Origin: Tridacna crocea
Lineage: Eukaryota; Mollusca; Bivalvia; Cardiida; Cardiidae
NCBI GenBank assembly: GCA_943736015.1
Contig: OX031073.1
Coordinates: 22,595,210 to 22,659,209, forward strand
DNA length: 64,000 nt
Direction: 5' to 3'
The translations under genes and the position numbers were made by a program. The notes under the pieces are model-generated. The model had not been told where the DNA came from and did not search any database. It saw only the letters and a list, made by a program, of their open reading frames with translations. Every line of letters begins with the position of its first letter. Positions within the stretch are counted from its first letter, which is position 1. This document shows positions 1 through 64,000 of the stretch, in pieces.

Positions 1-1563
1 ATATTATAAAGGCAAACATTCTGACTAATTTTCAAGAGTGTTGGACTGAAAATGTGGCATCCAGAGCATATACAAGGTTTTTCTAAGATTTGACCTGGTG
101 ACCTAGTTTTTAACCCCCAATGACCCATTTTCAAACCTGTCTAAGATATCATCAAGACAAACATTCTCACCAACTTACAAGAGTTTCGGACTGAAAATGT
201 GGCCTCTAGAGCCTACAAAAGGTTTCTCTAACATTTGACCTAGTGACCTAGTTTTTGACCCCACATGACCCATTTTTGTTCTTGTCCGAGATATCATCCA
301 GGCAAACATCCTGACCAACTTTCATGAGTATCCAACTGAAAATGTGGCCTCTAGAGCGTACAAAAGGTTTTTCTAAGATTTGACCTAGTGACCTAGTTTT
401 TGACCCCACGTGACCCATTTTCAAACTCATCCGAGATATCATCCAGACAAACATCCTGACCAACTTTCATGAGTATCCGACTGAAAATGTGGCCTCTAGA
501 GCGTACACAAGGTTTTTCTAAGATTTGACCTGGTGACCTAGTTTTTGACCCCACGTGACCCACTTTCGAACTCGTCCGAGATATCATCCAGACAAACATT
601 CTGACCATTTTTCATGAGTATCCGACTGAAAATGTGGCCTCTAGAGCGTACACAATGTTTTTCTAAGATTTGACCTGGTGACCTAGTTTTTGACCCCACG
701 TGACCCACTTTCAAACTCAACCGAGATATCATCCAGACAAACATCCTGACCAACTTTCATGAGTATCCGACTGAAAATGTGGCCTCTATAGAGCGTACAC
801 AAGGTTTTTCCAAGATTTGACCTGGTGACCTAGTTTTTGACCCCATGTGACCCATTTTCGAACTCGTCCGAGATATCATTGAGACAAACATCCTGACCAA
901 CTTTCATGAGTATCCGACTGAAAATGCGGCCTCTAGAGCGTACACAAGGTTTTTCTAAGATTTGACCTGGTGACCTAGTTTTTGACCCCACGTGACCCAT
1001 TTTCGAACTCGTCCGAGATATCATCGAGACAAACATCCTGACCAACTTTCATGTGTATCCGACTCAAAATGCGGCCTCTAGAGCGTACACAAGGTTTTTC
1101 TAAGATTTGACCTGGTGACCTAGTTTTTGACCCCACGTGACCCATTTTCGAATTCATCCGAGATATCATCGAGACAAAGATCCTGACCAACTTTCATGAG
1201 TATCGGACTGAAAATGCGACCTCTAGAGCGTACACAAGGTTTTTCTAAGATTTGACCTGGTGACCTAGTTTTTGACCCCACGTGACCCATTTTCGAACTC
1301 GTCTGAGATATCATCGAGACAAACATCCTGACCAACTTTCATGAGTATTGGACTCAAAATGCGGCCTCTAGAGTGTACACAAGGTTTTTTTAAGATTTGA
1401 CCTAGTGACCTAGTTTTTGACCCCACATGACCAACTTTCGAACTCGTCCGAGGTATCATCGAGACAAACATCCTGACCAACTTTCATGACGACGGACGAC
1501 GCACGACGGACACAGCACGATCACAATAGCTAACCATGAGCACTTCGTGCTCAGGTGAGCTAA
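1..1563 (+). mobile_element. Array-bearing Helitron/Helentron-like element, 3' part with ~145 bp tandem repeats
   Basis: About ten head-to-tail copies of a 145 bp unit (marker GACCTGGTGACCTAGTTT) run from the left edge to about 1490. Then come GACGGACGACG-rich sequence, a hairpin GAGCAC-TTC-GTGCTC at about 1538-1552, and AGGTGAGCTAA ending at 1563 before T. A hairpin about ten bases before CTAA is the classic Helitron 3' end. Central tandem arrays are typical of non-autonomous relatives such as the bivalve 'pearl' elements. The repeating 71-codon minus-strand ORFs are by-products of the array. Confidence 0.6.
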
Positions 1564-1856
1564 TAAAAAAGTAAACCTCCCTGAGCAGGATGGGGATGGG
1601 TGCACTGTTTCAGGATATATCTGGGTGTGAAGCTCAACCAGAATGGATCACACCTAAGATTTCTGGATTTCAAATTCAACCATTTAACCCTTAACCTACG
1701 ATTCTGTTTATTATAAATGAATTGGTAAAGTAAACCTCCCTGAGCAAGAAGGCTCTTGGAAAACATTGTGGTAAAAGTTGGAAATGGTGGAGAACAGCTT
1801 TTGTGTGTGTGTCTGTTTCTTTTCCTTTAGTTTTCCACTAAATCTCATTACTAAAG

Positions 1857-2867
1857 CAGGGTTTTAACGGACGCACATTTTCTGCGTCTCGCACGCAGAA
1901 ATAGGAAAGCAGGACTCCCAAAACTTTGGCTACTGCGTCCCATGGGACGCAATTCTAATTTTGTTGTCATTGGGTAAAGATTCGACGATTGGTACGGAGT
2001 AAAAACCCAGAATTCTCGAGAAGCTGATCGAAAATGGGTAATACATTATACAGTTCAACAAAAAATGTTCTTTACAGTAATTCTTTTCAAAAGTAAAGAT
2101 ATGTTGTTTAAAAAAATGAATGTATAGCATCCGCCGAAAACTATCATCAATTTTGACCTTCATAATGTACGACAGTGGCCGGCTCGTTATCTGTGATTTA
2201 GACCGAGCCTCTAAAGGTTGTTAGTGCTGACGCAGTGTTAAAAATAGCGTCTGCAAACTAGTGGTGGGCCGATGATCGGATGATAATGAAGTTTGCGAGT
2301 CATACATGTATCTATGACAGAGTAACAAAGATGTTATTCCTCTTATGTATTGTAAAGTGACAGATTTTCAAGTTACTTGCTACTCAAACTGACTAACCGA
2401 TGTCAAATCATGTAGTGCTTCTCCAAAAATTAATTGTCAAGAAAAAATAGATCGCTAAAAAGCGCGAAAACCCATGACACTACAATAAGCAGCGTAGCAT
2501 CGTCCGATCAGGGGGACTTAAAACTATCTTCTCATGTGCAATAATGAATTTAAACAGTGACTTTACACAAATCTCTGTGTAAAGCAATAATTTGAAGCTA
2601 TATTTCCTTTCATGAGAGAAAAAAAGAATTTATAAGATAACAATATAGATCCATAGCAGACGGGAGTGGTTGTATGCAGATGCTTGAAATACTTCTTTCC
2701 TTTTTTCATTTAACTTGTTTGGAAATTTGAATATATGGAAAAAATAATAGGTATTGGTATTCAAATTTGTACATCCAAGGGACTCCCAATTTTTAAGCCA
2801 GGACTCCCATAATCATAGAAGTTGAGTCCCAGGGACCCGCGAAAGGAACTGTCAGACTAAAACCCTG
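1857..2867. mobile_element. hAT-like non-autonomous element, 1.0 kb, 6 bp target duplication
   Basis: CAGGGTTTTA at the left and TAAAACCCTG at the right are perfect inverted ends, flanked by CTAAAG on both sides (1851-1856, 2868-2873). CAGGG ends fit the hAT superfamily. Next to the left end is a block rich in GGACGC and GCGTC, next to the right a block with repeated GGACTCCC/GAGTCCC. The same pair of blocks occurs in reverse in 16506-17568. No ORF above 77 codons, so movement would need a relative's enzyme. Confidence 0.75.
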
Positions 2868-3119
2868 CTAAAGCCATGTTGTTATTATGTTTAATATGGA
2901 ATTTCCACTTGGATGACTTAGAAAATTTGTCATCTTGTTATGAATTACCAGCATTTTCTCCTTTTCCCACAAAGCTTTCTTCTCTATCAAAGAAAAATTG
3001 TATCATTTGAACCGTTATGAAATTATAGCCCACAAATGCTTTCAACATGGATAGGTCTAACATTATGCAGTGTGGTAAAGGGTTAAGTTGTCTTGTGATA
3101 AATTATAAAGTCATTTTAC

Positions 3120-3181
3120 CTTTTTTCAATCCTACCAAGCACATCCTTGAAGTCTTCTGGTTGAACAAATAATTCCCAGTC
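3120..3181 (-). CDS. CNPPD1: CNPPD1 coding exon 6 (last in window)
   Basis: Twenty codons plus two bases, starting DWELFVQPEDFKDVLGRIEK, the counterpart of human DWHLYTDPREIFEVLSWLE. The acceptor is CTTGCAG, the donor GTAAAA. Half-length MITE remnants sit 29-33 bp from each splice site (ends at 3086 and 3213). The next exon would restore the phase after AG and lies outside the window. Confidence 0.87.
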
Positions 3182-3429
3182 CTGCAAGATGGAAAGATCT
3201 TTATTTCCCCCATTAACCCTTTAACAAACAATCCCTGGTTTTTACAACCCTGACAAAGAAGCCTTTTGAAAACATTGTGGAAAAACGTGAAAATGCTATG
3301 AAAGAGAGTAGGGTAACCTTTCAAGGTACATGTAGTTTAGAGGTGTAAAACTTGAATGAGAATTCTAAATTATGATTTTATGTTTACCACTGATCAGTTT
3401 TGAATATTCTGACGAAATTTAGCCATCAG

Positions 3430-3562
3430 ATATTGCATGCATTTACTGATATTTCGTCCTGATGCATTTACGGATATTTCGACCTGATGCATTTACGGAT
3501 ATTTCGACCTGATGCATTTACGGATATTTCGACCTGATGCATTTACCGATATTTCGACCTGA
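3430..3562. repeat. 25 bp minisatellite, about five units
   Basis: Units read GATGCATTTACGGATATTTC plus GACCT, with one-base variants at the edges (CTGATATTTCGTCCT, CCGATATTTCGACCT). It lies in the CNPPD1 intron after exon 5. No function seen. Confidence 0.9.
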
Positions 3563-4450
3563 CTCAATTTCATCCATTTAGGCAAAGCAATATTATTTTA
3601 TTTGCTTAGTTTAGGTACCCTGTGTTTCTTTTTTGTCCTAGTATAGTAACCAGCATTTTCTCCTTTGCCCACAATTTTTTCTATCCTGCTAGAAACAAAT
3701 TTCAAATTTTTGAGTTATATTTATTTTGTTGCCTGCAAGTGCTTTCAATTTGGACCAGTCTAAAATTTTTGTCATTTGGGCAAGGGTAAAACACTAACAT
3801 AATTATAACCAGTATGTAAATACAACCATAAGCTATTCAACTCTTTGGCAGAGAAAAAATCTGATACTGGACCAAATTAAATGGTTTTGACAGATGACAA
3901 ATTAAACATAGCCCAACAGATGATTTAAATGATTTCTGCCTTAGATAGGATACAAAACATTGCAGAAAAAAATAATGTTGCTTTACACTTGCATTTTCTC
4001 TTTGTCCCCCACAATGATAGTAAAAGCCCTGTCTTGCAAAGTCTGTGGGGTCTGTAAAACTTGGGATAGCTCAGTAAAGAGTTAACCCTTTATAACACAA
4101 TCAAAATTTTTAATAACCTGGGGAAAGAAGACTCATGAAAACATTGTAGGAAAAGAAAATTTTCTCTTTGTCCCCCACAATGATAGTTAAAGTCCTGTTT
4201 TGCAAGGTCTATAGGGTTTGTAAAACTTGTGATTGTATTATAGAGAGTTAAACCTTTATAACCTAATCAACACTTTTAATGACCCAGGGAAAGAAGACTT
4301 ATGAAAATATTGTGGGCAAAGGGGAAAATGGTGGTGGCAACTAACCAGTTTTCAAATACAAATTTTAGTTTTTGCGTCACATTTATTTTGTCATCTGCAA
4401 ATGTTATCAATTTGGATAAGTTTGAAATATTATTATCTGTTAAAGAGGTA

Positions 4451-4907
4451 ACCCACTAAATAAATGAAATGGGTTCTATCAATCGGGAAAACTGACCAAA
4501 ACATTGCAACTTTTAAGTATGTTTTTGAACTAAAATTTCAAAAAATGTTAGTCACAGACAGATCCAAATTTCACCTGAACATTCTCTCAGTCTGATCTTG
4601 TTCTAGACTGTAGTCTGACCTTGATCTGGCATATTCTTTACTCTTTCCCATGAACAAAGGGTTCAAGCTGTTTATGAGATAAACAAACCGTTCAAGTTTC
4701 AAGAGAATCTAATCACAAATGCAGACTATCACATAAACAAGTAAAGGACTAACAGGTAGACAGACAGATGACAGAAACCATGCTTTCAGCCAGGTGAGCT
4801 AAACATGGTTTAGCATGCACCACTTGGAGAATTTCACATGGCTAGCATCAGAATGCATTCATATTCAAATCGAAATAGTATTTATCAAAACATGTCGCAT
4901 TACTGAT
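4451..4907. other. CNPPD1 intron, weakly repetitive
   Basis: No gene found. 4560-4640 has degenerate CAGTCTGATC-type palindrome traces. The segment closing at about 4797 ends CAGGTGAGCTAA, like the 3' end at 1550-1563, so a worn Helitron-like element may end here. Confidence 0.35.
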
Positions 4908-4929
4908 ATCAAAATGCAGTCATACTTAC

Positions 4930-5058
4930 AATGGCTGACAAAAATTCTCTTTCCAGTTCATTAACGTCTTCTGCATCTAGGTTAGCGGATGTGGCCCATT
5001 CATCATTAAACACTTCCTCGTCCACGCCTTCATCATACAGAAACTTGGAAGCCATCAT
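4930..5058 (-). CDS. CNPPD1: CNPPD1 coding exon 5, most conserved block
   Basis: Forty-three whole codons in phase 0. MMASKFLYDEGVDEEVFNDE is nearly the human sequence (ASKYLYDEGEEEEVFNDEW), then ELEREFLSAI matches the human ALERGFLSAM. The acceptor is ATTACAG and the donor GTAAGT. This segment identifies the gene. The reading frame stays open downstream of the donor for a short way, but the family alignment requires a splice here to the DW residues of exon 6. Confidence 0.95.
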
Positions 5059-5107
5059 CTGTAATACACAAACAAAGGTAAGTAAATATCTGTAGTAATG
5101 GTGTTCA

Positions 5108-6190
5108 GCCACTACCACACAATCCTGACTTTTAATGACACTGAGAAAGAAGCCTTTTGAAAACATTGTGGAAAAAGGAGAAAATGCTGGTAACCAGCAT
5201 TTTCTCCTTTTTCCACAATGTCTTCTACCCTTCCTAAACCAAATTTCAATTTAACCCTTCACCTAACAGTCACATTTTCTGGGCCTTGCTAAAGCAGAGT
5301 TTAATAAACTTCATTGGAAAAGCAGAAAAGCTGTTTACCAGCATTATTTCCTTTTCCCACAATCTTTTCTACCCTTCCCAGAGCAAATTTCATTTTTGGA
5401 GCCACATTTACTTTGTCATCTGCAAATGCTTTCAATTTGGTCCAGTCTGAAATTTTGTTGTTTGGTAAAGGGTTTAACATACAGTCTTTCAAAAGTATCC
5501 AGTCTGACCAACATGGATTTGATATATTGGCTATGTAACATTTCCCACAATCTTTTTTGAAACATATTTTCTACATTTAGAAGATTCATTTTTAAATAGA
5601 TTTAAAAAATCAAGGTTCTGCCTATTAGTGAAATGATTGGACATTTTCAAATTTCATGTGACAGTGCTCCAGAATGTCAACCATGGTAGATCACAGTTGC
5701 CTGTAGGTGTAATTAACAAGTTACCACTGATATAAGGAACAGTTCTGAGGAAGAAATCCTGGACAGGTATTCAGATTTTTTCTTCTTCAGCCGTTTAACA
5801 TACATCATTCCCGCAACCATGGAGGATGGGGTCATACATGCTGCCCTGAAATATACAGTACATTCAAATATTAAACCATTAAGTCTTTACCAAACCACGA
5901 AATTTTAGACTGGTCCAAATTGAAAGCACTTGCAGACGACAAAGGAAACACAACTAAAAGATTAAAATTTGTTGCCAACAGGGAAGAAGACTTTGTAGGA
6001 AAAGGAGAAAATGCTGGTTACCAGCATTTTCTCCTTTTCCCATAATGATTTCAAAAGCTTTCTATCTGAGGGTCTCAAAAACCATGGATTGTTTGGTAAC
6101 GGGTTAACCAAACAATTTTAAGTTCTTAAGACCCTGAGGTATGAAGCTTCAGTCAATTAGTTGTCTGCAGAAGCATTTGATTTCAATGAT
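5108..6190. mobile_element. Hairpin MITE cluster in CNPPD1 introns 4-5
   Basis: Copies: 5108-5255 (left end plus hairpin; both arms carry AAAAA/TTTTT where the usual sequence has GAAAA/TTTTC), 5251-5478 (full), 5879-6107 (full, 229 bp, TTAA both ends) and a fragment 6104-6190 chained to it. Exon 4 lies between the second and third copies. Confidence 0.85.
5725..5845 (-). CDS. CNPPD1: CNPPD1 coding exon 4, cyclin-box core
   Basis: One base plus 40 codons. It reads CMTPSSMVAGMMYVKRL, then KSEYLSRISSSELFLISV. Human CNPPD1 has the same layout (MM...YIERL, then SSSDLFLIS). The acceptor is ATTTCAG and the donor GTAACT. A run of five basic residues follows YVKRL. The exon ends in phase 0 next to exon 5. 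The intron to exon 3 (5846-9036) holds MITEs and a LINE inserted in one of them. Confidence 0.92.
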
Positions 6191-6636
6191 CAGAGCTCCT
6201 TTAGTACAGAAGTGAAACATGAAAAGTTCAAGGGGAGATAATTCCGCAACAAATCACAGCAGGGTCATGAAAATTGCACATGATCAAATTCATATATATT
6301 GAAACCCTTTGTGTAAATTCGAGTTCAGTACGAGAAAAACTGTTGGAATGTTGCTCAAGACAAATTTGTGTCTACAGTCAGAGGGATGGACAGATAGCCA
6401 TGGCAATTCCAGTATATCCTCCTCCACTTTGTTGTGTGGGGGGTATAAAAAAAGCCCTATGGCTAAGATCTTACGAAAGTCTAAGAACGGAAAAAAAATC
6501 TTACTAGAAAAGGAGATTTCAAGAAATGCTGAAGGGGTTACTTTACAAACCATTCTTAAGGACTTCCTTAGTTTTTTTCTACAGACTTTTCCAAACTTGA
6601 AAGCAACACAACTTCTGATTGGCTAAACCAACATTG
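6191..6636. other. CNPPD1 intron, nothing recognised
   Basis: Overlapping short ORFs of up to 105 codons on both strands show no family motif. GGGGGGTATAAAAAAAGCC at about 6440 is a chance TATA-like string inside the intron. Confidence 0.3.
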
Positions 6637-6673
6637 TTAACCATACAATCTCAAGATTTAAAGACCCTTTGAA

Positions 6674-8640
6674 TGAATGAATGAATGAATGAATGTTGTT
6701 TTATGGCGCATTGACAACTTTGGTCATTTAGCGCGCATATCTATGTTAAAAGATAATAAACGTGGAGTTGTTTAAACTGAATAAAGTTTGAATGACAATA
6801 AAAGAATTAAATTAAGAAAATTTAATGTATAAAGGGCTTCATCGAGTTACAGGGCAATCCCTATATAGTCAAATGTTTTAAATGATAAGAATTGAATTAA
6901 GAAGAATGCATAAAGGGCATTATCGAGTTACAGGGCAATCCGTATATACTCAAAAGTTTTAAATGATAAGATTTAAGAATGTGATAAAAAGGTTTAAACT
7001 CAATGCTGGTTTGATAAAAAGAAGTTTTTTAAATGAAAAAAATATGTGTCATTTATAATGTGCATAAAATATGATATTGAGTGGCTGGGTGTCCCTGCCT
7101 ACTCCAAAGCTTTAGGTTAAAAGGTAAGATTGATAATATTGTTTTTCCTTGGAAATGAGGTTAAAACTGATAAAGATTGGGGCCTCCAATGGGATAAGAT
7201 ACTCCCATTAAAGAGGTCCCGTCTCCAATGAGATAAGATGTCTCCAAGAGAGCCAATCCTCCCATTAAGGAGATGCAAACTTAATATTAATGAAGTAAAG
7301 AATGTTGTAAAAAGATGGGTAAGAAACTCCAGAGTAAATATCACAGTTTATTGTAAATGCCAATCTCCTTTATGAAAGCGATAATAGATTCAACACTGAC
7401 AGAATCAAAAAGATTTTTCAAACTATCAACGCTGAAATATTTTGAACGAACTGGCTGAAAGTCAATGCAATCTAGTAGGATATGTTTTACAGAAAAGGTT
7501 GCATTGCATGGTATACATTCAGGGGCATCATCTCTTGTCAAGAGCCAGGAATGTGTGATGCGTGAATGGCCAATTCGAAGTCGTGCAATTATCACTTCTT
7601 CTCGACGAACGGATCTGTAAACGGGATACCATTCACCAAGGGATGGTTTAACTGAATGCAGTTTATTGAAAATATCAGCATCCCACTGGGATTGCCAAGA
7701 AGATTGGATACGTGATAAAACGGAGGATTTAAAATCAGTGTGTGGAACTTTAAAATCTGAAATGGGAAGGTTAAGTGCAGATTTGGCAGACCTATCGGCA
7801 TTTTCATTGCCTTTGATGCCTACATGACTTGGAAGCCAGCAGAACACCAGTCTATTCTTAGAAGAAATTTGTGAGATCCTTTCAAGTAAACTGCAGATTA
7901 AAGGATTCTCAAGTCGTTGATTTGAAAGGGCCTGTAATGTTGACAAAGAGTCTGAAAAGATAATAAAACGGTTGGAATTAGAACTTTCAGCTAGATTAAG
8001 GGCAAGATCTACTGCTTTAATTTCAGCAGAGAAGATAGAGGAGTTGTTTGGAAGGCGGCATTTTAAGCTCCTTTGTCCATAAACAGCGGCAGCTGCTACA
8101 GAATTGCCTTCTTTAGATCCATCTGTATAGATGGGTTTGAAGGAAAAATAATGCTCCTTTATCTCGTTGTATCTAGCATGAAATACAGTTCTATCCGTGA
8201 CACACTTTTTGTCAGATGCAAGGTCAAATCTGAATTCTGCACTGTTTAGTGTCCATGGAGGGATTTCAGAGATTTTATAGTCGGCAATAGACTCGGTGTC
8301 TATGCCAAGGTTATCTACAATGGGCTCCATGCGGATACCAAATGGAGGAATAACATTTGGTTTCCTTTCAAAAAGACGTTTATATTCAGGTTTAAAGACA
8401 ACGTTGTGAGTTGGATTAAAACAATTCGACTTAAGTTTTAAAATATATTGAAGTGAGAGTTTTTCTCTCCTGTAAGAAAGGGAAGGTTCATTAGCCTCAA
8501 CATAGAGACTATTGACGGGAGAAGTTCTGAAAGCTCCAAGTACAAGACGCAGACCTTCGTGGTGTATAGAATCGAGAATTTTCAGATAGGATTTACGGGC
8601 CGATCCGTATACAACAGATCCATAGTCTAACTTGGAGCGA
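6674..8640 (-). mobile_element. 5'-truncated non-LTR retrotransposon (LINE) with RNase H
   Basis: Read on the minus strand, it enters mid-ORF at 8640, has a stop at 7341, a 3' UTR of about 670 bases with an internal ~75 bp duplication (6830-6972), and a tail of ATTC repeats ending at 6674. A 14 bp target duplication AAAGACCCTTTGAA flanks it (6660-6673 and 8641-8654). RNase H plus a C-terminal cysteine/histidine knuckle, with a tetranucleotide tail, fits the I/Nimb/Jockey side of LINEs. Exact clade not determined. Confidence 0.9.
7341..8640 (-). CDS. LINE ORF2 C-terminal part: RT thumb and RNase H
   Basis: About 433 codons of element sequence; the preceding 42 codons of the open frame come from the host MITE. 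YGSARKSYLKILDSIHHEG is the post-palm region of a LINE reverse transcriptase. RNase H follows, with its acidic residues at IYTDGS (Asp codon 8121-8123), SAEIKAVDLAL, SDSLSTLQAL and NENADRSAKS, and WLPSHVG before the last. Near the end is a zinc-knuckle-like pattern C-x2-C-x7-H-x4-C. The frame has no stop or shift, so the insertion is probably young, though the endonuclease and RT palm are absent and it cannot act alone. Confidence 0.88.
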
Positions 8641-8854
8641 AAAGACCCTTTGAAGTAAGCCTTTTGAAAACATTGTAAGAAAAAGGAGAAAACGCTAATA
8701 ACCAGCATTTTCTCCTTTTCCCACAATTTTTCTAGAATATCTGATACAAATCCAATCATTTGTGCCATATAAATTATGTCCCCTGCAAATTGCTTTCCAA
8801 TTGGACCTGTCTAAAAAATTGACTTAAAACACAAGAATAGACTGTATGCTTAAT

Positions 8855-9455
8855 GGTAGAAAACATTTTGGGAAAAGGACAAAATTCTGGCTAAAGCATT
8901 TTCTTCTTTTCCCAACATGTTTTCTGTAAGCCTCTTGCTTAAGGTTGTTAAAAGTCGGGATTGTCTGTTAAAGAGTTAAGCCTTGGATATTACAGCCAAT
9001 GGCCATGCATGAAGTATCATAAATATATGTACATACCTGGCAGTTGACGCTGCCCAATAGTGGTCCAGCCTTCCAAGTTCCTTTGGTGCTGCCTCTTGGT
9101 AATACCTGACTGCTAAATCTGAAATGAAATTAGCAGTACTTTACTGGAACAGGTGAAAGGTTGTACTCCTATACTAGATTTTTCCTACCAGCATTTGCAA
9201 ACAAAAATTTTCATGCAGCTCAAATATTATTTGTCAACTTAACCCTTTACCAAACGACAGAATTTAGACTGGTCCATTTGCAGACAACAAAATAGACATG
9301 ACTCAAAAATTGAAGTTTGTTTTCTGCAAATTATAAAACATTGTGGGAAAAGGAGAAAATGCTGGTTACCAGCATTTTCTCCTTTTCTCACGATGTTTTG
9401 AAAAGGTGTTTATCTCAGGGTTGTAAAAACCAGGGATTGTTAGGGAATGGGTTAA
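8855..9455. mobile_element. Two hairpin MITEs beside CNPPD1 exon 3
   Basis: 8855-8978 is a right part with TTAA at 8975-8978 and a worn hairpin. 9239-9455 is full length with a clean hairpin around GCTGGTTACCAGC. Exon 3 (9037-9118) lies between them. Confidence 0.82.
9037..9118 (-). CDS. CNPPD1: CNPPD1 coding exon 3
   Basis: Eighty-two bases (2 + 26 codons + 2). It reads LAVRYYQEAAPKELGRLDHY, the counterpart of the human segment around AVELLQKAAPSPIRRL, the first helices of the cyclin box. The acceptor is TTTCAG and the donor GTATGT. The two trailing bases AG join a G from exon 4 to give Arg, the residue found at this point in human CNPPD1. Confidence 0.88.
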
Positions 9456-9527
9456 ATTCTAGTTTTGACATTCATTTTCTGCTATTGGAGGGAGCTTTGA
9501 TGACCATACTGTAACACATTGCCAGAC

Positions 9528-9712
9528 ACAACAGAGCTCTAGTTAGAGGGTGTGACTGATTTCAAAATTCAATAAAATTAATTGTTCTCCTCTAAACCCT
9601 ACGTTATGGGTTCTCATAAGAATTGTCTCATGGAGACCATTCTAATGAATACCCACATGATAGGGTTTGGAAAAGAAATAATCGATTTAGAAAACCATCA
9701 CTCTGGCATGAT
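9528..9712. mobile_element. Long-palindrome element, CAGAGCTC family, copy 1
   Basis: Begins CAGAGCTCTAGTTAGAGGG and closes near ACCATCACTCTGGC. Its middle folds back: ACCCTACGTTATGGGTTCTC pairs with ACCCACATGATAGGGTTT across AATTGTCTCATGGAGACC. Copies at 34972-35168 and 39510-39703 have the same layout. Confidence 0.7.
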
Positions 9713-10036
9713 TAAGTTTTCATCACAAATAGTATTACTGATAACCACCATATTTTCCCAATTTTAACTGAACCAAAAAAGCCAAAAGTCAAATGAAAAA
9801 AAAAGCTTCGCATTGGGGCTTGTCGCTGAAATTGTTTAAAATCTAGAAAGCCTGAAGATATTCAAAATTTTAAAAATGACATGCACAACTACACATAGAG
9901 ATTCAATGTGGAAAGTTTGAACTTAATCCAATGAAACTGTACTAGTTGCATGCATAAGAAATTGCAAATGGAAAAATGGACAGATGACTGGGGCCATAAC
10001 ATAATTCGACCCTTTATGCCTATAAAAATGTGTTAC
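9713..10036. other. CNPPD1 intron between exons 2 and 3, non-repetitive part
   Basis: AT-rich sequence without an ORF or repeat that I can place. Exon 2 follows directly. Confidence 0.3.
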
Positions 10037-10124
10037 CTGTAAGTGGCAAAGAAGGCCGATCAGTCCCAGGTAGTTGACCATAATATAGGGTCTTTCTAAG
10101 TCTTTCTGTAAATTCATCATGCTC
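10037..10124 (-). CDS. CNPPD1: CNPPD1 coding exon 2
   Basis: Eighty-eight bases, entered in phase 0 and left after one base of a codon. The translation EHDEFTERLRKTLYYGQ matches the vertebrate stretch ending RLYYG that leads into the cyclin fold. The acceptor (TGTACAG at 10130-10125 on the minus strand) and donor (GTAACA from 10036) are canonical. The last base G completes an Asp codon with exon 3. Confidence 0.85.
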
Positions 10125-10269
10125 CTGTACATAAAACAAAAAGAAGTTCATTTGAAAATTCTACAGCAGTACCAACATTTAAACCACCTGGTAAAATACG
10201 AGAATCTGTGATCTCCAGTCCAACAGAAGAGCTGGGTTGAGGTTTGATTATCATTTTAAGAACTGTTAA

Positions 10270-10835
10270 CCACGACTTCAAAATTTTCAATTTTGAAAAA
10301 CATTGAAAAAATTTTAACACATGACAGGGCAGAAAAAATTGTTTGAAAAGGAGAAAATGTTGGTTACCAGCATTTGCTCTTTTTTCCACAATGTTTTCAA
10401 AACCCTTCATTAATTAACTCTTTACCAAAAAATCCCTGGTTTAAAAGACCCTGAGATAGAAGCTTTTTGAAAACATTGTGGGAAAAGGAGAAAATGCTGC
10501 TTTTTTACCCTGCTGGAAACAAATTTTAATTTTTGATTCTTTATGAAACGACAAAATTACAGACTGGTCCAAACTGAAAGCATTTACAGACGACAAAATA
10601 AATGTGACTAAAAAATGGAAATTTTGTTTGAGAAGGGTAGAAAACATTGTGGGAAAAGGAAAAAATGCTAGTTACCAGCATTTTCTCCTTTTCCTACAAT
10701 ATTTTCTATAGGCTACTTTCTCAAGGTCATTAGAAGTCGGGATTATGTGGTAAAGAGTTAAGTCATGTTTATTTTGTCGACTGTAAATGCTTTAAATTTG
10801 ATCAGTCTAAAACTTTGTCATTTGGTAAAGACTAA
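10270..10835. mobile_element. Composite of hairpin MITEs in CNPPD1 intron 1
   Basis: A worn copy (about 10270-10415), then TTAA at 10414-10417 opening a copy whose right arm is missing (arm ends GAAAATGCTG at about 10500), fused at about 10541 to a second copy ending TTAA 10758-10761, then a right-end fragment to 10835. The joint keeps one left terminus for two hairpins. Confidence 0.75.
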
Positions 10836-11159
10836 AGTAGGCAGGGCTAGTTCTGCCAACCTTCTGCATAATTTTTTGACACAATACATTTATAAGCTGG
10901 CTCGGACATAGATGTCTACATAATTATATCATCTGAAAAGCCTCCTAGTTCAGTTCTACTGATATGAAGCATACAACTTTTGGCAAAACGTTTTGCAGTA
11001 GATAACATTACAAAATGTGCACAGGATTAGCCTATGCACAGGATTAGCCGACATGCTGGTAGTATTGGGCAATCGGTTTAAAATCTCAATCAATTATCGC
11101 TTTGTAATCGGAAGAGCAAACCAACTAGCTATCGACAGTACAATTGGTTTAGACTCCAT
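10836..11159. other. CNPPD1 intron 1, nothing recognised
   Basis: GCACAGGATTAGCC occurs twice within 30 bases at about 11018-11050. No ORF or family match. Confidence 0.3.
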
Positions 11160-11392
11160 TTAACCCTTTACTCCATAGATACTCATTTCTATGCATTGCT
11201 TGTAGTCCTGAGCCTTTGGAAAACATTGTGGCAAAAGGTGAAATTGCTCGTGACGAGCAATTTCACCTTTTGTCACAATGTTTTCTGTACTATCAAAAGG
11301 TGTCATGTACATATAAGAAACAGCTTCATCCTTGCTGTTATTTTGGATCAATTACAGATACCATAGAAATGCCTTATAGATTAAAGGGTTAA
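11160..11392. mobile_element. Hairpin MITE, type B
   Basis: 233 bp, TTAA at both ends. The hairpin core is AAATTGCTCGTGACGAGCAA with arms GGCAAAAGGTG/CACCTTTTGTC instead of the type A arms. Termini include ACTCCATAGATACTCATTTC at one end and a segment with CCTTGCTGTTATTTTGGATC toward the other. Same family as 39857-40081, 41664-41892, 47448-47655 and 56666-56894. Confidence 0.9.
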
Positions 11393-11502
11393 CTGAGAAT
11401 ATCTTTTTACTTAAAATACTGTGACAATATTGTATACATGATAAAGATGTTGTATTCTGCCCTTTAATCAGTTGAAATACATTACAATTAAGTTTTCTGC
11501 TT

Positions 11503-11723
11503 TAACCCTTTACCAAACAATCCCTGGATTTTACGACCCTGAGATAGAAGCCCCTTGAAAACATTGTGGGAAAAGGAGAAAATGCTGGTAACCAGCATTT
11601 TCTCCTTTTCCCGCAATGTTTTCTATCCAGCTAATTTCCCTTTTTGAGTAACATTTATTTTGTCGTCTGCAAATGCTTTCAATCTGGACCAGTCTAAAAT
11701 TTTGTCTTTTGGTAATGACTAAA
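11503..11723. mobile_element. Hairpin MITE, type A, in CNPPD1 intron 1
   Basis: Starts TTAACCCTTTACCAAACAAT and ends GGTAATGACTAA, so the right target copy is CTAA instead of TTAA. Hairpin nearly intact (CCCGC in one arm where CCCAC is usual). Confidence 0.85.
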
Positions 11724-12307
11724 TCAGTATCATTCATTTTGTTCCTTATAATTTCCAAACTGGTTAAAAAAGAATACGACATATACCTAACAGTTCAAGC
11801 ATTTGCGGACAACCCCTCTTTCCGTGCGGACATGACTGCATTGTGTACTGAATGAAGAAGTCGTACATGGCGTGCAAATAAATCATGCCTCCAAGACGAT
11901 ATTTCATCAATCCGGGCACCCAACAAGTTTTCCTTCATTGGGTACACAACAGTCGTCCTTGCGGTATATATTTTCTTCAGTGCACACACGACGGTCAGGT
12001 AAAAAATCACTTTTGTTCTTTTTTTCCCCTGAATTATATTAATTTTATTATACAGTTGTAGAGAGTCAAATTCCTGTGGTTTTACAAGGAAAAGTAATAA
12101 GAAAAAATACCCGAAATCTACAGGTTCGCCTGTTTGACAAAATAAGGTTTAAAAGTACATTCTCTTGTAGGGACCATAATAGGAAAATAGGCGGGTAGAT
12201 GTTGCATTAGTCATTTCTCCCTGTTATGGTAAACACACAAATATCCAAAAAATAATATCCTAACGTATAAGCACCAGTAGGTACCCAACGGTTGAGTAAA
12301 ATTTTAC
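11724..12307. other. CNPPD1 intron 1 with an unassigned 71-codon ORF
   Basis: A minus-strand ORF at 11795-12010 reads RIDEISSWRHDLFARHVRLL. Its codon composition is richer in CG than the flanks, so it could be an exon remnant of another gene or transposon. I cannot place it. No splice model links it to CNPPD1, since exons 1 and 2 already join in phase. Confidence 0.3.
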
Positions 12308-12370
12308 CTGTTCCATTTTTCTGAAATACGCAGCTTCTCCTGGTGAAAAACTGTCGTCTATGAGATACAT
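12308..12370 (-). CDS. CNPPD1: CNPPD1 coding exon 1 (start codon)
   Basis: Twenty-one codons start at ATG (12370-12368), reading MYLIDDSFSPGEAAYF and ending in a CAG codon before the donor GTAAAA. The N-terminus is short compared with vertebrates but has the same acidic, aromatic character before the cyclin box. This ATG is the first in a frame that joins exon 2 in phase 0. The 5' UTR lies above 12370. The N-terminus is the least conserved part, so the start is less certain than the later exons. Confidence 0.72.
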
Positions 12371-12582
12371 ATTGTTACTTTTAGTGAAATTTCAGTAACC
12401 TGCGACACGAGGAATTATACGATTAGTGATAACCACGAAATAGCAAACAAGGCTAATGTGGAATTTGTTCCAAGAGTCGAACACTTGAATAACATCCGAT
12501 TTCAGCATTAATGAACTTTGTGATCTCGGACTTTTTTCAGTAGATTTATAGATTTTCATAAAAAAAAATACATATTTTCTAT

Positions 12583-13398
12583 TTAACTCTTTACCAAATG
12601 ACAAAGTTTGAGACTGGTCCAAATTTAAAACTCTTGCAGACACCAACAAAAGAAAAAGTTACTAAAAAATTAATATTAGTAGATCTATTTGTTTCCAGCA
12701 GGATAGAAAGATTGTGGGAAAAGAAGAAAATGCAGGTTACCAGCATTTTCTCATTCAACCATAATGTTTTCAAAAGCTTTTATCTCAGGGTCATATAAAC
12801 GAGGGGCTGTTTGGTAAAGGGTTAACCCATTACCACACAATCCCTACTTTTGACGCCCCTGAGAAAGAAGTCTTTTAAAAACACTGTAGGAAAAGGAGAA
12901 AATGCTGGTAACCAGCATTTTCTCCTTTTCCCACAGTGTTTTCTACCCTTTTCAGAACAAATTTCAATTTTTCAGTTACATTTATTTTGTCATCTTCAAA
13001 TGCTTTCGATTTGAACCAGTCTAAAATTTTGTCGTTTGGTAAAGGGTTAAAGATGCATCATTAAAAACTCAAACAAAGTAATAGGCTGGAACTGTTACAT
13101 GACACATATGACGGGTTCGGAAGCTTGTTCTCTGTTTTTATGATTCCTGTTCCTGTTCTTGAAGTTGACAGAAGTTTTGCTAAGTTTGGTAAATAGGAAT
13201 TAAAGGAAAATTCAACATATGCAGAAGACAAATCAATTTAAGGGTGGCTCAAATGATGAAACTTGCCTTAAACTGAGTAGGAAACATTGCAGGAAAAGCA
13301 GAAAATTATGATAAACAGCATTTTCTCCTTTTCCTACAATTTTTTCTAAAGACTTTTTCTCAATGGTTGTTAAAATTCATAACTGTGTTGTAATGATT
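12583..13398. mobile_element. Hairpin MITEs in the intergenic region, two chained
   Basis: 12583-12825 and 12822-13050 share the TTAA at 12822-12825; the second is a clean copy with CACTGTAGG/CCCACAGTG arms. A worn copy lies at about 13200-13398, directly left of the AGGTGG element. Confidence 0.82.
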
Positions 13399-13401
13399 TA
13401 G

Positions 13402-13940
13402 AGGTGGCCCTTCAGAATTTGGGGCGAAAATTTTGCAAAAATGCAGAAAAATCATCCTTATACTCCCAAAGCCTTATAACTTTCAGACATAAAACCCCAG
13501 TAGTCGAAAACCATCCTACACCATGAGAAATTAGAGATTTACACAGCCCAGGTTGACACCTACGGGAAACACGGTCTATTTTTACATGAGCAATTTGCTT
13601 ATTTACATACCGTAAATACACAGACGAAGCTTCAAATATAGCGTCCGAAGAAGACATGGGAAATAATTTCATATTTGTTATGTTGTGGAATTTAAGCATC
13701 ATTAGTCACGTGCCAGTCACTTAACATTCCCACAATGCCTTTTTTTTATTTCTGGCGCAAAATCTAAAAATAGCTTAAGAGGCTATGTAGCTATTTAAGG
13801 GAATACCATAAAAAAAAAAAAAATTGTGTAATTTTATGATTCTTAATTATTGATGATTTGCATTGTTTTTTCATATAAATATCTCAGATATATATATATA
13901 TTTTAATTTGGTGAGATGTGAAAAACCTAAATACCCACCT
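13402..13940 (-). mobile_element. TTAA-bounded element with AGGTGG ends, copy 1 (uninterrupted, 539 bp)
   Basis: Ends AGGTGGCCC... and ...ACCCACCT, flanked by TTAG (13398-13401) and TTAA (13941-13944). Copies 2 (27806-28570) and 3 (53916-54910) have the same ends and order, with MITEs nested inside. On the minus strand a 96-codon ORF (13412-13702) includes MSSSDAIFEASSVYLRYVNK; the aligned ATG persists in the other copies but their frames are broken. No known transposase motif is visible. Confidence 0.8.
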
Positions 13941-13944
13941 TTAA

Positions 13945-14429
13945 GTCAACTCTGTAACAGAGTGATCATCTCGGTTATATGCTACTAGATGTTTTCATAA
14001 TAGCTAAAGGGAATAAAAGTATTTGAATCTCATGTCTATAGAGTCAAAGGAATAAACTTTTGGTTTGATTTCTTTTCAAATGCAAGGCTGTTTGTCTATT
14101 TATTCATAATTATGCTTTAAACTTTACACTAAAAAGTAACTTCTCCATGTAACATCAAATCAGAACTGAACATGATCATCTTAAATGTTATCCTACTTTA
14201 CAATTTGGTGATGATCATAACGGGACTGATGGTATTTGATTACCTTTTTTGTAGCCTTGAAGGAATTACTTTCAGATTTTTTTTCAAATGCCAAGCTGTA
14301 CATCTATCTCCTCGTAAGTAAGCTTCAAACTTGACACTTACCAATATATTCTCCATGTGACATCATCTTGCTTTCACTTCTTGACATATCGATGTTTATC
14401 ATAATGGGATAACAGTGAGCTGTTCTTCT
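13945..14429. other. Intergenic, AT-rich, nothing recognised
   Basis: No ORF above 60 codons. ATTTCTTTTCAAATGC at about 14070 and TTTTTTTTCAAATGCCAAGC at about 14280 hint at an old internal duplication of roughly 210 bp. Confidence 0.3.
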
Positions 14430-14431
14430 AT

Positions 14432-14497
14432 TCAATCATAATTGGAAAAAAAATACTGTTGTTATACGACAGTATTTTTTTTCTAATTATGATTAAA
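14432..14497. repeat. Foldback sequence with A8/T8 stem
   Basis: AATCATAATTGGAAAAAAAA then TACTGT pairs with ACAGTATTTTTTTTCTAATT then ATGATT around an 11-base loop. It sits just left of the GTAAGACC element and looks like a very small foldback insert. Confidence 0.75.
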
Positions 14498-14520
14498 TAT
14501 CACGAATATCTATAGTTTAA

Positions 14521-14919
14521 GGTAAGACCTGTGTGATGGAAAACATCTATTTCCACTAAAATATCATCCTGCAAAATTAGCTATGATTAAAAATGAGTAT
14601 TATTGAACTACTTTCCCAGATTAATTTTTTCCATATTTTCTTTCTTTGAATTATCATTTATAAATATAAAACCACTATATTCTCAATTAATATAAAACCA
14701 CTATATTCTCAATTAAAAAAGATATAATAATTACCTCTCTTTTCAGAAAACTAACAAAAGTATCAAAACATAATTTCAAGATAGACATAAACGGAATTTC
14801 TGATCCGTTAGAATTGTGCTAAAATATTATTTCTGCATAAATCCTTATTTATCCTTATTTATCAACCAATTAGAATTTTTGCCCCATGTTCACCGGAAGT
14901 GCATTACACAGGTCTTACT
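14521..14919. mobile_element. TTAA-bounded element with GTAAGACC ends, copy 1 (399 bp)
   Basis: TTAAGGTAAGACCTGTGTGA at the left mirrors CATTACACAGGTCTTACTTT at the right (TTAA 14517-14520 and 14920-14923). A 26 bp tandem duplication (ATAAAACCACTATATTCTCA...) lies at about 14668-14716. Copy 2, with a nested MITE, is at 49895-50492. No ORF. Confidence 0.82.
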
Positions 14920-15248
14920 TTAATATGATAATGATCTAATAAAAGTGTACTCTTTTACGCTGTACTCAGAAGAAAATACTCCATATAACATCATGTCATA
15001 CCATCATGGCATCACTGTTGCTTCAGAAATTTCTGAAGTAGAAGTGTCTCTTGATGTCACTTCTATCATTATTCAAGGGAGGTAAAAAAAAAATGAACAT
15101 CTTTCCTCTGCATAATTTAAAAACTTGGAAGCGACTAGACTACTTTTTGATATGTTGTTCTTGAATCTTTATTAACCTTATACAAAAAATTTAACCTGCT
15201 ATTGTAACAAGTACAGTATAGATGTTTTCAGACACTTTCAAAAGATCA

Positions 15249-15454
15249 TATTGATAGTGGAGTCTGTGGTTGTAAGGCAGAGAGTCGGCCTCTACCATAA
15301 AGTCCTGAGTATGATACCCAGGGGTGGGTGTCAACTTTGGCCAATGCTTTTGACGCATGTATTGATGTAGTTCCCAGGAAGCAGAATTGAGAGCGGTTAA
15401 TATAAGTTGTAAAAACTTGTTTCTCAATCAATATAAAATAAATATATTTAAACA
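15249..15454 (+). mobile_element. tRNA-derived SINE
   Basis: A tRNA-like head has a degenerate A box (GTGGTTGTAAGGCAG) and B box (GAGTATGATACCC), then a body and an ATATAAAATAAATA tail typical of mollusc SINEs. A 9 bp duplication AAAAGATCA flanks it (15240-15248, 15455-15463). Confidence 0.75.
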
Positions 15455-15478
15455 AAAAGATCAAATCTACTTGTTAAA

Positions 15479-15678
15479 TAATGAAACGCCCCTGAGAAAA
15501 AAGTCTTTAGAAAATGTTGTGGAAAAAGGAGGAAATGCTGGTAACCAGCATTTTCTTCGTTTTCCCACAATGTTTTCTACCCTTCACAAAACAAATTTCA
15601 AAATTTCAGTCACTATTGTCGTCTGCAAATGCTTTCAGTTTGGACCAGTCTAAAATATAGTAGTTTTGTAATGAGTTA
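15479..15678. mobile_element. Hairpin MITE lacking its left terminus
   Basis: Starts inside the family at ACGCCCCTGAG, has the hairpin (GTGGAAAAAGGAGGAAATGC / GCATTTTCTTCGTTTTCCC, now imperfect) and ends TTAA at 15675-15678. It lies about 225 bp above the DIP2 upstream ORF. Confidence 0.82.
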
Positions 15679-15906
15679 AAGCTAGATTAGGACAGAGACA
15701 CACATAAAAATGGTGAAACTCTGGGAACGCATGGCTAGGTGCACCGACTGCCATCACTGAAATGAAAGGCTGAACCCTGATACTAAAACCCAAGGACCAA
15801 GAATAAAATTCTAAAACCAAGTTTTATCCACAAACAAACAACCTCATCAAGAAATTTTCTCGGCGAATCTCGCGAGACTGAGGTGGGGTTTCACTCTAAA
15901 TCCAAC

Positions 15907-15948
15907 ATGGCGTCGATCGTTGGACAGAGTAGATCAATTAGGTATTAA
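15907..15948 (+). other. Upstream ORF in the presumed DIP2 5' UTR
   Basis: ATG at 15907 in the context CAACATGGCG opens a 13-codon frame ending TAA at 15946-15948, 30 bases before the DIP2 start codon. If the transcript starts above 15907, ribosomes meet this ORF first. It is out of frame with DIP2 and encodes nothing recognisable. The transcription start is not known from sequence. Confidence 0.35.
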
Positions 15949-15978
15949 TGTTCTTTGTTTTGTACTGTGCAGCAGACG

Positions 15979-16063
15979 ATGGCAGACGTATCGACACTCG
16001 GGTTTGACCTTCCAGAAGAAGTCAGACTTAAAATAGCTGAGCTAGACTTGGAGCTTTCAGAAG
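15979..16063 (+). CDS. DIP2: DIP2 coding exon 1, start of DMAP1-binding domain
   Basis: Twenty-eight codons plus G. It reads MADVSTLGFDLPEEVRLKIA then ELDLELSE, matching the human start MADR...LPAEVRESLAELELELSEG. The start codon is fixed by the conserved MAD and by its distance to PEEV. The donor GTAAAG falls inside the Gly codon of SEGD, giving phase 1. The frame stays open past the donor, but family conservation continues at 26497, not here. Confidence 0.93.
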
Positions 16064-16307
16064 GTAAAGAAAATCTTGACTTTGGTGTGAAACAGTCCGT
16101 GTTTTCCTGTCAAATTGATGACTCAGACTCTTTCGGAGTTGCAGCAAGAACATGTCTCAGTTTCATTCAATAAATCATGTATTGGGGACCAAACCATCTA
16201 GCATCAAGAAGTCATGAATTTAATAATTCTTTATACTTTTTACTTGCAATAATCACAACATTTGAAATGAGCTCTTTACTAGACCATACCACATAAAGCT
16301 TTCCTGT

Positions 16308-16475
16308 AATGAAAGCATTTGCAGACGACAAGTTAAATGTTATTGAAAAAAATTCTAAAGGAGGGTAAGAAGCATTATGGGGAAAAAGAGAGTAAATGCT
16401 GATTACTAGTATTCTCTTCTTTTTCAACATTTTTTTTTTTCAAGTTCTGATTCCTCAGGGTCATAGAAGTATATC
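16308..16475. mobile_element. Eroded hairpin MITE in DIP2 intron 1
   Basis: GCATTTGCAGACGACAAG, the hairpin remnant GTAAATGCTGATTACTAGTA and GATTCCTCAGGGTC are in family order; both termini are gone. Confidence 0.7.
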
Positions 16476-16598
16476 AGGATCAGGCATCAATGTCACACAC
16501 AAAAGCAGTGATTTTTTTACAGTTTGCTATAAGTGAGTCCTGGGACTCGCTGGGATGAAAAACTATGAGTCTGAAACCAACTTTACGAGTCCCACCTT

Positions 16599-16742
16599 TT
16601 AACTCATTACCAAACGGCAAAATTTTAGGTTTGTCCAACTCGAGAGCATTAACAGACAACAAAACAAAAGTTATTGAAGATTTGAAATTTGTTTTGTGAA
16701 GGGTAGAAAACATTGTCAGAAAAGGAGAAAATGCTGGTTACC
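16599..16742. mobile_element. Half hairpin MITE nested in the hAT-like element
   Basis: Left terminus TTAACTCATTACC, body and left arm, then it stops right after the palindrome centre at GCTGGTTACC and host sequence resumes. The second half is absent. Confidence 0.82.
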
Positions 16743-16797
16743 ATTGTATTGTTCAAATTGGTAAAAAATCGGTATGGTCTGATTTATGATTTCTCAG

Positions 16798-17061
16798 TCA
16801 TGAATTCTCTTTACTTTCGTAAGTTAGCCAACTGAAAGATTTAAGCCAGTGTGACTTGAATTCTCTCGGTTTCGAATCGGCCGGGGCCGAATCCATGCCG
16901 ATTGAACTAGCCGGTGATTTCTCATTATTCTCGACATTTTTATCGGTATGTAAGTCACTTTGAGTCAGCAGGTCTGACTCTTGTGATTTCGTAAACAAAC
17001 TAGTTAAAGTTTGTTGTTTAAGATCGGATTTTGCCTTCTTTTTGGTGGCATTGCTTACGCT
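16798..17061 (-). pseudogene. hAT transposase N-terminal fragment (TTF/KIAA1586-like)
   Basis: An open minus-strand frame of about 87 codons with no ATG contains QQTLTSLFTKSQESD, then PADSKPREFKSHWLKSFSWL. The pattern 'LxSFFxK ... KxREFKxxWLKxFxWL' opens the proteins of hAT elements related to KIAA1586/ZNF862, just before a TTF-type zinc finger. The frame ends TYESKENS before any zinc ligands, so the catalytic part is deleted. Identification is by remembered motif. Confidence 0.55.
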
Positions 17062-17637
17062 TTACATCGTTAAGATATACGCATTAGAATTTTTTAGACG
17101 GAAATTGTTTGAGGATATCGAAATCGCTCGTGTATAAAAAAGATTGAAAAAGTAATTATTTGCCAATGAGGAAATGAAATGATAGTTATTCAATCATATT
17201 GACTACAACTTTCTGCAATCAAGAAAGAAAGAGTAGGCTTATGCCTTGGAGAGGATATATAACGTACGTGCTGGATGTCAAGCTTCCATGTACCCGAATA
17301 AAAAGAAAACCGGAAACCATTCCATAGACGAGATAACTTAGGCTAAAAATAGACCGGAAAATGAAGGTACCACCAGTCTAGAGTAGAAAAATTACCGGTG
17401 TTTCGATAGAAAATGTAAACACTTTAATTATAGGGATCAAACGAAATTTTGCAAAAGGCATTGATATCAAAATCAGTGCGTCTCGAAAATGCACATATCT
17501 CAAAGTTTTGCGTCCTCAGTAATTTCTATGCGTCCCTGACGCGGGACGCACAGCTAAATGAAACACTGCAAAAGCATTGTAATGTTTCGCAAAGTTCTTA
17601 GTTTTTTTCTTTATTTGATAAATTGCCATCATACAAT

Positions 17638-18775
17638 TCACCTCTTTACCACATAATCAGACTTTAAACAACCATGAGAAAGAGAGCTTTTGAAAACATT
17701 GTGGGAAAAGGAGAAGGTGCTGGTAACCAGTATTTTCTGCTATTTCCCACAATGTTTTCTACCCTTTCCAAATCAAATTTCAATTTTTGATTCAGATTTA
17801 TTTGTAGTCTGCAAATCCTTTCAATTTGGACTGGTCCAAAATTTGATGTTTGGTAAAGAGTGAATGAGTGGTATAGAATTTAAGATGTGAGTTTGCATTG
17901 TAATGCAGAGGATAAATCCATCCTAACATCAACAACAATGAATGTTTGAAAGATATTACTTTCCATGTAGAGTGCAAGATTTTTTAGCTCCATTGTTTGT
18001 ACAAATGGCTTTTAAGTCTTTACCATAAAATTCTGACCTTCAACAAGCTTCAGGAAGAATATTTTTGAAAACATTGCTGGAAAGGGAGAAAGTGCTGCTA
18101 ACCAGCATTTTCTGTTTCCCACAATGTGTTCCACCCTTTCAGAGACAATAACAATTATTTGAGTCACTCTTAAAATTCACATGCCTTCTGCTTGGATAAG
18201 TCTACTTTTTTGTCATTGATAGGTAGATTTTGACATAAACTTAACCTTTTATTCCATAGATACTCATTTCTACGTATTGCTTGTAGGAGCCTTTGGAAAA
18301 CTTTGTGGCAAAAGATGAAATTGCTCGTCCAAATTGAAAACATTTGCAGTAGACAAAATAAATGTAGCTGAAGAATCGAAATTTGAAGTTGGAAGGGTAG
18401 AAAACTGGTTAAAGTTAAAAGTGTCGTATTTTGACAAGGGGATGCTTAGAGTTTAACCTACTACTTAATGATTCTGTGTATTAACTCTTTACCACGCAAA
18501 CCCTGAGAAAGAAGCCTTTTAAAAACATGGGAAAAGGAGAAAATGCTGGTAGCCAGCATTTTCTCCTTTTCCCACAATGTTTTCTAGTCTGTCAAAAACA
18601 GATATCTTTACTTGAGCTACATTTAAATTGCTTAAATGCTTTCAGTTTGGACTAGTCTAAACTAAAATTTTGTTTTGTGGTACGGAGTAAATAGCAGCTG
18701 TGAAGAAGAATGCTTTTGTAAATATGGTGGGAAAAAAAAACCCAGAGCATTTTCCTCTTTTCCAGCCATGCTTTT
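17638..18775. mobile_element. Hairpin MITE cluster in DIP2 intron 1
   Basis: Copies: 17638-17865 (full), 18013-18232 (worn), 18240-18420 (chimera: type B left end and arm to AAATTGCTCG, then a jump to type A body TCCAAATTG), 18481-18691 (full, clean GCTGGTAGCCAGC core) and 18692-18775 (left part cut by the array-bearing element at a T tract). Confidence 0.8.
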
Positions 18776-19475
18776 TAGCTCTACTGGCTGAAAGCCAGAG
18801 CTTATCAGAGTTCCCGATCACGCAAAATCGTGCGTGAAACACGTATAAATGAAATAAAATATACAAAATTGCAAACCTATATGTGAAATCACGCACAAAA
18901 AATAAAGAAGAAGATCGAACAAAAATCAAGCAGGAAACGCTTGCATAGAACGGCTCACGTAAGTGAGATTTTCGGAAAATATAAATCATCAGAAAAATTT
19001 TGGATTTCCAGCTTTCTATTTTTAGAACATTTACATGGTCGGCGTACTCGGTCTTTATCATCGCGATCAATTATATTGCAGACTGCGACCCGTTTGTTTC
19101 CAAAAAAAGTCCTTAATTCAGCTCCCCTCTGTTTAACGCAGTCGGTAAAAAGCCTTTTGTCGACGTCAACGTCTTTCGTCTGTAAACCCACATATTGGGA
19201 ATAGCTCGGAAATATACTGTAGACGCTTTCAGGTTTCAGAATTCGGGTTCCCGTAAGCAAGCAAGGTACACTAGTTGTAGAACCATTCAAAATCTAGTAA
19301 AGAGAGTTCATTTATTGCAGAAATACTTATCCATAGTTAAACGGACACGAAAAAATGATGGGTCCAAAAAACGTGGAAACCCACAACAAAATGCTCCTTT
19401 TTACATTGTCCGATCACAGTCACTTCATACTGTTTTTTCAGCTTTTAATGGGTGTAAGCTGTAAATTTCCACAAA
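18776..19475. mobile_element. Worn AGCTCCACTGG-type element with a CpG-rich ORF segment
   Basis: AGCTCTACTGGCTGAAAGCCAG begins after TTTTT, the same start as 24432 and 57041, but the interior differs. From 18955 to 19290 (minus) an open frame of 111 codons is rich in CG codons and contains KDVDVDKRLFTDCVKQRG, then DRDDKDRVRRPCKCSKNRKL. I do not recognise it; it may be captured gene sequence. The right boundary is uncertain. Confidence 0.4.
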
Positions 19476-19819
19476 TATCAGAAATAAAAAGCTAGTAGGA
19501 ACACTGCATATTGAATACAGCAGTTTTCAGTCAGAATTTGACTATGATTAATGTAGATAAGGCATGTGGAAAGATGAGCATATAAACTACTAGTTTGCCA
19601 AACAATTCTTTAAGTGTCAATTACATTTAAAAATGTTCATTTACATACTAGATCTATATGATTGTTCTGCATTGGATCGAAAATGAGGCATTAAGTAAAC
19701 AATTTAGAATTGAGGGCATACTAGTTTCACTCTGAATTTGTACCCCCATTTTTTTTCTTATACCCCCATTTTTCAATTGTAGGGGGTACAAAAAACCCCC
19801 AAATAAAATTTTCAGTGGG

Positions 19820-21122
19820 AACACTGCTTATGTCATGGCGGGGTTTCCGTCGTCCGTCTGTCCGTCCGTTCTTTTCTTGTTTACGCAATAAAGTCTGCAT
19901 TTGTTGTCAGATTTTTGTGAAACTTGCAGAGTTTGTTTATCTCATCAATAGCTTGAACCCTATTGATTTTGAGAAAAATCCAACAAACAATATTGGAAAA
20001 GTAGCCATTTCAAGTTGAAAATTTCCAATTCTTGTTTACACGATAAAGTCTTCATTTGTTGTCAGATTTTCGCGAAACTTGCACAATTTGTTTATCTCAT
20101 CAATAGCTTCAACCCTATGATTTTGAGAAAAATCCCAAAAACAGTATGGGTAAAGTAGCCATTTCAAGTTGAAAATTTCCAATTCTTGTTTACGCGATAA
20201 AGTCTTCATATGTCGTCAGATTTTCGTGAAACTTGCACAGTTTGTTTATCTCATCAATAGTTTTAACCCATTACCACTCAATCCCTACTTTTGACGCCCC
20301 TGAGAAAGAAGCCTTTTGAAAACACTGTGGGAAAAGGAGAAAATGCTGGTAACCAGCATTTTCCCCTTTTCCCACAGTGTTTTCTAGCCTTTCCAGAACA
20401 AGTTTCTATTTTTCAGTCACCTTTTTTTTTGTCGTCTGCAAATGCTTTCAATTTGGACCAGTCCAAAATTTTCTTGTGTGGTAATGAGTTAACCCTATAG
20501 ATTTTGAAAAAAATGTGACAAACAGTATTGGAAAAGTAGCCATTTCAAGTTAAAAATTTACATTTCTTGTTTACGCAATAAAGTCTTTATTTTAGGTCAG
20601 ATTTCCATGAAACTTGCAGAGTTTGTTTATCTTATCAATAGCTTCAACCCTATTGATTTTGAAAAAATTCCAACAAAGAGTATGGGAAAAGTAGCCATTT
20701 CAAGTTGAAAACTTTCATTTCTTGTTTACGCGATTAAGTCATTTTTGGTCATTTTTCTGTGAAACTTGGAGAGTTTGTTTATCTCATCAATAGCTTTAAC
20801 CCTATCGATTTTTAAAAAAATCTGACAAACAGTATGGGAAAAGTGGTCTTTTCAAATTGAACAATTTCATTGCCTGTTTACATGATAAAGTATTTATTTG
20901 TGATCAGATTTTATGAATTTTTCAGCTTGTTTATCCCATCAATAGTTTTTTAACCGGCTGTTGAGTTTGAAAAAATTCAACCAACAGTAATGGAAAAGTA
21001 GCCATTTTGAGTTGAAAATGTCAATTGTTTTTGTCTTTTTGCGTAATGAATTCCTATGTATGCTTTATTTAAAAGCAAACTCTCTGTCAGTAGAGCATAT
21101 TCAGGCCCTTCAGGGCCTTCTA
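19820..21122 (+). mobile_element. Array-bearing Helitron/Helentron-like element, ~154 bp units
   Basis: GTCCGTCTGTCCGTCCGTTC leads into six units marked by CTTGTTTACGCRATAAAG at about 19876, 20032, 20186, 20568, 20721 and 20871. A MITE (20263-20492) interrupts unit three. The right end has the hairpin GGCCCTTCAGGGCC followed by TTCTAGTTTC. Same architecture as the families at 24432 and 60137 but with a different unit. Confidence 0.65.
20263..20492. mobile_element. Full-length hairpin MITE inserted in a tandem repeat unit
   Basis: TTAA at both ends, 230 bp. The interrupted unit reads ATCAATAGTT-TTAA ... TTAA-CCCTAT, while an uninterrupted unit at about 20785-20800 reads ATAGCTTTAACCCTATC, so the empty site has one TTAA. 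Arms match across CACTGTGGG/CCCACAGTG; one arm has CCCC for CTCC. Confidence 0.92.
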
Positions 21123-21126
21123 GTTT

Positions 21127-22205
21127 CTGTTTCCACATAATCCTGAGTTTTATAAATCCTAAAAAAAAAAAAAGCCTTTTGAAAACATTGTGGGAAAAGG
21201 AGAAAATGTAGCAGTATCTTTCTCCTTTTCCCGCATTGATTTTTCACTATCAAAAACAAATTCCATAAGTTTAGCCACATTCAATTTTTATCTACAAACA
21301 CTCAATTTGGACAATTCTACAATTTTGTTGTGTGGTAAAGGGTCAAAAATGCAATTTGGAAATGCTCTCAAGATTTGACCAGCCAAAATTTTATCGGCTG
21401 GTAAAGACCTCATGAATGGTTACTCTGAATGTTTCTCACAGTCTGTAAACTTGATACAGCTGGGACATGTCCCAGAGGAACAAACATGCATTTATCATAT
21501 CGGAAACTGATAAGCCCTTCTCTTGTAGAGCTGGTAAATGAGAACTAATTAGCATATTACGACTGCACAGATGACTTTTGTCAGCCTTACAGCAGATCAA
21601 TCTGGAATACATCATCCACACTTTTTGCAGACACATTAAGCCTCCTTTTGACAGAGCATGGCTCAAATATATTTTCTGCAAATGCTTTCAATTTGCCAAA
21701 GTCTAGGGGTTTGTCATTTGGTATCTAGAGAGTTATTATAGAAATGATGGCAGGTCCCTGCTAACTCTTAGAATTTGGGGAGAAGTGACTTCTCCCTAGC
21801 TCATTACCAAACGACAATATTTGCAGATGATACAGTAAAAGTGACTGAAAATTTGGAATGTGTTTTGTGAAGAGCAGAAAACATTGTTGGAAAAGGAGAA
21901 AATGCTGGTTACCAGCATTTTCTCCTTTTCCCACAATGTTTTCTAAAGGCTTCTTTCTCAGGGTCGTCAAAAGTAGGGATTGTGTGGTAATGGGCTAGTT
22001 TGAGAGTTGAGATAAGAAAATGGGGAGAAGTGGTAAGACTGTATATGTATGTATTTGATAGGTAAAAAAAAAATTGTGAGAAAAGAGAAAATGCTGGTTA
22101 CCAGCATTTTCTCTTTTTTTCAATAATGTTTTTTTTTTTGAAAGGGTTATTTCTAATGGTAGTGATAACTGGGGATTGTATTTTTTAGGGGTAAAGAAAA
22201 ATTTA
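21127..22205. mobile_element. Hairpin MITE copies and fragments in DIP2 intron 1
   Basis: 21127-21345 (full length, core deleted to GTAGCAGTATC), 21350-21412 and 21660-21735 (right-end fragments), 21796-21998 (clean, bounded by CTAG on both sides) and about 22055-22205 (worn; hairpin arms intact but flanks poly-A/T rich). Confidence 0.78.
21413..21659. other. Intronic sequence between MITE fragments, nothing recognised
   Basis: Less AT-rich than its surroundings, with a short palindrome GGGACATGTCCC at about 21463. No family recognised. Confidence 0.3.
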
Positions 22206-22214
22206 ACTCTTAGG

Positions 22215-22312
22215 AAGGGCTGCTAAGCGCAGGTCACTGATCTATAACAGTGTAGATCATGATTTGACTGCACAGAACATGCAGTCTGATCTTGGATCTA
22301 CACTGTTCCATA
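22215..22312. repeat. GATC/CAGACTG foldback element, copy 1
   Basis: ACAGTGTAGATCATGATTTG and CTGATCTTGGATCTACACTG fold on each other. Further copies: 26735-26825, 29440-29515, 37825-38045 (two) and 42755-42860. All are short with little outside the stem. Confidence 0.7.
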
Positions 22313-22386
22313 TGGAGATATCTTTCCTAAAAAAAAACCTTTGAAATAGAAAAATTAGATTTCTACAGTTAGCATGGAAGTTTTAT

Positions 22387-24137
22387 TTAACCCTTTACCA
22401 AACAATCCCTGGTTTTTATGACCCTGAGAAAGAATCCTTTTGAAAACATTGTGGGAGCAGGAGAAATGCTGGTTACCATCATTTTCTCCTGTTCCCACAA
22501 TGTTTTCTACCCTGGTGGAAACAAATTTTAAATTTTTGTGTTAATGTTTATTTTGTCGTCTGCTAGTGCTTTCAATTTGACCAGCCTAAAATTTTGTTGT
22601 TTGGTAAAGAATTTAATTTTATTAAGTAGGATATGGGTTCACTCTTTACCAAACGACAAAATTCTGGACTGGTCCAAATTGAAAGCATCAGCAGACGACA
22701 AAATAAACGTAACTCTAATATTAAAATTTGTTTCTAGTAGGGTAGAAAACATTGTGGGAAAAGGAGAAAATGCTGGTTACCAGCATTTTCTCCCTTTCCT
22801 ACAATGTTTTCAAAAGCTTTCTTTTTCAGGGTGGTTAAAAGACGGGATTGTGTGGTAATGGGTTAAGGGAAATAAGATGGAAGGGTAAAGAAAGGTCAGA
22901 CAGGTTTTGCAGGCTTACTCATGGGTGAATATTAGCCAGAGCTGTCTTACTCTCAACCCAGTATGTTACAAATACTGTTTAACTCTTTACCACACAATGA
23001 TTACTTTTGATGACCCTGAGAAAAAAAGCCTTTGAAAACATTGTGGGAGAAGGAGAAAATGCTCCTGTTCCCACAATGTTTTCTATCCTTCACAAAACAA
23101 ATTCCAAATTTTCATTCACTTCAATTTTTTCGTCTGCAAATGCTTTTGATTTGGACAAGCCTGAAATTTTGTCATTTGGTAATGAGTTAACTCTAGCTCC
23201 TGAATCAAATCAAATCACAGCTTGTCTATTGAACCATTAGAAACCAGAATATAACTAACGTAAGTTTTCATTTTAGAAGTATGACCTAGATAATAACTAT
23301 TTCATATTTGCTTTTATTTACAGTGTTTCAGCAAAGACAGGCAGTGTTTATATGTTACAACAGGCAATAAGCTCTTTACCGTACTGTAAAATTCTAGATT
23401 TGTCCAAGTTGAAAGCATTTGCTGACCAAAAACTATATGCAACATGCACTACGCTGTCTGTCATTGGGTAGAAAACATCGTTGGAAAAGGAGAAAATGCT
23501 GGTATCCAGGATTTTCTCCTTTTCCAACAGTGTTTTCCAAAGGCTTCTTTTTCATTGTCTTTAATAGTCGGCATTGTGAGGTAGAGGCTTTAAGATCCAT
23601 TTCCACTGGTCATTTTACTGATCAGTGTTACAATGTAACATATTATAAAACCATACATGATACATGCCACATTATTATAGATTTAGGGTGAATCTTTTAG
23701 GGTGATCCCTTGCAATTTTTGAGTAGTATATATGGCTGATATAAGAAGTTTATGTTCTGAATGTAACAAAAAAACCAGTCTGTTTATATTAGATACAGTA
23801 AAATGTGTTTCTGTATATAAATCATAACATAATGTCAGCTACCCATTTACTATCTGACAAACAGAGGTTAGGGATTGGCTGAATTCACTCTCAGGAGGCT
23901 GACTGAATTAGACATTGTTGACACTTAACTCTTTACAACACAATCCTGAGTTTTCATGACCCTGTGGAAGAGGCAGTTTGAAAACATTGTGGGAAAAGGA
24001 GAAAATGCTGGTTACCAGCATTTCCTCCTTTTCCCACTATGTTTTCTACCCTGCTGGAAACAAATTTCAATTTTTGTTGAGTTATGTTGATTTTGTTGTC
24101 TGCAAGAGTTTACAATTTGTCATTTGGTAAAGGGTCA
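22387..24137. mobile_element. Hairpin MITE cluster in DIP2 intron 1
   Basis: Copies: 22387-22616, 22639-22866, 22979-23190 (core and part of both arms lost, GAAAATGCTCCTGTTCCC), 23368-23591 (arms GTTGGAAAAGG/CCTTTTCCAAC, both altered to match) and 23925-24137 (core GCTGGTTACCAGC). Orientation alternates. Confidence 0.87.
23592..23924. other. DIP2 intron 1, nothing recognised
   Basis: AT-rich, no ORF above 60 codons, no repeat matched elsewhere in the window. Confidence 0.3.
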
Positions 24138-24265
24138 AACCTGTACATTGCCTTTTACTATTACAGTTGTGTGGGCAACCATTACAGATCAAGATTAGAC
24201 TGCACAAAACTTTAGGTCAAATCTTTGAGCTTGTGTGAATGTCCACTTTCATCAGATATTGTGCT

Positions 24266-26162
24266 TCAACCCATTACCACACAGTCGCGTCTTTTAACGA
24301 CCCCGAGGAAAAGGCTATTGAAAACATTGTGGGAAAAGGAGAAAATGCTGGTAACCAGCATTTTCTCCTTTTCCCACGATGTTTTCTACCGTTCCATGAG
24401 CAAATTGAAATGTTTGAGTCAAATCTTTTTTAGCTCCACTGGCCGAAGGCCAGCGGGCTTATGTCGAGGCCCGTTGTCCGTCATGCGTCCGTCCGTCCGT
24501 GCGTCCGTGCGTGCGTCCGTCTGTGAGTTAACTTTTTCTTTAAACATCTACTTCTCTGAAACTACCCATCCAATTTTGATGAAACTTCACAGAAATGATC
24601 CTGCCATGGTCCTCTTCAGAATTTCTTGAAAGAATTTAATTCCTTCAAAAACTCTGGTTGCCATGGCAACAAAACTGAAAAATTTTGAAAATCTTTGAAA
24701 ATCTTCTTGTCTGAAACCGTAAGGCCTAGGGCTACCAAATTTTGCATGTAGCTTTATCTAGTGGACGTCTACCAAGTTTCTTCAAATTATAGCCCTGGGG
24801 TCAAAATTGGCTCCGTCCCGGGGGTCACAAGTTTTACATGGGCTTATTTAGGGAGAACTTTAAAACTCCTCTTCTACCTAGGCATAGGGCCTAGGGCTAC
24901 CCAATTTCGGATGTTGTTTTATCTAGTGGACCTCTACCAAGAGTGTCTAAATTATAGCCCGGGGGTCAAAATTGGCCCGGCCCCGGGGGTACCAAGTTTT
25001 ACATGGGCTTATATAGGGAGAACTTTAAAATTCTTCTTCCACCTAGCCATAGGGCCTAGGGCTACCAAATTTGGCATGTAGCTTTATCTAGTGGACCTCT
25101 ACCAAGGGTGTCCAACTTATAGCCCAGGGGTCAAATATGGCCCCGCCCCAGGGGGTAACAAATTTTACATGGGCTTATATAGGGAATACTTTCAAAATCT
25201 TCTCGCACCTAGCTAAAAGGGCTAGGGCTATCAAATTTTGCATGTAGCTTTATCTAGGGGGTCTCTACCAAGGGTGCCCAAATTATAGCCCTGGGGTCAA
25301 ATTTAGCCCCGTCACAGGGGGTCACAAGTTTTACATCGGCTTATATAGGGAAACTTTAATAATCTACTTGTACATAGCCATAAGGCCTAGGGCTACCAAA
25401 TTTTGCATATAGCTTTATCTAATGGGCCTCTACCAAGAGGGCCCAAATTTTAACTTTGGGGATCAAGTTTGACCCCACCCCAGGGGTCACAAGTTTAACA
25501 TTGGCTTTATAAACCTGTCTCATGGGTCACATATTTTACAGGGCCTTTTATTGAGCAAACTTGTTTTACAGGGCTTATTGGGCAAGATTCAAAAATCTTC
25601 GTGGTTATAACCACACATTCTAGTTTCATATTGTAGGTCTGGGGTCAAAATTGGCTCCATCCAGGGATCACAAGTTTAACATGGGCTTCAAAATATAATC
25701 ACTTCAATTTAAACATTAATCAAGGGAAATAACTCTTTTTATGAAAGATAAAGTTTGGTACTATTTACCTCCCTTGAGTATCAAACTACATTGATACATG
25801 ATTGGTGCTAGACATTAAGTTTTTTGATAGAAAATGTTCTGTTTTCAAGTGTGATTCATGTTGATGCTAATAGTTATGCTCACATGAGGTGAATGATAAT
25901 TTCAGAGTAAGGTTTCTATCATTCAGCTTATTTTTCCAAGGATTTTACCTTTCATGCTAATGAATTAACAAGCTTGTACTGCCCGACAGTGTTCATTGTT
26001 TTTGAAGGCCCTCTTTTTTATGGTCACGAACACTTGAATTTGTGTGGTAAAGGGTTAAAAAGCCAGTGGAGCGATACAGGGCCATCATGGCCCTCTTGTT
26101 TTAATTTGCAAATGCTTTTAATTTGGCAAAGTCTAAAATTTTATCATCTGGTAAAGGGTTAA
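24266..26162. mobile_element. Hairpin MITE split by an array-bearing element
   Basis: The left part (24266-24431) has the terminus, hairpin and right arm. The remainder (about 26101-26162) is GCAAATGCTTTTAATTTGGC ... GGTAAAGGGTTAA. The interruption lies in a T tract after the right arm. The left target copy reads TCAA, the right TTAA. Confidence 0.85.
24432..26101 (+). mobile_element. Array-bearing Helentron-like element (AGCTCCACTGG family), copy 1
   Basis: Starts AGCTCCACTGGCCGAAGGCC after TTTTT, then a GTCCGTCCGTGCGTCC run, then about five units of ~165 bp marked by GGCCTAGGGCTACCAAATTT, a non-repeated 3' part, GCCAGTGGAGCG (inverse of the start) and the hairpin GGGCCATCATGGCCC before TCTTGTTTT. 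Subterminal inverted repeats, a central array, a 3' hairpin and insertion in T runs describe Helentron-associated (DINE/HINE-like) elements. No protein is encoded; the ORFs are array by-products. Confidence 0.65.
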
Positions 26163-26239
26163 GGGAGCTTAGATTTTACAGTTAAAATGGTCTCCATTTT
26201 TCTCGGACTGAAAGTTTAAATTTTTGCATATTCTGTTGA

Positions 26240-26467
26240 TTAACTCATTACCAAACGACAAAATTTTAGGCTTGTCCAAATCGAAAGTATTTACAGACGA
26301 CAAAATAAAAGTGACTGAAAATTTGTAATTTATTTTGTGAAGAGTAGAAAACATTGTTGGAAAAGGAGAAAATGCTGGTTACCAGCATTTTCTCCTTTCC
26401 CCTCAATGTTTTCTAAAGGCTTCTTTGTCAGGGGCGTCAAAAGTATGGATTGTGTGGTAATGGGTTA
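26240..26467. mobile_element. Hairpin MITE 29 bp from DIP2 exon 2
   Basis: 228 bp, TTAA at both ends, clean core GCTGGTTACCAGC; one arm reads CCTTTCCCCTC. It ends 29 bases before the exon 2 acceptor cut, so only the pyrimidine tract and AG are host-derived. Confidence 0.9.
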
Positions 26468-26496
26468 AATTCAGATTTTGGTATATTCTTTTTCAG

Positions 26497-26574
26497 GGGA
26501 CATAACCCAGAAAGGCTATGAGAAGAAAAAAACCAAGCTGTTGGCCCCATTTATCCAGGCACAACAATCTAATG
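26497..26574 (+). CDS. DIP2: DIP2 coding exon 2, DMAP1-binding domain core
   Basis: Seventy-eight bases, phase 1 in and out. DITQKGYEKKKTKLLAPFIQ repeats the human DITQKGYEKKRAKLLARYI almost exactly. The acceptor TTTTTCAG and donor GTAAGA are strong. A full-length hairpin MITE ends at 26467, leaving only 29 bases between it and the exon, so the branch point must lie in those bases or inside the MITE. Confidence 0.95.
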
Positions 26575-26734
26575 GTAAGAATATTAGTCAAGTTTCTACA
26601 TAAAAAGAAAGATGAATGAATCGGTTAACTGTGGAATACAAAGAGTGCAACAAGAAGAACTGTAATTGCCAGTAGAATACTACTATTGATGTACCACGTA
26701 ATTCGATGTACTCTTAACCCTCTCGTTGCCACAG

Positions 26735-26825
26735 GCGAGAATTTCGACTGATGTGGACAGCATAGATTCTGATCAGACTACAAGGAATGTGAAGTCTGAT
26801 CTTTGATCTATGCTGTTCGGTTGTG
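26735..26825. repeat. GATC/CAGACTG foldback element, copy 2
   Basis: GACAGCATAGATTCTGATCA pairs with CTGATCTTTGATCTATGCTG, with a short spacer. Stem bases differ from copy 1, yet the two arms largely match each other (CATAG/CTATG here, GTAG/CTAC in copy 1). Confidence 0.7.
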
Positions 26826-26921
26826 TAGTCAAGCGTATATAATCAAAATTTATGTTAGTTTATCTGGATTGTATTTAAGAAATAATCTTCTTTCTATCAT
26901 GATTTATCATTTAGTAAACCA

Positions 26922-27020
26922 CAGTAATGTTGTGAGTTATGAGCCACAATAAATAATCCACGAGGGCGGTGGCCCAAGTGGTTTATTATTGTGCCTCATA
27001 ACTCACAACATGGTTTTTTG
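26922..27020. repeat. Foldback element with ~35 bp stem
   Basis: ATGTTGTGAGTTATGAGCCA at about 26937 pairs with its inverse closing at about 27011, including CAATAAATAATCCAC against GTGGTTTATTATTG, around a short GC-rich loop GAGGGCG. Only one copy in the window. Confidence 0.75.
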
Positions 27021-27307
27021 AACAACAAACCACGATAAAAACAAGATTTTTTCGATTCTAACATGACCAATTCCTTAATGAAAGTAAGACAAGTTCAAAC
27101 TTAGAGAAAAAAACGTGGATGAAGATTATGTTCCATTGAATAACTCACTTACTTGATACAGAATGACATCACTTGATATGAAAGATGTCACTCTACATGG
27201 AATGTCGCAGATTTTACAACGCTTTCCTTACACAGTGTTTATAGAGCCGAATTCACATGTCACGTTAGAATTATAAACAATCCAAGAAGGTTGAGTTTGT
27301 TGCTGAA
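27021..27307. other. DIP2 intron 2, nothing recognised
   Basis: No ORF, no repeat matched inside the window. Confidence 0.3.
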
Positions 27308-27735
27308 AGGGCTAATTCTTCAACAGATCACTAAATTTTAGACTTTCCAAATAGACGGCTTCTGTAGACAACAATATAATTGTGACTCGGAAATAGAAAT
27401 TCTCCTTTGAAAGGATAGAAAAACATTGTGGGATAGGGAGAAAATGTTACGTACCAGCATTTTCTCCTTATCCCACGTTTTCAAAAGGGTTTGTGCCTAG
27501 GGTTGTTTTACCCATTGCCACACAATCCCTACTTTTGACGACTTTGAGAAAGAAACCTGTAGAAAACATTGTGGAAAAAGGAGAAAATGCTAGTATCCAG
27601 CATTTTCTCCTTTTTCCACAATGTTTTCTACCCTTCATAAAACAATTTCAAATTTTCACTATCACTTTCATTTAGTCGTCTGCAAATGCTTTGAATTTGG
27701 ACAAGCGAACATTTTGTCATTTGGTAATGAGTTAA
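27308..27735. mobile_element. Two hairpin MITEs, one eroded and one clean
   Basis: About 27308-27507 is worn (core GTTACGTACCAGC). 27507-27735 is clean; both arms have GGAAAAAGG/CCTTTTTCC instead of GGGAAAAGG/CCTTTTCCC. The core is GCTAGTATCCAGC, a rare asymmetric centre. Confidence 0.85.
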
Positions 27736-27805
27736 ACTTAGAATTGTATGATAAAGGGTTAGTTAGTACTTAGTAAACCCTTTACCACACAATCTCGAGT
27801 TTTAA

Positions 27806-28570
27806 AGGTGGGTATTTAGAATTTTCACATCACACCAAATAAAAAATATATATATATCATTGAAATTTATATGAAAAAACAATACAAATCATCAATAATT
27901 AAGAATAATAAAATTACAGAAACAAAAAGTTTTGGTGGTATTCCCTTAAAAGGCTACGTAGCCTCTTAAGCTATTTTTAGATTTCACGCCAAAAATCAAT
28001 AAAGCATTGTGGGAATGTCAGATGACTGGCACGTGACTGCTGACGCTTAAATTCCTTTACATAAGAAAAGTGTAATAATTATTTTCCATAATGTCTTCTT
28101 TGGACGGATGTTAGAAACTTTGTCTGTGTTTTCATGTATTTAACCCATTACCACACAATCCCTACTTTTGACGCCCCTGAGAAAGAAGCCTTTTGAAAAC
28201 ACTGTGGGAAAAGGAGAAAATGCTGGTAACCAGCATTTTCTCCTTTTCCCACAGTGTTTTCTACCCTCACCAGAACAAATTTCTATTTTTTAGTTACCTT
28301 TATTTTGTTGTCTGCAAATGCTTTCAATATGGACCAGTCTAAAATTCTATCGTGTGGTAAAGAGTTAAATGAGCGAATTGATAATCTAAAAATAGAACGT
28401 GTCTCCCGTTGGTGTCATACTGGTCCGTAATAAATCTGTAATTTCTTGTGTTATCGGATGGTTTTCGACTACTGGGGTTTTGTGAAGGCAAATTAAAAGG
28501 CTGTGGGAGTATAAGGATGATTTTTTTGCATTTTTTTAAAATTTTCGTTCCAGAATCTGAAGGGCCACCT
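27806..28570 (+). mobile_element. AGGTGG-ended element, copy 2, with a nested MITE
   Basis: 765 bp including the MITE at 28140-28368; without it about 540 bp, the length of copy 1. Ends AGGTGGGTATTT and GGGCCACCT, TTAA on both sides. The ATG corresponding to copy 1's ORF is at about 28091 but the frame closes quickly. Confidence 0.87.
28140..28368. mobile_element. Full-length hairpin MITE nested in AGGTGG copy 2
   Basis: 229 bp, TTAA at both ends. The 67-base palindrome (28195-28261) is perfect apart from its centre: GAAAACACTGTGGG pairs with CCCACAGTGTTTTC. Three layers are visible: MITE in AGGTGG element in older MITE. Confidence 0.93.
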
Positions 28571-28774
28571 TTAACACCCCTGTAAAAAAAGTCTTTTGAA
28601 AACATTGTGGGAAAAGGAGAAAATGCTGGTAACCAGCATTTTCTCCATTTCCCACAATGTTTTCTTTCCTTCCTAAAACAAATTTTCAATTTTTTGGTCG
28701 CATTTATTTTGTTGTCTGCAAATGGTTTCTATTTGGAACAGTCTAAATTTTTTTTTCATTTAGTAAATAGTTGA

Positions 28775-29117
28775 AACATTTTGCCCCAGACAGCTTCAAA
28801 AATACCTTTGTGTAACAGAATGACCTGTGACAGTTGCTAAATTTGACCAGTGCAAGTTTCAAGGGTCAAAGCTTCATTTTTCAAACTCCAGATACTGTAT
28901 TTGTGTGAAACACTTACCAAAGGTTGACCAGGTTAAATTTTTCAAACTCTATAACTTTAGACTCACCCAGTTTGAAGCATCTGCAGGAATAAAATTAAAT
29001 CTGGGTCAAATGATTGGACTTGAGTCTCTTGTTACCACAATGTTTTTGAATTTTTTTAATGGTTGAAACAAACATACTTGTTTTGTAAACAAATAAAATG
29101 ACAAAACTAGCAGCCAT
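28775..29117. other. DIP2 intron 2, possible very old MITE traces
   Basis: TTTAGACTCACCCAGTTTGA then GCATCTGCAGGA at about 28960-28990 resembles the MITE segment TTTAGACTGGTCCAAATTGA + GCATTTGCAGAC. No hairpin remains. Confidence 0.4.
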
Positions 29118-29439
29118 TTAACTCTTTACCAAACTATCCCTGGGTTTCATGACTGTGAAAGAAGACTGTTGAAAACATTGTGGGAAAAGGAGAAAATGCG
29201 GTTACCAGCATTTTCTCCTTTCCCAACAATGTTTTCTACCCCTCCCAAAATAACTGATAGTTTTCAAGTCACTTTAATTTTGTTGTCTGCTAATGCTTTC
29301 AGTTTGAACAGCCAAAATTTTACCATTGGCAGAAATCTTCTTTTGACCCTGGAGCTGAAATAAACTTAAAAAAAAAATCATTTCAATTTAGAAATAAGAC
29401 CTGCAAAATTGCAATTTTAGGGTCACTCTTTGTCAGAAT

Positions 29440-29515
29440 GTCTTGGCAAAGCTGACAGTGCAGATCAAAGATCAGACTGCACAAGTGCAGTCTGATCTTG
29501 ATCTACACTGTCCGC
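29440..29515. repeat. GATC/CAGACTG foldback element, copy 3
   Basis: AGTGCAGATCAAAGATCAGA then CTGCAC is followed almost at once by GTGCAGTCTGATCTTGATCT, giving the tightest loop of this family here. Confidence 0.75.
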
Positions 29516-29734
29516 AGAGGCAGATTAGTTTTGAAAGGCGGGTTAGGGTTTATGTATTTTTAAACAGTTCAAGGGTTAAATTTAACTGCTGGAGTATTTT
29601 GTATGGGATTTCATGTTTATGAGTCAGCTTGAAAGGATAATGGGAGGCTAGCAGACAGTTACACTGTATAGTACCTAACAATTATCTCTACTTATTTCTG
29701 TGTGCAAGTGGAGAAAACTGAATATGCTACAAAT

Positions 29735-29925
29735 TCAAGATGGGGGGGGGGGGGGGGCAGGGGGGAGCTATGCTATTAATTCAAGATGGGGAAGGAGGGA
29801 GGAGAGTGAAAAGCTACAAATTCAAGATGGTGGAGGGGGAAAGAACAAACGAGGGAAATGCTACCAATTCAAGATGGTGGAGAGGGTAGGGGCCCCGGGG
29901 GAGTGTGTGTGTGGGGGGGGGGGTT
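29735..29925. repeat. G-rich minisatellite
   Basis: Four units begin GCTACAAATTCAAGATGG or a variant, followed by runs of G; the first run is about 17 G, and G11 lies near 29915 after GTGTGTGTG. The plus strand (sense for DIP2) could form G-quadruplexes. Confidence 0.8.
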
Positions 29926-30716
29926 GGAAGAGATGAGCTTTTGATACTTGGGTTAGCTTACTTATTGTCCGTTCACTCAAATGGTCTCGTGCTTTTAGGA
30001 AGAGGGTTAAGAAAGCATTTTTGGAAAAAGAGAACTTGCTGGTGAGCTGTATTTTCTCCTTTTCAAATATTTTTTCCAAGAGGCTTGTTTATAACGGTTC
30101 AAAACTAGAAGCTTGGTTGGTAATGTATAGGGTTTAACCCATTACCACACAATCCCTACTTTTGACGCCCCCGAGAAAGAAGCCTTTTGAAAACACTGTG
30201 GGAAAAGGAGAAAATGCTGTTAACCAGCATTTTCTCCTTTTCCCACAGTTTTTTCTACCCTTCCCAGAACAAATTTCAATATTTCAGTCACCTTTATTTT
30301 GTCGTCTGCAAATGCTTTCAATTTGGACCAGTCCAAATTTTTCTCGTGTGGTAATGGGTTAAAACAATGGGATCAGTGCTTAAATTCCCTGTCTGTGCAA
30401 TGTTCTATCCAGGATTGATTATAGTCGTTGTGACGGGACAGGAATCATTCATATCTTTTGTATGTTTGTAGGGTTCATTTGGCGCTTTAGCTCTTTACCA
30501 AACAAGAAATTCTTTCATGGTCCAATTTCAAAGCATTTGCAAAACAGAAATGTTGGTCCAATGATAGAAGTTGTTAGTGAAGGGACAGAAAACATTGTTG
30601 GAAAAGGAGAATATGATGGTTGCCAGCATTTTCTCTGATGTCTTTACTGTTTTCTAAAGCATACCTTGTTAGGTTTGTTAAATTTAGGATTGTCCAGGAA
30701 AAAGTTAAGGGTTAAG

Positions 30717-31004
30717 ATTGATTGATTGATTGATTGTATGGTGTTTATGCCATTTTGAGTCATATCTTGGTTGCCAGTGCACCTATTCTTTTACCAGTGC
30801 TTTGTAGGATATTTTTTCCAAGCCACTGGCTGCTTTCCCACATAACTATGGTCGAAACAACGGTCATTTGTGAGAGAGGAATGAATCCTATTGCAATGAC
30901 GTATCATCGATCCTCAGAAAGAAATTAGCCGAGCAGGGGATCAAACCAATGACCCCCTGTTGTTAATTACTGTACACTACCGACTGAGCTATCTAGGCTC
31001 GACT
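30717..31004 (-). mobile_element. tRNA-derived SINE, Lys-like head
   Basis: On the minus strand it starts GAGCCTAGATAGCTCAGTCG and has the B box GGTTTGATCCCC, a conserved body and an ATCA repeat tail. An 11 bp duplication TAAGGGTTAAG flanks it (30706-30716, 31005-31015); the target was a MITE terminus. Its head and much of its body resemble the SINE at 44506 on the other strand. Confidence 0.85.
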
Positions 31005-31038
31005 AAGGGTTAAGCTATATAATAATGAGCAATTGATA

Positions 31039-32010
31039 TTAATCCTTTTTCAGACAAGCCCTTGTTTTCACGATCTTGAGAAAGTAGGCTTTTTAATACA
31101 ACTGTGGAAACAGGAGAAAATGCTGGTAACCAGCATTTTCTCCATTTCTCACAATGTTTTCTACCTTCTCAAAGAAAGGATTGATCGTTTGGTCTGCAAA
31201 TGCTTTTATTTTGGACAAGTGCAAAATACTGTTTTCTTGTAATGATTTAACTCTTTACCAAATGACGTAATTTTAGACTAGTCCAAATTGAAAGCATTTG
31301 CAGACGACAAAATAAAAGTGAAAAATTGAAATATGTTTTGGGAAGGGAAGAAAACATTGTAGGAAAAGGAGAAAATGCTGGTTACCAGCATTTTCTCCTT
31401 TTCCCTCAATGTTTTCAGAAGGCTTCTTTTTCAGGGTTGTTAAAAGTCAGGATTGTGTAGTAAAGAGTTAAAAGGATGAAAAGGAAATGAGTGTATCCAT
31501 TGATTAGGAAGTTGACCATAGGAAACTTTGTAGTTTTATTGAGTATGATAAAATCTCTCTTCCAAGCGACAAAACTTTGGACCCAAATGGCAAGCATTTG
31601 CAGAAGACTTACCATTTGTAGCTTAAATAACAATTTCTGTCTTTGGTTGAGTAGAAAACATTGTGGGAAAAGGAGAATATGCTGGTGAACAGCCTTGTTT
31701 CTCAACCCTTTATCTATGTCCAACTTCAGAGCAGCAGTAAATGCAGTCGAACAATTTTGAGTTGACCAAATGGAGCATTTACAGTTGACAAATCATTTGT
31801 AGCTCAAATGATGATGTCTGTCTTTGATACAGTAGAAAACATTGTTGGAAAAGGAGAAGATGCTGGTTACCAGCATGTTCTCCTTTTCCAACGATCTTTT
31901 AAAAGCCTTTTTTTCCTAACCCTTTACCTCATGATGAGTATTAGATTTGTCAAAATTCAGAGCAGTTGCTGACAAGAAATAAAATGTGGCTCAAATTGTG
32001 AGAGTTATCA
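31039..32010. mobile_element. Hairpin MITE cluster, chained and partly truncated
   Basis: 31039-31250 and 31247-31471 share TTAA. About 31549-31700 stops at the palindrome centre, about 31745-31918 is full with arms TTGTTGGAA/TTCCAACGA, and about 31916-32010 is a left end. The last three share TTTGTAGCTCAAATNATG and form their own subgroup with the insert in 32773-33133. Confidence 0.78.
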
Positions 32011-32032
32011 TTGTTAGCATAGCAAAATGGTT

Positions 32033-33607
32033 TCACTCTTTACCCCAAAAAATTTAGACATGTTCAAATTGAAAGCATTTGCAGACGACAAAATAAAAGT
32101 GACTGAAAAATTGAAATTTGTTCTGGGAAGGGTAGAAAGCATTGTGGGAAAAGGAGAAAATGCTGGTTACCAGCATTTTCTCCTTTGCCTACAGTGTTTT
32201 CAACAGGCTTCATTCTCGGGGGCGTCAAAAGTAGGGTTTGTGTGGTAATGGGTTAAAGCAATTTCTCCTTTTCCCACAGTGTTTTCAAACATGGTCTCCC
32301 TTCCAGATGGTAAAAATTCTGGATTATTCGATAAAGAGTTAAGATTGTTGAAAAACTGGGATTGTTTGGTAAAGGGTTAACCCATTACCACACAATCCCT
32401 TCTTTTGACGCCCATGAGGAAGAAGCCTTTAGAAAACATTGTGGGAAAAGGAGAAAATGCTGGTAACCAGCATTTTCTCCTTTTCCCACAATGTTTTTCT
32501 ACCCTTCTCAAAACAAATTTCAAATTTTCGGTCAACTTTTATTCTGTTGTCTGCAAATGCTTTCGATTTGGACAAACCTAAAATTTACTCCTTTGGAAAT
32601 GAGGGATTATACAGAGAGGAAGTGATTTTGATGAAAATGATGTGACTCAGAGAGACTACTGATATCTGTAGATCAGGTCAGGGGTGACATGCCTACCATG
32701 TATTGGCAACAGAGTACAGTGGTTACCAACACCTACAGTCATCTGATCCTTGCTTTGACAAAGCGGGGTTTTAAAACCCATTACCACACAGTCTTTAGTT
32801 TTGACGCCCCTGAGAAACAAGCCTTTGGAAAACAAATCATTTGTAGCTCAAATAATGATGTCTGTCTTTGATAGAGTAGAAAACATTGCTGGAAAAGGAG
32901 AAAATGCTGGTAACCAGCATTTTCTGCCTTTCCCACAATGTTTTCTACCTTTCACAAAACAAATTTCAAATTTTCAGTCACTTTAATTTTGTCGTCTGCA
33001 AATGCTTTTGATTTGGACAAACCTAAAATTTTCTCAATGATGGGTGAGTGCAACACTATTCTAAGTGCCTGTAAAATGTACAAGCACTTAGAATAGTGTT
33101 GCACTCACCTATTGTCATGTGGTAATGAGTTAACTCTTTACCAAACAACAAAATTTTGGACCTGTCCAAATTTAAAGCATTTGCATACGACTGAATCAAT
33201 GTGACTCAAAAATTTGAAGTGGATTTGGGAAGGGTAGAAAACATTGTGGGAAAAGGAGAAAATGCTGGTTATCAGCATTTTCTCCTTTTCCTACAATGTT
33301 TTCATAAGGTTTCTTTCTCAGGGTCGTTAAAAGTTGGGATTATGTGGTAAAGAGTTAATACATCTCCATAATGAATTATCCCTTTACCACACAGTCCCAA
33401 CTCTTAACGATCCTGAAGGAGGAGGCTTTGGAAAACGCTGTTGGAACAGGAGAAAATGCTGGCAACCAGCATTTTCTCCTTTTCCAACCGCGTTTTCTAC
33501 CCCGTATCAAAGGTAGAAATAATCATTTTGAGATACATTTTATTTGTTGTCTGCAAGTGCTTTTCAATTGGATAAGTCCGGAATTTTGTCGTGTGGTGAA
33601 GGGTTAT
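32033..33607. mobile_element. Hairpin MITE cluster before DIP2 exon 3
   Basis: 32033-32255 (full), 32256-32342 (type C right half starting at the palindrome centre, AGCAATTTCTCC), 32343-32380 (end fragment), 32377-32605 (full, right end worn), 32773-33133 (carries a subgroup insert and a 67 bp foldback), 33130-33358 (full, chained) and 33376-33607 (TTAT on both sides; arms GTTGGAACAGG/CCTTTTCCAAC). Confidence 0.85.
33043..33109. repeat. Perfect 26 bp foldback inside a MITE
   Basis: GGTGAGTGCAACACTATTCT then AAGTGC pairs without mismatch with 33084-33109, across a 15-base loop. Neighbouring MITEs lack it at this place, so it is a small insertion. The stem's perfection suggests it is recent. 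Confidence 0.9.
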
Positions 33608-33899
33608 GCAAAACAAGTTTGCCTTCCAATTATAGATCTCCATTAAATCAATCATTCTAACAAGCAATGAACCATGAGGTAGAATGGTCCTTGGGCATAC
33701 AGAAAAATTGACCAATGTTGAAAAGTTTCGGCCCAGACCAGCCTGCACAGTCTGAAAGAATGGTGAAGTAGCAGTAAAAATCCATAGATATTGTTGAAAA
33801 TGGCATTCATGAGTTAGAAAAGCAAACAAAGCAAACATGCAAACCGACAAACAAACAAGTTCATGGTCAATCATCAATGATGAAATTGTTTTCTTGCAG

Positions 33900-33992
33900 A
33901 TGCTACCAGCCCATCAGAGCCCAGCCCACAAACATCAGCCCAGAGGCGGGCGCAGCGCCGACTTACAAGGGAAGATAACAGATACCATTCAG
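33900..33992 (+). CDS. DIP2: DIP2 coding exon 3, Ser/Pro/Gln linker and basic segment
   Basis: Ninety-three bases, phase 1 in and out. It reads TSPSEPSPQTSAQRRAQRRL then TREDNRYHS. The vertebrate protein has a comparable low-complexity stretch followed by SRDERFRS, so RYHS aligns with RFRS. The acceptor is TTCTTGCAG, the donor GTGAGC. The exon is distinctly richer in G and C than its surroundings. Confidence 0.85.
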
Positions 33993-34042
33993 GTGAGCCA
34001 TTGTTTTCAATAGAAGAGAGTGTGGACTTATAACTGTAACAT

Positions 34043-34810
34043 TTTAAATCTTTACCAAATGACAAATTATAGACTGGTCCAAATTGAAAGCATTTGCAGA
34101 CGACAAAATAAATGTGACTGAAATACTGAAATTTGGTTTGGGAAGGAGGGAAAACATTGTAGGAAAAGGAGAAAATGCTGGAAAAAATAAATGTGACTGA
34201 AATACTGAAATTTGGTTTGGGAAGGGTAGAAAACACTGTGGGAAAAAGGAGAAAATGCTGGTCACCAGCATTTTCTCCTTTTCCCACAATGTTTTCAAAA
34301 GACTTTTTTCAAGGGGTCGTTAAAAGTTAGAATTGTGCGGTAAGGAGTTAATCCTGTACTACACAATTCTGACTTCTTATGACCCTGAGAGAGAAAGCTT
34401 TAGAAAACATTGTAGGAAAAGGAGGAAATGCTGGTAACCAGCATTTTCTCCTTTTCCCACCACGTTTTCTACCCTTTGTTCATCAGATTTCATTTCTTGT
34501 TGCACATTTGTATGTTGTCTGCAAATATATATATACACATAATTTTGGACAAGTCTTAAACTGTGTCGGTTGATAAGGAGTCAACCATATATCAGAAGTT
34601 ATAGTCTAGTATAATTACAAATTATAACGATCCAAGACGATCCCACATTTCAACTATTCTCTAGAAAGCTTTTGAAAACTTAGAGGAAAAAACCAGACGT
34701 TGATAGCCAGCAATTTCTTCTTTACCTGCATTGTTTTTTTACACTGCCAAGGGCATATCAGATCATTTGTGTCGTATGATAATCTTTCCTATTGTGGTTA
34801 AGAGTGAAAG
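34043..34810. mobile_element. Hairpin MITE copies after DIP2 exon 3
   Basis: 34043-34351 contains a tandem duplication: the first left arm stops at GAAAATGCTGG and the body AAATAAATGTGACTG restarts before a second, complete hairpin. 34348-34583 is chained to it. About 34628-34810 is badly worn. Confidence 0.82.
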
Positions 34811-34971
34811 ATAATGCTTTTAAAAGTGTTTGGGATAAGGAAGATGCTTGAAAATAGTTCATATGAGAGTAATAGTCATGAATCATTTGACTGTTTGCTT
34901 ATAGAGATTCCAAAAATAAAGATTTACCGAAAGCAGAGAAAAAAACCTTTTTAGTTAGTACATGTATATAG

Positions 34972-35168
34972 TCAGAGCCCCAGATAAGAGGGAGTGATGA
35001 TTTTCTAAATTCATTATTTCTCATCGAAACCCTATGTTCTGGGTACTCATTAGAATCATCTCGATGAGACGATTCTAATGAGTACCCAGAACATAGAGTT
35101 TATTACAAAATAATTAATATTTTCAATTTTGAAATCCACATCACTCTGGCTATCTGGAGCTCTGAGTC
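34972..35168. mobile_element. Long-palindrome element, CAGAGCTC family, copy 2
   Basis: Opens CAGAGCCCCAGATAAGAGGG and closes TGGCTATCTGGAGCTCTG. The inner stem TATGTTCTGGGTACTCATTA faces its inverse across GAATCATCTCGATGAGACGA. The fold spans most of the element. Confidence 0.85.
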
Positions 35169-35397
35169 TGATATTGACTTTTTTTATTTTCGGATTTATA
35201 CTCACAGATTCCCTCTAGGAAGGCAAATTTTTTAATTATCAGGACATTGGTCTGTATTCACAATTCTTGAGAAATTTGCTTAGATTTATAAGTGAAACAT
35301 CTTCTGATTGGCTAAATTAAATAGTGTAGCAATCAGAAATTGTGTAACTTTCGAAATTAGAAAATTCTTCAGTAAAAGACTGAGAATGTTCTTGACT
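35169..35397. other. DIP2 intron, nothing recognised
   Basis: No ORF or repeat match beyond an AT-rich composition. Confidence 0.3.
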
Positions 35398-36146
35398 TTA
35401 ACTTTTTACCAAACCACAACATTTTAGACTAAGTAGTCCAAATTGAAAGCATTAACAGACGACAAAATAAAAGTGACTGAAAAATTGAAATTTGATTTGG
35501 GATGGGTTGAAAACAGTGTTGAAAAAGAAGATAATGCTGGTTACCAGCATTTTCTTCTTTTCCCACAATATTTTCAAAAGGCTCTTTTCCCAGGATCGTT
35601 AACAGTCGGGATTGTGTGATAAAGAGTTAACCTTTTCCCACACAATGAAGACTTTTGACGACCCTTTGAAAGAAGCCTTTTGAAAACATTGTAAGAAAAG
35701 GAGAAAATGCTGGTAACCAGCATTTTCTCCTTTTCTCACAATGTTTTCTACCCTATCAATAAACAATTGTACCATTTGAGCCACATTGAAATAGTTGTCT
35801 GCAAATGCTTTCAATTTGGACAGGGCTATAAATTTGTCCTCTACAAATGCTTTCAATTTGGACTGGGCTATAAATTTGTCGTCTGGTAAAGAGTTCAAAG
35901 TTCCTTTCAGGACTATAGTCAACCCCTTCCCAAACAACAAATTCTAGACTCTTCCAAACTAAAAGAGTTTGTAGACGACATAATTAACTTTCATAACAAT
36001 GGCAGAAAATTATCTGAACGGGCAGAAAACACTGCGGGAAAAGGAGAAATTGCTCATTACGAGCAATTTCTCCTTTTCCCACAGTGTTTTCAAAAGACTT
36101 GTGCTACAGACAGGTAAAAACAAGGGCTTGTTTGGGAAAGGGTTAA
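35398..36146. mobile_element. Two chained type A MITEs and a type C MITE
   Basis: 35398-35630 and 35627-35896 share TTAA; the second has an internal tandem duplication of CAAATGCTTTCAATTTGGAC. 35919-36146 is type C: core AAATTGCTCATTACGAGCAA, ends CCCCTTCCCAAAC / GGGAAAGGG. Type C ends 63 bp before the candidate DIP2 microexon. Confidence 0.87.
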
Positions 36147-36209
36147 TGTTTTATCTGAGAGCTGCTCAAATAAATCAAGAGTGTATGATTTTTGTTTTCC
36201 ATTGAACAG

Positions 36210-36227
36210 AGAACACAAATGAAGAAG
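36210..36227 (+). CDS. DIP2: Possible DIP2 18-base microexon (tentative)
   Basis: AGAACACAAATGAAGAAG lies between a pyrimidine-rich acceptor (TTTTCCATTGAACAG) and the donor GTAATG. It is phase 1 on both sides and would add ENTNEE between exons 3 and 5. Without it, RYHS-E-IRTEAV aligns residue for residue with human RFRS-D-VHTEAV, so the microexon would be an optional insert. Short AG...GT pairs occur by chance in 20 kb of intron, so this is a candidate only. Confidence 0.35.
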
Positions 36228-36418
36228 GTAATGTCCTATTGCAATAAATTGCTGTGATTTATTTGGTATTGAAGTAAACAGTTTTTATGTCAACTTTTAT
36301 CCTGTGTATTGCCCTTTTATTCATGTGCACTTACAAATTTCTCAAGGAAACAATCATACCATATGATATCCTTAGGATCATGTTAAATACAGAATATAAG
36401 AGTTCTGTCCCCTTTTCA

Positions 36419-37732
36419 ACACTTTATCCCTGTCAACAGAAATTCAAAATTGTACACTGGTTGAAATTGAAAGCATTTTAATACAGTATAAATGTGACTC
36501 AAATCAGTAAATTTTACCCTAGAACTGTGGATGATATTGTTTGAAAAGTGTGGATAACATTGCGGAAAAATGATAATAGGTTGGTTAACAGGATGTATAG
36601 CTCACCTGAGCATGAAGTGCTCATGACGAGCTTTTGTGATTGTGCTGTGTTTGTCATCCGTCTTCAACTTTTACCTTGTGTACACTCTAGTCTAATGCTC
36701 ATGAAACTTGGTCAGAATATTTTACCTTGATGATATATCCTATTAGTGTAAAAGTGTGTCATATTGAGTAAAAAACTAGGTCACTAGGTCAAATCTTTAA
36801 AAAACAACCTTGTGTAGACTCTATAGTCCGCATTTTCTGTCAAATACTGTTGAAAATTGGTCAGAATGTTTGTCTTTATGATATTGCAAACATTTTAGAA
36901 TGGGTCATGTCTGATCAAAAAGTAGGTCACTAGGTTAGATCTTAGAAAAAGGCTGTGTATGCTCTATAGGCTACAAAAAGTAGGTCTCTGTGAGAAATTC
37001 TAGGAAGCTTGTCTACAAGCTAGAGGCAAATTTTTCAATCCAATAATTACGGAAGCTTGGTAGAATGTCTGCCATGATATCTCGAAAGAGATTGAAAATG
37101 GATCATGTTTGGTCTCAAGACTCAGGTGAGCAACTGCAGGGCCATCAAGGCCACCTTGTCTCATTTCTCACAATGTTTTCTAAAGGCTTTTATGAAATAA
37201 TTGTAAAAATTATTGCATGGTAAAGGATAAAAACTCAATATTGTACCAATATGAATGTTTATACTGCTGCTATTGACAGCTTTAAAAACATTGTGGGAAA
37301 AGAATTTTTTTATAACATTTTAGCACTGAATTGTTTCTTTCCAAATTTTTGTTTCCATACCTTCGAAAAAACAATATTGTCTTCCTTTCACAAGTCAGTC
37401 TTCTGTTGCAGTAGTAACTCTAGCTTGATTAACTCTTCACCAAACGACAAAAATTTAGACAGGTTGAAATTGAAGCACTTGCAGATGAAAACATAAAAGT
37501 GACTGAAAATTGGAAATTTGCTTTATGAAGGGTAGAAAACATTGTGGGAAAAGGAGAAAATAGTGACCAGCATTTCCTTTTCCCATAATGTTTTTTTTTT
37601 CTGAAGGCTTCTTTCTCAGGGTTGTTTAAAATCTGGATTGTGTGGTAAAGAGTTAACCCTGTACTCCATAGATACTCATTTCTATGCATTGCTTGGGTCA
37701 TTATAAATCTGGATTGTGCGGTAAAGAGTTAA
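36419..37732. mobile_element. Hairpin MITEs, one split near its palindrome centre
   Basis: 36419-37231 is a worn copy split between its arms by the element at 36598. About 37265-37320 is an arm fragment. 37429-37656 is full, with most of the hairpin core lost. 37653-37732 is an 80 bp chimera: type B left terminus (ACTCCATAGATACTCATTTC) joined to a type A right terminus (GGTCATTATAAATCTGGATT). Confidence 0.78.
36598..37161 (-). mobile_element. Helitron/Helentron-like element related to 1-1563
   Basis: Minus-strand 3' end: GAGCACTTCATGCTCAGGTG then AGCTA, the same hairpin and end as at 1538-1563. The interior holds diverged copies of the array unit (AGGTCACTAGGTCAAATC). The other end is CAGGTGAGC-type sequence plus the hairpin GGGCCATCAAGGCC. 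Only two to three units remain. Confidence 0.6.
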
Positions 37733-37824
37733 AGCACAATGAAATAACCAAGTGGACATTCTCAAATTAGAAATGAGACCCATTATTGGTTCAAGTTTAC
37801 TTTTGCCCAGAATGTAAAAGCAGT

Positions 37825-38045
37825 AAATCAAAGATTAGATATTCTGTGCAGTCTGATCTTGATCTACAATGGCTCTATAGGCAATTTCATTTTGTTAAAA
37901 GTGCTTTCAAGATAATGCGCAAAATGTTTCAACATAAGAAGTGTTCTATGCTAGATTATTTAGATAAAGAATATGTGGTACAGATTCAAGATCAGACTAC
38001 AAGATCAGACTCCTTTGCAGCCTGATCTAGATCTGTACTGTGCAC
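37825..38045. repeat. GATC/CAGACTG foldback elements, copies 4 and 5
   Basis: About 37825-37885 (half-like, TGCAGTCTGATCTTGATCTA) and 37978-38045 (GTACAGATTCAAGATCAGAC against CTGATCTAGATCTGTACTG, arms matched). Confidence 0.65.
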
Positions 38046-38152
38046 ATTATGGCAGCTTTATTATGCTATCTTGTAGAAAGGTATTAGCTCTTGCCCGAAA
38101 ATATTTTCACTGAAGTTTGTTGAAGGTTTCATGCAATGGATGATAATGTAGG

Positions 38153-39422
38153 TTAACCCATTACCACACAATCCCTACTTTTGACGCCCCTGAGAAAGAA
38201 GCCTTTAGAAAACATGGTGGAAAAAGGAGAAAATGCTGGTAGCCAGCATTTTCTCCTTTTCCCACAATGTTTTCTACCCTTCAAAAAACAAATTTCCAAT
38301 TTTCAGTCACTTTTATTTTGTCGTCTGCAAATGCTTTTGATTTGGACAAACCTAAAATTTTGTCGTTTGGTAACGAGTTAAGAGGTATTTGCATGTGGGG
38401 AGAGGTCCTTAAAGAATCATATCAAACTTGCACAGATTGAAGTGGTTTATGTTTGATGCTGATTAGTTTTCTTTTCATCCAATATTTAATCTTTTACCAC
38501 ACAATCCTGGCTTTTAAGGACCCTGAGACAGAAACCTTTTAGAAAACATCGTAGGGAAAAGGAGAAAATGCTGGTTACCAGCATTTTCTCCTTTTCCCAC
38601 AATGTTTTCTAACCTGGTGAAGACAATTATTCCATCATTTAAGCCACATTTATTTTGTAGTCTGCAAATGCTTTCAATTTGGACCAATCTTAAATTTTGT
38701 CATTTGAGACAGATTTAACTCTTTGTAACCACACAGTCCCGCCATGTATCGATCCTGAGAAAGAAAGCTTCTGAAAATATTGTGGGAAAAGGAGAAAATG
38801 CTAGTAATCAGCATTTTCTCCTTTCCCACAATGTTTTCTAACTGTTGTAAATCAAATTTCCATTTTTCAGTTATAGTGTAATAATTTTAGACTAGTCTAT
38901 AATAATTTGGAGCATTTGCAGACGGTAAAAAATAATGTGATCCAAAAATTGAACTTCATCTCTGAAAGGGTTTTTTCCACAATGTTTTCGGAAGACTTCT
39001 TTCCAAGGATCGTGAAAACCGGGATCGTTTGGTAAAGGGTTTAATAAGGTGACAGAATTTTGATGTTATCCAATTTAAAAGTAATACAGTAAACAATTTT
39101 AAAGTGGAGCTTGAAATATTGTCAGTAAAATTGAGAACATGTTGGCAAGCATCATTTGCTCTTATTCCAGAATCATTTCAAAAGCTGTCTTTCTTTGTTC
39201 AGTCAACCTTTTACCACACAGAGCTGACCTTTAACAACCCTTTTGATGCCTTTTGAAAAGGTTGGAAAAAGAGAAGGAAAAAATGTTGGTTACCAGCATT
39301 TTCTCCATTTCTCACAATGTTTTGAACCCTATCAAAGAAGAAATGCACCATTTGAGCCACATTTAAATTGTTGTCTGCAATGATTTTGGGGGCTAAAATT
39401 TTGTTGTCTGGTAAAGGGTTAA
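38153..39422. mobile_element. Hairpin MITE cluster in the long DIP2 intron
   Basis: 38153-38381 (full), 38486-38717 (full), 38714-39044 (two copies fused; the second lost its palindrome) and 39203-39422 (worn). The third shares the TTAA of the second. Confidence 0.82.
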
Positions 39423-39509
39423 ACACAATTTCATTTTAGTACATTTGATTCTGGAATGATACTAAGAATGGTTGGTGAATATCGACCTCAGATTTCTGTA
39501 TTTCATCGC

Positions 39510-39703
39510 TCTAGATAACAGGGAGTGATGGTATTCAAAATCCATTATTTCTGTTCCAAACCCTATGTTGTGGGTACTCATTAGAATCGTCTCAATGAGA
39601 CAATTCTAATGAGTACCCACAACATAGGGTTATGTGAAAAATTATTGAGATTTTCACTTTTGAAATCAAAATCACTCCCTCTGTCTCAGGAGCTCTGAGA
39701 TTT
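39510..39703. mobile_element. Long-palindrome element, CAGAGCTC family, copy 3
   Basis: The clearest copy: CCCTATGTTGTGGGTACTCA then TTAGAATCGTCTC faces an almost perfect inverse, flanked by GGGAGTGATGG and AATCACTCCC and by GCTC at the edges. Confidence 0.87.
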
Positions 39704-39856
39704 GCGCATATGTCTTTAAAAGCAATCATCAATAAAATCGTCTAATTCATGTAGTGTTGGTATATAGTTATGAAATATGGGAATAATTTTGACTATCTAT
39801 GCACAACTTGGAATTTGTGCCCACTTGATTCTGCACAAACATAGTACTGGTTTTAC

Positions 39857-40081
39857 TTCACCCTTTACCCCATAAGGCATTTCTATGGTCTCTCTAATTG
39901 ACCCTAAATAACAGCAAGGATGAAACCGTTTCCTATGTTTATATGAAACCTTTTGAAAGCATAGAAAACATTGTGATAAATGATGAAATTGTGACGAGCA
40001 ATTTCACCTTTTGCCACAATGTTTTCCAAAGGCTCCTACAAGCAATGCCTAGAAATGAGTATCTATGGAGTGAAGGGTTAA
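39857..40081. mobile_element. Hairpin MITE, type B
   Basis: Reverse orientation relative to 11160-11392. One side of the hairpin is shortened (GATGAAATTGTGACGAGCAA). TTCA at the left, TTAA at the right. Confidence 0.85.
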
Positions 40082-40160
40082 TACAGCATTGGTGATTTTC
40101 GTTATAAAGTTTGCCTATAATCCTATTCCTGTACACAATGTATCTAGGCCTATGAAATCT

Positions 40161-40781
40161 TTAACCCATTACCACATAATCCCTACTTTTGATGACCCTT
40201 AGAAAGAAGCCTATAGAAAATATTGTGGGAAAAGGAGAAAATGCTGGTAACCATAATTTTCTCTTTTTCCCTCGTAATGTTTTCTACCCTTTACAAAACT
40301 ATTTTCCAATTTTCAGTCACTTTTATTTTGTCGTCTGCAAATGCTTTTGTCATCTGGTAATGAGTTAGTCACCATATCATACAACCAAATGTTTGGATTT
40401 CTCCAAATTGAAATCATTTGCAGATGACACAATGAATGGGACCCAAAAACTAAAAGATTTTTTTGGAAGGGTAGAAAACATTGTGGGATAAGAATAGTAT
40501 CAAAAGGCTTCTTTCATAGAGTCGTAAAAAGTCGGGAATGTGTGGTAAAAGGTTAACTCATGACCAAAATGTCAGTATTTTAGGCTTGTCTAAATCAAAA
40601 GCATTTGCAGATGACAAAATAAAAGAGACTAAAATTTTAAATTTGTTTTGTTTGGAGTAGAAAACATTGTGGAAAAAGGAGAAAATGCTGGTTACCAGCA
40701 TTTTCTCCTTTTTCCACAATGTTTTCTAGAGGCTTCTCTCTCAGGGTTGTCAAAAGTAGGGATTGTGTGGTAAAAAGTTAA
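40161..40781. mobile_element. Three chained hairpin MITEs
   Basis: 40161-40368, 40365-40556 (core lost) and 40553-40781 (clean; GGAAAAAGG/CCTTTTTCC arms). The first junction is TTAG, the second TTAA. Confidence 0.85.
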
Positions 40782-41177
40782 ATAAATAGAAACTGACAGA
40801 ATAGGAATGTAGTCATGGCTGTAATTTGTGGTTGCTGTTGTGACTGACTAGACAATACAAGGACAAAAAGGGGAATATCTATCACATCTTTTTCTTATTT
40901 CCAACATAAAAGGGTTTCTTTTTGTGTGAAATGTGAGCCTGTTCTACTGTAGACTGTTATATTTATTTTGCCATTTGAAAAAAAACTTCCTTTATTTTTC
41001 TAAACCTCAAAGCTTCTTAGCAGGACTGAAGGAAGTTAACCCTATACTTAGTACAGATAACTGTCCCCAAGGGCGATGTTACTTTTCGACTGGTCGCCTC
41101 TGGGTACAGAGACAATCCGGACAAAATCAGTTGAAAGTTCCGCACAGATTTTGTGCTAATTTCCAAAATAGATAAGG
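40782..41177. other. DIP2 intron with a 60 bp segment repeated at 56525
   Basis: 41045-41110 (AGTACAGATAACTGTCCCCA then GATGTTACTTTTCGACTGGT) recurs inverted at about 56525-56585. The rest is unassigned. Confidence 0.55.
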
Positions 41178-41892
41178 TGTAACTCTTTACTACACAATCC
41201 CGATTTCTGACGACCCTGAGGAAAAGGCCTTTTGAAAACATTGTTGGAAAAGGAGAAAATGCTGGTAACCAGCATTTTCTCCTTTTCCAAACAATGTTCC
41301 TCCTAGGGGTTGTAAAAAGTGTCGGCTTGTGTTCAAAATACTAGTAATTGCCTGTTTCTGGCAAAGCGCTGGTGGGGCCGTCACATTCAGTAACAGCTCT
41401 AGTTTTTGACCAGTCTTTTATGTCATGTGGTAAAGAGTTAACCTTTTATCGAACAATGCCTGGTTTCTTTGACCCTGAGATGGAAGCCTTTTGAAAACAT
41501 TATGGCAAAAGGAGGAAATGCTTGTAACCAGCATTTTCTCCTTTTCCCACAATATTTTCTACCCTGCTGGAAACAAATTTAAATTTTTTTAGTTACGTTT
41601 ATTTTGTCATCTTCAAATGCTTTCAGTTTGGGCCAGGCTAAAATTTTGTTGTTTGGTAACAGGTTAACCCTTTACTCCATAGATACTCATTTCTACGCAT
41701 TGCTTATAGGAGCCTTTGGAAAACATTGTTGCAAAAGGTGAAATTGCTCGTGACGAGCAATTTCACCTTTTGCCACAATGTTTTCTACACTATCAAAAGG
41801 TGTCATATACACATAAGAAACGGCTTCATCCTTGCTGTTATTTAGGGTCAATTAGAGATAACATAGAAATGCCTTATGGGGTAAAGGGTTAA
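41178..41892. mobile_element. Chain of three hairpin MITEs, types A, A and B
   Basis: 41178-41441 (right side partly replaced by unrelated sequence), 41438-41667 and 41664-41892 (type B, core TTGCTCGTGACGAGCAA intact), linked through shared TTAA at 41438 and 41664. Different subfamilies in one chain show that a copy's end serves as target for another type. Confidence 0.88.
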
Positions 41893-42060
41893 GGGAACCA
41901 TGTCATTCCCTTGATAAGTATCTGTCTTCAATGGGGATATGTGGGAGGGATGTTTTTTTGAAACGCCAATTATGTCCTTGAGATTGTAGGGACTCTCTTT
42001 TCCAAGCGAAGAGTATAGGTCGAAGATTGAACTTCAGGATTTGTGCAGTCTGATATTAAT

Positions 42061-42631
42061 TTAACTCTTTACCAAACAACAAAATTTTAGACTGGTCCAA
42101 ATTGAAAGAACTTGCAGACGAAAAAATTAATGTAACTGAAAAACCGAAATTTGTGCTAGATATGGTAGAAAACACTGTGGGAAAATTTAACTTTTTACCA
42201 GAAGGCAAAATCTGAGCACTGTCCAAATTGAAAGCATTTGCTCGAGACAATTTCTATAGGCCTCAAATAGGCCAAGTTTTCTCTGATAGTGTTGAAAACA
42301 TTGTGGAAAAAGGAGAAAATGCTGGATACCAGTATTTTCTCCATTTACCACAATGTTTTCAAAAGCCTTCTCCCTCAGGGTTGTAAAATGTTGGAATTGT
42401 GTGTTTAAATCTTTCCCAAACAACAGATTTTGGACCCTTCCAAACTGAAAGAGTTTGCATACCACAATTTTAGATTTGCAGAAAATTGCAGAAAGTTCTC
42501 AAGAAGGGTAGAAAACACTGCGGGAAAAGGAGAAATTGCTCGTTACAGTCAATTTCTCCTGTTCCCACAGTGTTTTCAAAGACTTTTACTGCAGACATGT
42601 AAAAACCAGGGCTTGTTTGGTAAAAGGTTAA
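42061..42631. mobile_element. Chain of three hairpin MITEs, types A, A and C
   Basis: 42061-42190 is cut within the left arm (CACTGTGGGAAAA then TTTAAC), 42187-42408 is complete, 42405-42631 is type C (core GAAATTGCTCGTTACAGTCA, right arm slightly altered). Shared TTAA at 42187 and 42405. Confidence 0.85.
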
Positions 42632-42754
42632 GGTTAAGCATTGACCTAACCTTACAAAATTATGTAATATAGACTATAATGTTCTGTTTGGAATCAAAAC
42701 CAGAATGCTGAAAAACTTCAGGTTATTGTTGTTGTTGTTAAGAATTCTCTCTGC

Positions 42755-42860
42755 CAAGCTGGTAGTGTAGTTCAGAGATCAGACTGCACATTTTGAGCAT
42801 CTGATCTTGAATTACACAGGCTGTAAAGGCAACTGAAGTTGTTAAAGGCGCTTTTCTTTT
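42755..42860. repeat. GATC/CAGACTG foldback element, copy 6
   Basis: AGTGTAGTTCAGAGATCAGA against ATCTGATCTTGAATTACACA: the arms match each other at TTCA/TGAA, where copies 1 and 3 have GATC. Confidence 0.7.
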
Positions 42861-42886
42861 AGGGTGTGAATTTTTCAGTGAAGTGG

Positions 42887-44272
42887 TTAACCCTTCACCT
42901 TACAATGATGACTTTTACGACCCTTGAAAGAGAAGGCTTTTGAAAAAATTGTGGAAAAAGGAGAAAATGCTGGTTACCAGCATTTTCTCCTTTTCCCACA
43001 ATGTTTTCTACCAGGAATCAAAGAAAAGTAATTTGGTATGAGTCACAATGAAACTGTTATCTGCAAAGCTTTGAATTCAGAGAAGTCTAAAATTTTCTCG
43101 TGTGGTAAAGGGTTAAGTTAGTAGGAAGTGATTGAAACCATATGGAGTCAGGACCAACCTGTCATACAGTGAATTTGCATCTAATACTTTTAGACCCAGC
43201 ATATTATATAACATTAACTCTTTATCACAAAATCTCTAGTTTTACAGACCCTGATAGAAATAGTTTTTGAAAACATTGTGGGAATAGGTGAAAATGCTAT
43301 TAACCAGAATCTTCTCTTTTTAGCACTGGTCATTAGCAGTATTCCCCTTTTTCCACAATGTTTTCAGAAGCCTTCTCTCTCAGGGTCAGTAAAAGTCGTG
43401 ATTACATGGTATGGGCATAAGAAAAGACCTAGGTGTCATAACTTCAAGATTTTATTTTTTTGTCACAATCATTATGTCACAGAATATAGGATATACGGCT
43501 TTGTACACTGATTCTCTGTGCACTCTGATCCTGCATGGGCAACTTTCAGTCGAATCAACTCATTACGAAACGACAAAATCTTGCACTGGTCCAAACTGAA
43601 AGCATTTGCAGGTGACAAAATAAATGGGGTTGAAAATTTGAAATTTGTTTTGTGAATGGTAGAAAACATTTTTGGAAAAGGAGAAAATGCTTGTTATTGG
43701 CATTTTCTCCTTTTTCCATAATGTTTTCTAAAGGCTTCTTTCTCCGGGTCATCAAAAGTAAGGATTGTGTAGTAATGGGTTAAGACAGATATGCATAGGA
43801 TTTAAGTCTGTACCACACAATCCTGACTTTTAAAGACCTCCTTAAGAAAGAAGGCCTTTTGAAAATATTGTCGGAAAAGAAGAAAATGCTGGTAACCAGC
43901 ATTTTCTCCTTTTCCCACAATGTTTTCTACCCTTCATAACACATATTTCAAATTCTTGTTCACTTTTATTTTGTCGTCTGCAAATGCTTTCGATTTGGAC
44001 AAACCTAAAATTTTGTTGTTTGGTTATGAGTTAAAGCTCTTAAACCAGACATAAAAAGATCTTCGAACTTATCCATATCAAAAGCATAGTTCTATATATA
44101 AGAAATTGTGGGTGAGATGATTGAATCATTGTACATGTATAGAGCAGAAAACATGATGGGAAAAGGAGAAAATGCTGGTTACCAGCATTTTCTCCTTTTC
44201 CCATCATGTTTTCAAAGCCCCTGAGAGACTTCTTCTGTCAGGGTCATGAGAACACTGAGGTACAGGGTGTAA
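42887..44272. mobile_element. Hairpin MITE cluster in the long DIP2 intron
   Basis: 42887-43116, 43215-about 43415 (worn), 43555-43783, 43802-44034 and about 44036-44272. In the last, the termini are worn but 44147-44213 is a perfect inverted repeat, 33 bases per arm with one base between, with GATGGG/CCCATC in both arms instead of GTGGG/CCCAC. Confidence 0.87.
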
Positions 44273-44465
44273 GGAAACATTTGGGGTTTTGATAAGCACC
44301 AGCAGTGAGTTAGGTTTAGCTATCGGGAATATATTGATAACCTTTTTCTCCATCTTTCATCTCATACATTTTCAGATACCAGTAAATCATGCCTGCTGGA
44401 AAGCAGGATGACAAAATGCAGAAATTACTCATTTCGAGCAATTTCTAAGCTTTAGAATGTTGAAC

Positions 44466-44940
44466 TTACCCCTATATCTCACAATCCCAAGATTTAACTG
44501 AAAGCGAAACCCTCGTAGCTAAGTTGGTAGTGTACAAGACTTTGGAGCAGGGGGTCGTGAGTTTGATCCCCGGCTTGGCCTATTTTTTTCCCGAGGATTG
44601 ATGATAGTCATTGCCATAGGATTCATTCCTCTCTCACCGCTAATTGTCGTTTCGACGATGGTTATGTGGGAAAGCAGCCAGTTGCTTGGAAAGAATATTG
44701 CGTGGAGTACTGGTAACAGAAACTCAAGGAAAGCATAGTTAGGTGTACTGGCTGCCGTGATATAACTAAAATAATGTTGGAAACAGCCTTAAACACCATA
44801 CTATCATAATCATTTAAGAATGAAAGCTTTAGAAAACATTGTGGGAAAAGGAGAAAATGCTGCTAACCATACTGTTTTCACATTTTCCCATGATGTTTTC
44901 AAGCCTTTCTGAGACAGTTCTATCACTTAACTCTTTACCA
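44466..44940. mobile_element. Hairpin MITE split by a SINE
   Basis: Left part ATCTCACAATCCCAAGATTT up to about 44500. The right part resumes at about 44813 (TTTAAGAATGAAAGC) with a worn hairpin and ends at TTAA 44937-44940. Confidence 0.75.
44506..44815 (+). mobile_element. tRNA-derived SINE, Lys-like head
   Basis: CTCGTAGCTAAGTTGGTAGT (A box) and GTGAGTTTGATCCCC (B box) open the element. The body has TCATTCCTCTCTCACC and a GTTTCGACGATGG segment, also seen inverted in 30717-31004. The tail contains ATCATAATCAT. An imperfect duplication ATTTAA(N)TGAAAGC flanks it. The head would not fold as a functional tRNA. Confidence 0.82.
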
Positions 44941-45154
44941 AACGACAAAATATTAGACTGGTCCAAATTGAAAACATTTCCAGACGACAAAATAAATGTG
45001 ACTGTAAAACTGAAATACGGTTTGGGAAGGGTAGAAAACATTGTGGGAAAAGAGGAAATGCTGGTTACCAGCATTTTCTCTTTTTCCCACTCTGTTTTCT
45101 AAAGGCTACTTTCTCATGGGCATGAAAAGTAGGGATCGTGTGGTAATAGGTTAA
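44937..45154. mobile_element. Hairpin MITE, type A
   Basis: TTAA at both ends. Arms slightly mismatched (GGGAAAAGAGG / CTCTTTTTCCC). Chained to the SINE-bearing copy on its left. Confidence 0.88.
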
Positions 45155-45230
45155 GCCATATAGAGTGTGTCCTTTCAAATCCTTAACTTGGACCAGTGTA
45201 ACATATTAATTTTCCTTATCATAAAGAGCC

Positions 45231-45753
45231 AAACTCTTTACCCAAAAACAAAACTTAGACTGGTCCAACTTGAAAGCATTTCCAGATGGCTTAAATGATG
45301 AATTTTGTCTGTGATTGGGTGGAAAACATTGTGGGAAAAGGAGAAAATGACCACTAACTAGCATTTTCTCCTTTTCTTCCCAAAATGTTTTCTACCCTTC
45401 CCAAAACAATCTATGAAATTGGATTCAAACCTTAGTATAATTTTTGTCGTTTGGTTGGTTGGTTGTATTGCGGTTTAAGGCCCACTTTAACAGCTAAGGT
45501 CATATCATGGTGGTTGGTAAATCACATGTGTTTCCTGGCTTTGGCACACCAGTACTAACACTACTTTCTTTCCAAAGCCACCGACTATTTTTCTCACATG
45601 CTTCAGCAGAGGTGAGAGGCGAAAATACGCCGGAAAGAAAGTTTGCCTCAACCGTTTCTCAACCGTGTATCAAACTCACAACCACCAGGTCATGAGCCTG
45701 ACACGCTCACCACTGAGTCACCCAGGTGAGCTTGTCGTTTGGTAAAAAGTTAA
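45231..45753. mobile_element. Hairpin MITE split by a SINE
   Basis: Begins CCAAACTCTTTACCC. The hairpin is worn (GACCACTAACTAGC). It breaks off at TTGTCGTTTGGT and resumes with the same 12 bases at 45732, ending TTAA 45750-45753. Confidence 0.85.
45456..45731 (-). mobile_element. tRNA-derived SINE with AACC tail
   Basis: Minus-strand head GCTCACCTGGGTGACTCAGT then GGTGAGCGTGTCAGG (A box region) and GTGAGTTTGATACACGG (B box region). The tail at 45456-45465 reads AACCAACC on the minus strand. A 12 bp duplication TTGTCGTTTGGT flanks it (45444-45455, 45732-45743). Confidence 0.83.
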
Positions 45754-45969
45754 CCAACTTTCCCATGGATGGCTTCACTCGTTGCCTGTAAGCAATCTTC
45801 AAGTTTTAGAACTTTTCCTGCAATATTAACAGACCTTAAAATGGTCTTACAGTAGTGTTTGCTTACAGCTCTAGATTGTTGATTCACATCCTAAATTGCA
45901 CAATCTTCTCGCCATTGAACAAGATACGGCTAAATATATATAGAAAAACCTTTATATAACTTCTCCTGT

Positions 45970-46178
45970 AACACTTAACCAAACAATCCCTGGTTTTAAC
46001 GACCCTGAGAAAGAAGCCTCCTGAAAACAATGTGGGAAAACGAGAAAATGCTGGTAACTAGCATTTTCTGCTTTTCCCACCGAATTTTCTTCCCTTCCCA
46101 ATAGAAATTTTAGAAACTTTTTTAAAGTCACTTTCATTTTGTGGACCAATCTAGAATTTGGTGTTTGGTAAAGAGTTA
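45970..46178. mobile_element. Hairpin MITE directly left of the minisatellite
   Basis: TTAACCAAACAATCCC to GGTAAAGAGTTAA, core GCTGGTAACTAGC. The minisatellite starts 17 bases on. Confidence 0.85.
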
Positions 46179-46194
46179 AACAAGACATTAAGAT

Positions 46195-47228
46195 TTTAAC
46201 CCTTTACCATACAGAGACATTACCATACAGCGACATTAAGATTTTAACCCTTTACCATACAGCGACATTACCATACAGCGACATTAAGATTTTAACCCTT
46301 TACCATACAGCGACATTACCATACAGCGACATTAAGATTTTAACCCTTTACCATACAGTGACATTACCATACAGCGACATTAAGATTTTAACCCTTTACC
46401 ATACAGCGACATTAAGATTTTAACCCTTTACCATACAGCGACATTACCATACAGCAACATTAAGATTTTAACCCTTTACCATACAGCGACATTACCATAC
46501 AGCGACATTAAGATTTTAACCCTTTACCATACAGCGACATTACCATACAGCAACATTAAAATTTTAACCCTTTACCATACAGCGACATTACCATACAGCA
46601 ACATTAAAATTTTAACCCTTTACCAAACAGCGACATTAAGATTTTAACCCTTTACCATACAGCGACATTACCATACAGCAACATTAAAATTTTAACCCTT
46701 TACCAAACAGCGACATTACCATACAGCGACATTACCATACAGCACCATACAGCGACATTACCATACAGCACCATTACCATACAGCGACATGAAAATTTTA
46801 ACCCTTTACCATACAGCGACATTAAAATTTTAACCCTTTACCATACAGCAACATTACCATACAGCAACATTACCATACAGCAACATTAAAATTTTAACCC
46901 TTTACCATACAGAGTAATTAAAATTTTAACCCTTTACCATACAGCAACATTAAAATTTTAACCCTTTACCATACAGCGACTTTACCATACAGCGACATTA
47001 AAATTCTAACCCTTTACCATACAGCGACTTTAAAATTCTAACCCTTTACCATACAGCGACTTTAAAATTCTAACCCTTTACCATACAGCGACTTTAAAAT
47101 TCTAACCCTTTACCATACAGCGACATTACCATACAGCAACATTAAAATTTTAACCCTTTACCATACAGCGACATTAAAATTCTAACCATTTACCATACAG
47201 TCACATTAAAATTTTAACCATTTACCAA
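46195..47228. repeat. 1 kb minisatellite built from a MITE terminus
   Basis: Two interlocking units: a 32 bp unit (AAGATTTTAACCCTTTACCA + TACAGCGACATT) and a 16 bp unit (ACCATACAGCGACATT), often alternating as a 48 bp higher-order repeat, with more irregular order after 46720. TTAACCCTTTACCA is the MITE end. The array runs into a real MITE end at about 47215-47230 (TTTACCAAACAACTAAAC). Variants (AGATT/AAATT, CGACATT/CAACATT/CGACTTT) cluster by position. Confidence 0.93.
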
Positions 47229-47447
47229 ACAACTAAACTTTTAAGATTTGTCCAAATCCAAGGCATTTACAGATTTGCAGATAACATTTGCTGTTTTTCA
47301 AATGATACTATGTCCCATCAATTTTTGCCTGTTGAAGGACCAATGTACCTCATGATTGAGTCCATTTTTAGATGAAATAGACAGTATGGATCTACATGTA
47401 TAATCATGTAATGACTTGCTAATGTTATCATGGATCACCAAGATGCA

Positions 47448-48262
47448 TTAACTCTTTACCCAATAAGGCATTTCTATGGTATCTCAAATAACAGCAAGCA
47501 GTTTCTAATGTGTATATGACACCTTTTGATAGCATAGAAAACACTGACAAAAGGTGAAATTGCTCGTCAAGAGCAATTTCACCTTTTGCCACAATGTTTT
47601 CAAAAGGCCCCTAAAGCAATGCATAGAAATGAGAATCTATGGAGTAAAGGGTTAAGCCCCCTTATGCAAGAGCATGGCTCATTTAACCCTTTACCAAACA
47701 ATCTCTGGTTTTTACGAGCCAGAGATAGAAGCCTTTCGAAAACATTGTGGCAAAAGGAGAAAAGTTTGGTAACCAGCATTTTCTGCTTTTCCCACAATGT
47801 TTTCTATCCTGCTGGAAACGAATTTCAATTTTTGAGTCACATTTATTTTGTCGTCCGTAAATGCTTTCAATTTAGACCATTCTAAAATTTTGTGGTTTGG
47901 TATTTAGAGAGATAAGACGAATCTTTTCCTTTGGCTCCATTTGAAATTAAAATTTGTTTTTTAGCATGGTAGAAAACTTTGTGAGAAAAGGATAAAGTGC
48001 TGGTTACCAGCATTTTCTCCTTTTCCCACAAATATTTTCAAAAGGCTTCTATCTCAGTCATATAAACCAGGGATTGTTTGATAAAGGAGTAAAGGTTTTA
48101 AAATATTGGGAGAAAGGGAGGAAATAATGATTACCATTACTTTCCCCTTTTCCTACAGTGTTTTCTACTGTGTCAGTGACAACTTTACTCACATCATTCG
48201 AGCGACACTCAAATTGTTGTCTGCAAATGGTTTCAATTTGTACATTTTTGTTGGGTTAGGTA
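47448..48262. mobile_element. Hairpin MITE cluster right of the minisatellite
   Basis: 47448-47655 (type B, core TTGCTCGTCAAGAGCAA, one arm shortened), 47683-about 47912 (type A), about 47935-48096 and about 48098-48262 (worn, core ATGATTACCATTA). Confidence 0.83.
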
Positions 48263-48415
48263 TATATACTAAAGACATGAATTGGAAAAATGATGTAAGT
48301 TTATGATGATGTCAAACCACTGTGAACTTCCTGAATAAATAATTGAGTCTCTTCCCTCCAATTTATTACTTCCTGCAGACGTTATTTTCATTTTTAAGCC
48401 TTGCAGCAAACTAGT

Positions 48416-49403
48416 TTAGTAAACATTGTGAGAAAAGGAGAAATTTCCAAATTGAAAGCATTTGCACATGACAATTTCTCTGTGCCTCAAATCAGGTTCA
48501 AGTTTCCTTTGATAGGGTTGGAAACATTGTGGAAAAGGAGAAAATGCTGGTTACCAGCATTTTCTCCTTTTTCCACAATGTTCTTCCTTGAGGTCGTAAA
48601 ATGTCTTGACTTTGTTAATGACCCTGAGAAAGAAAGCTTATGAAAGATTGTGGGAAATGGAGAAAATGCTGGTAACTGGCCTTTTCTTCTTTTCCACAAT
48701 TACTTGAGCCACATTTACTTTGTTGAAATCTTCCTGTTAGGATCTCTCTAAAATTTTAATCACTTAGTAAAGAGTGAACTCTTTACTATAAATTTTTTGA
48801 CTTGTTGGAAATTGAAAAACCTTGCAGATAACAAAATGTTGCTGAAAGTTTGCATATCATTCATGAAAGTGTAGAAAACTTTGTGGGAAAAGGGAGAAAA
48901 TGCCGGTAATACCAGCATCATTTCTCCTTTTCCCTGAAGGTTTTCAGAAGTTTGTTTTATCATGGTCGTGTGAATGCCATATTGTGTGGCTTAGAGATAT
49001 TAATGATTAGAGCAAAGATCAAGATTTCCTGCTTTTGTTTTGATTAAAGATTTCTCAGCATACCAGTACTTCCATTCCTTGTATTGTTGTCTGATACTTC
49101 CCCTTGATTTTTATCCTGTACCAAAATTTCCCAATCTGAGGAAAAGGGCTTTAACCCTTTTCCAAATGGCAAATTTTGGACCAGACCAAATTGAAAGCAT
49201 TTTGCAGATGACAAATTAACAGTTGCTAATTAGATGATTTTTCTATATGATAGGGTAGAAAACATTGTGGGAAAAGAGGGTAGAAAACCTTGTGGGAAAA
49301 GGAGAAAATGCTGGTTATCAGCATTTTCTCCTTTTCCCACAATGTTTTCAAAAGGCTTCTATTCCTGACCCGTAAAACCAGGGATTGTTTGGGAAAGGGT
49401 TAA
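48416..49403. mobile_element. Hairpin MITE cluster with duplications and a chimera
   Basis: About 48416-48617 opens with an arm GGAGAAATTT that jumps to CCAAATTGAAAGC before a complete hairpin, 48614-48775 and 48774-48994 are worn, and 49151-49403 has its left arm start duplicated (GGGTAGAAAAC twice within 25 bases). The last has TTAA at both ends. Confidence 0.78.
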
Positions 49404-49675
49404 AAGAAAATATATAGTGAAGAAAGGAAAAAAGTGCAGGTAACAAGATTGAAAGTCTTGTGGCTATGGAGAAATTGCTTTTCATCAGGTGCTGCAATGT
49501 TTACCTCTTTACCAGGCGACAAAATGTCAAGGAATATGTTCCAAAAGATATTGTTACGGGAGACCACTCTTTCATGCATGGCTTCTTCCTGGTTTTTAAA
49601 TACAATACCTAACAACTGCGTTTGAGAGATTATCTTTTTTGCTCATTGGTTATGGTATAGGTCTTTTAACCCATT
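49404..49675. other. DIP2 intron, nothing recognised
   Basis: Overlapping ORFs of 63 and 71 codons on opposite strands have no family motif. Confidence 0.3.
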
Positions 49676-49894
49676 ACCAAACGACAAAATTTTAGGTTTG
49701 TCCAAATCGAAAGCATTTGCAGACGACAAAATAAAAGTGACTGAAAATTTGAAATCTGTTTTGTGAAGGGTAGAAAACATTGTGGGAAAAGGAGAAAATG
49801 CTGGTTACCAGCATTTTCTCCTTTTCCCACAATGTTTTCAAAAGGCTTCTTTCTTAGGGTCGTTAAAAGTCGGGATTGTGTGGTAAAGAGTTAA
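49676..49894. mobile_element. Full hairpin MITE abutting the GTAAGACC element
   Basis: Near-consensus copy with perfect arms (GTGGGAAAAGG/CCTTTTCCCAC). Its right TTAA (49891-49894) is also the left boundary of the next element. Confidence 0.92.
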
Positions 49895-50492
49895 CGTAAG
49901 ATCCGTGTAATGCACTTTCAGTGAACATGGGGCAAAAATTCTAATGGGTTGATAAACAAGGATAAATAAGGATTTATGCAGAAATAATATTTTTGCACAT
50001 TTCTAACGGATCAGAATTTCGGTTTATGTCTATCTTGAAATTATTTTTTGATACTTTTGTTAGTTTTCTGAAAAGGGAGGTAATTATTATCTCTTTTTGA
50101 ATTGAGAATATAGTGGTTTAACTCATTACCACACAATCCCTACTTTTGACGCCCCTGAGAAAGAAGCCTTTTGAAAACACTATGGGAAAAGGAGAAAATG
50201 CTGGTAACCAGCATTTTCTCCTTTTCCCACAGTGTTTTCTACCCTTCCCAGCACAAATTTCTATTTTTTAGTCATCTTTATTTTGTCGTCTGCAAATGCT
50301 TTCAATTTGGACCAGTCTAAAATTTTCTTGTTTGGTAAAGAGTTAAGATTAATAAATGATAATTCAAAGAAGGAAAAAATGGAAAAAATGAATCAGTGAA
50401 AGTAGTTCAATAATACTCATTTCTAATTATAGCTAATTTTGCAGGATGAGATTTTAGTGGAAATAGCTGTTTTCCATTACACAGGTCTTGCC
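49895..50492. mobile_element. GTAAGACC-ended TTAA element, copy 2, with a nested MITE
   Basis: Reads as the reverse complement of copy 1 (14521-14919). Ends CGTAAGATCCGTGTAATG and CATTACACAGGTCTTGCC, TTAA on both sides. Without the nested MITE it is about 370 bp; copy 1 carries an extra 26 bp duplication. Confidence 0.87.
50118..50346. mobile_element. Full-length hairpin MITE nested in the GTAAGACC element
   Basis: 229 bp with TTAA at both ends; interrupts the element between TAGTGGT and GATTAATAAATG. Copy 1 of the host element is continuous across this point. Confidence 0.92.
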
Positions 50493-50660
50493 TTAAATCT
50501 AAAAAAAACGACGGTATTAAATTTTGTCAGTCATGGGTGCGAATCTGGCCAGATGCACTTTGTATTACAGGCATGCATTTGCTGCAAACTTTAATGTTCG
50601 TAATAATATTGACTGCAACATTGCCATGGAATACAAGGATTATTTTCAGTAAAATGCCAG

Positions 50661-51492
50661 TTAACTATTTACCAAACAGCAAAATTTTAGACTGGTTCAA
50701 ATTGAAAGCATTTGCAGACGACAAAATAAAGGTGAATGAAAAATTGAAATTTGTTCAGGGAAGGGTAGAAAACACTGTGGGAAAAGGAGAAAATGCTGGT
50801 TACCAGCATTTTCTCCTTTTCCTACAGTGTTTTCAAAAGGCTTCTTTCTCAGGGGCGTCAAAAGTAGGGATTGTGTGGTAATGGGTTAATAAACTTTGCA
50901 GCATTAGTTAGGGTTATGTTTCAAAAGATATCGGTTGCAAGTTTGCAGTCACGCTCAAGGGTTCTGTTTGAAAAGATGTTGATTGCTTAACACTTCAATA
51001 AAATTAACCCTTTCCCAAACAAGCCCTGGTTTTTACGTGTCTGCAGTAAAAGTCTTTTGAAAACATTGTGGGAAAAGGAGAAATTGCTCGTAACGAGCAA
51101 TTTCTCCTTTTCCCACAGTGTTTTCTACCCTTTTTGAGAACTTTCTGCCATTTTCTCAAAATAAAAAATTGTCGTCTGCAAACTCTTTCAGTTTGGAAGA
51201 GTCCAAAATTTGTCGTTTGGGAAAGGGTTAAAGGGTCATGTTACCATAGCTGTCATCTGCAATTTTTCAATCAGATAAACTCTTTACCAAACGACAAAAT
51301 TTTGGACTGGTCCAAATTGGAAGCGCTTGCAGATGACAAGATAAATGTAACTAAAAAAAAAATAAAATTTGTTTCCAGCAGGGAAGAAAACATTGTGGGA
51401 AAAGGAGAAAATGGTTTCTTTTCTCGCAGAGTGTTTCAAAAGGCTTCTTTTCCAGGAGCATCAAAAGTCTGCATTGTGTGGTAATGGGTTAA
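50661..51492. mobile_element. Three hairpin MITEs, types A, C and A
   Basis: 50661-50888 (type A, clean), 51004-51231 (type C, core TTGCTCGTAACGAGCAA; ends CCCTTTCCCAAAC / GTTTGGGAAAGGG) and 51276-51492 (type A with the core and right arm replaced by GAAAATGGTTTCTTTTCTCG). Confidence 0.88.
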
Positions 51493-51715
51493 TAAAACAT
51501 ATCTGGGAAGGGGGAATGGTAGATGATAATGCATGAATTACTTGTGCATCCATGCTGGTTAAATGGTGAAACTTTGAAAATGGATATTTTATTGGTATTG
51601 CATAATTTGCAATCGTCTTTTCCACTTGGTTTTATTATTAACTTATTGTAGCAAAAAAGATTTGAGAATGGCAGCCATGATTGCTAGTTTTGTTGCATGA
51701 CTTCCTTTTCTTTTT

Positions 51716-53094
51716 CATGCTTTACCAAATATTCCCCAAAGTTTCAATGACCTACATGGAGACAGCTTTCGTAAATATTGCGGAAGAATGAGAAAAATGT
51801 AGGGAACCAGCATTTTCTCCTTTCCCATAATATATTTTTTCAAAAGCCGAAACGCAATCATTTGACTTACTGTGAATTTGTCCTCTGCAAGTGCTGTCAT
51901 TGTTTGGACAAGTCTTGTATTTTTACAATGAGTAAAGAGTTAATATATAAGAACTTTTCTAATATGCCCAGCTCTGGCTTAACCCTTTCCCACACGATGA
52001 CAACTTTTGACGACCCTTGGAAAGAAGCCTTTTGAAAACATGGTGGGAAAAAGGAAAAAATGCTGATTACTAGCATTTTCTCCTTTTTCCTGCACATTGT
52101 TTTCTACCCTATCATTAAACAATTGTACCATTTGAACTACAATGGAATTGTCGTCTGCAAAATGCTTCCAGTTTGGACAGGGCTAAAATTTTGTCGTCTG
52201 GTAAAGGGTTAACCCATTACCACACAATCCCTACTTTTGACGCCCCTGAGAAAGAAGCCTTTTGAAAACACTATTGGGAAAAGGAGAAAATGCTGGTTAC
52301 CAGCATTTTCTCCTTTTCCCATATTGTTTTCTACCCTTCCCAGAACAAATTTCTATTTTTCAGTCACCTTTATTTTGTCGTCTGCAAATGCTTTCAATTT
52401 GGACCAGCCCAAAATTTTCTTGTTTAGTAAAGGGTCAAAGGGGTCCAATGTATCTCTATGATATAATATACCAAGCAAGCAATTACATAAATTATAGATA
52501 AAAAAAAAAGGGTTATGAGACTATTCAAATGTGAATCAAAAATCAAAATTAGTTTCGGGAAGGGAAGAAAATATTGTGGGAAAAGGAGAAAATGCTGGTT
52601 ACCAGCATTTTCTTTTTTTACCATAATGTTTTCAAAAGCTTTCTCTCCAGGGTCGTTAAAGTCAGGATTGTGTGGTAAACAGTTAAACAATTGAATTGAG
52701 TGTCAAACTTATGATTGGAATAGACATTTTTATTGTCACACAGAAAAACAAAATGCAAGTTTCCAGCATTGTCTCCCCTTCCCACAATGCTTTCAAAAGC
52801 ATTCTTGTTGGAAAGGAGAAAATGCTGGTGGTCAGCAACACTTTCTTCTTCTCCCACAAAGCAATTAACCCTTTACCACATGACAAGATTTTAGACCTGT
52901 TGGATTTGAAAGCATTTGCTGCTTACAGTTAGAAAGTGGCTCATATGAAATGAGTTTTCTTTGATCGGGTGGAAAACATTGTTGGAAAAGGAGAAAATGT
53001 TGGTAACTAGTATTTTCTCCTTTTGCCACAATGTTTTTAAAAGGCTTCTTTCCGAAGGGTAGTCAAAAATTGTCATTGTGTGGGAAAGGGTTAA
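51716..53094. mobile_element. Hairpin MITE cluster in the long DIP2 intron
   Basis: About 51716-51943 (worn), 51979-52212 and 52209-52438 (chained), about 52517-52686 (left end lost), about 52740-52865 (hairpin-only remnant, rearranged) and 52865-53094 (full, core GTTGGTAACTAGT). Confidence 0.83.
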
Positions 53095-53144
53095 GCCCTG
53101 GCTAATTTGTCACCTTCAATAATTGTCATTTTGTAAAGATTCTG

Positions 53145-53745
53145 TCCTTTCCCAAATAACAAAGGGGTCCTGTGTAGCCCACTGGTGAAGTGTAGAGATT
53201 TTAACCTGGAGGTCCCTGGTTTGAGCCTCAATGGATCCACAGGGTTTTTCATGTGAGTGTCCTTGGGCAAGACACTTTTGAGCCCTAGCCTAGTGCTGGT
53301 GAAACCCAGGAAATACATTAATATGTTAGTCAACGTATGAACAAAAAAATGTTGAGAAGGGTGTAGTAATTTAAATGAACTGACGTTCTTGGACAGGGTA
53401 GAAAACATTGTGAGAAAAAGAGAAAATGCTACTTTCTTGCATTTTCTCCCATTTTCACAATGTTTTCAAGAAGGCACTTCCACAGGGTCAGGAAAACACA
53501 GAATTGTTCTGTAAAGACTTAACCCTTTCCCAAACAACAAATTTTAGACTCTTCCAAACTGAAAGAGTTTGCAGACGACAACTTTAACTTCCATTACAAT
53601 GGCAGAAAATTATCCTAACAGGCAGAAAACACTGTGGGAAAAGGAGAAATTGCTCGTTACGAGCAATTTCTCCTTTTCCCACAGTGTTTTCAAAAGACTT
53701 GTACTGCAGACACTTAAAAAGAAGGGCTTGTTTGGGATAGGATTA
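53145..53745. mobile_element. MITE interrupted by a SINE, then a type C MITE beside DIP2 exon 5
   Basis: 53145-53522 opens CCTTTCCCAAATAAC, is interrupted at about 53160-53345, and ends TTAA 53519-53522 with a worn hairpin. 53519-53745 is a clean type C copy sharing that TTAA, with matched arms CACTGTGGGAAAAGG/CCTTTTCCCACAGTG and core TTGCTCGTTACGAGCAA. Confidence 0.85.
53160..53345 (+). mobile_element. tRNA-headed SINE with TTGGGCAAGACACTT core
   Basis: Head GTGTAGCCCACTGGTGAAGT (A box region) and CCTGGTTTGAGCCTC (B box). Then CCTTGGGCAAGACACTTTTG, a motif common in the central domain of several animal SINE families. I found no clear target duplication, so boundaries are approximate. Confidence 0.65.
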
Positions 53746-53773
53746 AAGATAATGATTATGGTAATATTTACAG

Positions 53774-53905
53774 AAATAAGGACCGAGGCAGTGATGCAGG
53801 CTCTGGCGTCCCACACCAAGAAGATACCGGTGATGCCGTTACCCTCCAAACGTACGTCTGTCAACTATCATGGGCAGCAGAGATCAAGACGAGACAGTCG
53901 ACAAG
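53774..53905 (+). CDS. DIP2: DIP2 coding exon 5 (132 bases)
   Basis: Forty-four codon-equivalents, phase 1 in and out. It reads IRTEAVMQALASHTKKIPVM then PLPSKRTSVNYHGQQRSRRD, matching human VHTEAVQAALAKYKERKMPMPSKRRSV. The acceptor is ATTTACAG, the donor GTACTG. A type C hairpin MITE ends at 53745, 28 bases before the exon, and an AGGTGG-ended element begins at 53916 after the donor hexamer and a shared TTAA. Nearly all immediate intron sequence is therefore element-derived. Confidence 0.93.
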
Positions 53906-54059
53906 GTACTGTTAAAGGTGGTCATTTCGATTTTTCACATCACACAAAATTAAAAAATATATATATATATCACTGAAATTTATCTGAAAAAACAATACCA
54001 ACCATCAATAATTAAGAATCACAAAATTACAAAAAAAGTTTTTTTTAGGTGGTATTCCC

Positions 54060-54288
54060 TTAACTCTTTACCACACAAGAAAAATTTTGATGGGTCAAAA
54101 TTGAAAGCATTTGCAGACGACAAAATAAAAGTTATTGAAAAATTGAAATTTTATTTGGAAAAGGTAGAAAACACAGTGGGAAAAGGAGAAAATGCTGGTT
54201 ACCAGCATTTTCTCCTTTTCCCACACTGTTTTCAAAAGGCCTCTTTCTCAGGGTTGTTAAAAGTCGGGATTATGTGGTAAAGAGTTAA
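54060..54288. mobile_element. Full-length hairpin MITE nested in AGGTGG copy 3
   Basis: 229 bp, TTAA at both ends. Uninterrupted copy 1 (opposite strand of 13402-13940) reads TATTCCCTTAAATAGC at this place, against CCC-TTAA...TTAA-AAAGC here, so exactly one TTAA was duplicated. The arms match, including CACAGTGGG/CCCACACTG to one base. Confidence 0.93.
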
Positions 54289-54304
54289 AAAGCTATGTAG
54301 CCTC

Positions 54305-54534
54305 TTAACCAATTACCTGATATGCCAATTTAAGTCTCTTCCATTTCAGCAGCAAATAAAGATATGATGTCAGAAATATGGACAAATGAGGATACAAATA
54401 TCTGATTGAGTGGAAAACATTGTGGAAAAAAGAGAAATTGCTCGTTACGAGCAATTTCTCCTTTTCCCACAATGTTTTCAAAAGCTGTCTTTTGCTGATG
54501 CGTCAAAATGAGTATCTATGGAGTAAAGGGTTTA
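54305..54534. mobile_element. Chimeric hairpin MITE (type C core, type B right end) nested in AGGTGG copy 3
   Basis: Left boundary TTAA, right TTTA; copy 1 reads CCTCTTAAGCTATTTTTAG across the empty site. The core is TTGCTCGTTACGAGCAA, while the right end ATGAGTATCTATGGAGTAAA belongs to type B. The left terminus CCAATTACCTGATATGCC matches neither. Confidence 0.85.
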
Positions 54535-54914
54535 GCTATTTTTAGATTTTGCGCCAAAAATAAAAAAAAGCAATGTGGGAATGTTAAGTGACTGGCTAGT
54601 GACGAATTACTTAAATTCCATGATATAACAATCATGTAATTGTATTCCATAATGCCATCTTCGGACGCTATGTTTGAAGCTTCATATGTGTATTTCCGGT
54701 ATATGAATGAGCGAGTTGCTCATGTAAAAATAGATTGTGGTTCCCGTCGGTGTCGACCGGGGCTGTAGTGAATCTCTAATTTCTCTTGTTGTCGGATGGT
54801 TTTTGACTACCGGGGTTTTATGAAAGAAAAATTGTAATGCTTTGGGAGTATAAGGATGATTTTTTTTGTACTTTTGTAAAATGTTCATTCTAGAATCTGA
54901 AGGGCCACCTTTAA

Positions 54915-55139
54915 ATATGGATACAGGACATCTTTAGCTTGTATACTCAGCTTTTGCTACATAATGTACAAGATATAACAGTACCATTTGACATAAGGCC
55001 GATGTTTATTTTGATGTAATTATATCACTGTCAGAAAAGGAAAAATGCTAAAAAAATGGACCAGTAAAAGATACATTATAAGTAGATCTGTATTTTCTTG
55101 TATATATGTGCATTCAAAGGTTATGTGAGAAAAATAAGG
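54915..55139. other. DIP2 intron 5, nothing recognised
   Basis: AT-rich, no ORF or repeat placed. Confidence 0.3.
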
Positions 55140-56314
55140 TGAACCCTTCACCTTACAATCCCGACTTGTAATGAACCTGAAAATTATGGCTATTGAAAGC
55201 ATTTTCTTCTTTTTCTACAATATTTTTTAAACTCTCTGTTAACAAAATTTCTACGTTTGAATCACTGTTGTTTAGTCTTCTGCAAATGCTTTCATTTTGG
55301 ACAAGTCAAAATTATGTTGTTTGGTAACATGATAAACAATTAGTCTAACTTATGATCTCCAATGTTGTAATCATCCCATGATCACAAGGAAAAGTTACTT
55401 GAAAACACTGGTGCAAATTAAGAAGCGAAATGTTGATAGATAGCATTTCATAACATCCGCATTTTTTTTTTTTTACTCTTTTAAAAATAATTTCCTTCTG
55501 CGATTGTATTTGAAATGAATGAGTCTCAAGTTTTATTAACCCATTACCACACAATCCCTACTTTTTACGCCCCTGAGAAAGAAGCCTTTTGAAAGCACTG
55601 TAGGAAAAGGAGAAAATGCTGGTGTTTTCTACCCTTCCCAAAACAAATTTCAGTTTTTCAGTCACCTTTATTTTGTCATCTGCAAATGCTTTCAATTTAA
55701 ACCAGTCTAAAATTTTGTGGTGTGGTAAGGAGTTAATAAATTATATGGTTGCCAGACCTTCAAGGAGCTAAAGTAATGGTTGTCATTTCGAGCTTTTGTT
55801 TTGCTTAGGAAAAAAAAAAATAGGAAAAATGTAAGACACAGTGGTCAGTGAACCTACATAACCCTTTACCAAACGATCCCTGATTTTTATGACCCAGAGA
55901 AAGAGGCCTTCTGAAAACATTGCGGGAAAAGGAGAAAATGCTGGTAACCAGCATTTTCTCCTTTTCCCACAATGTTTTCTACCCTGTTGGAAACAAATTT
56001 CAGTTTTTGAGTGATTTTTATTTTGTTGTCTACAAAATGCTTTCAGTATTTGGACAAGTATCACATTTTATTGTATAGTTAAAGAGTTAACCCATTACCA
56101 CACAATCCTTATCTTTGACGACCCTGAGAAAGAAGCCTTTAGAAAACATTGTGGGAGAAGGGGAAAAGGCTGGTAACCAGCATTTTCTCCTTTTCCCACA
56201 ATGTTTTGATCCCCACACAAAACAAATTTTAAATTTTCAATCACTTTAATTTTGTCGTCTGCAAATGCTTTCGATAAGGACAAGCCTAAAATTTGTTGTT
56301 TGGTAAAGTGTTAA
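55140..56314. mobile_element. Hairpin MITE cluster in DIP2 intron 5
   Basis: About 55140-55335 (core lost), 55536-55736 (left arm to GAAAATGCTGGT, then directly GTTTTCTACCC: the right arm is missing precisely), 55858-56090 and 56087-56314 (chained, both full). Confidence 0.86.
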
Positions 56315-56665
56315 TGCATTATCTATGTTTTTTGTGTCCCATTGTTGTTATATATTTTATTGATAGTGACCTAGACGTATACCAGATAGTTGATATTTAC
56401 ACTACATGAAAATAAACTGTTGATATTGACACTGCATCAGAATAAACTTGTATGGGTTCTGTGTAGTCTCAATAATGAGACGCCCCGGTGATCTTTTTCA
56501 TATTTGGATATTTACTGTACACCGCACCAGAGGCGACCAGTCAAAAAGTAACATGCCTTTGGGGACAGTTATCTGTACTAAGGTTCTGTGTGTCTCAGTG
56601 GTGAAATGTAGGCCTTGTGACCTGGAGGGAGGCCTCTGGTTCGAGGCCCGCTGGATCCACCTTTG
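56315..56665 (+). other. DIP2 intron with a 60 bp repeat and a SINE head fragment
   Basis: About 56525-56585 is the inverse of 41045-41110. About 56583-56660 looks like a tRNA-type SINE head: TGTGTCTCAGTGGTGAAATG, then CTCTGGTTCGAGGCCC (B box). It is cut off at CCACCTTTG, where the next MITE's TTAA begins. Confidence 0.55.
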
Positions 56666-56894
56666 TTAACCCTTTACTCCGTAGATACTCATTGCTATGC
56701 ATTGCTTTTAGGAGCCTTTGGAAAACATTGTGGCAAAAGGTGAAATTGCTCGTGACGAGTAATTTCACCTTTTGTCACAATGTTTTCTATGCTATCAAAA
56801 AGTGTCATATATACGAAAGAAATGACTTCATCCATGCTGTTATTTAGGGTCAATTAGAGATATCATAGAAATGTCTTATGGGGTAAAGGGTTAA
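56666..56894. mobile_element. Hairpin MITE, type B
   Basis: 229 bp, TTAA at both ends, core TTGCTCGTGACGAGTAA (one stem mismatch). Its right TTAA begins the next copy. Confidence 0.9.
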
Positions 56895-58254
56895 GAGTTG
56901 ACTGTTTACCAAACGACTAAATGTTAGGTTTGTCCAGATGACAAAGTACATATGGTTCGCAAATTTGAAACTGTAGAAAACATTGTGGGAAAAGGAGATA
57001 ATGATGGTTACCAGCGTTTTCTCCTTTTCACACAATTTTTAGCTCCACTGGCCGAAGGCCAGCGGGCTTATGTCATGGCCCGTTGTCCGTCGTGCGTCCG
57101 TCCGTCCGTCCGTCCGTGCGTTAACTTTTTCTTTAAACATCTTCTTCTCTGAAACTACCCATCCAATTTTGATGAAACTTCACAGAAATGATCCTGCCAT
57201 GGTCCTCTTCAGAATTTCTTGAAAGAATTTAATTCCTTCAAAAACTCTGGTTGCCATGGCAACAGAACTGAAAAATTTTGAAAATCTTTGAAAATCTTCT
57301 TGTCTGAAACGGTAAGGCCTAGAGCTACCAAATTTGGCATGTAGCTTTATCTAGTGGACCTCTACCAAGTTTCTTCAAATTATAGCCCTGGGGTCAAAAT
57401 TGGCCCCACCCCGGGGGTCACAAGTTTTACATGGGCTTATTTATGGAGAACTTTAAAACTCCTCTTCTACCTAGGCATAGGGCCTAGGGCTACCGAATTT
57501 GGGATGTTGTTTTATTTAGTGGACCTCTACCAAGAGTGTCTAAATTATAGCCCTGGGGTCAAAATTGGCCCTGCCCCGGGGATAACAAGTTTTACATGGG
57601 CTTATATAGGGAGAACTTCAAAATTCTTCTTCCACCTAGCCATAGAGCAAACTTGTTTTACAGGGCTTTTTATTGGGCAAGATTAAAAAATCTTCATGTT
57701 TATAACCACACATTCTAGTTTCATATTGTAGGTCTGGGGTCAAAATTGGCTCCATCCAGGGATCACAAGTTTAACATGGGCCTCAAAATGTAGTCACTTT
57801 AATTTATACATTAATCAAGGGAAATAACTCTTTATGAAAGATAAAGTTTGGTACTATTTACCTCCCTTGATTATCAAACTGCATTGATACATGATTGATG
57901 CTAGACATTAAGTTTTTTGATAGAAAATATTCTGTTTTCAAGTGTTATTCATTTTTTTTGATGCTAATAGTTATGCTCACATGAGGTGAATAATAAATTC
58001 AGAGTAAGGTTTCTATCATTCAGCTTATTTTTCCAAGGATTTTACCTTTAATGCTAATGAATGAACCTGCTTGTACTGCCTGACAGCGTTCATTGTTTTT
58101 GAAGGCCCTCTTTTTCATGGTCATGAACACTTCAATTTGTGTGGTAAAGTGTTAAAAAGCCAGTGGAGCGATACAGGGCCATCATGGCCCTCTTGTTTTA
58201 AAATGCACTTTTCTAAGGGTCATTAAAAGTCCGGATTGTGTGGTAATGGGTTAA
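56891..58254. mobile_element. Hairpin MITE split by an array-bearing element
   Basis: The left part reaches the right arm CTCCTTTTCACACAATTTTT at 57040. The remainder from about 58199 (TTCTAAGGGTCATTAAAAGT) ends TTAA 58251-58254. The break is again in the T tract directly after the hairpin arm. Confidence 0.87.
57041..58198 (+). mobile_element. Array-bearing Helentron-like element (AGCTCCACTGG family), copy 2
   Basis: Shares start, GTCCGTCC run, array unit, 3' part and end with 24432-26101, but has about two array units instead of five and an abrupt join at about 57642. Both copies carry GTGTGGTAAAGNGTTAA just before GCCAGTGGAGCG, a MITE terminus captured before the copies separated. Confidence 0.72.
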
Positions 58255-58297
58255 CTGTATTGTAAGATTGAATTTAATAATTTCAATTCTGCTTCAG

Positions 58298-58525
58298 ATT
58301 CCTCCTCCGATGACGACAGTATTTATGATGAAGAAGCAAGCCGTAACTTTCATAGAGGCGGAAGGTCACGTGACAGCGGAGCAAGTTCATCTTCCTCATT
58401 CTCCGATGTTAGTGCATCTCCTCGTCACTCAGAGCGACCCAGAAGTGCTGCGTACTCAAAGTATCAGATTCCAGGAAATACCTCTAGACAAGCATTAGCA
58501 GATGTGATGCAGAGTGCGAGACATT
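58298..58525 (+). CDS. DIP2: DIP2 coding exon 6, Ser/Asp-rich linker
   Basis: Two hundred and twenty-eight bases, phase 1 in and out. It reads SSSDDDSIYDEEASRNF, then SRDSGASSSSSFSDVSASPR, then ADVMQSARH. In vertebrates the matching region also has an acidic/Ser stretch (TSSASEDEGSLRR) and a long Ser-rich run. The acceptor is GCTTCAG and the donor GTGAGT. Order, phase and composition support it; residue conservation is weak. A 76-codon ORF in another frame over this span is a shadow. Confidence 0.83.
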
Positions 58526-58570
58526 GTGAGTTACATTGTCATATCCGATAAATCCTGTGATTTCAACCCT

Positions 58571-59475
58571 TTAACTCTTTACCAAACGAAAGAATTTCGG
58601 ACCAGTTCAAATTAAAAGCATTTGCAGACGACGAAATAAATGTGAATCAAGAATTGAAAATTGATTTGGAAAGGGTAGAAAACATTTTGGGAAAAAGAGA
58701 AAATGCCGGTTACCAGCATTTTCTGCTTTTCCCATAATGTTTTCAAAGGCTTTCTTTCTCAGGGTTGTTTAAAGTCGGGAATGTGTGGTAAAGAGTTAAG
58801 ACACAGTTCCATATTCTATTTGAGAACATTGTGGCAAAAGGAGAAATTGCTTGTAACTAGCATTTTCTCCCTTTCCCACATTGTTTTATAACCTTCCTCA
58901 ATCAAAATTCAATAACAAAAGAGTTAATTGTACAAAACATACTGGCTGTCATAGGTTAGAAAATTAAATTTTTTTTTACAAAATTATCAAAAGCATTTAA
59001 CTTCCTTTGATGAAAGAATAAATGCATAAAAACATATACCACACAATCCAGACTTTTATTGACACTTGAAAAATGGTTGTTAAAAACAGTGTTAGAAGAG
59101 GAGATTATGCTTTAAACCAGCATTTTCTCTGTTTCACAAGATGTTTAACAGTGTTGACAAGCCTTGATATATGAGCAATACTTGATTTGTTGTCTGCAAA
59201 TTTGGATTAATTTCAGATTGACCAGTACAAGATTTTGTCATGTAGTTTAACTCTTTACCGAACGACAAAATTTTACACTCGTCCAAATTGAAAGCAATTG
59301 CAGACAACAACATAAACGTTACTCAAAACTTGAAATTTATTTCCAGCAGGGTAGAAAACATTATGGGAAAAGGAGAAAATGCTGGTAACCAGCATTTTCT
59401 CCTTTTCCCACAATGTTTTCAAAAGATTTCCATCTAAGGGTCGTAAAAACCAGGGATTGTTTGGTAAAGGGTTAA
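58571..59475. mobile_element. Hairpin MITE cluster between DIP2 exons 6 and 7
   Basis: 58571-58798 (full), about 58820-58927 (type C/A mixed arms: GGAGAAATTGC against GCATTTTCTCC), about 59035-59250 (worn) and 59247-59475 (full, chained). Confidence 0.85.
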
Positions 59476-59639
59476 GAGAAACAAATTGTCTGTCGTTTTA
59501 CAGGATTCACATGTACTAATGGGTTTAACTCATTGTGCAGAAGAATAGACAGATAAAAATTCCTAAAATAGGTCAGACAGGTATTATTTATAAAACCAGT
59601 ATAAATATTATGGGTTTATTTATCATTTATCGCCTACAG

Positions 59640-59762
59640 CTCAGCATATCTCCCAGCCACCAGATGTTACAAACAATGCCAAGAGCAGCAGACAGGCTGA
59701 CCGTGTGAACAGAGGTGTCCCATCTGTGAGGGTGGCTGGTAATGTGGGAATGGACTCTGATG
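59640..59762 (+). CDS. DIP2: DIP2 coding exon 7 (last in window)
   Basis: One hundred and twenty-three bases, phase 1 in and out. It reads QHISQPPDVTNNAKSSRQAD then RVNRGVPSVRVAGNVGMDSD. The acceptor is CGCCTACAG and the donor GTACTG. I infer it from the open frame, splice sites, matching phase and position between conserved DIP2 parts; the vertebrate linker here is variable. The next exon lies past 64000. Confidence 0.75.
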
Positions 59763-59792
59763 GTACTGTACCCTTATCCTGTTCAATTAACT

Positions 59793-60136
59793 TTAACCCT
59801 TTACCACACAATCCCAACTTTTAACGACCCTTAGAAGGAAAACTTTTGAAAACATTGTGGGAAAAGGAGAAAATGCTGGTAACCAGCATTATCTGCCTTT
59901 TCCCACAATTTTTCTACCCTGCTGGAAACAAATTTCAATTTCTGAGTTAAGTTAATTTTGTTGTCCGCAAGTGCTTTCAATTGCGACTAGTCTAAAATTT
60001 TGTCGTTAAGTAAAGAGTAACCGTTTACCACACAATCCCCACTTTTAGTGACTTTGAGAAAGAAACCTTTTGAAAACATTGTGGAAAAAGGAGAAAATGC
60101 TGGTAACCAGCATTTTCTCCTTTTCCCACAATTTTT
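59793..60136. mobile_element. Hairpin MITEs right of DIP2 exon 7
   Basis: 59793-about 60021 (full, right end worn to AAAGAGTAA) chained to 60019-60136, which stops after the arm CTCCTTTTCCCACAATTTTT where the next element begins. The rest of the second copy was not found. Confidence 0.83.
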
Positions 60137-61440
60137 ATGCCCCCCCTTTCGAAGAAATGGGGGTATATTGCTTTGCACTTGTCGGTCGGTCAGTCGGTCC
60201 GTGGGTCGGTCGGTCCGTAGACCACAGGTTTGTCCGGAGCATAACTCAAAAAGTATTCCAGGTATCATCTTGAAACTTCATAGGTGGATAGATCTCATTA
60301 AGGAGAAGTGCAGTGCACAAGAACCATAACTCTGCCCATCATTTTTTTGGAGTTATTGCCCTTTGTTGATTTTCACACTTAATTTTTGTCCGGAGCATAA
60401 CTCAAAAACTATTTCAGGTATCATCTTCAAACTACATAGGTGGAAAGATCTCATTTAGGAGAAGTGCAGTGTACAAGAACCATAACTCTGCCCGTCATAT
60501 TTTTGGAGTTATTGCCCTTTGTTGATTTTCATAGTTAATTTTTGTCCGGAGCATAACTCAAAAAGTATTTTAGGTATCACCTTGAAACTTCAAAGGTGGA
60601 TAGATCTCATTAAGGAGAAGTGCAGTGCACAAGAACCATAACTCTGCCTATCATATTTTTGGAGTTATTGCTCTTTGTTGATTTTCAGACTTAATTTTTG
60701 TCCAGAGCATAACTCAAAAAGTATTTCAGGTATCATCTTGAAACTACATAGGTGGATAGATCTCATTAAGGAGAAGTGCAGTGCACAAGAACAACAACTC
60801 TGCCCATCATATTTATGGAATTATTCCCCTTTGTTGATTTTCACACTTAACTTTTGTCCGGAGCATAACTCTAAAAGTATTTCAGGTATCATCTTAAAAC
60901 CTCATAGGTGGATAGATCTCACTAAGGAGAAGTGCAGTGCACAAGTACCATAACTCTGCCCATCACATTTTTGGAGTTATTGCCCTTTGTTGATTTTCAT
61001 AGTTAATTTTTGTCCGGAGCATAACTCAAAAAGTATTTCAGGTATCACCTTGAAACCTCATAGGTAGATTAACCTTATTAAGGAGAAGTGCAGTGCACAA
61101 GAACCATAACTCTGCCCATTATATTTTTGGAGTTTTTGCCCTTCGTTGATTTTCATAGTTAATTTTTGTCCAGAGCATAACTCAAGAGGTTTTTCAGGTA
61201 TCATCTTGAAACTTTATATGTGGATAGATCTTATTCAGGAGAAGTGCATTGCACAAGAACCATAATTCTGCCCATTATATTTTTGCAATTACTGCCCTTT
61301 GTTGATTTTCGTACTTATTTTTTTTTCCGGAGCATAACTCAAAAAGTATGTGAGGTAAAATCATGAAACTTTAAAAGTTGATAGTTCACATAAATGGGAA
61401 GTGCAGTGCCCAAGAATTGTTAATTTATCATTAATGATTT
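60137..61440 (+). mobile_element. Array-bearing element with ~156 bp units (ATGCCCCC family)
   Basis: ATGCCCCCCCTTTCGAAGAA and ATGGGGGTATATTGC, then GGTCGGTCAGTCGGTCCG, then eight units marked by TTTGTCCGGAGCATAACTC at about 60229, 60385, 60541, 60697, 60852, 61008, 61166 and 61324. Late units diverge. The right end is not clear. Long ORFs across it are array by-products. Confidence 0.65.
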
Positions 61441-61902
61441 TTGAGTAATTACCCTTTGATCGTTTTTACACTTTGAACGTAAGAGTTTATACAGTCAAAC
61501 TTCGATAGCTCGAACACCCAGGGGATCAGCCGATTTGTTCGAGTTATCGGAAGTTCGACCGAGCCGAAGATCATTCACAGATCGCCAGATTCGATCAAGA
61601 AATATATTATGTCCGCAGTAGGTTATGTCCGACATTACCTATGCCCAATAGCATTTTAAATGATCACACGGAAAAATTACAAACAAAACAGTTGTTCAGT
61701 AAAATAACTTTTATTTACTTAACTTAGCACATGTCATCTAAATATCATCTGATTTTTAATATGAAATACATACACAAGATATAAAACCATTGAAACATCC
61801 TCTTTTCTATTTACATGTACATTTATTCTATTTATAGAACACAAGTTTAATATACGGTCTCAGTTTGCAAGAAAAAAAGGAAGAAGGTAATGAATATCCA
61901 TA

Positions 61903-63518
61903 TCAATGCTTAAAAAAGTCGTGAATGCTAGTCTGGCGTGTGGAGCGTTTCTTCAAGTCAAATTTAAACAGAGATTTATACAAAGAGCACATCACAGACA
62001 GTTCATGTTCAGTGTCATTCTCAGATTCAAAAAAGCGGCGTAAGGTATCATGGGCTGTCATGGCTTCGGCGAGAGTCGGTGGTTCAGGAGCAGGCTGGTC
62101 GTCGGCTTCTTGAGTCATGTCGTCTTCTACGGGATTTTGAGCTGAGAGTAGGTCAGAAACAATGTCACTGTCACTGGTTTCGGCACACACTGGAATGTCT
62201 AAATCGACGTTAATGTAACCTCTGATATCACGTTGATCACGTTTGCACAATTCGGCTACACGAGCAAGCGGGATATCGTCTTCGTCGTCACTATCTGAAA
62301 CACTGGGATAAGGGTTATCTGACACAGAGTTAAATCCAGCATGTCGAAAACACTTGGAGATTGTTTGTGGTGTAACCATAGACCAGGACTGTCTCAGTAA
62401 ACGTAGGGCATCTAAGACAGTAAACACGAAGTCACTTTTACTGTCTATGTCGGCTAGTTGTCTCTGTATCAGTTGGTGACGGTAGTGGACTTTTAAGTTC
62501 TTGATGATTCCCTGGTCGCAGGGTTGAGTTGTGATGTTGTGTTAGGAGGGAGAAACACAAGTTCAATGGCTTTGAGTTCTTTCATAGCGGGATGGGCGGG
62601 GCAGTCATCTATCACCATTACCACTTTTCTGTTTTCACAGAGGAAACGTTTATCCAGTTTAGTTTGCCACTTTTTGAAGATTTCACTGGTCATCCACGCT
62701 TTTTTGTTGTTTTCATACTGAGTTGGTAATGTTTTCACGTTCTTGAAACACCGTGGGTTAGCGGATTTGCCGATCACTAGGAGTGGAATTTTATCATCAA
62801 CGGACATGTTAGCGCACACCATCACTGTAATACGGTCTTTACTGCGTTTACCACCCGCACAGGACACATTTTTGAATTCGAGGGTCTTGTCTGGTGTGAG
62901 TCTGTAGAACAATCCGTTCTCGTCGGCGTTGTAGATGTCTCGAGGAGAATAGCGCTTCAGGAGCTGTTCTTTCTGTACAGACCATGCGTCCATGGCCGCT
63001 GAGTCTGAATCTATGGATCTGGATTCGCCGCAGATGGCTTTGAAGGAGATCTGGTGTCTGTCTTTAAATCTTTCCAACCAGCCGGTCGATTGTTTGAAGT
63101 CGTCTCTACCGAGTTGGTCTGCGAAGAATTTAGCTTTCTCTAACATGATGGGACCGCTAATAGGAACGTTTTGGTTTCTGGCTTCTCTGAACCAGCGGAG
63201 AAAGGCAGTCTCTAGATCTTCAAAGTTTCCCTGTCTCATGTTGCGTCGTTTAGGCCCAAATTTTGCGAAGCCTTCTTTGATGGAATCTGCCTTCTTCAGC
63301 CAACCTGATAGTGTATTCTTTGGGATGTCGAACATTCTGGCTATTTCTGTTTTCGACTTCTGACCTTTTACGAACTCGATAATGGCGTTGAATTTCACTT
63401 CCAAGGGTTTCTGGTCAAGTTTTCTTTTTGTTCCTCTTTTCTCTGACTTAGATATCCCCCTGTTACCGGGTCCTTCACTAAGTTGCTCAGAGATCTTTTC
63501 TTCTGTAGGTTGAGACAT
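61903..63518 (-). pseudogene. Tigger/jerky-like transposase with one frameshift
   Basis: ATG at 63518. Residues ~38-85 (KFNAIIEFVKGQKSKTEIAR, IPKNTLSGWLKKAD) form the psq helix-turn-helix; ~95-165 the second CENP-B DNA-binding half (GRDDFKQSTGWLERFKDRHQ). The DDE_1 domain has its first Asp in IYNADENGLF and second in VVMVIDDCPAHPA. The frame shifts by one base near 62525, just after PPNTTSQL, so the third Asp (CDQG) lies in the other frame, which stays open to 61903 (VFTVLDALRLLRQSW to the end). One lesion in about 535 codons suggests a recent arrival. Confidence 0.88.
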
Positions 63519-64000
63519 TTCTAATACGTTACATGTATGTTATGATACTGGGATTCAGAATTCTCCTCTTAAATACCGTCGAACACCACAGTTTGATGCA
63601 AAAGGCGTGAAAAATTGATTAAAGGCAGAGCAAACATCCAATCAAGAAAAAAATACAATCATTATCAATCAGCATTAATTAATGAAAGCTAGTTATTTTT
63701 CACGGAACGGGTTAATATTACGCACCGTTTCAATCAGGGGGCAAGGTGTCATAAACAGATAAACAACCTACATGTGTGAAATTCACAAACACTTGTCAAC
63801 TAATTTATCGGTCAACCTTTTGTTCGACCTTTCCCAGGTAAAAAGTAAAGTGATTTTACGTTTGGGACCATGAAATGTGTTCGAGAGTTCGAGTTTCACG
63901 GTGTGCGAGTTTTCTGAAGTCGAACTCGTTGAATTAAGAGCATTTTCTGTCGGGACTGAGATTCTTGTTCGAATTTTTGGTAGTGTTCGAAGATTCCCGT
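63519..64000 (-). other. 5' leader and subterminal region of the Tigger element
   Basis: Non-coding. TTCGAG and GTTCGA occur several times in 63790-63990, as they do near the other end, and may be transposase binding sites. The terminal repeat itself is outside the window. Confidence 0.6.

What the first reader, a model, noticed from the sequence alone, without database searches (positions are those of the whole stretch)
5108..44213. The two hairpin arms carry matching substitutions copy by copy
Many copies depart from GTGGGAAAAGG/CCTTTTCCCAC, and the departure is present in both arms: GGAAAAAGG/CCTTTTTCC (5170, 27570, 40670), GTTGG/CCAAC (23480, 31845, 33440), CACTG/CAGTG (20320, 28200, 53630) and GATGGG/CCCATC (44155). 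44147-44213 is perfect although its termini are eroded. Independent decay should produce mismatched arms. Arm-to-arm correction through a cruciform or hairpin, or selection on a folded RNA, would explain it; inheritance from several source copies is the null.
Basis: partly seen in the sequence, partly recalled or inferred. Interest (0 to 1): 0.82.

Follow-up and report, generated by a model that had tools for sequence, protein, structure and literature searches.

The report
Hairpin arms copy each other's mutations
A very abundant 229-base mobile DNA element in an unnamed animal genome carries a 67-base palindrome, and while some of its matched two-arm changes are simply inherited, others arose repeatedly in unrelated copies, as expected if one arm is occasionally used as the template for the other.

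Summary
In detail: all ten cited copies carry the same change in both arms. They fall into two classes.

(1) Inherited. CACTG/CAGTG (20320, 28200, 53630) and the AATTGCTCG core mark subfamilies: on a tree of the flanks, 26 CACTG copies need 8 changes and 19 A26T copies need 3.

(2) Recurrent. Matched G12A, G12T, G13A, G14A, G20A, G22A and the two-base 44147 variant sit on scattered flanks. The 44147 variant has 10 copies genome-wide, in seven flank clusters at threshold 0.8. The same two bases occur in one arm only in 70 copies; independent hits would give about 0.01 matched copies. Single-base matched doubles are 9.2 and 5.8 times expectation at pairs 20 and 22, against 1.4 for two-arm doubles at unpaired sites.

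So arm-to-arm copying is well supported, most simply by template switching (quasi-palindrome correction). It is a minority process: 285 one-arm changes against 18 matched non-subfamily changes in 76 window copies. Its direction and tract length are not settled. The mechanism is known; the scale of this natural experiment is new. The element is a MITE with piggyBac-like TTAA ends.

The parts
49666..49894 (-). Complete 229-bp element with the consensus palindrome; TTAA at both ends, inverted ends TTAACYCWTTACCA
49773..49839 (.). Perfect consensus palindrome, 33-bp arms around a single central base
   Evidence: folded as single-stranded DNA -37.2 kcal/mol, z -16.6
28140..28368 (+). Complete 229-bp element of the CACTG subfamily
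28195..28261 (.). Palindrome with T8C in both arms: inherited subfamily marker
20318..20384 (.). Palindrome with T8C in both arms: inherited subfamily marker
53625..53691 (.). Palindrome with T8C, A26T, G31C in both arms: second inherited subfamily
44147..44213 (.). Palindrome with T9G and G10A in both arms; one of 10 such copies in the genome, on scattered flanks
5159..5225 (.). Palindrome with G14A in both arms
27562..27628 (.). Palindrome with G14A in both arms
40660..40726 (.). Palindrome with G14A in both arms, arms otherwise perfectly matched
23471..23537 (.). Palindrome with G12T in both arms
31835..31901 (.). Palindrome with G12T in both arms
33431..33497 (.). Palindrome with A7G, T8C, G12T in both arms
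35509..35575 (.). Palindrome with G20A in both arms

Best explanation
Two processes are layered. (a) A 229-bp non-autonomous element with TTAA ends was spread by several source lineages, each with its own perfect palindrome; their differences (T8C; A26T with G31C; probably G14C with A21T) appear matched in both arms because they were copied with the element. (b) In addition, each copy gathers ordinary one-arm substitutions, and a minority of these are then written into the other arm (or erased, which cannot be seen) because one arm serves as template for the other. The likeliest route is intramolecular template switching: the growing strand has copied through the centre, folds back on its own inner stem, is extended along the first arm, then returns to the normal template. 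Shown: excess of matched doubles over unpaired controls, and their scattered origin. Suggested only: copying outward to the arm end. Inferred: the polymerase route and its timing; hairpin or cruciform mismatch repair is not excluded.
For: Genome-wide counts in a 35-base core (pairs 17-33), 166,719 unchanged copies. G20A: one arm 6059 and 6039, both 2029, expected 219.5, ratio 9.2. G22A: 2139 and 2085, both 154, expected 26.8, ratio 5.8. G28A: 2549 and 2473, both 110, expected 37.8, ratio 2.9. Controls, the same substitutions at unpaired sites in the two arms: ratios 1.45 and 1.42, 1.44 and 1.36 (ratios). Two-base 44147 variant: one arm 37+33, both arms 10, expected about 0.01-0.02. Flank tree of 264 rows, labelled copies and fewest changes: 44147 variant 10 and 10, G22A 21 and 21, G28A 20 and 20, G12A 6 and 6, G12T 7 and 7, G13A 6 and 6, G14A 4 and 4, G20A 28 and 25, one-arm G22A 20 and 20; against T8C 26 and 8, A26T 19 and 3. 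Matched G20A copies have fewer outer-arm mismatches than one-arm G22A copies (1.46 and 2.68, p 0.021). In 17 copies chosen by T8C-type flanks: 22 one-arm, 3 matched, 0 unmatched two-arm changes.
Against: No sister species or parent-offspring comparison, so no event is seen before and after. Co-copying of neighbouring pairs is only suggestive: pairs 1-5, not fixed by the search, are matched in 10 of 10 copies of the 44147 variant, against 32 of 47, 31 of 45, 6 of 15, 17 of 25 or 24 of 31 control copies by definition of control (p 0.049, 0.050, 0.003, 0.07, 0.16; the p 0.0037 wrongly counted pair 6, which the pattern fixes). The gradient with distance from the centre is uneven: 12.4% at pair 20 but 2.7% at pair 22, and part of pair 20 is inherited (five of 26 fetched matched G20A copies share a CTGGAAAAG-type left flank; one one-arm G20A copy has it too). 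In the sample the outermost bin (pairs 1-7) shows no significant excess (9 against 5.6, p 0.11). Matched and one-arm G22A copies do not differ significantly in outer mismatches (1.79 and 2.68, p 0.15). G28A doubles look largely like coincidences in old copies. Four of the ten 44147-variant copies (L033, L035, L036, L037) have similar flanks (pairwise 0.78-0.95; the closest pair is closer than in 99.2% of random draws), so the variant may have seven origins rather than ten. Flank trees on about 130 bases are weakly resolved.
Confidence: 0.75

Rival explanations
1. Inheritance from several source copies explains all matched variants.
For: True for T8C (mean within-group flank similarity 0.764 against 0.592 for random copies, 0 of 1000 random draws as high; 8 tree changes for 26 copies) and A26T (3 changes for 19). 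Part of G20A too (28 copies, 25 changes) and perhaps four of the ten 44147-variant copies.
Against: Other matched variants have flanks on average no more alike than random copies (44147 variant 0.621 against 0.592, p 0.29; G22A p 0.21; G20A p 0.19) and need as many, or nearly as many, tree changes as copies. The search pattern for the 44147 variant returned 10 copies and the flanks of all 10 were examined, so sparse sampling does not explain that case.
Confidence: 0.09
2. Hairpin or cruciform extrusion followed by mismatch repair within the stem, rather than polymerase template switching.
For: Gives the same matched doubles. The folded single strand is very stable.
Against: Predicts inner pairs corrected as readily as outer ones; the control-adjusted excess is 1.1% at pair 28 against 2.7% and 12.4% at pairs 22 and 20, and 10 of 80 for pairs 9+10. 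But only four places in the stem were measured genome-wide and the trend is uneven.
Confidence: 0.28
3. Exchange of whole palindromes between copies (interlocus gene conversion) puts rare matched cores on new flanks.
For: Palindrome and flank types are sometimes mixed (e.g. 32879-32945).
Against: T8C stays tied to its flanks: of 17 copies chosen by flank, 15 carry it in both arms and two in one. A core with 10 copies would have to be donor at least six times among hundreds of thousands.
Confidence: 0.07
4. Selection on a folded RNA or DNA hairpin keeps the pairs matched.
For: The palindrome is conserved across flank subfamilies. In the 17 T8C-flank copies the arms (2.5% per site) are less diverged than the right flank (6.3%), though equal to the left flank (2.45%).
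Against: One-arm changes far outnumber matched ones (582 to 36 in 169 copies). No Rfam family reaches its threshold in the window. Selection copy by copy on hundreds of thousands of insertions is implausible; it may act on source lineages.
Confidence: 0.05

Closest known systems
Template-switch arm homogenisation of short inverted repeats (quasi-palindrome correction)
   Same: One arm becomes the template of the other; neighbouring bases can change at once; events recur in parallel lineages. Abraham and Hazkani-Covo 2021 (PMC8604942, passages read).
   Different: There: 39 yeast protein-coding genes with strain phylogenies, and ten spacer inversions. Here: one element with 166,719 counted copies of one core in an animal genome; the centre base shows no excess of A to T among its changes (14 of 27, against 117 of 226 at arm A sites), which fits an intramolecular route.
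Template switching that creates and maintains RNA hairpins (Monttinen and Loytynoja 2022)
   Same: Compensatory stem changes in one mutation event (PMC8794818, outline with abstract and section 8 read).
   Different: There: RNA genes by ancestral reconstruction. Here: dispersed repeat copies, with unpaired two-arm changes as control.
piggyBac-like MITEs
   Same: TTAA at both ends, short inverted ends, 229 bp, very high copy number.
   Different: An internal 67-bp palindrome lies off centre, 55 bp from one end. No transposase was linked to it here. The piggyBac likeness of the ends is recalled, not searched.

Membership tests
Quasi-palindrome correction by template switching | One-arm variants are copied into the other arm above what independent hits give | tested here: met
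   Ratios 9.2, 5.8 and 2.9 against 1.36-1.45 in unpaired controls; two-base variant 10 against about 0.01-0.02
Quasi-palindrome correction by template switching | Events are separate, on terminal branches | tested here: met
   Flank tree, and flank clusters; indirect, since loci and not alleles are compared
Quasi-palindrome correction by template switching | A tract is copied, so neighbouring pairs match too | tested here: inconclusive
   Pairs 1-5 matched in 10 of 10, against 6 of 15 to 24 of 31 controls, p 0.003-0.16; G22A p 0.15, G20A p 0.021
Quasi-palindrome correction by template switching | Correction depends on position in the stem (outer more than inner) | tested here: inconclusive
   1.1, 2.7, 12.4% at pairs 28, 22, 20 and 10 of 80 at 9+10, but no significant excess in the outermost bin of the sample
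Quasi-palindrome correction by template switching | Intermolecular switching inverts the spacer | tested here: not met
   Centre A to T is 14 of 27 changes, as at other A sites; argues only against the intermolecular form
Quasi-palindrome correction by template switching | Imperfect ancestor and perfect descendant of one locus observed | not testable with these tools
   No relatives of this genome are held
piggyBac-like MITE | TTAA target duplication | tested here: met
   67 of 222 copies show both ends, 129 left, 88 right, at up to 2 substitutions (the pattern includes the TTAA itself); similarity stops near there. Empty sites were not examined
piggyBac-like MITE | Short inverted ends, small size | tested here: met
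   TTAACYCWTTACCA at both ends, median 229 bp
piggyBac-like MITE | Shared ends with an autonomous piggyBac transposase | not tested

The most novel reading that the evidence does not exclude
This element is a natural assay of template switching: hundreds of thousands of near-identical 33-bp-arm palindromes in one genome record how often a substitution in one arm is written into the other, with a rate that rises outward from the hairpin tip and reaches about one in eight substitutions, so that perfect covariation of stem pairs arises in abundance with no selection.
Probability: 0.45. Interest if true: 0.75.

Novelty: new variant of a known kind. Interest (0 to 1): 0.6.

Why it matters
Matched changes on both sides of a stem are usually read as proof of selection for a folded RNA. 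Here they arise repeatedly in scattered repeat copies for which such selection is implausible. The number of copies would let the rate, direction, tract length and position dependence of arm-to-arm copying be measured in an animal germ line. It also warns that subfamily trees of palindromic elements built on the palindrome itself can group copies wrongly.

Tried and rejected
Inheritance alone: rejected for the scattered variants, kept for the subfamily ones. Chance double hits with unequal copy age: measured by unpaired two-arm controls at 1.36-1.45; accounts for about half of the G28A doubles (53.5 of 110), not for G22A, G20A or the 44147 variant. Spacer inversion as a mark of intermolecular switching: no excess. 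Matched outer ends of the 44147 variant: first taken as strong, but that count included pair 6, which the search pattern fixes; redone on pairs 1-5 it is only suggestive, and confidence was lowered slightly for it. A lax flank definition of the CACTG subfamily (75 copies) mixed subfamilies; the strict set has 17. Fewer outer-arm mismatches in matched than in one-arm G22A copies: right direction, not significant. RNA family: none at gathering threshold in the window. Host: not identified; 18 contigs of 40-77 Mb and 145-165-bp tandem repeats suggest a mollusc, from recall only. Literature: seven searches; among the rows listed (not all hits) no title concerned this element or arm correction within a MITE. 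Only PMC8794818 and PMC8604942 were opened, in part. Rows dropped: copies scoring under 54 of 67 were left out of the pair counts; copies with likely indels were dropped (numbers given there); three duplicate copies from overlapping loci L005/L006 were (172) and removed from then on (169). The one-arm G20A and G28A copies could not be fetched, so G22A is the only one-arm comparison group.

Full report
What it is. The window is C18:22595210-22659209 of a 1.05-Gb genome in 31 contigs; the first 18 are 40-77 Mb long. It holds about 100 copies of a 67-base palindrome: arms of 33 bases around a single base, mostly A in element orientation (142 of 169). The palindrome sits off centre in an element whose similarity ends about 55 bases to one side and about 107 to the other. 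The ends are TTAACYCWTTACCA and its complement; 67 of 222 copies show both, with a median length of 229. Two complete examples are 28140-28368 and 49666-49894. TTAA plus such ends recalls piggyBac-derived MITEs (from recall); no transposase was linked to it. One form of the palindrome alone, GTGGGAAAAGG...CCTTTTCCCAC, occurs 131,144 times, and 18 arbitrarily placed 10-kb stretches hold 107 copies, which extrapolates to roughly 6e5.

The observation. All ten cited matched variants are there. They are the selected side of the picture. Of 76 well-aligned window copies, 5 have perfectly matched arms. There are 285 one-arm changes, 35 matched changes at five subfamily sites (T8C, A26T, G31C, G14C, A21T), 18 matched changes elsewhere and 15 unmatched two-arm changes.

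Subfamilies. These are inherited. Of 17 copies chosen by T8C-type flanks, 15 carry T8C in both arms and two in one.

Scattered matched changes. The remaining matched variants behave otherwise. Counting exact patterns over the whole genome in a 35-base core, the unchanged form has 166,719 copies. G20A is in one arm in 6059 and 6039 and in both in 2029, where independence gives 219.5. G22A: 2139, 2085 and 154 against 26.8. G28A: 2549, 2473 and 110 against 37.8. To allow for unequal age of copies, the same substitutions were counted in the two arms at places that do not pair: 130 and 131 for 20+28, 109 and 105 for 20+22, ratios 1.36 to 1.45. All three paired ratios exceed this.

The case at 44147. 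The two-base change TG to GA at pairs 9-10 is found in one arm only in 37+33 copies and in both arms in 10; chance would give about 0.01-0.02. The other nine copies were fetched. Their flanks belong to different types. The flank tree needs 10 changes for 10 copies; by flank similarity at 0.8 there are seven clusters, one of four copies (L033, L035, L036, L037), about as many as for ten random copies (8.0). Even seven origins are far beyond chance. Pairs 1-5, which the search pattern did not fix, are matched in all 10 (L035 after allowing for a one-base central deletion). Among other copies with matched pairs 6-20 this holds for 32 of 47 (p 0.049); other control definitions give p 0.003 to 0.16. 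Three of the ten keep changes near the centre (L035, L039, L040), and one carries an extra matched change at its outer end (A5T, L037).

Age. Coincident double hits should sit in old copies. G28A doubles do: their flanks are further from any sampled copy (median best similarity 0.679 against 0.795 for matched G22A, p 0.0038) and their outer arms carry more mismatches (3.17 against 1.79, p 0.010). Matched G22A and G20A copies are no older by flank than one-arm G22A copies (p 0.55 and 0.96; all). So pair 28, five pairs from the centre, shows much coincidence, while pairs 20, 22 and 9-10 look like single events.

Rate. After removing the control level, the matched share is 1.1% at pair 28, 2.7% at 22 and 12.4% at 20; at 9+10 it is 10 of 80 (12.5%, interval 6-22%). 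Pair 20 is inflated by inheritance: five of 26 fetched matched copies share a CTGGAAAAG-type left flank and 28 copies need 25 changes. In the 17 copies with T8C-type flanks, 3 of 25 changes are matched; their arms (2.5%) are as diverged as the left flank (2.45%) and less than the right flank (6.3%). In the sample of 169 copies, matched changes against control-scaled expectation by bin: pairs 1-7, 9 against 5.6; 8-14, 19 against 7.4; 15-22, 5 against 1.7; 23-33, 3 against 1.7. The trend is outward from the centre but not at the outer end.

Mechanism. The pattern is what template switching on a quasi-palindrome should give: a polymerase that has passed the centre folds back on the inner stem and copies the first arm. 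Such arm homogenisation has been described in phage, bacteria and yeast (PMC8604942, passages) and proposed to maintain RNA stems (PMC8794818, abstract and one section). The lack of centre inversion (14 A-to-T among 27 centre changes, as at other A sites) fits the intramolecular form. Repair of a cruciform stem would also work but should treat inner and outer pairs alike; the data lean against that without excluding it. The single strand folds into an almost fully paired hairpin (-37.2 kcal/mol, z -16.6).

Verdict. The effect is a minority process of a known kind, seen here on an unusual scale and with an internal control.

Noticed in passing
window 46184-47233: Tandem arrays of 32- and 48-bp units containing TTTTAACCCTTTACCATACAGC, close to the element's own left end (TTAACCCTTTACCA), repeated many times without the palindrome.
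   Followed up: no
L026 near 2061 and L012 near 1019: Short duplications at the hairpin tip (GCTGGTCACCTGCTGGTGACC; AATGCTGGTAATGCTGGT), as if the tip slips or is recopied.
   Followed up: no
window 32879-32945: Copy with what looks like a right-type flank on both sides of the palindrome, suggesting recombination between elements through the palindrome.
   Followed up: no
window 61903-63539, minus strand: Transposase-like reading frames with CENP-B_N, HTH_Tnp_Tc5 and DDE_1 domains, in two overlapping frames.
   Followed up: partly
window 7341-8810, minus strand: 489-aa open frame with an RNase H domain, probably part of a retroelement.
   Followed up: partly
window 13-1489, 24720-25511, 57316-57645, 60229-61416: Tandem arrays of 145-165-bp units, of the kind recalled from molluscan genomes.
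   Followed up: no
L079, L062, L077, L045, L094: Some copies chosen for one matched change carry a further matched change elsewhere in the arm (A5G+A7C, T11A, G14A, G13T, A15T; read off).
   Followed up: partly
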